NCBI GenBank assembly: GCA_022778785.1
Contig: JALFSO010000005.1
Location: 1-36,354 of the forward strand
DNA: 36,354 nucleotides
From: Dysosmobacter sp.
Lineage (GTDB): Bacteria > Bacillota > Clostridia > Oscillospirales > Oscillospiraceae
Reading direction: 5' to 3'
The notes under the pieces were generated by a model. The model had not been told where the DNA came from and made no database searches. It worked only from the letters and a program-made list of their open reading frames with translations. Positions 1 through 36,354 of this stretch are shown here, in pieces. The position numbers and the translations under genes are program-made. Each line of letters begins with the position of its first letter. Position 1 is the stretch's first letter.

Positions 1-18
1 ATGGCACACCTTCGCCGG

Positions 19-44
19 AAAAGCTATTCAGCAAAGCCAACGAA
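19..44. repeat. Copy 1 of a 26-base intergenic repeat
   Basis: This stretch reads AAAAGCTATTCAGCAAAGCC and onward, and matches 11278-11303 at 24 of 26 bases. It lies just downstream of the last cargo gene, where no long gene is visible. On the minus strand both copies can be read as the end of a short hydrophobic peptide (FFVGFAE or FFVGFGE, then stop). In this copy that peptide could begin at a GTG overlapping the stop of the gene ending at 71. Its role is unknown; it may be a shared leader in front of regulator genes. Confidence 0.45.
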
Positions 45-70
45 AAATAGCACCAGCAGATTGACATAGA

Positions 71-1108
71 TCACATTGCAGGGCCGATGGGCGGCGCCAT
101 ATCCTCCGCCATGCACTGTGCGCTGTAGTCAGCAAGGCTCATGCCCGTCTGCTGCTGGCAGTAGTCCTCCATCTTCGGAAGGAGGAGCGCCTGCTCCTCC
201 TCGCTGAGACAGTACTTGTAGTCCTGCTCGCTGCCATCGCCATGCACCAGGAACACTTCCAGCGTGTCGCAGACGCGGCGGTGCTCCATATCGTAGTTGG
301 CATAGATGTTCAGCCAGTCATCATTCTCATCGGTGCAGACGTGTGTGCCGAATACTTTGTCGACGTCGAAAGCGGTATCCAGATAGAACTCCAGCAGGTT
401 TTCGTTCTGCTCGATGTCCCCGCTGAAGGAGATGTCCCCGGTTCGGAGCATCCGGCTGCCGGTGAGATATCCAGGCTCAATTTCCTGGGTGAGCTGTTTT
501 CCATCGAGATGGTTGAGGAACACCTTCCACCGCTCCTCCAACGACGTATAGGCTCTCTTATTTGCATAGTAGGCGGCGCTGCTGACATCCCTGATTCGGA
601 AACACTGCCAGCCGTCCATGATATGGAGCGCGTTGAAGCGGCCGGAGTCCAGGTCGATGTCGAATGCCCCGGTCACCCGTCCGGTGTTCTCCAGCCGCTC
701 CGACACATAGTCATTGAACTGCTCACGGGAGATCTTCTCCCCGCGGGAAAACATTCCGGTGAACCGTGCGGGAGAGTTCTCAGGGGGCTTGCGGAGATAG
801 CTGCGCAGCCGGGCGGCCACCTGGAGCATCTCCAGATTCTCCTCGGCCACGAAGTAGGTATCGCCGCCGTCCTCCGTCACATGGAACACGGCGAAGCGGC
901 GGGCGGCTTCCTGCGCCTGCTTGTTCTCCTGCTCCTCCTGCCAGATCTCCTGGCTGATGCGGCTGTACTCCGTGTCCGGGATCAGGGCGTTGATGAGCTC
1001 GTCCAGGTGCTCATTGAGCTTGTCCTCCACTGTCTCACCTTTCAGCTGGCGGCTCAGCGCGTCGTACCATCGCCCGTCGAGCCATAGGGTGATTTCTCTA
1101 CTGTTCAT
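71..1108 (-). CDS. Conserved ICE cargo protein, unknown function (345 aa)
   Basis: The protein starts MNSREITLWLDGRWYDAL. The frame is open further upstream, but that part is only the shadow of the DUF6103-like gene. ATG 1108 is chosen because AGGAGG at 1118-1123 lies 9 bases before it. The N-terminal 90 residues are helical and charged; a mixed alpha/beta region follows, with aromatic stretches such as HIMDGWQCFRIRDVSSAAYY and ENDDWLNIYANYDME. There is no signal peptide, membrane segment or known catalytic motif. I recognise it only as a type recurring in clostridial conjugative elements beside DUF6103. It overlaps that gene by 11 bases, so the two are probably translationally coupled. It ends PPIGPAM, a weak version of the Met-rich tail seen on other cargo proteins here. 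Confidence 0.85.
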   Translation of the reverse strand: MNSREITLWLDGRWYDALSRQLKGETVEDKLNEHLDELINALIPDTEYSRISQEIWQEEQENKQAQEAARRFAVFHVTEDGGDTYFVAEENLEMLQVAARLRSYLRKPPENSPARFTGMFSRGEKISREQFNDYVSERLENTGRVTGAFDIDLDSGRFNALHIMDGWQCFRIRDVSSAAYYANKRAYTSLEERWKVFLNHLDGKQLTQEIEPGYLTGSRMLRTGDISFSGDIEQNENLLEFYLDTAFDVDKVFGTHVCTDENDDWLNIYANYDMEHRRVCDTLEVFLVHGDGSEQDYKYCLSEEEQALLLPKMEDYCQQQTGMSLADYSAQCMAEDMAPPIGPAM

Positions 1109-1373
1109 TGCGTGCATCCTCCTTCTGCGCAAGTGGTGCAACAGGACGCGGTTCCTGCTTCGGCTGGCTTGGCCGCGTCGGACGCTTGGGACGAACTGGC
1201 GCGGCTTTTCTGTCCAGAAACTCCCGCACCGGTTCAGGTACAGCCTGTTCATAGAGCTGCCGCAGGGCCTCCTCCATGCGTTTCTGGACGCTGGAATGCT
1301 CCTTCCCCAAATAGAACTCCAGCGCCTCCAGCCGCTCACAGTCGAAGCTGATTGTGATTTCACTTTTTTCCAT
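1098..1373 (-). CDS. DUF6103-like small protein (91 aa)
   Basis: The protein begins MEKSEITISFDCERLEALEF and is a small charged alpha-helical protein with a proline- and lysine-rich tail (RPKRPTRPSQPKQEPRP). The opening resembles the DUF6103 family of small proteins on clostridial mobile elements; this is recognition by eye. The beta-strand-then-helix start would fit a ribbon-helix-helix DNA binder, which is inference. ATG 1373 is preferred over TTG 1388, since GGAGG at 1382-1386 lies 8 bases ahead of the ATG. It overlaps the next gene (start 1108) and follows the 1391-2194 gene closely, so it belongs to the same transcription unit. Confidence 0.8.
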   Translation of the reverse strand: MEKSEITISFDCERLEALEFYLGKEHSSVQKRMEEALRQLYEQAVPEPVREFLDRKAAPVRPKRPTRPSQPKQEPRPVAPLAQKEDARNEQ

Positions 1374-1390
1374 GGTGACAGCCTCCAATC

Positions 1391-2194
1391 TTATTGCATC
1401 GTCATTGTCATGGCGGGGCTGTCCGCGACCCGCATTTCGTAGGGACCTCCAGCCCAGCGGATCCCAGGCAAATTCAGAAAGCAGTCGCCGGCCTCGTTCA
1501 TGATCGCCAGATCGAACTCTGACGCGTCCACCACACCCATGGGGTTATCCAGCCCAGCGCCGTTGTAGACCACGCAGAGCGCGGGCCAATCGGTTACCTC
1601 TGGATACCGCTCAGAGAGTTTCCTGAACAGCAGTGTATCCGTGACTTCTTCCGGCGTGGTCACCGCGCCGGATACATAGGCGCTCTCGCAGGGGCCGGTC
1701 TCCCAGCCCAGAAGGATACGGGTGAACCGAATGGGCATCCGGGCGGTCATGTGGCGGAGCATGGACGCCGACTGGTCATAGGCGTCGTGCAGCCCATTTG
1801 ACACGCCGGCCCACGGCAGATGGGAGGCCATGTCCTCCAGCAAATCCCGGACAACGGCAATCTGCCGCCTGCGGTCATCGCCGGCTGCTTCCACCGCAGA
1901 GAGGTAGCATTGCAGTTCCCGGATCGTCTCTTTCTGCGATTGAACTGTGGCAGGCTCTGCGGCAAAGCTGCCGCGGGCCTGTGCCAGCCGCTGGTCGAAC
2001 CGCTCCATCTGCTTTGGGTCAGGCCGCACTCCATCCAGCCGGGCCATGCCCTGAAGGATCGCGTCGATCCAGAACCGGCGTGTTTCCGACCAGGGCGGTT
2101 CGTCCTGCCGTTGGTGACGCTCGATTCCATTCTGCCGTTCTATGGCATAGGCGGTGAGGCCCTCTTCTGCAAGAGCAATATTAAAACTTGACAT
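1391..2194 (-). CDS. Conserved ICE cargo protein with Met-rich tail (267 aa)
   Basis: This is a soluble protein with no recognised domain. It begins MSSFNIALAEEGLTAYAIER. The first half is helical with a long charged stretch (KETIRELQCYLSAVEAAGDD), and the second half is mixed. It ends with the striking tail SPAMTMTMQ. Two ATGs (2200 and 2194) lie near AAGGAG; 2194 has the better spacing of about 8 bases. The open frame upstream to 2347 belongs to the broken small gene described separately. No signal peptide or membrane segment is seen. Function unknown. Confidence 0.85.
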   Translation of the reverse strand: MSSFNIALAEEGLTAYAIERQNGIERHQRQDEPPWSETRRFWIDAILQGMARLDGVRPDPKQMERFDQRLAQARGSFAAEPATVQSQKETIRELQCYLSAVEAAGDDRRRQIAVVRDLLEDMASHLPWAGVSNGLHDAYDQSASMLRHMTARMPIRFTRILLGWETGPCESAYVSGAVTTPEEVTDTLLFRKLSERYPEVTDWPALCVVYNGAGLDNPMGVVDASEFDLAIMNEAGDCFLNLPGIRWAGGPYEMRVADSPAMTMTMQ

Positions 2195-2196
2195 GG

Positions 2197-2347
2197 TCAT
2201 CTCTCCTTCATCGTTATCTGGGGAGCATCTGTCTGCGCCTCCGCCTGCTGGGTGTTCCAGCTTGCCTCGACCTCCCGCAGATAGGCCGGCCAAGTCCTGG
2301 TTCTCACCAAACAGGGGGCGCACATGGGGGAAGCCATAACTGTCCAT
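2197..2347 (-). pseudogene. Small ORF (about 49 aa) broken by a one-base frameshift
   Basis: An AAAGGGGG ribosome site precedes ATG 2347, and the protein starts naturally as MDSYGFPHVRPLFGENQDL. At the GG pair (2290-2291, CC on plus) the sensible reading switches frame by one base and continues PAYLREVEASWNTQQAEAQ to APQITMKER, with a TGA that overlaps the next start (ATGA at 2197-2200). Removing one base joins the halves seamlessly. Either this is a real inactivating insertion or a one-base sequencing error. An in-frame alternative start, MCAPCLVRTRTWPAYL, also exists but has a poor ribosome site. Function unknown. Confidence 0.55.
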
Positions 2348-2363
2348 GAGTCTGCCGCCCCCT

Positions 2364-3407
2364 TTATTGAATGAATTTCATGCTCTGAGCCTCCGGCTTA
2401 TAGGCATCGAGGACAGAGCGGAACTGCTCCAGCCGTTCCGGCTTCACGCCGTCAATCACGATCTCCGTGCCGTCCTCCCCGGCGCGGGTCTCCAGAACGC
2501 GGGCGTCCAGCACATCGGAGAAGCGTTTTCGCTCCGCACGGGTCAGTTCCTCCTCCTGTTCAAGGAATATCGGTTCTCCACCCTGGGTGTGGACGAGAGA
2601 CAGATCCTCGGCCAGCTCGTACTGGAGAATGTCCCGCAGAGAGATATCAGAGTTTTCCGGCAGGGCTATGACGGCACCCGCGGCCAGCATGGCCTCGACG
2701 GTGAGGTATCCGCGTGCCAGGATCTCCTCATTCGGCATTTGCAGGCCGTCGTGAAGAGTGGAGTAGATACCTTCACTTTCAAAAAGCTCACAGAACACCT
2801 CTACCGCGTCATAGAAAAGCCGGGTCTTCTGTTCCTCCGGAAGTTTGGCGAAGTAGCACGGTTTCTGGCCTTGAATCCTGGGACAGAAACTGGGGTGGTA
2901 CGCTATGTCGAGCCCTGTATCGGTCAGTACCGCCGAGGCTATCTCTCTGCGGCGTGTGAGCACATCCAGCAGCATCCCGTCCAGGCCGTTTCCTCTGCGG
3001 ATCGTGATCCCGGTCCGCTTCTCCAGCTCCTCGAAACTGACGCCCCAGTTCCCGTTCTCTGTGGCCTCCGTACCCTGCCGGACGATGAAGTCCGCCGCCC
3101 GCTCCAGTCTGGCGTTGAGGATATCCCGCATCCCCGGCAGATAGGCGGCGAGGCGTGGGTAATCATAGCCGTCGGAATAGACCAGCACACCGTCCTCGCT
3201 GCCCTGGCCCAGCGCCAGCAGGCAGTGGATGGCTCTGTTGTCGACGAACATCCGGCTTTTGTTCTCCGCAATGAACGGCTGATTTGTGAGCGGTGTGATC
3301 ACCAGCGCGGAAAACTCCGCCGTTGATAACTCCACCACCTTCTCGATTTGACAATCATCCATCTGAAAATTGTTGGGTCTGTTCAAGAGATTTGCTTTGA
3401 TTTTCAT
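2364..3407 (-). CDS. Conserved ICE cargo protein, possibly DUF6329-like (347 aa)
   Basis: The protein begins MKIKANLLNRPNNFQMDDCQ. The first 130 residues look like one mixed alpha/beta domain, including HCLLALGQGSEDGVLVYSDG. I associate such openings with DUF6329 proteins of clostridial mobile elements, but not firmly. The C-terminal half contains a helical segment (FLEQEEELTRAERKRFSDVL) and ends EAQSMKFIQ. There is no export signal. ATG 3407 is preferred to GTG 3410, with AAAGGA about 7 bases upstream. It sits between the M23 hydrolase and the broken small gene, in the same orientation. Role unknown. Confidence 0.8.
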   Translation of the reverse strand: MKIKANLLNRPNNFQMDDCQIEKVVELSTAEFSALVITPLTNQPFIAENKSRMFVDNRAIHCLLALGQGSEDGVLVYSDGYDYPRLAAYLPGMRDILNARLERAADFIVRQGTEATENGNWGVSFEELEKRTGITIRRGNGLDGMLLDVLTRRREIASAVLTDTGLDIAYHPSFCPRIQGQKPCYFAKLPEEQKTRLFYDAVEVFCELFESEGIYSTLHDGLQMPNEEILARGYLTVEAMLAAGAVIALPENSDISLRDILQYELAEDLSLVHTQGGEPIFLEQEEELTRAERKRFSDVLDARVLETRAGEDGTEIVIDGVKPERLEQFRSVLDAYKPEAQSMKFIQ

Positions 3408-3428
3408 CACATTTTCCTTTCCTCTGCC

Positions 3429-4496
3429 CTATGGCAGATAGCTGCGCGGGTTCGTCCGCTCCCCGTTGACCCGCACCTCGAAGTGGAGGTGCGGACCGGT
3501 GGACCGTCCGGTGGAGCCGGACAGGGCGACCACATCCCCTGCCTCCACCGTCCGGCCCGCCGAGGCCAGCAGTTGGGAACAGTGGCCGTATAGAGTGGAC
3601 AGGCCATCGCCGTGGTCGATGATGATATAGTAGCCGTACCCGCCCTGGTTGTAGGCGGAGACTGTCACCGTCCCCGGCAGGGCGGCGCGGATCGGCGTGC
3701 CGGTGGGTACCGCCAGGTCCATGCCGGTATGTCCCCGGCGCTCTCCCGTGATGGGGTCGATACGATTGCCGAACTCCGAGGTGACCACGCTCCGCCAGTT
3801 CTCCCCGATGGGAGAGCAGAAGCCGTCCGCCCCGATGAACGGCACATCCGAACCGGAAAAGCCGCTGCCGCTCCCGGTGTAGCCATAGCGGATCAGACTG
3901 TAGACGCTGTCCGCATTGGCTTGTTGATCATCGGTGGACTCTGTGCCCAGCACGGCGTAGATGTTCTTGTAGACCTGTGCCAGATCCTCGATAGGTACTG
4001 CCACGGTATAGGTTTCTTCTTCCTCTGTGGTAGTTCCATCTTCATTCGCTATGATTACGGTGCGGGTGCGCTCCTCATAGGTGACGAAGCAGTCCGCAAA
4101 CGCCCGGCAGTCCTGGCGGCTGGGACTTTCCGCGCCGAAGTACAGAGCATAAAAGATGGCCTTGACACGGATACCGTCAAGGCCATTTTCATCCTCTGCC
4201 TGTGCGTTGATTTCAGCGATGGCTCCATCCAGCAAAGCGAAACAGGTCTGCATCTCTCCGATATAGGCACGGTACTCGTCCGGGAGTTCCGCAGGAATCG
4301 TCCCGCCGTAGAAGCACAGCTCCACCACAGAGAGGTTGTGGGAGGCGGAGCCCGAACCCAGAGAGCATAAAAAGGCGATGAGCAGGATCACCGGAGAGAG
4401 GATGGCCACCAGCACCCAGCCCAGCTTCTTCCGGGTATTTTCATCCGAGAGGGCGGCGATGGCCGCTTTGACTACCGCGGCGGCTGTGGCGCTCAT
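3429..4496 (-). CDS. Membrane-anchored M23-family cell-wall peptidase of the conjugation system (355 aa)
   Basis: Residues 26-46 (GWVLVAILSPVILLIAFLCS) form one membrane helix. A roughly 170-residue extracellular region follows, then a C-terminal M23 (LytM-type) zinc endopeptidase domain from about 225. Zinc and catalytic residues are visible: H256 and D260 in GHTGMD, and H336 and H338 in GPHLHFEV. M23 enzymes cut peptidoglycan cross-bridges; here the likely job is opening the wall for the type IV channel, the role of VirB1- and NlpC/P60-type proteins in related elements (inference). ATG 4496 overlaps the stop of the ankyrin-like gene as ATGA, so the frame to 4619 is not used. It has no Met-rich tail, unlike neighbouring cargo. 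Confidence 0.93.
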   Translation of the reverse strand: MSATAAAVVKAAIAALSDENTRKKLGWVLVAILSPVILLIAFLCSLGSGSASHNLSVVELCFYGGTIPAELPDEYRAYIGEMQTCFALLDGAIAEINAQAEDENGLDGIRVKAIFYALYFGAESPSRQDCRAFADCFVTYEERTRTVIIANEDGTTTEEEETYTVAVPIEDLAQVYKNIYAVLGTESTDDQQANADSVYSLIRYGYTGSGSGFSGSDVPFIGADGFCSPIGENWRSVVTSEFGNRIDPITGERRGHTGMDLAVPTGTPIRAALPGTVTVSAYNQGGYGYYIIIDHGDGLSTLYGHCSQLLASAGRTVEAGDVVALSGSTGRSTGPHLHFEVRVNGERTNPRSYLP

Positions 4497-5887
4497 AGAC
4501 TCATGCCGCCCATGGCTGGGCCGTCCTGCTGTGGGCCGCTTTGCAGTTCTGACCAGTATTCGGACAGCGCATCCATGGTTTCCGCATGGCCGTCGCTCCT
4601 GCCGTAGGCCGCATCCCACAGGCGGTACTGCTCCAGATCCATGCCGCGATCCAGCAGCAGCTTGGCCGTATCCACCGCGTCATTTTGAATGCAGGCAGAG
4701 AGGGCGGCATAATCATCCAGTTCCACCGGCATCCCTGCTTTCAAAAGCCGCTCTGCCATCCATTCCAGATGACCAGAGAGCAAAGGACGGAGCACCTGGG
4801 AAATGTGACGGTCCGGCTGCGCCCCCTTTTCCACCAGCACCATGGCAGTTTGGAAATCCTGCCGCATGGCGGCCATGGGCAGCAGGCTTGGCGGTGCGGC
4901 GGCAATCTGCTCCGGGGTGCATCGCCGGAGCAGGTCTTTGGCGATCTCCTGATGATCGTGTCCATAGGCGTACTGGATGACCTCGCCGGGGAGCGTGGGA
5001 CGCGGCTCTGAGAGCCGGCTTTTCATCTGCTCCACCAGAGTCTGCACCCGCTGGCTGTCTCCCGTATCCACCGCCCGCTTGCAGGCGGTGAGGTAGGCTT
5101 CCGGCGAAATACTCCTTGCGTCGGCCAGCAATGTCAGAACCATCTTCCGTCCAACTATCCCCGGCCGTCCAGCCGCCTCCGCCAGCAGACTGTCCGCCTG
5201 ATTCGGCACCTTGGGGTAAAACTGCTTGAATGTTTCCAACTCGCCGTCCCGGATGGCCAGTACTGTTTTGTCATAGTCGCTCATGCGCAGGGGCCGCTGA
5301 CCAGCCGTGTCCATATAGGCGGTGATGCTCCCGGTCATGCGCCGTAGAAGCTGCTCGGTCTGGGACATGGCAGCCTCCTGTCGTTCCCGCTGCTCTGCCA
5401 GCGCCTGGATGATGGTACGCTGTTCCGCGGGATCCAGGTGGACGATCATGTCCTCTGGCTCCGGTCGTTCCCCCAACCGCATATACCGGGCATAGGTGCC
5501 GCCATCCCCGTGGAACGCCTTGGTGATGGCGGAGGAGATGAGAAACATCCGGTCAAGGTCCGCGCCGGTATCGCCCAGGGTCTTGCCGGTGATGAAGCTC
5601 CTGGTGACCGGCTGGCCGTTTTCATACCACTTCAGGTACACATCCAGATAGACGCCCTCGCTGCCGCCATAGTCGGTGGTACAGAAGATGTCTGCGTCCT
5701 GGGGGATCTCCCGGCCATTTTCCCACTCCTGAGCCAGCAGAAAATACTCGTCCGGCAGATAGCCCATGCCCTCCAGCCGGTATTTCAGTTCCTCGAAAAC
5801 CTCCTGGGCTGTGCGCTGTCCGGCACACTTCAGCTTGCGGGGGTCTTCCTCGGAAGGCTCCCATTTGTCCAATTCAATGGTTTTCAT
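4493..5887 (-). CDS. Ankyrin-like repeat protein with Met-rich tail (464 aa)
   Basis: The N-terminal 160 residues are a mixed domain of unknown family (FEELKYRLEGMGYLPDEYFL, FCTTDYGGSEGVYLDVYLKW). A helical linker follows, and from about residue 200 there are helix-turn-helix units typical of ankyrin-type repeats, such as MAAMRQDFQTAMVLVEKG, HLEWMAERLLKAGMPVELDD and NDAVDTAKLLLDRGMDLEQY. Ankyrin repeats bind proteins; no partner can be named. It ends DGPAMGGMSL, and its stop overlaps the M23 start. The ribosome site GGAG lies about 10 bases ahead of ATG 5887. The repeats are degenerate, so the fold is likely but not certain. Confidence 0.85.
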   Translation of the reverse strand: MKTIELDKWEPSEEDPRKLKCAGQRTAQEVFEELKYRLEGMGYLPDEYFLLAQEWENGREIPQDADIFCTTDYGGSEGVYLDVYLKWYENGQPVTRSFITGKTLGDTGADLDRMFLISSAITKAFHGDGGTYARYMRLGERPEPEDMIVHLDPAEQRTIIQALAEQRERQEAAMSQTEQLLRRMTGSITAYMDTAGQRPLRMSDYDKTVLAIRDGELETFKQFYPKVPNQADSLLAEAAGRPGIVGRKMVLTLLADARSISPEAYLTACKRAVDTGDSQRVQTLVEQMKSRLSEPRPTLPGEVIQYAYGHDHQEIAKDLLRRCTPEQIAAAPPSLLPMAAMRQDFQTAMVLVEKGAQPDRHISQVLRPLLSGHLEWMAERLLKAGMPVELDDYAALSACIQNDAVDTAKLLLDRGMDLEQYRLWDAAYGRSDGHAETMDALSEYWSELQSGPQQDGPAMGGMSL

Positions 5888-5905
5888 CTGATCAATACTC
5901 CTTTC

Positions 5906-6694
5906 CTATCCTCCGTCATAGCAGCCGCAGGGCATATCATGTTCCGGGAACATCCAGCACATGGCCATCTGATTTTTATCCGCCTCCACAAAGTCCCGCC
6001 AGGACCAGTTCCGCCCCAGGCCCTTGACACTGATGAGGTTGGGCTGGGCGTTGTCCTCGATGGCGATGGCCCGGTCAAAGAGATCCCGGTGGTTGTGGTA
6101 GAGGGTGCGGATCTCATGGTGCTTCATCGCGGGGCAGAAAAAGCAGGAGGACTTGCCGGGCAGCGGCAGGCCCTCCTGCTGGATGGCGGCAACGCAGTCC
6201 TCCCGCCCCCAGCCCCAGTCGATCAGGGGATATTCCATCTGGTATTTCTTATCCTGTATATCATAGACATAGGCGTGGGTCCTGCGCTGCTCCTCGTCGG
6301 CGTCATAGCCAATGAACTTGACTACCTTCTCGCCTCTGGCCCACACCTCCCGGCAGGGCGGATAGTTGTTGCAGAATTTTTCTTGCGGACCGGCCTTGTG
6401 CTTCAGGGAACACCTCTTGTAGCCATAGGCCAGAGCGGGGAGGGTGCCGGAACGGAGGCACTCCTGCTCCAGTGTCAGGCGGTCCCCATTCATGTCCATG
6501 TATTCTACCACTGTGATCTTCGGCATCCCGTGATTTATCAGCCACTGGTCCATGACGGACAGGTACTCATAGGTGTGGGGCTGCTCGCAGCCTGTATCCG
6601 CAAAGAGAATGAGGTCGGCGGGGATATTTTTGTGGTACATTCCAATCAGCATAGCGGTACTGTTTGTGCCGCCGCCATAAGAGATGACATTCAT
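5906..6694 (-). CDS. PP-loop ATPase, PAPS reductase / adenine nucleotide alpha-hydrolase type (262 aa)
   Basis: The protein opens MNVISYGGGTNSTAMLIGMY, in which SYGGGTNST is a PP-loop (SGGxxS-like) that adenylates substrates in the PAPS reductase, QueC and DndC superfamily. Further cysteines follow: KRCSLKHK in the middle and SSCFFCPAMKHHEI near the C-terminus, the arrangement seen in many phage and mobile-element PAPS-reductase-like proteins. True assimilatory sulfate reduction is unlikely without partner genes. Roles in sulfur or base modification of nucleic acid are possible but unproven. ATG 6694 has GGGAG 6 bases upstream. It follows the SLH metallopeptidase gene by 10 bases. Confidence 0.85.
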   Translation of the reverse strand: MNVISYGGGTNSTAMLIGMYHKNIPADLILFADTGCEQPHTYEYLSVMDQWLINHGMPKITVVEYMDMNGDRLTLEQECLRSGTLPALAYGYKRCSLKHKAGPQEKFCNNYPPCREVWARGEKVVKFIGYDADEEQRRTHAYVYDIQDKKYQMEYPLIDWGWGREDCVAAIQQEGLPLPGKSSCFFCPAMKHHEIRTLYHNHRDLFDRAIAIEDNAQPNLISVKGLGRNWSWRDFVEADKNQMAMCWMFPEHDMPCGCYDGG

Positions 6695-6704
6695 AGCTGG
6701 CTCC

Positions 6705-7805
6705 CTATTGCGCATTTGCGTTCTCAGGCCAGCCGAGTTCTTCGAGCTTCAGAAAGTATGCAAAGGTTTCCGGCGCGGCATCTGCCAGAGGGCGCATCCT
6801 ATCCTCGTTTTCACTCCAATCGATCCAATACTCAAAAAACTCCGCAAAATACTCCCGCGAATTGACTGTTGAGTAGTCTCCCAGTACAGCACGCGCGGAT
6901 CCCGACTCCTTCTCATAGAGCTTTTCCGTGGTGGATGGAAAGCCAATTACCTGATGATAGAAGTGCCCGAACTCATGAACGGTACAAGACGGCTCACGGG
7001 CATAGATCGTTTTTTGACGATAACTGGTCGCACCGGCGCACTGCATATTCAACTGCTCACTTAAATCGTCCAGATACTGACTGTCCAGATCAAACGACCA
7101 GCCGTGCGCTGTATATTCATCCAGAATAGCCGCGGGAATCTTTTTCATCTCGACAAGATAGGAGCCGAGATATACCTGATCAACATTATTGATGTTCAAC
7201 CGCTCCACCATCTCGGGGGGATCGACGTGCAGCCCTTTGGTACGGACCAGATAGATGATCTGTGCCGCTTCGCCGCGTGTGATACGTTCCAGTGGATCGG
7301 CATTTTCCGCGCACAATCCATTTTCACAGGCGATACGAACATAATTATCAGCGTCGCTCATGTATTCTCCGTCTTCATACAGCTCATAACAGTAAACGGG
7401 AATCCCCTCTGCCGCAAAAGCACTGGCATAAATTGCGCTGCGGCACATCTCCGTGTCTGGTTCCAGTACCGCACTCATATTGAGCCATCCCTCTTTGTAC
7501 GCAAGCTCGAGCTGGGCCTGCCCGAAGGGAATACCAGGAGTTTCGGGAACCTCCTTATCATAGGCACGGCAGATCATGACTGCCCACTGGCGGGTGGTGA
7601 TGACAGCGTCGGGCGAAAAGTTATTGTCCCCGGTCCCACAGGTGATCCCGTTTTCAGCCGCAAAGGAAATGCCCTCATACCAAGGGGATTCCGCGCTGAC
7701 ATCCCGGAATCCCGGATCATTGGCCGCAGATGCTGGGGCGGTCAGCTGCATACACAGGGCTGCGGTCAGCATGAAAAAAGATAATATGGTATAGATTCGT
7801 TTCAT
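6705..7805 (-). CDS. Secreted SLH-domain protein with lethal-factor-like zinc metallopeptidase domain (366 aa)
   Basis: A signal peptide (residues 1-27, ending APASA) is followed by about three S-layer-homology segments (30-82, 95-135, 150-187), of which the first, DPGFRDVSAESPWYEGISFA, is the clearest. The C-terminal half carries an HExxH zinc site, H277-E-F-G-H281. About 40 residues later comes REYFAEFFEYW (317-327), which resembles the glutamate segment of anthrax lethal-factor-type (ATLF) peptidases. The likely product is a surface-bound protease displayed through SLH binding to secondary wall polymer; its substrate is unknown. The AAAGGA site is 6 bases before ATG 7805. A hairpin terminator separates it from VirB4. 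Its base composition looks less GC-rich than its neighbours, which hints at later acquisition. Confidence 0.87.
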   Translation of the reverse strand: MKRIYTILSFFMLTAALCMQLTAPASAANDPGFRDVSAESPWYEGISFAAENGITCGTGDNNFSPDAVITTRQWAVMICRAYDKEVPETPGIPFGQAQLELAYKEGWLNMSAVLEPDTEMCRSAIYASAFAAEGIPVYCYELYEDGEYMSDADNYVRIACENGLCAENADPLERITRGEAAQIIYLVRTKGLHVDPPEMVERLNINNVDQVYLGSYLVEMKKIPAAILDEYTAHGWSFDLDSQYLDDLSEQLNMQCAGATSYRQKTIYAREPSCTVHEFGHFYHQVIGFPSTTEKLYEKESGSARAVLGDYSTVNSREYFAEFFEYWIDWSENEDRMRPLADAAPETFAYFLKLEELGWPENANAQ

Positions 7806-7816
7806 TGATGTTCCTT

Positions 7817-7860
7817 TCCAAAAAGAAAACAGCCTGGAAGCCGCTTGGCAATTTCCAGGC
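7817..7860 (-). terminator. Intrinsic terminator after the VirB4 gene
   Basis: Arms GCCTGGAA (7832-7839) and TTCCAGGC (7853-7860) pair, with an inner GCC/GGC pairing. On the minus strand the stem is followed by TGTTTTCTTTTT. It lies in the 89-base gap between VirB4 and the SLH metallopeptidase, so the latter may need its own promoter or read-through. Confidence 0.75.
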
Positions 7861-7894
7861 CATTGGTTCGGAATGAGCTCACTAACTTACGGGT

Positions 7895-9739
7895 TCACCG
7901 TCCGCCCGCCTTTCCAAACAGCTTTTCCTTATAGGGCGGTGCATGGACCTCCAGCAGATACCGCTCGTTACCGCACTTGTAGAGGCAGACGCCCCTCTGG
8001 GGATAGCGGATGAGTTCGAACTCAGCAGGCTCCAGTTGGAGGTTGTCCATATAGAACTTCTTGTTCACGCTGCCTGCGTTGAACAGGAACTGGTGGGTGG
8101 GGATGGCGAACAGGGGCCGGGTCAGCTCCCGAATACCGTCCACATCAAAGTCCTCCAGATTCTGGCTGGCCAGGATCATGGAGGACTCCTTCTTCCGCAC
8201 CCGCTTGAGGCTGTTACGGATATATTCGATGGTGGTCAGGTTGCTCAGCCAGATGTACAGCTCGTCCAGCGTGGCCACGGTATTTCCCTCGGTGAGCAGC
8301 TTGTCGCTGAGATAGGAGAGGATATTGAACAGCATGGCGTTCTTCACATTCCGGCTGGCCTGGAGGAGCCCCTTGACGCCGAAGACCAGGAAGCGGGAAC
8401 TGGTGATGTTGGTGTGGCCGTTGAAAAACTTGCTCTCCGCGCCGCGGCACATGGAGTGGAGGCCCAGCAGGACCTCCCGCAGCAATTCCCTGGTGTAGAG
8501 GGGGAATTCCTCCTGGTCATAATTCTGATACGCATCCTCAATGATACGGTAGAGGTCGGAGAGAACGGGGTAATCCGTGGGGGTCAGGGACAAAAAGTCC
8601 GTGTTGTCATCCATGCCCCACTGGGCGTACAGCCGCTCCAGCATCAGCTCGATGGTGTCGATGTGCTTGTCCGCGAAGTCCTCCTTGTAGGAGCGGAAGA
8701 AGTCCTTCAGGAAGGAGATATGCTGGCTCAGCCGGGTCTTCTGGCGAAAGGCCGCGGGAGCGTCCGGGTCATCTTCGCCGCTGACATCCCACAGCTTGGG
8801 CTGGAGGGGGTTGATCCGGTATATACCGCTCATGAGGTCAAGAAAGCAGCCGCCCAGGTTGACGCACAGGTCAGTCAGCTCATGCTCCGGGTCCAGGCAG
8901 ATGGCGCGTTGCCCGCTCTCCAGGATGTTGCACAACAGGAGCTTGAGCAGATAGCTCTTGCCCTGGCCGCTGTTGCCCAGGATGAGGACGCTGGCGGTGG
9001 TCTTGTCGTCGGCACGGCGGTTCAGATCCACGATGATATTGGAGCCGTAGCGGTCCCGTCCGATGTAAAAGCCCTTGGGGTCGGTCTTGCCGGAGTAGTT
9101 GAAGGGATACAGGTTGGCCACCGAGCTGGCAGGCAGGACGCGCTCAAACTGGGAGCCAAAGGCGTTGCGGCCAGCGGGGTTCACGGAGAGAAAGCCCTCC
9201 CGTTGGCGCAGGAGGATTGGGTCGGCGCCCAGCTTGCTCCGCACCAGCTCCGCCGTCACCTCGTCCCGCAGGGTGCGCAGGCTCTCCGCGTCCCGTGCGG
9301 ACAGCTCGATGAACACGGCGCAGTGGAGGAGCGGCTCGCTGTTCTTCCGCATGGAGGCGATGAGCGCCGCCACATCCTGGAGGTTGGCCTCGGCGGTGAC
9401 GGCTTGCTTCATGCTGTTGCTGCTGCCCCGGTCCATGCGGTTCTTGTTCTCCGCATTGTGGATGATCTTATCCTCCTCGGCGGCAGTCACCTGCCGGTTG
9501 TAAATGGTCAGGGTCACGCCGCTCTTTTCGCCTAAATGCCGCAGCAGGGCCAGCTCCTCCGTGGTGGTGGGATAGCTCCGCAGGGCCAGGGTACAGCGGT
9601 ATGCCCCGCCGCAGATGGCGTGGTCGGTGTTGAACTTCACCGCCGTGGGCGCGATGAGGTCCAGGAAGTCCTTGACGCGGGGTTCGGCAGGCTTGGCCGG
9701 AGCCTTTGCTTTCTTTTTCTTCTGCGCTTTTTTAGGCAT
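7895..9739 (-). CDS. VirB4-like conjugation ATPase, CD1110 type (614 aa)
   Basis: This is the energising ATPase of the conjugative type IV secretion system, acting at the inner face of the membrane. A Lys/Ala-rich N-terminus (MPKKAQKKKKAKAPAKPAEP) is followed by a VirB4/TraE domain. Walker A is GNSGQGKS at 255-262 and Walker B is around TVATLDELYI at 487-496. SMILASQNLEDF follows, a typical sensor stretch. The length fits the short CD1110-type VirB4 of clostridial elements; Tn916-type homologues are longer. The start overlaps the upstream gene by 8 bases, indicating coupling. A hairpin terminator follows. Confidence 0.95.
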   Translation of the reverse strand: MPKKAQKKKKAKAPAKPAEPRVKDFLDLIAPTAVKFNTDHAICGGAYRCTLALRSYPTTTEELALLRHLGEKSGVTLTIYNRQVTAAEEDKIIHNAENKNRMDRGSSNSMKQAVTAEANLQDVAALIASMRKNSEPLLHCAVFIELSARDAESLRTLRDEVTAELVRSKLGADPILLRQREGFLSVNPAGRNAFGSQFERVLPASSVANLYPFNYSGKTDPKGFYIGRDRYGSNIIVDLNRRADDKTTASVLILGNSGQGKSYLLKLLLCNILESGQRAICLDPEHELTDLCVNLGGCFLDLMSGIYRINPLQPKLWDVSGEDDPDAPAAFRQKTRLSQHISFLKDFFRSYKEDFADKHIDTIELMLERLYAQWGMDDNTDFLSLTPTDYPVLSDLYRIIEDAYQNYDQEEFPLYTRELLREVLLGLHSMCRGAESKFFNGHTNITSSRFLVFGVKGLLQASRNVKNAMLFNILSYLSDKLLTEGNTVATLDELYIWLSNLTTIEYIRNSLKRVRKKESSMILASQNLEDFDVDGIRELTRPLFAIPTHQFLFNAGSVNKKFYMDNLQLEPAEFELIRYPQRGVCLYKCGNERYLLEVHAPPYKEKLFGKAGGR

Positions 9740-10337
9740 CCTGTGTCACCCACCTCCCGCCGTCACAGTCTTCGAAGTGTTCTGTGGTCACATCCTGCTG
9801 GTAGTAGACCGCCAGCAGGCGCTTGATGTCCTGCTCACCGGCCAGACGGACATGGAAGCCCTGGTCCCGGATGCGCTTTTCCGTCTGGCGCAGGCGGCTC
9901 TCGGCGGTCTCGCCGTTTTGCTGCTCCGGGCGGCAGACGAAGGCAAATTCCCGTGCCGAAGCGGTGGCGGACTGGATCTCGTCCAGGTGGGCGCTGTCCT
10001 GCCGCAGCAGTTCCCGCAGGGCGGGCAGCTCCTCGTCCTCCAATCGCTGGCGGTACCAGTCCTTGTTGTGCCGGAAGGACTCACGGGAGTCCAGAGCCAG
10101 CATCCGCAGCTCCGGCATGGCGCACAGCAGGCGGGTCAGGGCCAGCATCCGGCCTCGGATGCCCTCGTCCGAGAGGACGGACAGGTTGTCCGGCTTGATA
10201 AGAAAAAAGGCCAGTTCTCCATCGGCGGTCTTGAGGCCGTGATCGGTGAGCTGGCTGATGCCCATGAGCTGCCGGGTGGTCTGCCGCTGGCGCAGCTCCT
10301 TTTTCTGTTTCCTATTCAGTATTCTCACTCCATTCAT
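9732..10337 (-). CDS. VirB4-associated conjugation protein, probable detached N-terminal partner (201 aa)
   Basis: This soluble protein lies between the PrgI-like and VirB4 genes, overlapping both. It contains ELAFFLIKPDNLSVLSDEGI, a helical LLCAMPELRMLALDSRESF, then KDWYRQRLEDEELPALRELL, and ends with a conserved-looking HVRLAGEQDIKRLLAVYY. This layout recalls the N-terminal, non-ATPase part of longer VirB4 proteins. Together with the 614-residue ATPase it would make about 815 residues, close to one Tn916-type protein. That it is a split-off VirB4 domain is inference. The start is uncertain: ATG 10337 lacks a clear ribosome site and GTG 10328 is possible. Confidence 0.85.
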   Translation of the reverse strand: MNGVRILNRKQKKELRQRQTTRQLMGISQLTDHGLKTADGELAFFLIKPDNLSVLSDEGIRGRMLALTRLLCAMPELRMLALDSRESFRHNKDWYRQRLEDEELPALRELLRQDSAHLDEIQSATASAREFAFVCRPEQQNGETAESRLRQTEKRIRDQGFHVRLAGEQDIKRLLAVYYQQDVTTEHFEDCDGGRWVTQDA

Positions 10338-10584
10338 AGTACTGCTGTTTCAAAAATAAAAAGCAAACGGCATAGCGCAGGAAGTCCAGAATGCTGGCGT
10401 CCTCCACGCGGATGCTCAGGAAGGCGAAGAGGACGGTAACCACCAGCGGGGGCAGGAAGCCGCTCTGTGCCAAGGCCAGGACAGAGAGCAAAAGCCCGAT
10501 CCCGATGATGGCCACATCCCGCAGCGTCCACAGCCAGAGCATCGCCTTGGCTTTCAGATTATCAGGGTAGATATATATGGTCAG
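10312..10584 (-). CDS. PrgI-like small membrane protein of the conjugation channel
   Basis: Two membrane helices are evident (DVAIIGIGLLLSVLALAQ and LPPLVVTVLFAFLSIRV), followed by ILDFLRYAVCFLFLKQQYY, the typical layout of PrgI/VirB3-type channel subunits next to VirB4. The first ATG (10542) leaves out an in-frame stretch, TIYIYPDNLKAKA, that looks like the genuine family N-terminus. It is preceded by a perfect AGGAGG at 10588-10593. The only starts matching that site are non-standard: CTG 10584 (3-base spacing) or ATA 10578 (9-base spacing). I give the longest form; 10542 is the conservative alternative (76 aa). It overlaps the next gene by 26 bases. Confidence 0.8.
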   Translation of the reverse strand: MTIYIYPDNLKAKAMLWLWTLRDVAIIGIGLLLSVLALAQSGFLPPLVVTVLFAFLSIRVEDASILDFLRYAVCFLFLKQQYYEWSENTE

Positions 10585-10599
10585 ATTCCTCCTAACGAA

Positions 10600-10628
10600 A
10601 AGGACGGGAAGTAACGCCTCCCGTCCTT
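10600..10628 (-). terminator. Hairpin between the RHH-like and PrgI genes, possible terminator or attenuator
   Basis: AAGGACGGGA (10600-10609) pairs perfectly with TCCCGTCCTT (10619-10628). On the minus strand a short TTTT follows, so termination may be partial. It separates the accessory DNA-modification block from the VirB4 block. Confidence 0.55.
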
Positions 10629-10668
10629 GGCCTATTTCTGGATAGTGGTGATATAGGGCGCGGTTCCC

Positions 10669-11226
10669 TCATGCAACAGAGTCCTTCGCTGCGGGCTTTT
10701 CCTCCTCACTCAACTCGGGCAGGACTTCCACGACAGGGATCCCGTCCTTCTCCTGGCAAGTCTCCCAGCCGGAGACGGCATTTTCGATCAGGGTGACCAC
10801 GAATTCCTTTTGGGAGAGCTTCTTGTGGGCGGACAGGTAGGCTTTGATCTGCTGGAACAGCTCCTCCGTGACGGTGAACGCCAGTGTCCGCTCTCCTTTC
10901 TGGGATTTGTACCCCTCCAGGGGCTTAAGGGTCTTACCCTGTTTCCACAGGGCGAGGCCCTGCTCCACCAGACCAACCACGAAGTCCCGCTGGGACTGGT
11001 CTCCGTGGGCCGCCAGATACTGCTTGACCCGCTGGAACAGCTCCTCCGATACCGAGAACGCCATCGTCCTGCCGCCCTCTGCCCTGGGGCGCGGTTTGGG
11101 CCTTTCGTAATGCTCCCGGAGGATCCGTTCCATAAGGATGCCGGTGGTCAGAGCCTCGTCCGCCGCCACATCCTCCCGGATCTTCTGGTGGAGTTCCTCA
11201 CATAAATTGATGGTCAGTTTGCCCAT
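10669..11226 (-). CDS. Protein with three ribbon-helix-helix-like modules, probable DNA-binding regulator (185 aa)
   Basis: Three similar units of about 40 residues follow one another, beginning GKLTINLCEELHQKI, RTMAFSVSEELFQRV and RTLAFTVTEELFQQI. Units 2 and 3 are clearly duplicates, sharing [ST]-E-E-L-F-Q, then K-x-Y-L-[SA]-A-H and S-Q-[KR]-[ED]-F-V-V. A short beta strand followed by two helices is the pattern of MetJ/Arc-type DNA binders. The function as a regulator is inference. ATG 11226 has GGAG about 8 bases upstream; the frame open to 11268 is not used. The gene stands behind a 190-base intergenic region shared with the oppositely oriented glycosylase gene, so it could control either. 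Confidence 0.82.
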   Translation of the reverse strand: MGKLTINLCEELHQKIREDVAADEALTTGILMERILREHYERPKPRPRAEGGRTMAFSVSEELFQRVKQYLAAHGDQSQRDFVVGLVEQGLALWKQGKTLKPLEGYKSQKGERTLAFTVTEELFQQIKAYLSAHKKLSQKEFVVTLIENAVSGWETCQEKDGIPVVEVLPELSEEEKPAAKDSVA

Positions 11227-11277
11227 TTTGTGCGCTCCTTTCCTTTTGGTAGGGCAAGTATGTCCCAAGCCATGGCC

Positions 11278-11303
11278 AAAAGCTATTCACCAAACCCAAC
11301 GAA
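11278..11303. repeat. Copy 2 of the 26-base intergenic repeat
   Basis: It matches 19-44 with two mismatches. It lies in the leader of the RHH-like gene. A little further on, AAACGAAGCACAA then GACAAGCC (11317-11338) recurs in weaker form at 23657-23678, again between genes. Confidence 0.45.
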
Positions 11304-11379
11304 GAACAGGGCATGAAACGAAGCACAAGCGACAAGCCCTTTCGCGGAACTTTTGGTGGCCATTTGGTGCAATGGCGTG

Positions 11380-11400
11380 TATAATCAAGACAGCTTGATT
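11380..11400 (+). promoter_or_regulatory. Promoter -10 box and overlapping dyad upstream of the glycosylase gene
   Basis: A perfect TATAAT (11380-11385) lies about 30 bases ahead of ATG 11417. No good -35 box sits at normal spacing. The dyad AATCAAG (11383-11389) and CTTGATT (11394-11400) overlaps the box, which would suit an operator. The neighbouring RHH-like protein is a candidate binder (inference). Confidence 0.5.
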
Positions 11401-11416
11401 GTGGGAGGGTCTTGAG

Positions 11417-11971
11417 ATGAAACGGTGCCGCTGGGCGGATCCAAGCTCGGAATTATACACCGCCTATCATGATAATGAATGGGGGCGGCCGGAGCATGAC
11501 GACCGCAAACTCTTTGAGATGCTTATTCTGGAAGGGTTTCAGGCTGGTCTCTCCTGGCTGACGATCCTGAAAAAGCGGGAGGCGTTTCGGGCCGCGTTTG
11601 ACAACTTTGAGCCAGCCGTGGTCGCCCAATACGGCCCGGAGAAGGTGGAGGCTCTGATGTCGGATGCGGGAATTGTGCGCAACCGGCGCAAGATCATGGC
11701 CGCAACTCAAAACGCCAGGGTGTTTCTCACCATTCAGGCGGAGTTCGGCTCCTTTGACCGCTACCTTTGGGGCTTTACCGGGGGCAAGGTCATCTTGAAC
11801 ACAGATGATGAAATGCGCGCCCGCACGGAGCTGTCCGACCGCATCTCCAAAGACCTGAAGCGCCGGGGGATGAGCTTTGTAGGCAGCACGATTATCTATT
11901 CCTTTCTTCAGGCCACAGGAGTGGTGAATGACCACGAAACCTGCTGCTTCTGCTATCCGGGAAATCAATAG
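11417..11971 (+). CDS. tag: DNA-3-methyladenine glycosylase I (184 aa)
   Basis: This enzyme removes 3-methyladenine from alkylated DNA, starting base excision repair in the cytoplasm. The sequence begins MKRCRWADPSSELYTAYHDN. The expected zinc ligands are present: Cys4, the His of YHDNEWG, and the His and Cys of NDHETCCFC at the C-terminus. SWLTILKKREAFRAAF and the GFTGGKV stretch fit the family, and about 185 residues is the usual length. ATG 11417 has GGAGG 8 bases upstream. It is the only plus-strand gene, convergent with the methyltransferase C-terminal gene, whose tail it overlaps by 7 bases. It appears to have been inserted independently into the conjugation operon. Confidence 0.94.
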   Translation: MKRCRWADPSSELYTAYHDNEWGRPEHDDRKLFEMLILEGFQAGLSWLTILKKREAFRAAFDNFEPAVVAQYGPEKVEALMSDAGIVRNRRKIMAATQNARVFLTIQAEFGSFDRYLWGFTGGKVILNTDDEMRARTELSDRISKDLKRRGMSFVGSTIIYSFLQATGVVNDHETCCFCYPGNQ

Positions 11972-13698
11972 CCTGCGGCCATGGCAATGCCGCGCATGAT
12001 GAACTCCACACAGGGGATTGCCACGCTGTTGCCCAGCGCCTTATAGCGGGCCGAGTCCGACGCGCCGGGCAGGTCCGTCCAACCGTCCGGGAAGCCCTGG
12101 AGCCGTTCACATTCCAGGGGCGTCAGGCGGCGGATGAGCAGGGGGCCGTCTACGACCAGCTTATCCTGCCCTACATACTGGCTGTTGGGTCCTTTCCGGT
12201 CGCTGCTGGTCAGGGCACCCACCGTCTCCTGATACACCAGATCGGTGGCGTCCTTGTGCTGGCGGGCGCTTTCAGTGGAAGCTACTGCGTCATCTTTGAA
12301 TACATCCACCCGCTGACGGGAGAAGACCGCATGGTGATCCGTGGCGGTCAGGGTATAGGCGATGTTCTCCTGATACCCGATCCCGTTGCCGCCGTTTTGG
12401 GGCTGGCGGTCGATGGCATTGCCCGTAATGCAGAAACAGGGAGCGTCCGTCACCAAGGGCAGGTTGTTTCCGCCGGTCCCCGCTCTTGCGGATAGTGTGG
12501 GAGATATAGGGTGCGGGCCGGTATAACGGGCATCAACGCCGTGATTCTCATAGACCAGCGGCTGGTGTCCATGCTCCTGTGCCCGCAGGGTGCCGGAGAC
12601 ATCCTTGCTGCACCCCATGGCCGCGCCGCCCTGGTCATTCAGGCAGAGGACGGACGGCACCATGTTCGTTCCACTCTCAGCGGCTTTCAATGTGGGCGCG
12701 ATCTCCTCCTGATATCCGATCCCGCCCGCTGTAGGCGCGGCTCCGGCACAGAAACCTGCGGTCAGTACACAGGGATAGCCCTGGCCGGGCATACCGCCCC
12801 CGCCGCTTATGGACGTATGCCGTTCCGGGCTGAGATAGCACTCGCCGTTTCCCTTGGTCACCACGCCTGCGGCAAACAGCAGCCCGCCGGGAATCCGCCC
12901 GCCTCCGCCGTCCGCGCCGGCCAGGGTTGGAGCTTTTCCCTCTGGGGTAAACACACGGGCCTGCTGCGTATCCCATGGGTTGAGACAATTTTCAGCAATA
13001 AAAGCCTGCTGTTTCATTCCCGGCTGTGCGCCCAAAGCCCCCGCTACATCGTGGATATCCCGCACCTCGCGCCCCAGGGCGGCTTCTCTTGCCGCTTTGC
13101 GGCAATTCACCTTCTCCCGCTGATTGGCCGCAAAAGCTGTTGGTGCGATCACTCCGTTACGCCCGGTAGACATGCCGCAATTGGTGCCAAGTGTTGCGGA
13201 GACCTGATCGGTGATATCTCCATTGTAGCCATCGAAGCCGACAGGCTCTGTTGCGGTATGATATGGTTGTCCCGGCCTGAGAATCAGTCCCGCCTGCGCC
13301 ATCAGCGCCGCCTTGAGCTGTGCCGGCAGCTCTTTGCCCCGTTCCTCCGCCCGCCGCAGGATACCCAGGCAGGCCGTCCTGCTCAGATAGTATTTTCTCC
13401 GGGGGCTGGTTTCCAGGATATCGGACAAAGCACACTTGACAGGCTCCCGCGGAGCCGGTCCGGTGTTGAGCGGCGGACCATTTTCCCGCCACGGGGAGCG
13501 GAGTTCCCAATAATGGCACCCAAACAGATCCACATGGCCCCTGGACAGGTCCAGGTGGAAATAGGGGATGGAGATCAGCACGGACAGGGACACGGCTTTG
13601 CTTTTTTGTTTTGGCTGGCTCTCGAATATATCATCTACATCATCAGGCTCATCCAGAGAGAACAGCATCATCTGGCCGTTGCTGTCGTAGTTCTGCAT
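11965..13698 (-). CDS. Split C5-cytosine methyltransferase, C-terminal subunit with target-recognition repeats (577 aa)
   Basis: This piece carries the last methyltransferase motifs: motif IX as RRLTPLECERLQGFPDGW (about 523-540) and motif X as KALGNSVAIP (about 551-562). The catalytic motifs are on the preceding gene. Between about 150 and 510 lies a long Gly/Thr-rich target-recognition region with degenerate repeats of the type PTLxAxxGTGGNNxPLV (VSATLGTNCG, KAPTLAGADGGGG, IAPTLKAAESGTN, VSGTLRAQEHG, ISPTLSARAGTGGNN, IAYTLTATDHH). ATG 13698 has its own GGAGG 7 bases upstream and lies in a different frame from the upstream gene. It is therefore a separately translated subunit, as in the two-subunit enzyme M.AquI, rather than a simple stop mutation. 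Confidence 0.88.
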   Translation of the reverse strand: MQNYDSNGQMMLFSLDEPDDVDDIFESQPKQKSKAVSLSVLISIPYFHLDLSRGHVDLFGCHYWELRSPWRENGPPLNTGPAPREPVKCALSDILETSPRRKYYLSRTACLGILRRAEERGKELPAQLKAALMAQAGLILRPGQPYHTATEPVGFDGYNGDITDQVSATLGTNCGMSTGRNGVIAPTAFAANQREKVNCRKAAREAALGREVRDIHDVAGALGAQPGMKQQAFIAENCLNPWDTQQARVFTPEGKAPTLAGADGGGGRIPGGLLFAAGVVTKGNGECYLSPERHTSISGGGGMPGQGYPCVLTAGFCAGAAPTAGGIGYQEEIAPTLKAAESGTNMVPSVLCLNDQGGAAMGCSKDVSGTLRAQEHGHQPLVYENHGVDARYTGPHPISPTLSARAGTGGNNLPLVTDAPCFCITGNAIDRQPQNGGNGIGYQENIAYTLTATDHHAVFSRQRVDVFKDDAVASTESARQHKDATDLVYQETVGALTSSDRKGPNSQYVGQDKLVVDGPLLIRRLTPLECERLQGFPDGWTDLPGASDSARYKALGNSVAIPCVEFIMRGIAMAAGY

Positions 13699-13700
13699 GG

Positions 13701-14369
13701 TCAAACCTCCGTGTTTAAACTATCAAACAGGAGCAGGGGCGCGAGAGGGCCGGCGAAGTCCGCCACCAGAAAAATGCGCTTTCTCCGCTGAGCGACGCCC
13801 CAGAACTGTGCGTCCAGACAGCGCCACGCCAGTGAGAAGCCGGTCTCTATCGCGATATCTCCCGCGTCCGGCCACGAATAGGGATAGGACCGTGGAACCT
13901 CCGCGCCGGCGTCATGGATCCGAATGATCTCCTCCAGCACGATGCGAAAGTCCTCACCCTTGGGCGATCCGCTGCTGAACGCGCCAGGCACATTCTCCCA
14001 GCATAGCCAGCGGGGACGGATGTCGGCTGCCGTGCGGCCCCGTTCTCTCTCCGCCGTCCGCATCTCCTTGACGATGCGGATCTGCTCCATAAAAAGACCG
14101 GAGCGGGCGCCAGACAATCCGGCGCGCGCCCCGGCCACTGAGAGATCCTGACACGGGCTGCCCCCGCAGATGATGTCCACAGGGAACAGCAGCCTGCCGC
14201 TCAACTTTGTAATGTCGCCCTTATGGGCCATGCTCGGGAACCGCTGTTCTGTGACCTTCATGGGGAACGGCTCGATCTCGCTGGCCCAAAGCGTTCTGAT
14301 ACCATGCCGCTCCGCCGCAAGGGGAAATCCGCCGATGCCGTCGAAGAGACTCCCCATCGTCAGGGTCAC
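13701..14369 (-). CDS. Split C5-cytosine methyltransferase, N-terminal catalytic subunit (222 aa)
   Basis: This half contains the SAM-binding motif I (GSLFDGIGGFPLAA), the catalytic motif IV GGSPCQDLS with Cys73, motif VI WENV (124-127) and motif VIII QRRKRIF. It stops at NTEV without motifs IX and X or a recognition domain; those are on the next gene. The pair should assemble into one cytosine-5 DNA methylase protecting the element from restriction. GTG 14369 is chosen because it gives the family-like MTLTMGSLF and overlaps the upstream stop (GTGA); ATG 14357 is an alternative. The open frame to 14528 is a shadow of the upstream gene. Confidence 0.88.
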   Translation of the reverse strand: MTLTMGSLFDGIGGFPLAAERHGIRTLWASEIEPFPMKVTEQRFPSMAHKGDITKLSGRLLFPVDIICGGSPCQDLSVAGARAGLSGARSGLFMEQIRIVKEMRTAERERGRTAADIRPRWLCWENVPGAFSSGSPKGEDFRIVLEEIIRIHDAGAEVPRSYPYSWPDAGDIAIETGFSLAWRCLDAQFWGVAQRRKRIFLVADFAGPLAPLLLFDSLNTEV

Positions 14370-15505
14370 CCCATGGCCATCCCCATCCCCTCTGTATGCG
14401 AGAGCTCCGTGGACTGGATCTCCTCCGTGCTGACGCTCCGCACGGGGATGCCGAAACGCTCCGCCAGTTCTTTTTCTCCCGTCATGCCGGGGCTGATCCG
14501 GTCCCCGCACAGCCAAAGCTCGTCGCACCGTTTCAGCATCCGGTTTCCCATGGCAATGCCGAGCTGCCGTTCCTCCGGGGCGCTGTCATCCAGCATCTGG
14601 GTGTAGAGCAAACGTGGCGCAAAGGGCGTTACGCCTTGGGAGATGGCATACCGGCACGCCTGCCGGGCAAACTGGAGGTTCTGTTCCACATCCCCGGACA
14701 AGGGGGAAGCGATGTAGACCACCGCGCCAGGGGCATTTTCCTGTGTCTCTGAGCGGAAGAGATAGGCCGGGTCGTTGACCACCACACCCTCTCTGCCGAA
14801 TTCCACCGCGTGTTCATTTGCCGCGGCCCAGTCCAGATATTCCGGATCGGCGGCCTGGCGGTACACCTCCGGCAGCCATTTTGCCGGGATCCTGAGCAGT
14901 CCGGAGGTGTGTTCCAGCTCCTTGTCCATGGTGTAGGCGACAGCTTCCCGAACAGCGGGGAGCAGAGGGCCCAAGTCCTCCGGGGTGTGATCCCAGAAGC
15001 TGATCTCCCGCAGGACCACATCCTCATACCGCTCCCAGCTCCCGCTGTCATCCTCGTTCCACACATAGTCGGCTGAGGTGATGGTCACACCCTCATCATT
15101 GCAGTTGATCCAAATAGTCTTATCCAGTTCCGGGAGCCGCACGGCCAGCGTCCCCACCATGCATCCGCCTCCGGTGTTGCCATAGATACGGTCTATGACT
15201 GCATACCGCATGACTCCGGGGTCTGGCGTTGTATCAAGAGCCTTGATCAATTCAGCCTGAACACTCCGCTCTATATCATGGCCGCCTGGATACTCCACAC
15301 ATTGGTACTTTACAGCGGGATGACGGTTGAGACGGAGCGCCTCCATATCCCAAAGCTTCTGTTTCGCGCTCCCACACTCAGTAAAGAACAGGCGCTGGCC
15401 GTTCTCAGATAAAAAGCCGGAGAGCCCCGCCATGGGACTCTCCGGCCTCGCTTCCACCCAGATCGCGTAGATTTTAGGTGGACGGTTTTCTTTTCCTTCT
15501 GTCAT
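14366..15505 (-). CDS. Protein with C-terminal DUF7768/DUF4406-type (nucleoside deoxyribosyltransferase-like) domain (379 aa)
   Basis: The N-terminal 260 residues are of unknown family. From about 270, VVYIASPLSGDVEQNLQFAR followed by FAPRLLYTQMLDDSAPEERQ and CDELWLCGDRISPGMTGE is the recognisable pattern of DUF4406/DUF7768 domains, which share the nucleoside 2-deoxyribosyltransferase fold. A role in nucleotide metabolism is inference. It ends SHTEGMGMAMG, one of the Met-rich tails. ATG 15505 has GGAGG about 10 bases upstream; TTG 15511 is too close to it. The gene follows TrbL and leads into the split methyltransferase with an overlapping stop/start, tying it to the DNA-modification block. 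Confidence 0.85.
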   Translation of the reverse strand: MTEGKENRPPKIYAIWVEARPESPMAGLSGFLSENGQRLFFTECGSAKQKLWDMEALRLNRHPAVKYQCVEYPGGHDIERSVQAELIKALDTTPDPGVMRYAVIDRIYGNTGGGCMVGTLAVRLPELDKTIWINCNDEGVTITSADYVWNEDDSGSWERYEDVVLREISFWDHTPEDLGPLLPAVREAVAYTMDKELEHTSGLLRIPAKWLPEVYRQAADPEYLDWAAANEHAVEFGREGVVVNDPAYLFRSETQENAPGAVVYIASPLSGDVEQNLQFARQACRYAISQGVTPFAPRLLYTQMLDDSAPEERQLGIAMGNRMLKRCDELWLCGDRISPGMTGEKELAERFGIPVRSVSTEEIQSTELSHTEGMGMAMG

Positions 15506-15520
15506 ATACAACGCTCCTCC

Positions 15521-16426
15521 TTATTTCGGCGCCACCGCCTGCACAACGGTGCGGGTGGTGTTGACGGCGGCCTGTGCGGTGTAGACTGCGCTCATGATAT
15601 TGGCCCTTGTCGTGGTGTCCAGCCCGAAGGTCCCGGCAATCCGGGGCACTTCTCCCGCGGAGAGCATGAGGCCCAGCCCCAGCAGGGCGTGGTCCTTGAA
15701 GACCATAAGCCCAGCCACAAGGATGGTGGATTGCAGGAAGGCCGTCAGGCACAGGCCGATGACCTGCTTGATCCACTGGGTGAACCCGTCCACATATCCG
15801 CGGGGGATGCTGAACATATAGAGACTCCCCACGGCGATCTGGATGAGCAGGATGCCGCCCCGCTTCAGATTGGCGAAGAACACCTTGATCACCGCGTAGG
15901 CCATGAGGATGATGCAGAACAGGAGCATGATGGGGCTGGTGATCAGGCCGATGCCGAAGTCCAGCGTCACCTGCGTCATATCCGCGATGCTCTCCACGCT
16001 GTTCAGGTCCGTGATGATCTGCTGCCCCACATCCCCGATGCTGGTCCCATAGCCGGTGATCCCGGCGCTGAGCCGCCCTTGCAGCGATACGGAAAGGGCA
16101 TAGAGCCGGATGGGTACCGTCGTGAACAGGCTGACCGCCAGGAAGCCCTTGATGGCGTTGAGGGCGGTGTGCTGGAGATTGGCCCGGCCGGTGGTGTACT
16201 CGATGCCGAACTCAAAGGCGCATACCACCAGGCTCACGCCAAACAGCGCCCAGCCAAGCTGGGAAAAGAACAGCACGATGGCCTGCACCCACTCCAGCTC
16301 GAACAGCTCCACGCCCATGTTGCCCATGGCCGAGAAGAAGTTGCCGAGAAAGCCCACCACCTGGCCATAGAACCAGTCGATGAGGTTGTCCATGATGGTG
16401 GCGGCTACAAAGTCCCAGATGAACAA
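15521..16426 (-). CDS. TrbL/VirB6-like conjugation channel protein, CD1112 type
   Basis: This polytopic membrane protein has several hydrophobic segments (WVQAIVLFFSQLGWALFGVS, AIKGFLAVSLFTTVPIRLY, ITSPIMLLFCIILMAYAVIK, VIGLCLTAFLQSTILVAGLM) and an Ala/Thr-rich C-terminus. The order next to DUF3852 and upstream of PrgI and VirB4 matches the VirB6/TrbL subunit that forms the inner-membrane channel for DNA. The start is TTG 16426, giving MFIWDFVAATIMDNLIDW with AGGTGA 8 bases ahead; GTG 16438 is possible but would use part of that ribosome site as its codon. It is separated from its usual partner PrgI by the DNA-modification insert. Confidence 0.93.
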   Translation of the reverse strand: MFIWDFVAATIMDNLIDWFYGQVVGFLGNFFSAMGNMGVELFELEWVQAIVLFFSQLGWALFGVSLVVCAFEFGIEYTTGRANLQHTALNAIKGFLAVSLFTTVPIRLYALSVSLQGRLSAGITGYGTSIGDVGQQIITDLNSVESIADMTQVTLDFGIGLITSPIMLLFCIILMAYAVIKVFFANLKRGGILLIQIAVGSLYMFSIPRGYVDGFTQWIKQVIGLCLTAFLQSTILVAGLMVFKDHALLGLGLMLSAGEVPRIAGTFGLDTTTRANIMSAVYTAQAAVNTTRTVVQAVAPK

Positions 16427-16477
16427 TGAATGACTCACCTCGTTTCAAAGGCCGTATCATCCGTTTCTGGGACAGTC

Positions 16478-16506
16478 AAGGGGCCGCACAGATGGTACGG
16501 CCCCTT
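16478..16506. other. GC-rich hairpin upstream of the TrbL gene
   Basis: AAGGGGCCG (16478-16486) pairs with CGGCCCCTT (16498-16506). There is no T-run on the minus strand, so it is more likely an mRNA-processing or stabilising structure than a terminator. Confidence 0.45.
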
Positions 16507-16513
16507 CGTTTGT

Positions 16514-16930
16514 TTACATGGTCTGCTGCCACTGCTGGGCGGCGGTCTGCTCCTGGAATACTTCCAGATAGCTGGAGACTGCGTTGGTCAGCGTTTCATA
16601 GTCCGCCGCTGTAGGGCGGTAGGCGTACCAGTCGGTCTGCCCATTATCCGTCCATGCGTAGGGACCGCTCCGCCGAATGTAGGGGTTATCCGTCTGCCCC
16701 TTGCCCCAGAGGTCCGCAAAGCGCAGGCGCAGGGCGTCCACCTGCCCGTCGTTGCGGTTCAGGATGGTCATCTGGATCGCCTCATAGCGATCCGCCATGC
16801 CGCAGGTGACGAACTGCAGCTTGGCCCGGTTCATCTCGCTCAGGCGGACATAGCAGGCCCGGCCCACAAATACCGCGTCGGGATAGATGGGCTGCACGAT
16901 CTTTCGCAGCTCCCGTTCAAAAAAGGTCAT
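16514..16930 (-). CDS. Conserved small protein of the conjugation operon, unknown function (138 aa)
   Basis: This soluble 138-residue protein begins MTFFERELRKIVQPIYPDAV. It contains RACYVRLSEMNRAKLQFVTC and a tyrosine/tryptophan-rich stretch (PYAWTDNGQTDWYAYRP), and ends QQWQQTM. There is no signal peptide or membrane segment. Its fixed place between DUF3852 and TrbL suggests a part in conjugation; I cannot name a family. ATG 16930 is chosen because GAGG lies 7 bases upstream; ATG 16936 is too close to it. Confidence 0.82.
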   Translation of the reverse strand: MTFFERELRKIVQPIYPDAVFVGRACYVRLSEMNRAKLQFVTCGMADRYEAIQMTILNRNDGQVDALRLRFADLWGKGQTDNPYIRRSGPYAWTDNGQTDWYAYRPTAADYETLTNAVSSYLEVFQEQTAAQQWQQTM

Positions 16931-16939
16931 ATGCATGCC

Positions 16940-17272
16940 TCAGATCCCGATGATGCCCCAGATGTAGAGGGGCGCGGTGAGGGTAAAGACCAGACAGGCG
17001 AACAGGATCACCGGGCCGGTCCACTCGAACTGGCCATGCTTTCTATAGTCGAAGTACGCCATGGCCAGTTTGGTGAAGAACGCAATGGCGAGGATCATAT
17101 CCAGCGCCGGGAAGACCACATTGTCCACCACGGTCTTGATCTGCGCCGCCGCGTCCTTCCAGGTGCTCTCCACGGCGGAGGCCACATCCCCCGCGGCAAA
17201 GGCGGGGACGCAGCAGACCAGCGTCAGGGCAAGAACAAGGGTCAGGGCGCGGATGATTTTCTTGTGCTTCAT
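16940..17272 (-). CDS. DUF3852-like small membrane protein, possible pilin-like channel subunit (110 aa)
   Basis: It has a signal-like N-terminus (KKIIRALTLVLALTLVCCVP, then AFA), followed by two hydrophobic helices (VVFPALDMILAIAFFTKLAM and GPVILFACLVFTLTAPLYIW). A cleaved leader with two membrane helices just upstream of TrbL is the arrangement of VirB2-type pilins and of the DUF3852 family in clostridial elements. The pilin role is inference. ATG 17272 has AGGAGG 8 bases upstream; the open frame to 17356 is not used. Confidence 0.88.
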   Translation of the reverse strand: MKHKKIIRALTLVLALTLVCCVPAFAAGDVASAVESTWKDAAAQIKTVVDNVVFPALDMILAIAFFTKLAMAYFDYRKHGQFEWTGPVILFACLVFTLTAPLYIWGIIGI

Positions 17273-17302
17273 CTTGAAAACCTCCTGTGCGTTTATAAAG
17301 TG

Positions 17303-17331
17303 GGAGCGCCGCCTTGTTAGGACGGCGCTCC
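17303..17331 (-). terminator. Strong hairpin after the giant adhesin gene
   Basis: GGAGCGCCG (17303-17311) pairs with CGGCGCTCC (17323-17331). Downstream on the minus strand is CACTTTATAAA, a weak T-tract, so some transcription may run on into the DUF3852-TrbL genes. Confidence 0.5.
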
Positions 17332-17352
17332 TGGTGAAATGAGATGGAACGA

Positions 17353-20300
17353 TCAATAGCCGGTGCGGGGCAGGGGCTTGGAGGGCTTATAGACCCTGGT
17401 CACCCAGCGGGTGGTTGCCATGATCCACTGGCCGTCGTAAACGCCGCCCGCGTCCGCCTGGTTGGTGAACTGGGTACCGCCGGTGAGCCAGGAAACCACA
17501 TTGCAGTACACCTTGGGTGCCTCCACCTGCCGGAAGTTGGCGGGGACAACGCCGAAGGAGACCATGAACTCCGTCACATACTCGTTGGAGGCCAGCCCCA
17601 GCGCGGCGGGAGAGGCGTCCAGCATATAGTTCTGCATGGTGCTCAGGTTGTCGTACATGGTGCGGTACTCGCCGTTCAGGTTGGTCTTGAAGACTACCTT
17701 GTAATTGCCCTGCACATTGTAGGTGCCGGTGACGATCTTATCCAGCCGCACTGCCTGCACGGGCAGGGTATCCCTCCAATAAAAACTGGTCAGGCTGGTG
17801 GTGGAGTTGTTGGCGATGCCGGAAAAGTCATAGCGGATGGACTGGCCGGGCATGACCTCGGTGTAGCCTGTTTTCTTGATGCTGACATTGGTATACAGGC
17901 TCTTGTTGGTCATGGCCGCCTTAACGATCTGGCCGGCGAACTCGATCTCCACATCAATGGGCGTCTGATCCAGGCCATAGAAGTCCGCACTCTGGGATTC
18001 GATCACCTGGTAGCGGCCCAAGGGGAGGGGCTTGCTGACGGCAACGCCGTTTTTCCCTGTTTTGATCGTGTCCACCAGCTTGCCCGTCCTGTAGTTATAG
18101 ATTTCAAAGATGGTGTTGGGGATGGGCGTCCCAGCAGGCCAGCCGTTCATACTGTTGTAGTCCGCGGAGGTCTTGGTCACTTGGATTTGGCCGGTGATAG
18201 GTGTATTCTCCCATTCGATTTCCGTGGTCGTCCCCGCGGTGACATAGACGGTCTTGAGCTGCGTATCCGGGACATATCCCTCATTTTCCAGCTCCCGCAG
18301 GTAAAACCGCCCGGAGCCGGGGAGATCATCGATATAGACATAGCCGTCCTGGTCACTGGTGTACTGGCCGATGGGGTTCTTGTTCGCATCGTAGAGCAGG
18401 AAGGTCACGCCATAGATCCCGGAGCCGTCCGCCGTTGAGACCTTGTGGATCAAAATACCGGAAATAGGCGCGTTGGTCACGGTCAGCGGTGGACAGCTCC
18501 CGTCCTTCACGGTGAAATAGTGGGGTGTGGAATCCAGTTTGAAGCCCTCGGCGCTCTCGGTCTCTACCGCATAGTAGCTGTCATCCGGTAGTGTCACAAA
18601 GACGCTGCCGGTTTTCCCGGTGGTCACGGTGTCCACCAGAGCGTCATCCGATACCCTGCGAATTTCAAAGGTGGTGTTGGGGATGCGCTCGGTCTTGTCC
18701 GCTGAACTGATCTTGATGATCTCCACGCCGCCCACTGCGTTGTTGTAAAAACGGATAGTCTGGGTGTCGTTGGGATTCACGGTAACGGTTTGGCTGCGGC
18801 TGTTCTCGTCAATGGTATAGCCAGACACACTTTCCAGTTCAGTCACGACCACCGTGCCTGTAATTCCGGGGAGGATGATCTGCCCGCTGGCATTGGTATA
18901 GTAGATGCCTTTGGAGGAAAGAGTGCCGCCGGCGGCGTCCACATAGCGGCCATCCGCGTATTTGATCTCGAACTTCACGCCCTCCAGGGGAACGGTCTTT
19001 GTGCTATTCCGCCCCAGTTTCTCAATGATTAGATTTCCCAGAGGCTGGTTGCGGAACTCCACGGTGACGGTCTGGCCCGCCTTGACCTGAACGGTCTGGG
19101 GGGTGTCATCCAGCAGGAACCCCGATTTTCCTCTGGTCTCCTTGATGACCATCGTGGTGCCGGGATCGACATTCTCCACCAGAAAAGTCCCGGCGCTGTC
19201 GGTCACGAACTTGCCGTTGGCGTCGCCCACCACGGCCCCGTCCGAGGTCGTTACCAAGAACTCCACATCGCTCAAAGGCGTATTGTCGGCGCTGGACACC
19301 TTTTTTACCAGAACGGCCCCCTTGGGACTGTTGCCGAAGTAGACGGGAACGACCTCCTGCTCCTGGCCGGAGAGGTACACTGTCTGGGGCGGGGTGTCGA
19401 TCACATGGGAGCCATCGCTGGAGAGCTCCTCGATGATATAAGTGCCAGCCTTGCAATTTGTGACCGTGAAAGAGCCGTTGGCCGAGGTGCGGTAGGTGCC
19501 GATGACAGTGCCCCCTGTGCCGCTGGTATTGCCGCTCAAATAACGGACTTGGAACCAGCAGTCAGATAAGGCGGCCCCGGTCTTGGAGTCATATTTCCAT
19601 ACACAGATAGCGGAGAGAGGTGTGTTCTCAAACAAGAAGGTGTGGCCCTTGCCCGCCTGAACAAATGCCTCCTGGGTATCGCTGTCCTTGATGGAGAACC
19701 CGGTGGGCGGTGCCAACTCCTTCACCCGGAACCACCCGTCCCGCAGGCCATTAGCCGGGCCGGTCAGCTCAATGCGGCCATTCTCGTCCGTTGTGAAGAT
19801 GCCCAGGTCGTTGAACTCCCCGGTGCTGGTGTTGTTGCTGGCATACCAAACCTGGAACCGCACATTAGAGAGTCGGTCATGGGTGACGGAATTTTCCTTG
19901 ATGATCTCGATAGACGGACGCTTGAAATTCTCGAAATAGACGTCACGGTCCCGGTTGGGGTACATCGTTACAAGCTGCGACTCCTCTGCCAGCAGGTAAG
20001 GCTCCGGGACGGATTTCTCGATGACCTCCACCACCGAGGGCAGGAGGTTGGGCACCACGGCAACGCCGTTCTCGTCCGTCTCCACCTCCGCGATGGAGTG
20101 GCCGTCCGCGCCTCTGACCAAATAGACCGTTCCGGGGATCGGTTCGCTGGTATCGCCGTCCCGTTTATGGATATACAAATTGGAGCGGCGGTCATTGGTC
20201 AGCACCTTGGTGCTGGTCTTGCCAGGAAACAGCTCGATGTGGTATTCTCTGAGGTCGAGGATGTGATCCGATCTTGTGGAAATTTCAGACAGGGAATAGA

Positions 20301-22560
20301 CGCCGGGTTCCAGGCCCTCCCAGAGAATTTCTCCTGTCGGGCCAGAGGTGCGGTCCAGATAATAGCTGCCGTCCTCGATCTTAGCCAGCCGGAAGGAAAC
20401 GCCCTCCAGCGGTGTGCCGTCAGAGCTCTGCTTGATGAGCAGCAGCGAGGGCAGCCTGGAGTTGGTGAACACATACTCGGCGTCCACATTGGGGCCAAGG
20501 TAGACGATGCGCTGGGCGTCGTCCACCACATAGCCGGCACAGGACTTCTCCGTGACCACATAAGAGCCCGCGGGGAGGTTCTCGTTGGTCAGGTCGATCT
20601 CGCCCTTGGCGTTGGTTCGGAACTCCTCCGGGCCGTAGCTGCCGTCCACGGCCTTGATCTCGAAGACCGCGTTGGGAATGACTTTAGAGGGATCGGCGGA
20701 ATCCACCTTGGTGAGCCGCAAGCCGGGTGTCCGGTCATTGAAGAACAGCAGCTCCCGGATACCGTCCCCGGCTTGGAGCTCCACCTCCTGGGGCGTGGCG
20801 TCCAGGATCAGGCCGGGATCCCCTGTGTCCACCTCCACGGCCCGGTAAGTGCCCGGTTCCTGATCGGTGAGTAGGATCTCCCCAAATTCATCGGTGCGGA
20901 ACCTGCCCAGGGATACGCCGTCCCGGAAAATCTCGAAGGTGACGTCGGGCATAGCCACCTTGTTTTTTCGATCATACTTGATGATCCGGATCCCCGGCAG
21001 CTCTCGGTTGATCAGCAGGAAATCGGAGACCTCCCCGGCCACAACGGTGGTATTGTAGGTGGCATCGTCCTTCAGCCAGCCCACCGGGGCGGTCCGCTCC
21101 AAAATTTCGTATGCACCCGGCTTGATCCGGTCGAAGAAAGCGCAGCCCGCGAAGTTCGTTTCCTGTACATAGGTGGTGCCGCTCTCGATGTGCCTGATCT
21201 GCACCACCGCGCCGGGCAGCAGGTCGCCGGTATCGCTGCGCTTCTCCACCCGGAGGGAGCCGTAGGCGTCGTTGTAAAAGGTGACCTCAGCCACCTTCCC
21301 GTACTCCACGTTGACATTCTGCACATCCGGGGTGCTGATCAGGTGATCCGGGGCAGGTTCCCGTTCAATGACCGTATAATTTCCACAGAGGGTCAGGTCG
21401 AGGAGCACCTCGCCGGAGCTGTTGGAGGAGAAGGTGCCCACGCTGGCGCCGTTGGGGTCGATGACCTCGAACAGGGCCCCGCTGAGCCGCTTTTCGCTCC
21501 CCGTCTCCTTTTTGATGATGCGCAGCCCGGTGTCCGGGGTGTCCTCCGGTTCATCGCTGTAATTGCTCTGGGCAGACAGACGGATGGGGGTGGTGGGGTC
21601 GGTGTCGCAGATGTAGTTCTGGAGCTCCCCGTACTTGCCCTGCTCCGCGCAGACCGCGTAATAGATGGCGTACTGGTACACATTGCAGGAGAAGGCCAGC
21701 TGGACGCTGCCGCTCTTGCCCTCCACGCTGCCGGCCGGGTACAGCACCTTTACCTGCCCGGCATAGCCGTCCCCGGTGCCGCTGGTGGTGATGGCGGTAA
21801 TGTCATTGTTGTTCGTATCCACCAGCCGGGTACCCTCCGGCACCTCGTCGGGGTTGGCGAAGGACACATTGATATCGTAATCGCAGACCCAGGTATCGCT
21901 TTTGATGGTGAATACCTGCTGGAGATACTTCGTCCCGTTGATGGTGACGGGATAGGCTGTGTCCTGTTCCACCGTGCTGGTCAGCCTGGGGGACTGGGTG
22001 CGGCTCCACGCGGTGCCGCGGACATAGATGTTCTTGGCGGCAGCCAGGATCGCCTGCGCCCGCTGCAGCTCCACGCCCGTCAGGTTGGGATTGACCTTGA
22101 GGTTGTTAATGTCCCAATTGGGGAGCAGATAGCACCAGAGGGCCATCTTGGTGGCGTAGTAGGCGTGATATTTGTTCTCCAGCTTGAGCTCACTAAGCCC
22201 TCTGGTGGGGTAGCCGTTAGCCACGATGCCCATGACCTTGGGGTCACTGGTCTTCTCCTCGGCCAGATACTCGATGCTCTCGCCGGGGGCCACCGTCTGA
22301 GGGACGCCCTTGGTGTTGGGATTGACGCAGTAAGCCGGGATCTCTTTCACCTGCCCGGTGCTGGAAACATAATTATAATAGGTATAGATCTGCTCCCTGA
22401 TCCGCCCGTTGATGGACAGATAGGACATTGCCGTGCCGCCGTTGAAGATGTTCACCTCACCGAGCGCCTCCTCCTCGGAGCTGGCGGCGGAGGCGAAGCC
22501 GGTGCAGAGGCTCAGGAGCGTCACGAGGCAGAGGAGCAGGGATAGGAATCGTTTTTTCAT
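17353..22560 (-). CDS. Giant cell-surface adhesin: thioester-like N-domain, 13 Cna-B repeats, terminal LPRTGY (1735 aa)
   Basis: The signal peptide (1-26, KKRFLSLLLCLVTLLSLCTG then FASA) is followed by a domain resembling Cys-Gln thioester adhesin domains (AYCVNPNTKG with C78; YYATKMALWC at 134-143). About 13 Cna-B/SpaA-type repeats follow from about residue 355, each starting like GLRIIKKETG and ending like VTFYND. These contain the Lys, Glu and Asn expected for intramolecular isopeptide bonds. A final beta-rich domain leads to KPLPRTGY. The LPxTG motif is the very end of the protein: the usual hydrophobic helix and charged tail are absent. A sortase is encoded 1.1 kb upstream. The likely role is cell-to-cell contact during mating (inference). 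ATG 22560 has AGGAGG 5 bases upstream, inside a hairpin. Confidence 0.95.
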   Translation of the reverse strand: MKKRFLSLLLCLVTLLSLCTGFASAASSEEEALGEVNIFNGGTAMSYLSINGRIREQIYTYYNYVSSTGQVKEIPAYCVNPNTKGVPQTVAPGESIEYLAEEKTSDPKVMGIVANGYPTRGLSELKLENKYHAYYATKMALWCYLLPNWDINNLKVNPNLTGVELQRAQAILAAAKNIYVRGTAWSRTQSPRLTSTVEQDTAYPVTINGTKYLQQVFTIKSDTWVCDYDINVSFANPDEVPEGTRLVDTNNNDITAITTSGTGDGYAGQVKVLYPAGSVEGKSGSVQLAFSCNVYQYAIYYAVCAEQGKYGELQNYICDTDPTTPIRLSAQSNYSDEPEDTPDTGLRIIKKETGSEKRLSGALFEVIDPNGASVGTFSSNSSGEVLLDLTLCGNYTVIEREPAPDHLISTPDVQNVNVEYGKVAEVTFYNDAYGSLRVEKRSDTGDLLPGAVVQIRHIESGTTYVQETNFAGCAFFDRIKPGAYEILERTAPVGWLKDDATYNTTVVAGEVSDFLLINRELPGIRIIKYDRKNKVAMPDVTFEIFRDGVSLGRFRTDEFGEILLTDQEPGTYRAVEVDTGDPGLILDATPQEVELQAGDGIRELLFFNDRTPGLRLTKVDSADPSKVIPNAVFEIKAVDGSYGPEEFRTNAKGEIDLTNENLPAGSYVVTEKSCAGYVVDDAQRIVYLGPNVDAEYVFTNSRLPSLLLIKQSSDGTPLEGVSFRLAKIEDGSYYLDRTSGPTGEILWEGLEPGVYSLSEISTRSDHILDLREYHIELFPGKTSTKVLTNDRRSNLYIHKRDGDTSEPIPGTVYLVRGADGHSIAEVETDENGVAVVPNLLPSVVEVIEKSVPEPYLLAEESQLVTMYPNRDRDVYFENFKRPSIEIIKENSVTHDRLSNVRFQVWYASNNTSTGEFNDLGIFTTDENGRIELTGPANGLRDGWFRVKELAPPTGFSIKDSDTQEAFVQAGKGHTFLFENTPLSAICVWKYDSKTGAALSDCWFQVRYLSGNTSGTGGTVIGTYRTSANGSFTVTNCKAGTYIIEELSSDGSHVIDTPPQTVYLSGQEQEVVPVYFGNSPKGAVLVKKVSSADNTPLSDVEFLVTTSDGAVVGDANGKFVTDSAGTFLVENVDPGTTMVIKETRGKSGFLLDDTPQTVQVKAGQTVTVEFRNQPLGNLIIEKLGRNSTKTVPLEGVKFEIKYADGRYVDAAGGTLSSKGIYYTNASGQIILPGITGTVVVTELESVSGYTIDENSRSQTVTVNPNDTQTIRFYNNAVGGVEIIKISSADKTERIPNTTFEIRRVSDDALVDTVTTGKTGSVFVTLPDDSYYAVETESAEGFKLDSTPHYFTVKDGSCPPLTVTNAPISGILIHKVSTADGSGIYGVTFLLYDANKNPIGQYTSDQDGYVYIDDLPGSGRFYLRELENEGYVPDTQLKTVYVTAGTTTEIEWENTPITGQIQVTKTSADYNSMNGWPAGTPIPNTIFEIYNYRTGKLVDTIKTGKNGVAVSKPLPLGRYQVIESQSADFYGLDQTPIDVEIEFAGQIVKAAMTNKSLYTNVSIKKTGYTEVMPGQSIRYDFSGIANNSTTSLTSFYWRDTLPVQAVRLDKIVTGTYNVQGNYKVVFKTNLNGEYRTMYDNLSTMQNYMLDASPAALGLASNEYVTEFMVSFGVVPANFRQVEAPKVYCNVVSWLTGGTQFTNQADAGGVYDGQWIMATTRWVTRVYKPSKPLPRTGY

Positions 22561-22565
22561 GATTA

Positions 22566-22591
22566 CCTCCTGTAGGGGCCGTGACAGGAGG
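22566..22591 (-). promoter_or_regulatory. Hairpin sequestering the ribosome-binding site of the adhesin gene
   Basis: On the minus strand CCTCCTGT (22591-22584) can pair perfectly with ACAGGAGG (22573-22566) across a 10-base loop. The second arm contains the AGGAGG of the adhesin gene. Folding would hide the ribosome site and lower translation. This is seen directly; regulation is inference. Confidence 0.55.
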
Positions 22592-22669
22592 GTCATTCAA
22601 ATCATGTATTTTAGGTCGTGACTACACCTGGCACGGCCTGATGATCGGTTGTTTTTGAAAAATGGGCGC

Positions 22670-22707
22670 AAAAAAAGAGGCGGCAGTATGGGTGTCATAC
22701 TGCCGCC
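22670..22707 (-). terminator. Intrinsic terminator after the stalk-domain protein gene
   Basis: GGCGGCAGTAT (22679-22689) pairs perfectly with ATACTGCCGCC (22697-22707). On the minus strand it is followed by TCTTTTTTT. This is a textbook terminator and makes the adhesin a separate transcription unit unless there is read-through. Confidence 0.88.
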
Positions 22708-22720
22708 GTCCCGCTGGGGG

Positions 22721-23539
22721 TCAGATGGCGTGGAGCTTGTACTCGGTGTACATGTACACGCCGTTGCGGAACACATCCCAGGCTTCCATGGAGTAGGTCC
22801 CCGGAGGACAGGAATTGAAGAGGTCCTCCAGCTCGCTTTCCCGCCAGGGCCAGAAGGAGTGCGCCGTCAGGCTGGGGTCTATGGTCAGCCGGATACGGAC
22901 GGCGGGGGTACCCTTGGCGCCGTATTTCAGCTGACCGTTCTGGCTGGTGTCTGGATGGTTCCCCGCCAGGTTTTGGAGGGTGTACTGCATCCTGCGGGTC
23001 TCATAGAGGTTGCGGATAAAGAGGTAGTCGCCTGCTTCCAGATTGAAGTGGCGGGCCTCCGGCTCCGGCAGCTCCACCTCCGGGAAACTGCTCCAGTCGC
23101 AGGTGGGCGCGGGCAGTTCCCCCAGCGGGCCGCTGGCGAACAGGCTCTTGTCGTACCGGCTGACGTCGGTGATGGTGTAGTCCGTGCCGTCGTTGCAGCG
23201 GATCACATCGCCCGCCTGGGGGATGTAGCGGGAGCCATCCGCGGGGAGCTGGACGGTCCCATCCGCCTGGGCCTGTCCGGTGGAGATATGGACGGAGTTG
23301 TCGCTGGCCCGGTAGGTCACCGTGACGCCCAGCAGTTCGCCCAGCTCCACAAGCTGGATGTAGTTACGCCCGTTGATGGCATACGCCTCCAGCGCCACCT
23401 GCGCTCCGTCCAGATAGAAGCTCTGGGCGCTGGGCAGAGCTTTGAGGTACTCCGCCGCGGCATGGGCGGCGGGGCCGGTCATGGTGACGCCGGCCAGGAT
23501 ACCCGCCGTGACCAGCAGCATATTTTTCTTTCTGCTCAT
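22721..23539 (-). CDS. Exported protein with copper-amine-oxidase-N-like stalk domain (272 aa)
   Basis: A signal peptide (SRKKNMLLVTAGILAGVTMT, then GPAAHAAA) precedes YLDGAQVALEAYAINGRNYI and the following QLVELGELLGVTVTYRASDN. That is the typical copper amine oxidase N-terminal (stalk) fold used as a wall-associated module in Firmicutes; it does not imply oxidase activity. The remaining 170 residues are beta-rich and of unknown family (PEARHFNLEAGDYLFIRNLY, FWPWRESELEDLFNSCPPGT). ATG 23539 has GGAGG 8 bases upstream; the frame open to 23608 is not used. It sits between sortase and adhesin and probably serves the same surface assembly. It has no LPxTG motif. Confidence 0.85.
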   Translation of the reverse strand: MSRKKNMLLVTAGILAGVTMTGPAAHAAAEYLKALPSAQSFYLDGAQVALEAYAINGRNYIQLVELGELLGVTVTYRASDNSVHISTGQAQADGTVQLPADGSRYIPQAGDVIRCNDGTDYTITDVSRYDKSLFASGPLGELPAPTCDWSSFPEVELPEPEARHFNLEAGDYLFIRNLYETRRMQYTLQNLAGNHPDTSQNGQLKYGAKGTPAVRIRLTIDPSLTAHSFWPWRESELEDLFNSCPPGTYSMEAWDVFRNGVYMYTEYKLHAI

Positions 23540-23563
23540 ATCGTTGTCCTCCTCATTTTCAGA

Positions 23564-23616
23564 TATTGTGGGGCTTTTGCAAGCAACACAATACCGTAAG
23601 GATGGCACAAAGTCGA
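23564..23616 (-). promoter_or_regulatory. Probable promoter with overlapping dyad for the stalk-protein gene
   Basis: On the minus strand TCGACT (23616-23611), a 17-base spacer and TATTGT (23593-23588) form a candidate -35/-10 pair. TATTGTG and CACAATA (23564-23570 and 23587-23593) form a dyad with an inner GCTT/AAGC pairing. The dyad overlaps the -10 box and could be an operator or a leader hairpin. A similar promoter (TGGACT, 17 bases, TATTGT) occurs at 32148-32176. Confidence 0.42.
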
Positions 23617-23689
23617 GCGGAAAGAAGCGGGAAAGATGGAGAAATCAAAGGGTGTAAACGAAGCAGAATGGACAAGCCGGGGCTTGTGC

Positions 23690-24484
23690 TTATTTCTCCA
23701 CGGCCTGGACGCACCAGCGGTACTCCCGCTGGTCACGGACGCAGGTATACAGGGTGAGCATATTCTCCGTGGAGGAGGCGAGGGCGCTGCGGTCTGTCTC
23801 AGACACCTTGGACACAGAGATCACCTTGTAGGTGCGGGTACCCAGCTTGGTGGTCAGGGTGATAGTATCACCCACCTCCAGCGTATGGATCTGACCGAAG
23901 TAGGCGTTGACGCCCCGGTTGTGGGCCGCCAAGGCCACATTTCCATCCCAGATGGAAGTTTCCTCAAAGTGGCCCGCGCCCTTTTTCAGCGTGGAACTTC
24001 CGGTACCCTCATAGATCTTGACGGTCAGGTCGATGGCCGGGATCTTCAGGGTGCCAAGATGCCCGCCGCTGTAGTAGAGGTCGTCCGTCACCTCGGTGTA
24101 GCCCGTGGAGGTGACTGTGCCGGAAGAAGTGCCGGGCATCGTGCTGCCGGGGACCACCACAGGAGAGCCGGTCCCGTTGATTACCGTACCAGTGGCGGCC
24201 ATACCGCTGGGGGCCAGGTTGGGCGTCAGGTAAGTTCCCGTCCCCTTGGTGTCCGCACTGGGGCTGCCGAAGGCAGGCGGGATGAGGGCGGCGTTCTTGC
24301 TGACATCCTCATTCTTCCTGGCCCCGCCGTCCACCGTATGCACCACTTCGACAGAGGTGGGCGTGCCATAGTCCGGGCCGTCCGGCGCGTCGATGGTATA
24401 TTCCAGCGGCTCCGCCGCGCTGGCGCCCACCGTGAGGGAGGCGGTCAGGCACAGGAGCAGGACAGCCGTTCTCAGCTTTTTCAT
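23690..24484 (-). CDS. Secreted sortase-family transpeptidase (264 aa)
   Basis: A signal peptide (1-23) is followed by a linker of about 110 residues rich in Gly, Ser, Thr and Pro, then a sortase domain from about 135. Catalytic residues are visible: H188 in ALAAHNRG, C248 in TLYTCVRD and R256 in EYRWCV. The TLYTC motif and compact core resemble class D-type sortases, though the class call is by eye. Sortases cut LPxTG and join the Thr to an amine on the wall or a pilin. The clear client is the adhesin encoded just downstream, which ends LPRTGY. The start overlaps the upstream stop (ATGA), so it is co-translated with the membrane-anchored protein. Confidence 0.92.
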   Translation of the reverse strand: MKKLRTAVLLLCLTASLTVGASAAEPLEYTIDAPDGPDYGTPTSVEVVHTVDGGARKNEDVSKNAALIPPAFGSPSADTKGTGTYLTPNLAPSGMAATGTVINGTGSPVVVPGSTMPGTSSGTVTSTGYTEVTDDLYYSGGHLGTLKIPAIDLTVKIYEGTGSSTLKKGAGHFEETSIWDGNVALAAHNRGVNAYFGQIHTLEVGDTITLTTKLGTRTYKVISVSKVSETDRSALASSTENMLTLYTCVRDQREYRWCVQAVEK

Positions 24485-25395
24485 TCAGCGTCACCTCCGC
24501 TTTCATCAGACTCACGGCGGCGTTTGAGGAACAGGGCGATGCCGACGCCGCCGCCAGCCGCCGCGACAACGCCCAGCGGGACCAGCACATAGGCCCAGTT
24601 GAACTGCTTCGGAGCTTCCAATACATCGGGCAGTTCCACGGCAGGCTCCACCGGGACGATGGCAGTCCCCTCAAAGATGGCCACATACCGGGTCTTGTTC
24701 AGGGCGATGCGGCTGACGGTGCCGGTGTAGTCGGCGGTAACGGTGTAGCCCTTCACATAGCTGCTGGTGGCGCTGCCCGTATAGGTGGCGACAGCGGTAA
24801 AGCGGTCCCCCAGGGCATAGCCGTCCGTGCTGGCGGTGTTGTCCGTCTGCCAGTCGATGCTCTGGAGCGTCAGGGTGCGGCCATTGTCCTCAATGGTCTT
24901 GGGGATGTACTGGGTGTCCTGTCCGGCCAGGTTGGGATAGCTCCGGGTGGCCTGGACTTCCTTTGTGGAACTGCCGTACCCGGCCACCTCCACCTGCACG
25001 GTATCCAGCTGGAGCGTCAGGGTCCCTGTCAGGCCATCATCGGTGATGAACTCCCGTTCCTGGGGCAGCAGGGCCAGCACCGAGGCCATGTCCTTGCTCT
25101 TGCTTTCCAGGGACACCGTCTCCGTGTGCTGCCGCTCCTCATATTCGGGGAGCTCCTGCTTGAGCAGGTCCGTCAGGGTGTAACGGAACCCGTCCTGCTC
25201 GAAGTCCGACCGGGGGATGCCCGCGGGATCGTCCGTGGGAGACAGGTCATAGATCTTCCTAATCTCACCCCCATCCTCGCTGCGGGTGATGGAGGTGGGA
25301 TAGCACACCGCCACCGTTTCCGCGGCGGCAGCCTGGACGGGAAGGGCCATGGCCAGCGTCAGCGCCATGGCGCAAAGGGCAAATACTCGTTTCAT
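24481..25395 (-). CDS. Exported single-pass membrane protein of the surface cassette (304 aa)
   Basis: A signal peptide (KRVFALCAMALTLAMALPVQ then AAAA) and a beta-rich extracellular region of about 240 residues precede a C-terminal membrane helix (YVLVPLGVVAAAGGGVGIAL) and the charged tail KRRRESDESGGDAE. It is thus a type I membrane protein with nearly all its mass outside. No enzyme motif is seen. Its stop overlaps the sortase start, which suggests a partner of the sortase or a docking protein for the adhesin (inference). The start ATG 25395 follows SpoVG by 15 bases. Confidence 0.85.
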   Translation of the reverse strand: MKRVFALCAMALTLAMALPVQAAAAETVAVCYPTSITRSEDGGEIRKIYDLSPTDDPAGIPRSDFEQDGFRYTLTDLLKQELPEYEERQHTETVSLESKSKDMASVLALLPQEREFITDDGLTGTLTLQLDTVQVEVAGYGSSTKEVQATRSYPNLAGQDTQYIPKTIEDNGRTLTLQSIDWQTDNTASTDGYALGDRFTAVATYTGSATSSYVKGYTVTADYTGTVSRIALNKTRYVAIFEGTAIVPVEPAVELPDVLEAPKQFNWAYVLVPLGVVAAAGGGVGIALFLKRRRESDESGGDAE

Positions 25396-25410
25396 GGGGT
25401 CTTCCTCCTC

Positions 25411-25794
25411 TTACATCGTCATGCCCATGTCCTGGGCGGGGGTAGCCTGCGCGGTCTGCTGCCGCTGGGGGAGCTGGGTCAGGGCCTGCTGGTAGGCGTC
25501 CAGCACCGCCTGATGGAACTGCTGGTGGAACTCCTGGGTGCAAGGGAAACAGATATCCCTGTACTCACCGCCTGACTTGTAGCTGGGCATGGAGACGAAG
25601 GGCCCTTTCTCGCTGTCTATCACCTTCACGCCCCGGATGGCGAAGCAGCCGTTGAGATTGACCGAGGCGTTGGCCAGGACCGGGCCGTCCGTGCGCAGGG
25701 TGTTGATCTTCACATCCACCTTCATGGGGAGCTGCTCCCGCTGGGCAGGCTGGCCCTGCGCGGAAACAGGGGCGGGTGCGCTTGCTTTTTTCAT
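25411..25794 (-). CDS. SpoVG-family protein with Met-rich tail (127 aa)
   Basis: A 23-residue Pro/Gln-rich N-terminal extension precedes a SpoVG domain (MKVDVKINTLRTDGPVLANA; NGCFAIRGVKVIDSEKGPFV; YRDICFPCTQEF). SpoVG proteins bind nucleic acid and act as broad post-transcriptional or septation regulators in Firmicutes; mobile elements often carry extended versions. The C-terminus is Gln-rich and ends AQDMGMTM, another Met tail. That tail is not explained by the ribosome site of the next gene, because the two do not overlap. ATG 25794 has AGGAGG 8 bases upstream. It stands at the head of the surface cassette and might regulate it. Confidence 0.88.
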   Translation of the reverse strand: MKKASAPAPVSAQGQPAQREQLPMKVDVKINTLRTDGPVLANASVNLNGCFAIRGVKVIDSEKGPFVSMPSYKSGGEYRDICFPCTQEFHQQFHQAVLDAYQQALTQLPQRQQTAQATPAQDMGMTM

Positions 25795-25821
25795 GCTGGG
25801 TTCCTCCTCATCATATAGAAT

Positions 25822-26175
25822 TCAACGCGGATAAGCCGCCATGGGAACGGGGCGGTCATGGATGTGCAGAACCGAGACACAGGCGCTGGCGGCTTCCGCT
25901 GCCGCCCTGACCTCCCTCCAGAGTGGAAACGCCCGGTAGTCCGATGCCAGCACATCCATTCCCGCTTTTTCGTCCTGCGGAGGGATATGCCGCACCAGCT
26001 CCAGCACATGAACGCCGTCTGTCAGGCCAAAGGCTTTGACCCCGGAATCCGGCAAGGAGCGGTAGTGCTCCAATGCGTCGGCCAGGGATAAGAACCGGGA
26101 CAGCCGCCAGCCGGTCACGCCTCTGGGGTCGCGGCCCAGCCGGAGATCGTCGATGGTATAATAGGAACACCTCAT
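25822..26175 (-). CDS. Conserved small ICE protein, unknown function (117 aa)
   Basis: The protein starts MRCSYYTIDDLRLGRDPRGV. It contains LADALEHYRSLPDSGVKAFG, then a conserved-looking HVLELVRHIP and SDYRAFPLWREVRAAAEAAS. It is soluble with no known motif. The arrangement resembles small proteins that recur in clostridial elements near SpoVG and Dam genes, but I cannot name the family. An AAGGGTGA ribosome site precedes ATG 26175. Confidence 0.78.
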   Translation of the reverse strand: MRCSYYTIDDLRLGRDPRGVTGWRLSRFLSLADALEHYRSLPDSGVKAFGLTDGVHVLELVRHIPPQDEKAGMDVLASDYRAFPLWREVRAAAEAASACVSVLHIHDRPVPMAAYPR

Positions 26176-26187
26176 TTTTTGTCACCC

Positions 26188-26691
26188 TTACCCGCCATAG
26201 ACGGTATCCCCCACGATCAGCCGCTCCTCCAGCTCCCCGACACAGATTCCGGTCGCTCTGAACATTTCCAGCACCTCCTCGGGCACATCCCGCAGGTCAT
26301 GGTCATAGTCCGCCTCGGAGATGGTCACCGTGTGCTCCTCATCGTCTACCCAGGCGCACAGCTTGGCGTCCGCGGGGATACCGGCTTCCTCCCGCAGGTA
26401 CTCCGGCAGGCCGATCTCGTCCTCATCCCGCGTCTCAAAGGGGCATTCCCCCTCGCAGCCGTCACAGGGGCCGCAGACCTTTGCCAGATGGGTGTGCAGT
26501 TCCACGGCCATCTGCTGGAGGGACTGGGCGGCGCGGAGCAGTTCCATAGCGGTCATCCGGCCCTTCAGCGCCACCAGCGCGTTCTCAGCCGTGTGGAGCT
26601 CCACCTTTTCTCCCGCCTCAAAGCCGCAGAGGTTCAGGGCCGCTCTGGGGATGTGGAGGCCCTTGTCAGTAGGTTCCTTCAAAAATTTCAT
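26188..26691 (-). CDS. AbrB/SpoVT-like N-domain protein with a four-cysteine cluster (167 aa)
   Basis: The start, MKFLKEPTDKGLHIPRAALN, followed by GFEAGEKVELHTAENALVAL, has the swapped-hairpin pattern of AbrB/MazE-type DNA binders. A helix follows, then a cysteine cluster CGPCDGCEGEC (C73, C76, C79, C83) that could bind zinc or an iron-sulfur cluster. An acidic C-terminal half of unknown family (ISEADYDHDLRDVPEEVLEM) completes it. ATG 26691 is preferred, since AGGAGG lies 9 bases ahead of it but only 3 ahead of ATG 26697. It overlaps the Dam gene by 26 bases. It is probably a regulator (inference). Confidence 0.83.
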   Translation of the reverse strand: MKFLKEPTDKGLHIPRAALNLCGFEAGEKVELHTAENALVALKGRMTAMELLRAAQSLQQMAVELHTHLAKVCGPCDGCEGECPFETRDEDEIGLPEYLREEAGIPADAKLCAWVDDEEHTVTISEADYDHDLRDVPEEVLEMFRATGICVGELEERLIVGDTVYGG

Positions 26692-27532
26692 CGTCATCTT
26701 CCTCCTTTTCATAGTCAAACAGGTTTAACTGGACCGAGGCCCGCTCACGCTCATGCATATCGTAGTTGGCAATGAGCAGCTCGGAAAATTGACAGTTGGG
26801 ATCGTACCGCTGCCGGATATTGTTCAGCCGGGTCACCGGCTCGATCCGGATGCCGGGCGCGTCGTACAGCTCCCGGATGAATTCGTCATCGTTGTAGGAC
26901 AGCAGGAACTTCCCCTGCATGGACAGCAGCGTGTCCCGCAGGCGGATGTGGTCTTTCTCTGTAAAGCCGTCCTCTCCAATGTTCTGGTAATACCCCTCCG
27001 TGGCGTGGTAGGGCGGGTCGCAGTAGAACAGGCTCACAGGCCGGTCATACTGGCGGACGAGCTTTTCAAAGTCTTTGTTCTCCACCACCACTCTGGCAAG
27101 CCGCCGGTGGGCCTGCTCGATCAGCGGGAAGTTGGCCCGCATATCGTGGGGCTGGCTGCCATAGCTGGTGAGGGCCGAGGCGTAGCTGTACCGGATGATC
27201 TGATAGAACAAGGCCGCTTTCCGCACGGCGTCCATGGGACTGTCGCGGGCGAGGGCGGTCCTGGCCCGCTCAAAGTCCTCACGGGAATTGAGGACATACC
27301 GCAGGGCGGCGATCAGCTCCTCCGGCTTGTCCCGGACGCAGCGGTACAGATTGACGAGCAGGCTGTTGAAATCGTTGTAGACCTCAAAATCGTTGCCGGG
27401 ATCTTTATGGAACAGCACCCAGCCGCCACCGCCGAACACCTCGATGTACCGCTCATAGTAGATGGGGAACCGCCGCACCACCTCCTCCCGCAGCGCCTTC
27501 TTGCCGCCCACCCAGCTCATGAAGCTGTTCAC
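26666..27532 (-). CDS. Dam-type adenine-N6 DNA methyltransferase (288 aa)
   Basis: Motifs are in the alpha-class (Dam) order. SWVGGKKALREEV precedes VFGGGGWVLF (SAM-binding FxGxG, about 32-40), and FYCDPPYHATEGYY holds the catalytic DPPY at 172-175. SYNDDEFIRELYD and NCQFSELLIANY near the end also fit the family. It methylates adenine in DNA and, in a conjugative element, most likely guards against restriction; the target sequence cannot be read from the protein. GTG 27532 is chosen because GGGAGG lies 9 bases upstream and it overlaps the preceding stop (GTGA); ATG 27520 lacks a ribosome site. The frame open to 27781 is a shadow. It ends in a very acidic stretch (EKEEDDDEIFEG). Confidence 0.94.
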   Translation of the reverse strand: MNSFMSWVGGKKALREEVVRRFPIYYERYIEVFGGGGWVLFHKDPGNDFEVYNDFNSLLVNLYRCVRDKPEELIAALRYVLNSREDFERARTALARDSPMDAVRKAALFYQIIRYSYASALTSYGSQPHDMRANFPLIEQAHRRLARVVVENKDFEKLVRQYDRPVSLFYCDPPYHATEGYYQNIGEDGFTEKDHIRLRDTLLSMQGKFLLSYNDDEFIRELYDAPGIRIEPVTRLNNIRQRYDPNCQFSELLIANYDMHERERASVQLNLFDYEKEEDDDEIFEGTY

Positions 27533-27861
27533 GGGCCGCCGCCTCCCTCCAGTGGGAGCCTGGTCTGGGCAGTGTCGAACCGCTCCAGCGACCGGGACAG
27601 GCCCCGGATCGCCGCGGCGATGCCGCTGATGCGGTGGGTCATGTGGGCGATGGTGGCCCGCACCTCCTGCTCCGTGGCGGCGTAGAAGTAGCCGTTTCCG
27701 TTGCTGGCAATGGGGACGCCCTGCCGCCGCAGGCCGTTCACCGCGTCCCGCAGGTCCTTGCCCCGGACGCCGAAGGCACACTCCAGCTCCCAGCTGGTGG
27801 CGGCGTTAGCGGCGCCCAGGTGATACCGTTCCAGGTACTCCGCCAGCCGTTCTTTCTCCAT
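27529..27861 (-). CDS. Small protein with winged-helix-like N-terminus (110 aa)
   Basis: The sequence ERLAEYLERYHLGAANAATS, then WELECAFGVRGKDLRDAVNG and LRRQGVPIASNGNGYFYAAT reads as helix, helix, helix and wing, as in small DNA-binding proteins of mobile elements. A second helical region (HMTHRISGIAAAIRGLSRSL) may mediate self-association. Function is inferred from pattern only. ATG 27861 has GGAG 5 bases upstream, and the open frame to 27945 is not used. The stop overlaps the Dam start, so the two are coupled. It is the first gene after a strong terminator and therefore probably begins a transcription unit. Confidence 0.82.
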   Translation of the reverse strand: MEKERLAEYLERYHLGAANAATSWELECAFGVRGKDLRDAVNGLRRQGVPIASNGNGYFYAATEQEVRATIAHMTHRISGIAAAIRGLSRSLERFDTAQTRLPLEGGGGP

Positions 27862-27901
27862 TTGCGCTCCTTTCCGGGGCCATTTTCCCGAAAAAGGGCG
27901 C

Positions 27902-27943
27902 AAAAAAAGAAGGGGCCGTTGTCCCTTTCGGAAAAACGGCCCC
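27902..27943 (-). terminator. Intrinsic terminator closing the antirestriction gene cluster
   Basis: GGGGCCGTT (27912-27920) pairs with AACGGCCCC (27935-27943), and TTCTTTTTTT follows on the minus strand. It lies 14 bases after the stop of the 27957-28976 gene and is among the strongest terminators in the window. Confidence 0.9.
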
Positions 27944-27956
27944 AATTCTCGATTTT

Positions 27957-28976
27957 TTACTGCTGTTCCATCGTCATCCCCGCCTCCTCCGGGGCGCTGC
28001 GCTCATAGATAAACTCCCGGCTGTTCCGGGTGATGTAGGCGCTTTCAGCGGCGGTCAGCACATAGCCCGCTTCCTCCAGCAGATCCGCCGCGTACCCCTC
28101 CAGATCGATGCAGCCGGAGGAGAGCAGTTCCTCAGCCACCCCCGCCTCCAGCAGCTTTCGCCTGCCAAATTCCTTCAGGCTGTCACAGGGGATCCACTCA
28201 TAGCAGTGGAGATTCTGGATGATGTCCAGGGCAAAGCGCAGGTCATGGCAGTTCTCAAATTCCAGGGCAGCGGCAAACCTCTCCAGAAAGCGGGGCGTTC
28301 CCTGGCCCTGTTCCTCCAGCGCATAGCCCAGGTCGCTGCCGTCGTTGACCAGCTCCAGAGCGTCTGCATATTGCTCCATCAGGTCCCCCAACTGGGGCCG
28401 GCCGCACCGGGCGTCCATCAGGACACAGTCCTCCAGACTTCGGACATTCAGCTCGTCCAGGGCCAGGGCCACCTCGTCCGGCTGGCCGCTTACGGCGGAG
28501 TGATCCGGCAGGCGCAGCCATACCCCCTCCGGTATTGTGGGGGAGGCCAGCTTCACCTTGACGCTCCAGCCGTCATCCTCCGGAATGAGCCCCTGGCCGG
28601 TGTAGCGGAGAGGGACGGGGCCGGACGGATAGGCCACATAGCAGCTCCCGATGAACAGGCCGGGGTGTCGGTCCTCATACATCATGCCGATCCGTTCCAG
28701 ATCCGCGTAGTACATAGTGCGTTCCGGCAGATGGGCTTCGTGCCGGAGATAAAAGCTCCCCAGCTGTGCGTAGCTTCCCGCGGGAAAGCACACCCCATAG
28801 TCCTCCATGGAGAGCAGCTGATTGATGGCCTCCGCCATGGATTCCGGTCGCGCGCTGATGACAATGGCGCTGACAATGTGCTTTTCCTTCTTGCTCAATG
28901 TGGACAACCGCTCCGCCAGCCAGTCCCGTTCCTGTTCTGTTCCCGGAAGTATCATCAGTTCCTCAAATTCCCACAT
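27957..28976 (-). CDS. Antirestriction (ArdA-like) family protein with GMTM tail (339 aa)
   Basis: The first 180 residues are unlike the neighbours (ERDWLAERLSTLSKKEKHIV; LLSMEDYGVCFPAGSYAQLG). The rest resembles the ArdA-type module of its neighbours: SLEDCVLMDARCGRPQLGDL, HDLRFALDIIQNLHCYEWIP and DLLEEAGYVLTAAESAYITR. ArdA proteins are acidic DNA mimics that block type I restriction enzymes; this acidic protein would fit, although the assignment is by similarity in pattern. It ends EEAGMTMEQQ just before a terminator. Its ATG overlaps the stop of the previous gene by one base (TAATG), with GGAG 8 bases upstream. Confidence 0.8.
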   Translation of the reverse strand: MWEFEELMILPGTEQERDWLAERLSTLSKKEKHIVSAIVISARPESMAEAINQLLSMEDYGVCFPAGSYAQLGSFYLRHEAHLPERTMYYADLERIGMMYEDRHPGLFIGSCYVAYPSGPVPLRYTGQGLIPEDDGWSVKVKLASPTIPEGVWLRLPDHSAVSGQPDEVALALDELNVRSLEDCVLMDARCGRPQLGDLMEQYADALELVNDGSDLGYALEEQGQGTPRFLERFAAALEFENCHDLRFALDIIQNLHCYEWIPCDSLKEFGRRKLLEAGVAEELLSSGCIDLEGYAADLLEEAGYVLTAAESAYITRNSREFIYERSAPEEAGMTMEQQ

Positions 28977-30121
28977 TACATCATCTCCATTCCGCCCCGC
29001 TGGGGCTGTTCTGCCATGACCTGGCCGTCCCGCCTCTCTACCAGGCCGTACTCAGTCACTGTACTGCCGTACTTCTGGAGCAGAGCCTCCCCATACCGCC
29101 AAAGGGTCACATGGGGGAGCAGAAGCTCCGCCGCTTCGTCACCAAGGATGATCCGAAGTTCATTCTCCGCCACCTCCGGCATGGTGCGCACATCCGGCTC
29201 CACCATATATTCGTCCAGCTGTCCGGCCAGCCGGGACGCCTCATTGATATCTGAGGGATCCTCTGCTATGAGGATTGCTTTGTACTTTGTCAGTTCCTCC
29301 GGTCCAAGCCGCGCCAGATGCTGCGCCAGCCGGTTGACATGGGTGATGCTGACGGCCTCGTCCACCAGATCCTTCAGGGCGGGTGCCGCGCAGTCCAGAC
29401 AGCGGAATCGGATATTCTGCCACGCTTCCGCTCCAATGGACTTTAGCTTGTTATCAATCATCAGGTGTGACGCTGGCAGCGGCAGCGAAACATTGTGTTC
29501 GCCATTTGTCAGTTCCATCAGAACCGCATAGTCCGGCCTGCGGAGGCGGAGGTCAAGGGTATCATAGACCTGCTCCAAGTCTGAGTCCTGCGTCACATAA
29601 CCATGGCTGGTGAATACGCCGCCCTCATCCATGCGGGCCTTTCTGCCCAGCATTTCAAAATCCAGCATTTGAAACACGCTGTCAGGGATGGCGTCAAGCT
29701 CCGGCATAAAACCGTTTTCCGCATAAAACCTGCCGAGCTGGGAGTCGTTCTGCACCTCACTCAGCACATGGCAGCAGTCCGTGCTGTAGGCCAGGTCGAT
29801 GATCGTGGATATCTGGATCGGACCATACTTTTTGGAGACCTCCACCTGGAACAGCCCCTCGAACGCGGCTTTCTGCCGTTCATCCAGCCGCGCCAGCCTG
29901 TCTGCCAGTGCATTGAGCTGAAATAGATCGCATTCATCCGTCAGATGAATATGGAGATACGGAAAGTCGTTATACTCGAGGATATCCCAGTCCGGCTTGC
30001 CGTCCATGGGCATTTGCAGCCGCTCCAGCGCGTCCAGCAGTTCATAGGGGGCGGCGGGAAGCTCCAGTTCGCAGTAACAGCCGTTGCCTCCAGACAGTTC
30101 TACCCGAAACACCTTATTCAA
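28976..30121 (-). CDS. Antirestriction protein, ArdA-like (381 aa)
   Basis: The sequence NKVFRVELSGGNGCYCELEL, then LPAAPYELLDALERLQM, and AFEGLFQVEVSKKYGPIQIS, IIDLAYSTDCCHVLSEVQND, GRKARMDEGGVFTSHGYVTQ is the pattern annotated as ArdA in clostridial elements. These proteins mimic DNA and bind restriction-modification enzymes in the cytoplasm. A second, partly repeated domain follows (NRLAQHLARLGPEELTKYKA; LRIILGDEAAELLLPHVTLW). It ends PQRGGMEMM. The start is TTG 30121, supported by AGGAGG 8 bases upstream; it overlaps the previous stop by 8 bases. It is translationally linked to both neighbours. Confidence 0.88.
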   Translation of the reverse strand: MNKVFRVELSGGNGCYCELELPAAPYELLDALERLQMPMDGKPDWDILEYNDFPYLHIHLTDECDLFQLNALADRLARLDERQKAAFEGLFQVEVSKKYGPIQISTIIDLAYSTDCCHVLSEVQNDSQLGRFYAENGFMPELDAIPDSVFQMLDFEMLGRKARMDEGGVFTSHGYVTQDSDLEQVYDTLDLRLRRPDYAVLMELTNGEHNVSLPLPASHLMIDNKLKSIGAEAWQNIRFRCLDCAAPALKDLVDEAVSITHVNRLAQHLARLGPEELTKYKAILIAEDPSDINEASRLAGQLDEYMVEPDVRTMPEVAENELRIILGDEAAELLLPHVTLWRYGEALLQKYGSTVTEYGLVERRDGQVMAEQPQRGGMEMM

Positions 30122-31100
30122 GCGTCAACCCTCCTGTCTTCGGCTGAAAATCTTCCAGATACTTGGCAGGGTCAGCACCGGGACATCCCCAGCCGCACAT
30201 ACTGCCCACCTCCATGGCCTTGCGCTGCCACATGGTCACGCCAAGCTGCTCATTGAGCTGGTCCGCCAGCTCCACATTCCGTTCCTTGTCACCGGTGTCC
30301 CAGTCGGAGGGGTAGTAACCGGTCTCGCCCCGCTTGATGCAGATCAATTCGCCGGTGGTCAGGATGGTGGAGAAGCACAGCTCCGGCAATCCCTCCGCAA
30401 TTTTAGGACTGAACCGCTCCTCCTCGGTCTGGATGCTCCAGTTGTTCCAATTCCAGAGATGGACATACAACTCACCGCCATCTGCCTCGATCTCCCGCTG
30501 CTCAAAGCCCTCACCCCAGCCGTCTGAAGCCTGTCCGGAGACATACTCCTTGAGCGTGTCCAGTTCTTCCGGGGTGAGGGTGCCGACCACCCGACACTCC
30601 GCCACGCCCCAAAGCTGGCCGTTCCGCTCCTCAGCAGTGAATACCACAGACCTGACCTTGTCATCCACACTGTCATTTTTGCCGTACCAGTGCATGATCC
30701 CGCGCTCGGTTTCCTCCGGCATCCGGTTCTTCACCAATGCGGCAAGGATATCCCCTTCATAGGTCCGCAGCTCCCTGCCGTCCAACGGAGTACCTTCCTC
30801 CTCCATATCGCCCCATTCGTTCCGCTCATAGAGGTCAGCGGTCAGGGGCATATAGAGTTTCATGGTGGTGGGTTCGGGCGGCAGGACGGTAAAGCTGTCC
30901 TCACCAATGACCAGCGACAATGTTCTTCCGTTGTCCCACCTCATGTGGAAGTGGCCGGCGTCGTCGATGAAGTCCAGCGTTCCCATGGCTCCAGAAGAAA
31001 TTGGATCTGGATCGGTTTTCATCTCTCTGAGCTTGATTCGGCTGCCCGCGGGGTACTGCTCCCGCAGGAAAGCCAGCCACTCTTTCGGAATACTGTTCAT
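30114..31100 (-). CDS. DUF4314-like domain protein (328 aa)
   Basis: The N-terminal part (GSRIKLREMKTDPDPISSGA; GTLDFIDDAGHFHMRWDNGR; TLSLVIGEDSFTVL) has the small beta-barrel pattern of DUF4314 domains found on mobile elements. The next 240 residues are mixed, with a tryptophan-rich stretch (YVHLWNWNNWSIQTEEERFS) and a late Cys pair (MCGWGCPGADP), and are of unknown family. It ends GGLTLE. Its ATG overlaps the previous stop (ATGA), with a GGGGGG ribosome site inside the upstream reading frame. It probably belongs to the same defence-evasion operon; its function is unknown. Confidence 0.82.
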   Translation of the reverse strand: MNSIPKEWLAFLREQYPAGSRIKLREMKTDPDPISSGAMGTLDFIDDAGHFHMRWDNGRTLSLVIGEDSFTVLPPEPTTMKLYMPLTADLYERNEWGDMEEEGTPLDGRELRTYEGDILAALVKNRMPEETERGIMHWYGKNDSVDDKVRSVVFTAEERNGQLWGVAECRVVGTLTPEELDTLKEYVSGQASDGWGEGFEQREIEADGGELYVHLWNWNNWSIQTEEERFSPKIAEGLPELCFSTILTTGELICIKRGETGYYPSDWDTGDKERNVELADQLNEQLGVTMWQRKAMEVGSMCGWGCPGADPAKYLEDFQPKTGGLTLE

Positions 31101-32116
31101 GACAATCCCCCCATCGTCATGCCCTCATCGGGCGTATTTTGATAGTCCTCCAACAGGCGGGGGTTTTCCTCGCCGTAGAGGTCGTACAGGATATCGTCCA
31201 CCTGCTTGCGGACTGTGGGGTCATCGGTCAGCGTTTCATACCGGAAGCCGGTGGCCGGATGGTCTGGCAGCTCCTCCCGGATGCACTGGAGATATGCCTC
31301 CGCATCCGTGTACTCCACCTGTTCGCCGCTGGCAAAGGTCACCCGCCCCACCACCGGCTTATCTGTCATATTCTGTCTCTGGACACGGAGGTCAAAGGCG
31401 GTCAGATAGGCTTGATACTCACCGGCTACGGGGTTGCACCGCAGGCAGTAGCGATAGTTCTCTGTCTCCACGATATAACCGTAGTTCTGTACCCAGCCGC
31501 CGCTGATCTCTCCGCCATGGCCCCGGCAGTAGCCAGCCATGGCGGAGAAGTTCTTCAGGACGTTATTTCGCAGCTCATCCACCACATCCTGCAATTCGGA
31601 CTTGAATTCCGGGGAGTTCAGCTCCTCCGGGCCTCTCGGCCACCAGGTGTGCCAGAACTCCGTGCCGCTCCGTCCGAAATCCATGCGGACATAGCCGACG
31701 CAGCCGAATTTCGCATCTTCCTCCGGACTCATGGCGTAGAAAAAGCCCGCTTCCTCGGGTGAAGCGGGCCGAATGGCAAATGTTTGATTGTGAAAGGGAT
31801 ATTCCAGGCTGTTGTTCCGGCAGTAGTCTCGCAGTGTCATGGTCTCTCCAAGCAGGAGGAACTGCCTGTTCACTCTGCGGGATATTGTGTCGGCCCGTTT
31901 CAGGGGAACGGGGGAAAGGACAGAGCCAATGGGATTTATACGGGCGCGGTCTGACAGTGCGATGGGCTTTTTGGCATTGCGGACGCTGCCTCTCAGTTCG
32001 TAGTAATACCAGCCTTCCGGGACATCCTCCCGCGGGATACGCTGGGGAGTGAACAGTACCGGCCTGCCGAACAATATGGCTGATCGCAGGGGATCGGTTT
32101 TGATATTGATACTCAT
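31097..32116 (-). CDS. LPD28-like domain protein with GMTM tail (339 aa)
   Basis: The N-terminal 90 residues (AILFGRPVLFTPQRIPREDV, PEGWYYYELRGSV, then INPIGSVLSPVPLKR) resemble the LPD28 domain, one of the large-polyvalent-protein-associated modules of phages and conjugative elements. The rest is unknown and includes WHTWWPRGPEELNSPEFKSE and YRYCLRCNPVAGEYQAYLTA. It ends DEGMTMGGLS, and part of that tail (GGLS) coincides with the ribosome site of the next gene. ATG 32116 has GGAGG 6 bases upstream. A promoter candidate lies just ahead, so this may be the first gene of the 32.1-28.0 kb unit. Confidence 0.82.
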   Translation of the reverse strand: MSINIKTDPLRSAILFGRPVLFTPQRIPREDVPEGWYYYELRGSVRNAKKPIALSDRARINPIGSVLSPVPLKRADTISRRVNRQFLLLGETMTLRDYCRNNSLEYPFHNQTFAIRPASPEEAGFFYAMSPEEDAKFGCVGYVRMDFGRSGTEFWHTWWPRGPEELNSPEFKSELQDVVDELRNNVLKNFSAMAGYCRGHGGEISGGWVQNYGYIVETENYRYCLRCNPVAGEYQAYLTAFDLRVQRQNMTDKPVVGRVTFASGEQVEYTDAEAYLQCIREELPDHPATGFRYETLTDDPTVRKQVDDILYDLYGEENPRLLEDYQNTPDEGMTMGGLS

Positions 32117-32147
32117 AGCGTGCCTCCTTCGCTTTTTGGTAACGGGA

Positions 32148-32176
32148 ACAATACCACGCTGATTCTCGAAAGTCCA
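32148..32176 (-). promoter_or_regulatory. Candidate promoter for the 32.1-28.0 kb operon
   Basis: On the minus strand TGGACT (32176-32171), a 17-base spacer and TATTGT (32153-32148) lie about 30 bases ahead of ATG 32116. The layout matches the candidate at 23588-23616, with GACTTT and GGTATTGT shared. Each box matches 4 of 6 consensus bases, so this is tentative. Confidence 0.4.
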
Positions 32177-32194
32177 TACTTATTTTCCTTAACA

Positions 32195-32275
32195 CTAACT
32201 GCGGCGGAAACCCACCAGGACCTGCCGAGCTATAATTCTGCACCCAGCGGCTTGGCTCATTTCCTGCAAGGGCAA
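32195..32275 (-). CDS. Possible 26-residue small ORF
   Basis: A perfect AGGAGG (32282-32287) stands 6 bases before TTG 32275, which opens MPLQEMSQAAGCRIIARQ and stops at 32195. It fills part of the 179-base gap after the ArdA-like gene ending at 32296. The ribosome site is the only support; the peptide has no recognisable motif. A TATAAT (32288-32293, minus) lies directly beside that site. Confidence 0.3.
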   Translation of the reverse strand: MPLQEMSQAAGCRIIARQVLVGFRRS

Positions 32276-32295
32276 TTTTGACCTCCTATTATAGA

Positions 32296-33411
32296 CTACA
32301 TGCTTTGCTGGGACTGCGTCTGATTTGGAAAGGGCGTACTGATGCGTCGCACAAAGCCAAATTCGGTTTGCTGGACATCGTCCTCCTCCATGTAAGCCTC
32401 ACCGAGCCGCTCGAAATCCGTGTAGAGTTCAAGAATATCGAGAACGTCTTCATCGACGCCGAATCGCCGCAGAACCTGCTTTCCATATTCCTCCTGGTCG
32501 TCAGGGACACGCTCATAATCGTCCAGCTCCAGCGCCAGATCCAGAGCGGCGGGAAAGTCCTCCGGCTGCTCCGCTGACAGGACGGCAAGGTATTTCAGCA
32601 GCTCGCCGTCTGTCTGTCCCATCTCCCGCACGGCCATCGCCAGCTCGTTGGCGGACTCCACGCTGACGCAGTCCACAGGAATATGTTCTTCCAGATAAGG
32701 GACGAGAAATTCAACCGCTTCGATCCTGGCCTCCGCGAAGTCCGTGATCCCAAGCTGTGCTTTTGCGGCGTCCAACTCTGTTTCCTCTGCGGGAAGATGC
32801 AGAACGCAGACTGTCCCGGTGGTTTCCAGCTGGAGCCGGATCACCGAATCCTCCTTTTGTTCAGGCTCTGCTGACTGTTTGCGCAGGACATAGCCGCTGT
32901 AGGTATAAGCGCCGCCTCGGTCGGCATAATACTCTGCGCCGATCTTGGCAAAATCCAAATACGGCCATGCTTTTTCCGGAAACCGGGGATCGCCGTGGAG
33001 CAGTCCGGCAGCAGCCACATATTTACCAAGATCGGTATCCGAGCTCACATTGGGGATGATGGTATATTCCTCCAGCGACTCTGAGACACGAAGCACATCA
33101 TCCAGCCCGTTGACGCTTTCGGCATCCAACGCTCCGGCGAAGATATCCCGCTGACGCTTGCTCATCCCGCCGATCCTTTCGGCCAGCGTGTTGAGCTTTT
33201 GCATGTCCTCTCTGCTGTTCAGGTCCGCATAGCGGACATACTGCCCGATATTGGCAACCGGGCTTTTGACATCCAGGATTCTGACATCCCCGGCATAGCG
33301 GCTGACTGTATCCAGCAGGGCGAACGCCTCGCCGATCTCCGCGGGTGTTGTGGGAAAGCGCAGGCGGACGCCCTCCTGGTTATCCCCGCGGGTCAGATGC
33401 AGTTCGATCAT
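32296..33411 (-). CDS. Antirestriction protein, ArdA-like (371 aa)
   Basis: The first half shows ArdA-type features: LRFPTTPAEIGEAFALLDTV, VANIGQYVRYADLNSREDMQ, KLNTLAERIGGMSKRQRDIF, then a stretch ending in YYADRGGAYTYSGYVLR. A second half repeats the theme (ETGTVCVLHL-like start with QLETTGTVCVLHLP; NELAMAVREMGQTDGELLKY; DFERLGEAYMEEDDVQQTEF). The two-domain layout and strong acidity suit a DNA-mimic inhibitor of restriction enzymes (family knowledge). It ends QSQQSM. ATG 33411 overlaps the previous stop (ATGA), with GGGAGG 6 bases upstream. It is the last gene of its block before the 179-base gap. Confidence 0.87.
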   Translation of the reverse strand: MIELHLTRGDNQEGVRLRFPTTPAEIGEAFALLDTVSRYAGDVRILDVKSPVANIGQYVRYADLNSREDMQKLNTLAERIGGMSKRQRDIFAGALDAESVNGLDDVLRVSESLEEYTIIPNVSSDTDLGKYVAAAGLLHGDPRFPEKAWPYLDFAKIGAEYYADRGGAYTYSGYVLRKQSAEPEQKEDSVIRLQLETTGTVCVLHLPAEETELDAAKAQLGITDFAEARIEAVEFLVPYLEEHIPVDCVSVESANELAMAVREMGQTDGELLKYLAVLSAEQPEDFPAALDLALELDDYERVPDDQEEYGKQVLRRFGVDEDVLDILELYTDFERLGEAYMEEDDVQQTEFGFVRRISTPFPNQTQSQQSM

Positions 33412-34616
33412 GACAAGCCTCCCATCTGCGGGCCCTGCTCCATCTGCTCTGTTGGGATGTTCCGGGCCACAATCTCGCTGATCTCCTGCGCTGTCCCCAG
33501 GTAGGCCACATAGCCCCGGTCTCCAAAAAGCCCGCCCTCCTCCCGGATACGGCGCTCTCCGTAGCTCTGGTAGTTGATATAGTCCTCCAGATTTGGGTCC
33601 ACCTCAAAATGGCCGGACTCCTGGATCATATAACGCCCATATTCCTCCGCGGTGCTGATGTCCGGCACCACCGTAAACTCGTGAAGATTTTCCGCCAGGG
33701 CCAGGATCTCCTCCGGCGTCTGGGGCCAGACTGTATCGAAAACAGTATGGAAGTTCTCCATTGCCTGCCCGTCGAACTTTCGCAGGTGCCGGGTCAGGGC
33801 GTTCAGGGCAGCCAGATGCTCATTCAGAGGATATTCACGCTCAAAGACGCTCCGGACCGCGTCGCTGAGTTCGGCGGTATCCAAGACTGCAATACACTGC
33901 TCCGGCCTGTCCGCGCCCAGCCGCCGCACCGCGCGGGCGATCTTGCTCTCCGCGCAGGGGAAATAGAGCGTTTCCTGCTGCTCCGGCTTTCCGATCACCG
34001 AAAGCGTTACAGAGGCCGCGCAGTCCTCGTAGAAAAACTCCGGGAGATGGCGGCCGTCATAGATACTGGACAGCCGCATGCCGTTGTCATACACCACGCC
34101 ATAGGGTGTGACTGTCCCGCCTCCGCCCTCAATGAGCAGCAGCGCAGTCTCATATCCGTCCAGAGCGTCCAGTTCTTCCGTCCTGGCGCAGCCGCCATGC
34201 AGGTTCATGTAGTGGTCACGGCCTATGGCCTCCAGATCGGAGAAGTCCGTGATCACCGTGGCCTGCTGGCAGCAGAAGGTCAGGTTGATAAAGTCTGTCA
34301 TATCCCGAAGATCCAGCTTTTCCGCCATGGCCTGAAACTGCGCGGCCTCACCAACATCAAAGCTGTCCAGCCGCTTTGCCAGGTAGTCCAGCTCGTCCAG
34401 ATTGACGGTGAGCATCTCCATTCGCTTTAACACGGGAAAACTGCTGCTGATCTCCATGACCTGACAATCCCGGTGGACGGGATCGCCGATCTCCAGTGCG
34501 GATAGAAGCTCAACACAGTGGTCATATTCCTCGTTGGGGATGGGGAATGGGATGGTGGCCACGCCATATTCAGGATGCTCCTGATTGGCCAACACCGCCT
34601 GCACCAAGGGAGCCAT
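33408..34616 (-). CDS. Antirestriction-like protein, two ArdA-type halves (402 aa)
   Basis: The first half has a divergent ArdA-like pattern (IPFPIPNEEYDHCVELLSAL, LTVNLDELDYLAKRLDSFDV, YETALLLIEGGGGTVTPYGV). The second is clearer: LYFPCAESKIARAVRRLGAD, LNEHLAALNALTRHLRKFDG, NLHEFTVVPDISTAEEYGRY and REEGGLFGDRGYVAYLG. It probably inhibits host restriction; this is inferred from family resemblance and acidity. It ends QGPQMGGLS, whose final codons double as the ribosome site of the next gene. The ATG overlaps the previous stop by one base. Confidence 0.84.
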   Translation of the reverse strand: MAPLVQAVLANQEHPEYGVATIPFPIPNEEYDHCVELLSALEIGDPVHRDCQVMEISSSFPVLKRMEMLTVNLDELDYLAKRLDSFDVGEAAQFQAMAEKLDLRDMTDFINLTFCCQQATVITDFSDLEAIGRDHYMNLHGGCARTEELDALDGYETALLLIEGGGGTVTPYGVVYDNGMRLSSIYDGRHLPEFFYEDCAASVTLSVIGKPEQQETLYFPCAESKIARAVRRLGADRPEQCIAVLDTAELSDAVRSVFEREYPLNEHLAALNALTRHLRKFDGQAMENFHTVFDTVWPQTPEEILALAENLHEFTVVPDISTAEEYGRYMIQESGHFEVDPNLEDYINYQSYGERRIREEGGLFGDRGYVAYLGTAQEISEIVARNIPTEQMEQGPQMGGLS

Positions 34617-35326
34617 CAGACCTCACCTCCCGTTCCGCCGATGGTGAACATGGCCTTGCCGTAGTGGGCGATCAGCATCGCGTCCAGGATCAGCGTCAGG
34701 GCGGTATCATCCACCAGCTCTCGGTCGCATAGTTCCTGGAATGAGATGTACTGGTGGTTTTGATAGAGCCCCTTTGCCGCCTGATAGAGCACATATTCCT
34801 GCTCACTCATCGCCCGCACGGTGTCCCACCCGCTGAGGCGGATGCTCCAGAGGCCAAAGATATTCGGTACGGCGCGGCAGAGCGATTCTGTGGCGGTCAG
34901 CAGGTACATGGTAGCCAGACGGCGCCGGCCTGTGTCATCGCCATGATGACGGAGCAGATAGGGATAATAGAACAGGAAGCGGGAGGTGTGGGCGGCGTCA
35001 TAGTAGGCGACTGCTTTCTTGTTGGAGAGCAGCTCCGCGATCCGCTCTCCCAGCCTGCCGCTCTGCCAGTTCCGATAATAGTCAGCCGCCAGGGAGGAAT
35101 AGGTGACCGCCCCCGCCTCCGCACGCTCCTCGATCCAAGGGCATACCGGCATGGTGCATTGCTTTCTTCTGTATTTGGTGCAGTGCTTGCAGGCCACATC
35201 CTCGGGCCGGTAGCGAAACCGGCAGAGGATCATTTGGCCTCCGCCGCGAGGGGAGAAGTGGGGCGGCGTCATCATCTGCCGCTCCAGCCCCGCCAGAGGG
35301 GTGTCTCGCAGGAAGTATTTCGTCAC
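34616..35326 (-). CDS. Conserved ICE protein with zinc-ribbon-like cysteines (236 aa)
   Basis: It starts MTKYFLRDTPLAGLERQMMT and has a cysteine group, ACKHCTKYRRKQCTMPVCPW (C46, C49, C57, C62), that could bind zinc. A helical region follows (NWQSGRLGERIAELLSNKKA; TGRRRLATMYLLTATESLCR). I recognise the opening from clostridial elements but cannot give a function. GTG 35326 is chosen because AAAGGA lies 6 bases upstream; the longer frame to 35389 runs into the terminator region. It is coupled to the ArdA-like gene downstream by a TGATG junction. Confidence 0.82.
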   Translation of the reverse strand: MTKYFLRDTPLAGLERQMMTPPHFSPRGGGQMILCRFRYRPEDVACKHCTKYRRKQCTMPVCPWIEERAEAGAVTYSSLAADYYRNWQSGRLGERIAELLSNKKAVAYYDAAHTSRFLFYYPYLLRHHGDDTGRRRLATMYLLTATESLCRAVPNIFGLWSIRLSGWDTVRAMSEQEYVLYQAAKGLYQNHQYISFQELCDRELVDDTALTLILDAMLIAHYGKAMFTIGGTGGEV

Positions 35327-35369
35327 GTGCTGTCCTTTCCGGATGGGACCTTTATCCCGAAAGGGCGGC

Positions 35370-35404
35370 AAAAAAGGCCGGCGTCCCAAACGGGATACGG
35401 CCTT
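35370..35404 (-). terminator. Intrinsic terminator after the 35424-36131 gene
   Basis: AAGGCCG (35374-35380) pairs with CGGCCTT (35398-35404), with an inner GTCCC/GGGAT pairing. TTTTTT follows on the minus strand. It isolates the first gene of the window from the antirestriction cluster. Confidence 0.8.
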
Positions 35405-35423
35405 GTCCTGTGTTGATGATGAT

Positions 35424-36131
35424 TTAGAATTGCTGGGTCATGCCCTGATATTCCGTATCTTCTGCTGCCTCCAATTCCTTCTGATTTGACTGGCTGACCA
35501 GCTCTGCCAGGGCAGGAACCGCACATTCGATCTGCGCCGCCACGCCCTCCAGCAGCTTTTGGCGTTCCGCGGTGATGGGATAATGATTCTCCAGCGTTTC
35601 GTGGACGCAGCGGTAGACCTCCGCAAGCTGCTCCTTAGAAAAAAGCTGGTGCTTGTCCAGCAGGCCGGAGCGGATGGCAAAGTCCCGCTTTGCCGCCTGA
35701 TAGTCATTTCCAGCATAATGACCTTGCCACAGGCTGGTACGCTCATTGATCCACGCCCAGGTGGTGAATTGAACGCCGTGTTTGCCGGGGAGGGCGGCAA
35801 GCACAACATCATTGAACTCCGCCAGTACTTGATATGGTTCGTGCAGGCTGTCCGCTTTCAGCAATGGGGCTTTATCCAGGAGAGTCATGTACTCCCTGAC
35901 CGTGGCGGCGATATCCGCGGCCCGGTCACAGGCCAGCTCGGTATCTGAGTCGGTCATATCCTCCTGTCGGTATCGGATGCCGCCTGTGCTGGCGACTCGG
36001 CACAGAGGCTGGTCGTTCCACTCTACCGGGAGAAAACCATCCTGTTCTGGCAGGACCACAAAGCCCGTTTGCCGGAGGCGGAGGGCCAGTTCGGAAAAAT
36101 AAGATTTATTTGCTGTCGTTTCTGTTTTCAT
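35424..36131 (-). CDS. Conserved ICE cargo protein with GMTQQF tail (235 aa)
   Basis: This soluble, acidic protein begins MKTETTANKSYFSELALRLR. It contains GFVVLPEQDGFLPVEWNDQP, the helical ACDRAADIAATVREYMTLLD, and FNDVVLAALPGKHGVQFTTW followed by AWINERTSLWQGHYAGNDYQ. It ends TEYQGMTQQF, a variant of the Met-rich tail. No catalytic motif or export signal is seen and I do not know the family. ATG 36131 has AAAGGA 6 bases upstream. It is flanked by terminators on both sides and may be a single-gene unit. Confidence 0.82.
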   Translation of the reverse strand: MKTETTANKSYFSELALRLRQTGFVVLPEQDGFLPVEWNDQPLCRVASTGGIRYRQEDMTDSDTELACDRAADIAATVREYMTLLDKAPLLKADSLHEPYQVLAEFNDVVLAALPGKHGVQFTTWAWINERTSLWQGHYAGNDYQAAKRDFAIRSGLLDKHQLFSKEQLAEVYRCVHETLENHYPITAERQKLLEGVAAQIECAVPALAELVSQSNQKELEAAEDTEYQGMTQQF

Positions 36132-36141
36132 ACGCATTCCT

Positions 36142-36180
36142 TTCAAAAATTAAAGCCGAAGCTGTTGAACAACTTCGGCT
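36142..36180 (-). terminator. Terminator upstream of the 35424-36131 gene
   Basis: AGCCGAAG (36154-36161) pairs with CTTCGGCT (36173-36180). On the minus strand TTTAATTTTTG follows. It would end a transcript arriving from beyond the right edge. Confidence 0.7.
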
Positions 36181-36247
36181 GGGCATATTGCTGTATCTTG
36201 TACGGCTGGAGGCGGGTTCGAGTCTGATCTGTATTCGTTTTTCCTCG

Positions 36248-36334
36248 GCAAATAGTCAAAGTTCAAGGCCCTTTAGCATTCGAGCTAAAGGGCCTTGAAA
36301 GGCTTGAAAACTCTTGCTTTTTCTGCAAATAGTC
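36248..36334. repeat. Perfect 16-bp palindrome flanked by two direct repeats
   Basis: TTCAAGGCCCTTTAGC (36262-36277) and its exact complement (36284-36299) enclose the 6-base loop ATTCGA. GCAAATAGTC occurs on either side (36248-36257 and 36325-36334). No T-run follows the stem on either strand, so it is not a standard terminator. No convincing gene covers this stretch; short minus-strand reading frames entering from the edge stop inside the palindrome. Confidence 0.6.
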
Positions 36335-36354
36335 TTTTTCGCCTATTGGTTTGG

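What the first reader, a model, noticed from the sequence alone, without database searches (positions are those of the whole stretch)
71..36131. Recurrent Met/Gly-rich C-terminal tails on unrelated cargo proteins
About ten proteins that share no other sequence end in short Met-rich tails: SPAMTMTMQ (1391 gene), PAMGGMSL (4493), EGMGMAMG (14366), AQDMGMTM (25411, SpoVG), EEAGMTMEQQ (27957), RGGMEMM (28976), DEGMTMGGLS (31097), PQMGGLS (33408), YQGMTQQF (35424), and weaker GPAM (71). Channel proteins and enzymes (VirB4, TrbL, M23, Dam, Tag, PP-loop) lack them. The GGLS/GGMSL endings partly coincide with ribosome sites of overlapping genes, but GMTM in the SpoVG and 27957 proteins is followed by non-coding DNA, so that explanation fails there. 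One idea is a common tag, for instance for export through the conjugation channel so that ArdA-like and regulatory proteins reach the recipient with the DNA.
Basis: partly seen in the sequence, partly recalled or inferred. Interest (0 to 1): 0.75.

Follow-up and report, generated by a model that had tools for sequence, protein, structure and literature searches.

The report
Element-specific C-terminal tags on mobile-element proteins
Many unrelated soluble proteins of one family of bacterial conjugative elements end in the same short methionine-rich tag, which another family of elements replaces with a different tag on the same kinds of proteins; the tags look like address labels, most likely for sending these proteins into the recipient cell together with the DNA.

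Summary
In the window plus 83 related loci, 281 of 1349 genes end in two nearby Met, against 5 of 241 host-genome genes and 2 of 386 genes from stretches of Tn1549-like elements. Of 33 large protein clusters, 9 carry the tail often (ArdA, SpoVG, DUF3849, DUF4314, LPD28, YodL and others; two of the nine share a domain), 22 never; only 6 of 281 tailed proteins have a membrane-like segment. Overlap with downstream ribosome sites does not explain it. When a domain is fused to another, the tail sits at the new C-terminus. Tn1549-like elements put a different tail on the same domains and on relaxases; tail type tracks the conjugation machinery. Best reading: an element-specific C-terminal address tag, most likely a type IV secretion signal that sends anti-restriction and establishment proteins into the recipient. 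The tag is well supported; export is inferred. Against: the MobL relaxase of five window-type elements lacks the two-Met tail, and no transport was measured.

The parts
25411..25794 (-). SpoVG-family protein, 127 aa; tail DMGMTM at 25414-25431
   Evidence: PF04026; 52 of 80 unique relatives two-Met, 66 of 80 Met plus hydrophobic
27957..28976 (-). 339-aa protein clustering by BLAST with the ArdA group; tail GMTMEQQ at 27960-27980
   Evidence: no Pfam hit; 16 of 37 unique relatives two-Met, 33 of 37 Met plus hydrophobic
28976..30121 (-). ArdA-domain protein; tail GGMEMM at 28979-28996
   Evidence: PF07275; 27 of 53 two-Met, 46 of 53 Met plus hydrophobic
30114..31100 (-). DUF4314 protein with a further C-terminal region; tail variant GGLTLE at 30117-30134
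   Evidence: PF14192
31097..32116 (-). LPD28-domain protein; tail GMTMGGLS at 31100-31123, overlapping the start of the next gene
   Evidence: PF18843; 14 of 23 two-Met, 22 of 23 Met plus hydrophobic
32296..33411 (-). ArdA-domain protein; weak tail QSQQSM at 32299-32316
   Evidence: PF07275; 33 of 64 relatives two-Met
33408..34616 (-). ArdA-domain protein; tail QMGGLS at 33411-33428
   Evidence: PF07275; 12 of 35 two-Met, 29 of 35 Met plus hydrophobic
35424..36146 (-). 240-aa protein without Pfam match; tail GMTQQF at 35427-35444
   Evidence: relatives end SMTQQF, GMDGMTQQI, EMEQTM
14366..15511 (-). DUF7768 protein; tail GMGMAMG at 14369-14389
   Evidence: PF24963; tails of that cluster in other elements
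4493..5887 (-). ankyrin-like protein (below the Pfam cut-off); tail PAMGGMSL at 4496-4519
   Evidence: pattern only, no relative found
1391..2347 (-). protein without Pfam match or relative; tail AMTMTMQ at 1394-1414
   Evidence: pattern only
2364..3410 (-). DUF6329 protein; tail variant SMKFIQ at 2367-2384
   Evidence: PF19854; 3 of 4 relatives Met plus hydrophobic
16514..16936 (-). 140-aa protein; weak tail QQTM at 16517-16528
   Evidence: 3 of 4 relatives Met plus hydrophobic
7895..9739 (-). untailed VirB4-like ATPase of the conjugation machinery
   Evidence: AAA_10, P-loop_TraG; relatives end in LFGKAGGR
15521..16438 (-). untailed TrbL-type channel protein
   Evidence: PF19511 TrbL_5
26666..27781 (-). 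untailed D12 adenine DNA methyltransferase
   Evidence: PF02086; 0 of 71 in its cluster two-Met

Best explanation
The Met tails are one portable, element-specific C-terminal address tag: a Gln/Glu/Pro-rich linker followed by (G)-M-x-M or M-G-G-M, sometimes with Leu, Ile or Phe for one Met, at the very end of the polypeptide. It marks soluble cargo proteins for recognition by this element family's own conjugation machinery, most likely its VirD4-type coupling protein, so that ArdA, SpoVG, LPD28, YodL, DUF3849 and other proteins enter the recipient through the type IV secretion channel during mating and protect and establish the incoming DNA before its genes are expressed. Tn1549-like elements use a different tag for their own machinery. 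Shown here: a shared tag, its terminal position, its restriction to soluble cargo families, its retention, its portability, and its agreement with machinery type. Inferred: recognition by the coupling protein, and passage into the recipient.
For: Enrichment 281/1349 against 5/241 host and 2/386 genes from Tn1549-like stretches, 114/545 after removing redundancy and SpoVG. In the large tailed clusters nearly every member keeps at least one Met in the last 8: ArdA 101/104, SpoVG 86/90, DUF3849 40/40, DUF4314 35/39, LPD28 26/26, cluster 18 24/25, against 49/241 host genes. 22 of 33 large clusters have no two-Met tail. Membrane-like segment in 6/281 tailed against 373/1068 untailed proteins. Domain fusions move the tail to the new end. 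The same domains (DUF3849, YodL, ArdA, SpoVG) carry a different tail in Tn1549-like elements, whose relaxases also carry it. Tail type follows machinery, also without the proteins by which loci were picked: Met tails 19/140 against 1/128 genes (p = 3e-5), other tail 2/140 against 11/128 (p = 0.008). Published context (passages read): these domains proposed as T4SS-delivered effectors (PMC5512222); F-plasmid T4SS delivers maintenance proteins (PMC8406263); T4SS signals can be C-terminal, hydrophobic or positively charged (PMC11288057).
Against: No transport, binding or expression data. The MobL relaxases of five type I elements lack a two-Met tail (0 of 5; one ends QTMHTL, a loose fit) although the relaxase must be transferred. 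The D12 methylase (0/71) and a ParA/MinD-like ATPase (0/31), which a recipient might also use, lack it. An amidoligase has no obvious role in a recipient. The strict pattern covers only part of each family (ArdA 64/104, YodL 9/42). The receptor is not identified, and the pattern was chosen after seeing the tails. With only firmly typed loci the machinery association is weaker (16/130 against 1/94, p = 0.001; other tail p = 0.04).
Confidence: 0.6

Rival explanations
1. The tail is a docking tag that does not lead to export: it gathers cargo proteins on an element-encoded complex in the donor (relaxosome, actin-like segregation filament, replication or regulatory complex).
For: Would equally explain portability, soluble proteins only and element specificity. 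An actin-like protein without a tail is encoded near the relaxase in one element, and YodL has been linked to MreB (PMC5512222, section 28).
Against: Tailed proteins include anti-restriction (ArdA) domains, for which donor-side gathering has no obvious use; in Tn1549-like elements relaxases, which must be transferred, carry that element's tail.
Confidence: 0.2
2. The tail is a degradation signal or adaptor site for a protease that keeps element proteins scarce.
For: Short C-terminal hydrophobic tails can be protease signals (general knowledge, recalled).
Against: Two different tags, on contigs C68 and C49, occur in one genome, so a host protease would have to read both; long stable-looking proteins and whole families carry it while other element proteins do not.
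Confidence: 0.08
3. The tail is a by-product of ribosome-binding and start sites of overlapping downstream genes (a DNA-level constraint).
For: Gly/Met codons resemble GGAGG...ATG; an SD core lies within the last 27 nt of 71 of 281 tailed ORFs; tails are commoner where the next gene starts 0-30 nt downstream (99 of 292) than elsewhere.
Against: Tailed genes are as frequent where the next gene is more than 100 nt away (41/218) as where it overlaps (83/472); Met is replaced by Leu 93, Ile 37, Phe 12, Val 4 times against 466 Met, mostly in codons that are not starts; SpoVG, DUF3849 and YodL tails precede a separate ribosome site in many relatives.
Confidence: 0.04
4. The tails are remnants of recent gene duplication or tail copying, or chance, without function.
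For: A short common ending on many genes of one element.
Against: At 30-45% identity interior Met is kept in 21.7% of aligned cases but the two-Met tail in 65.2% of 2306 pairs (families were chosen for having tails and pairs are not independent); spacing and intervening residues vary (MxM 106, MxxM 71, MxxxM 15 of 192 unique tails); linkers differ freely; shuffling gives 27 of 1349.
Confidence: 0.03

Closest known systems
C-terminal translocation signals of type IV secretion substrates (Agrobacterium VirB/D4 substrates, Legionella RalF, F-plasmid conjutome)
   Same: At or near the C-terminus; hydrophobic or positively charged endings; independent of the domain they are attached to (PMC11288057, PMC8406263, passages)
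   Different: Here a compact near-consensus motif shared by many unrelated families of one element, in Gram-positive ICEs, with a different motif in another ICE type; transport not shown
Polyvalent proteins of conjugative elements (Iyer et al. 2017, PMC5512222; passages and section 28 read)
   Same: Same domains (ArdA, YodL, LPD28), proposed to be delivered through T4SS in Tn1549-like and other elements
   Different: In window-type elements these domains mostly occur as separate small proteins, each with its own tail; in the passages I read no C-terminal signal is described
GGM-repeat C-terminus of GroEL (recalled)
   Same: Met/Gly-rich flexible end; one host control match ending PDMGGMY is probably GroEL (name recalled, not tested)
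   Different: A single chaperonin family, no relation to these proteins
Sortase or ssrA-type C-terminal tags (recalled)
   Same: Short C-terminal labels that set a protein's fate
   Different: No LPxTG, no membrane anchor, no Ala-Ala ending; genes encode the tail directly

Membership tests
T4SS C-terminal translocation signal | Located at the extreme C-terminus and independent of the domain in front | tested here: met
   Met enrichment in about the last seven positions; fusions in DUF4314 and the DUF3849 C-terminal part
T4SS C-terminal translocation signal | Hydrophobic or positively charged character | tested here: met
   Met/hydrophobic in type I; Lys/Arg-rich before the end in Tn1549-like
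T4SS C-terminal translocation signal | Element encodes a T4SS with a VirD4-type coupling protein | tested here: met
   T4SS-DNA_transf and relaxase in a type I element and MobL in four more; VirB4-like and TrbL in the window; the window itself shows no VirD4 or relaxase
T4SS C-terminal translocation signal | Carried by the element's known substrate, the relaxase | tested here: inconclusive
   Tn1549-like: yes for three annotated relaxases, and 17 of 29 relaxase hits end in Arg. Type I MobL: 0 of 5 with the two-Met tail
T4SS C-terminal translocation signal | Directs transfer of a reporter and needs the coupling protein | not testable with these tools
   Needs mating assays
T4SS C-terminal translocation signal | Binds the coupling protein or an adaptor | not testable with these tools
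Host degradation tag | One tag used for element proteins within one host | tested here: not met
   Met tails on C68 and a Lys/Glu/Arg tail on C49 of the same genome
Ribosome-site overlap | Tails confined to genes overlapping or abutting the next gene | tested here: not met
   41 of 218 genes with the next gene more than 100 nt away are tailed
Polyvalent proteins | Two or more effector domains in one polypeptide, encoded beside T4SS genes | tested here: inconclusive
   Most window cargo proteins show at most one Pfam domain; giant fused proteins with the Tn1549-like tail occur in L273 and L274

The most novel reading that the evidence does not exclude
Gram-positive ICE families each have a private C-terminal address code read by their own coupling protein, and each delivers a set of roughly ten or more proteins (anti-restriction, primase-like, regulators, many unknown) into the recipient during conjugation. 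Gluing domains into giant polyvalent proteins and tagging small proteins one by one are then two solutions to the same delivery problem, and the delivered set of an element can be read off its C-termini.
Probability: 0.5. Interest if true: 0.93.

Novelty: new variant of a known kind. Interest (0 to 1): 0.86.

Why it matters
A 2025 review (PMC12857230, passages read) calls it surprising that nearly all known Gram-positive T4SS functions are limited to DNA transfer and the existence of Gram-positive effector translocators a long-standing question. If the tag is an export signal, substrates can be read from sequence: a protein of such an element that ends in the tag is a predicted delivered protein, including many of unknown function. 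It would supply a delivery signal for the proposed polyvalent effectors and make the question directly testable with a tail deletion and a reporter.

Tried and rejected
Ribosome-site explanation: rejected as general, though tail and ribosome site coincide in some genes. Chance: rejected. Copying without selection: unlikely. Host-wide feature: rejected. Two DNA patterns in the own genome gave 0 and 1 match and were useless because the distance to the stop varies; the one match, on C107, falls inside a gene called on the other strand and looks like chance. Viral contigs gave 3 relatives. A first crude gene caller (clusters) picked antisense ORFs and was replaced. The stretch L141 turned out not to be a type I element and entered no count. 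In the alignment the ten rows were chosen because they had tails, so its invariant Met are partly circular; I rely. The pattern for the Tn1549-like tail was fitted by eye, and the 386 genes include flanking host genes. The 20 loci were picked by YodL or DUF3849, but after I had seen the tails of those proteins, so the test is not blind; one search repeats it without those 20 proteins. Two of the 20 loci (L269, L270, both of the window's genome) were left out of the counts because I set aside the own genome. Machinery assignment is thin for L267 (a polyvalent match only), L268, L273 and L274 (relaxase-type matches) and L275 (two accessory matches); one search also gives the count without these five. 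L257 is type I but has no strict tail (it ends QSMKL and HGIQMS). Seven paper searches found no description of such tags; subscription papers and preprints are not held.
Full report
OBSERVATION. All ten endings are in the sequence as written. 33 of 34 called genes lie on the minus strand of contig C68 of the window's genome; Tag (11399-11971) is on the plus strand. With my own codon-based gene caller, 7 of 34 window genes end in two Met (pattern M.{1,3}M.{0,4}$, chosen after seeing the tails) against 5 of 241 genes from 20 stretches of six genomes of the same family, taken as host control without checking each for mobile DNA (p = 1.2e-4). One of those five ends PDMGGMY and is probably GroEL (name recalled).

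RELATED ELEMENTS. A search of 150 genomes of the family found 16 with SpoVG relatives (18 places, the window's included). Ten of the 18 proteins end in Met tails (MGGMSM, PEMTM, DGMSM, PTMAM, VMGGM and so on) after a linker that varies freely; the other eight, mostly more distant, end otherwise. A scan of GTDB contigs with an alignment of the ten gave 241 relatives, of which the best 80 loci were kept; IMG/VR gave 3. In these 83 loci plus the window (1.35 Mb, 1349 genes) 281 genes are tailed (p = 1.8e-16 against host). After collapsing at 70% identity and dropping SpoVG it is 114 of 545, against 5/241 host and 2/386 in stretches with Tn1549-like elements; shuffling the last 40 residues gives 27 of 1349; 67 of 84 sources have a tail outside SpoVG. 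Met is enriched in about the last seven positions, after a linker rich in Gln (3.7-fold), Glu (1.9) and Pro (1.8).

WHO CARRIES IT. Of 225 clusters, 40 have at least one tailed member. The large ones: the ArdA cluster 64/104, SpoVG 63/90, DUF3849 36/40, DUF4314 22/39, LPD28 17/26, cluster 18 (shares the C-terminal part of the DUF3849 proteins) 12/25, YodL 9/42, and two unnamed clusters 6/8 each (Pfam names). Variants are common: at least one Met in the last eight residues in 101/104, 86/90, 40/40, 35/39, 26/26 and 24/25 of the first six, and in the last six residues in 38/42 YodL proteins, against 49/241 host genes. In one whole element DUF6103, DUF6329, DUF7768, Amidoligase_2 and a DUF3991/Toprim protein beside the relaxase also carry tails; the proteins at the Toprim protein's place end FTMTM, FSMTM, FIIAM and FEMKMS in four elements and DMRQLC in the fifth. 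A small family (cluster 41, GMRMT) looks to me like an ADP-ribosyltransferase; that is by eye, Pfam gave nothing. Without two-Met tails: D12 methylase 0/71, the 26188 family 0/71, sortase 0/37, ParA/MinD-like 0/31, secretion ATPase (T2SSE) 0/28 (names). Of 33 clusters with 8 or more members, 22 have no two-Met tail, 9 exceed 20%, and the two in between (8% and 12%) are membrane families whose matches look like chance. Two untailed membrane families, clusters 9 and 23, do have a single Met in the last eight in 29/35 and 22/22, with fixed family-specific endings (DMFNYAG, KIGxMD), so a lone Met is not diagnostic.

NOT A RIBOSOME SITE. Tailed genes are 83/472 where the next gene overlaps, 41/121 at 0-9 nt, 58/171 at 10-30, 52/267 at 31-100, 41/218 beyond 100 nt and 6/100 at locus ends. 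An SD core lies in the last 27 nt of the ORF in 71 of 281. At the two hydrophobic positions ATG (466) is replaced by Leu (93), Ile (37), Phe (12) and Val (4), mostly in codons that do not start translation.

SELECTION AND PORTABILITY. Between relatives at 30-45% identity interior Met is kept in 21.7% of aligned cases, the two-Met tail in 65.2% of 2306 pairs (families were chosen for tails, pairs are not independent). Fusions are the most telling: six proteins of 90-101 aa are DUF4314 plus a tail; 26 unique longer proteins (241-438 aa) have DUF4314, no tail after it, a further region, and then the tail or a variant. The C-terminal part of DUF3849 proteins behaves likewise: tail directly after it in one cluster, 93-97 further residues and then the tail or a variant in another.

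A SECOND TAG. SpoVG relatives without Met tails led to elements with CD1107-like, NlpC/P60, MobA/MobL, DUF3801 and DUF3846 proteins, which I call Tn1549-like partly from recall. Their unrelated proteins share another ending, often PS[VIL]xxxL, then a Lys/Pro-rich linker, then Glu/Asp and R, L or V: HDREPER and RHDLER (MobA/MobL), KEQSHER (PF03432 relaxase), GGPER (DUF3801), SGPEL (DUF3846), THEPEL (LPD1), KKREPER (DUF3849), and giant proteins of 2753 and 2906 aa ending PNELEV and NELEGR beside small neighbours ending KTKEQEL and KPRDKEL. [EDQ][RL] ends 12.2% of 386 genes there, 1.9% of the 1349 type I genes and 4.6% of host genes. 17 of 29 relaxase hits, fragments included, end in Arg. Two short ArdA proteins (174 aa, L209, L210) carry neither tag.

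TAIL FOLLOWS MACHINERY. Twenty loci were fetched around YodL or DUF3849 genes, after their tails had been seen. Eight with type I machinery: Met tails in 23/149 genes, the other tail in 2/149. Ten assigned to the Tn1549-like type: 1/139 and 20/139 (p = 1.7e-6 and 2.2e-5). Without the 20 selecting proteins: 19/140 against 1/128 (p = 3e-5) and 2/140 against 11/128 (p = 0.008); with firmly typed loci only, 16/130 against 1/94 (p = 0.001) and 2/130 against 7/94 (p = 0.04). The two loci of the window's own genome were set aside; C49 there carries a PF03432 relaxase ending DHEHGR and a DUF3849 protein ending KREPER, so both tags occur in one genome. In L272, with Tn1549-like VirB4 and TrbL matches, the DUF3849 protein carries the Tn1549-like tail where type I proteins have the Met tail.

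MECHANISM. A motif that is terminal, portable, restricted to soluble cargo, in step with the transfer machinery and different between two ICE types of one genome is best read as an address tag for an element-encoded receptor. The receptor known to sort substrates is the VirD4 coupling protein (PMC8406263, passages). The cargo suits delivery: ArdA, YodL and other domains are proposed T4SS-delivered effectors (PMC5512222, passages and section 28), F plasmids send maintenance proteins to recipients (PMC8406263), and T4SS signals can be C-terminal and hydrophobic or positively charged (PMC11288057, passages). Shown: the tag and its logic. Inferred: receptor and export. Against: 0 of 5 type I MobL relaxases have a two-Met tail, methylase and ParA-like proteins lack it, and nothing measures transport.

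NOVELTY. Seven paper searches showed no description of such tags in an open-licence library. C-terminal T4SS signals are a known kind; compact ICE-family-specific tags on a whole set of Gram-positive cargo are, as far as I could see, undescribed, hence a new variant of a known kind.

Noticed in passing
window 17353-22596 (-): A 1747-aa adhesin (thioester domain plus 13 SpaA domains) ends directly in PLPRTGY: an LPxTG-like motif at the stop codon without the usual hydrophobic and charged tail. Nearly all of the relatives' ends shown are alike (7 of 16 listed), and a sortase gene lies at 23690-24484.
   Followed up: partly
L130-L133, L256-L261: Several type I elements hold, between the SpoVG/YodL genes and TrbL, an operon with a T2SSE-type ATPase and a MinD/ParA-like ATPase plus membrane proteins, like a Tad-type pilus machine (name recalled); the window has the SpaA adhesin and sortase in that place.
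   Followed up: no
L270 (G000 contig C49): The window's genome also carries parts of a Tn1549-like element: a PF03432 relaxase ending DHEHGR and a DUF3848/DUF3849 protein ending KREPER.
   Followed up: partly
L273:872-9592 and L274:919-9180: Proteins of 2906 and 2753 aa end in the same module as their small neighbours (KLQRPLP...NELEV), as if one tag serves a whole multi-domain fusion.
   Followed up: no
L146:5219-8104 (-): A VirB4-like protein of a Tn1549-like element has a sub-threshold intein splicing domain match.
   Followed up: no
window 27910-27956 and 16469-16513: Just after the stops of the 27957 and 16514 genes lie GGGGCCG...CGGCCCC inverted repeats (read by eye), possibly terminators.
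   Followed up: no
window 11965-14528: A C5 cytosine methylase is split over two overlapping ORFs: 13701-14528 matches the N-terminal part and 11965-13704 the C-terminal part of PF00145, with a long insertion. Described only.
   Followed up: no
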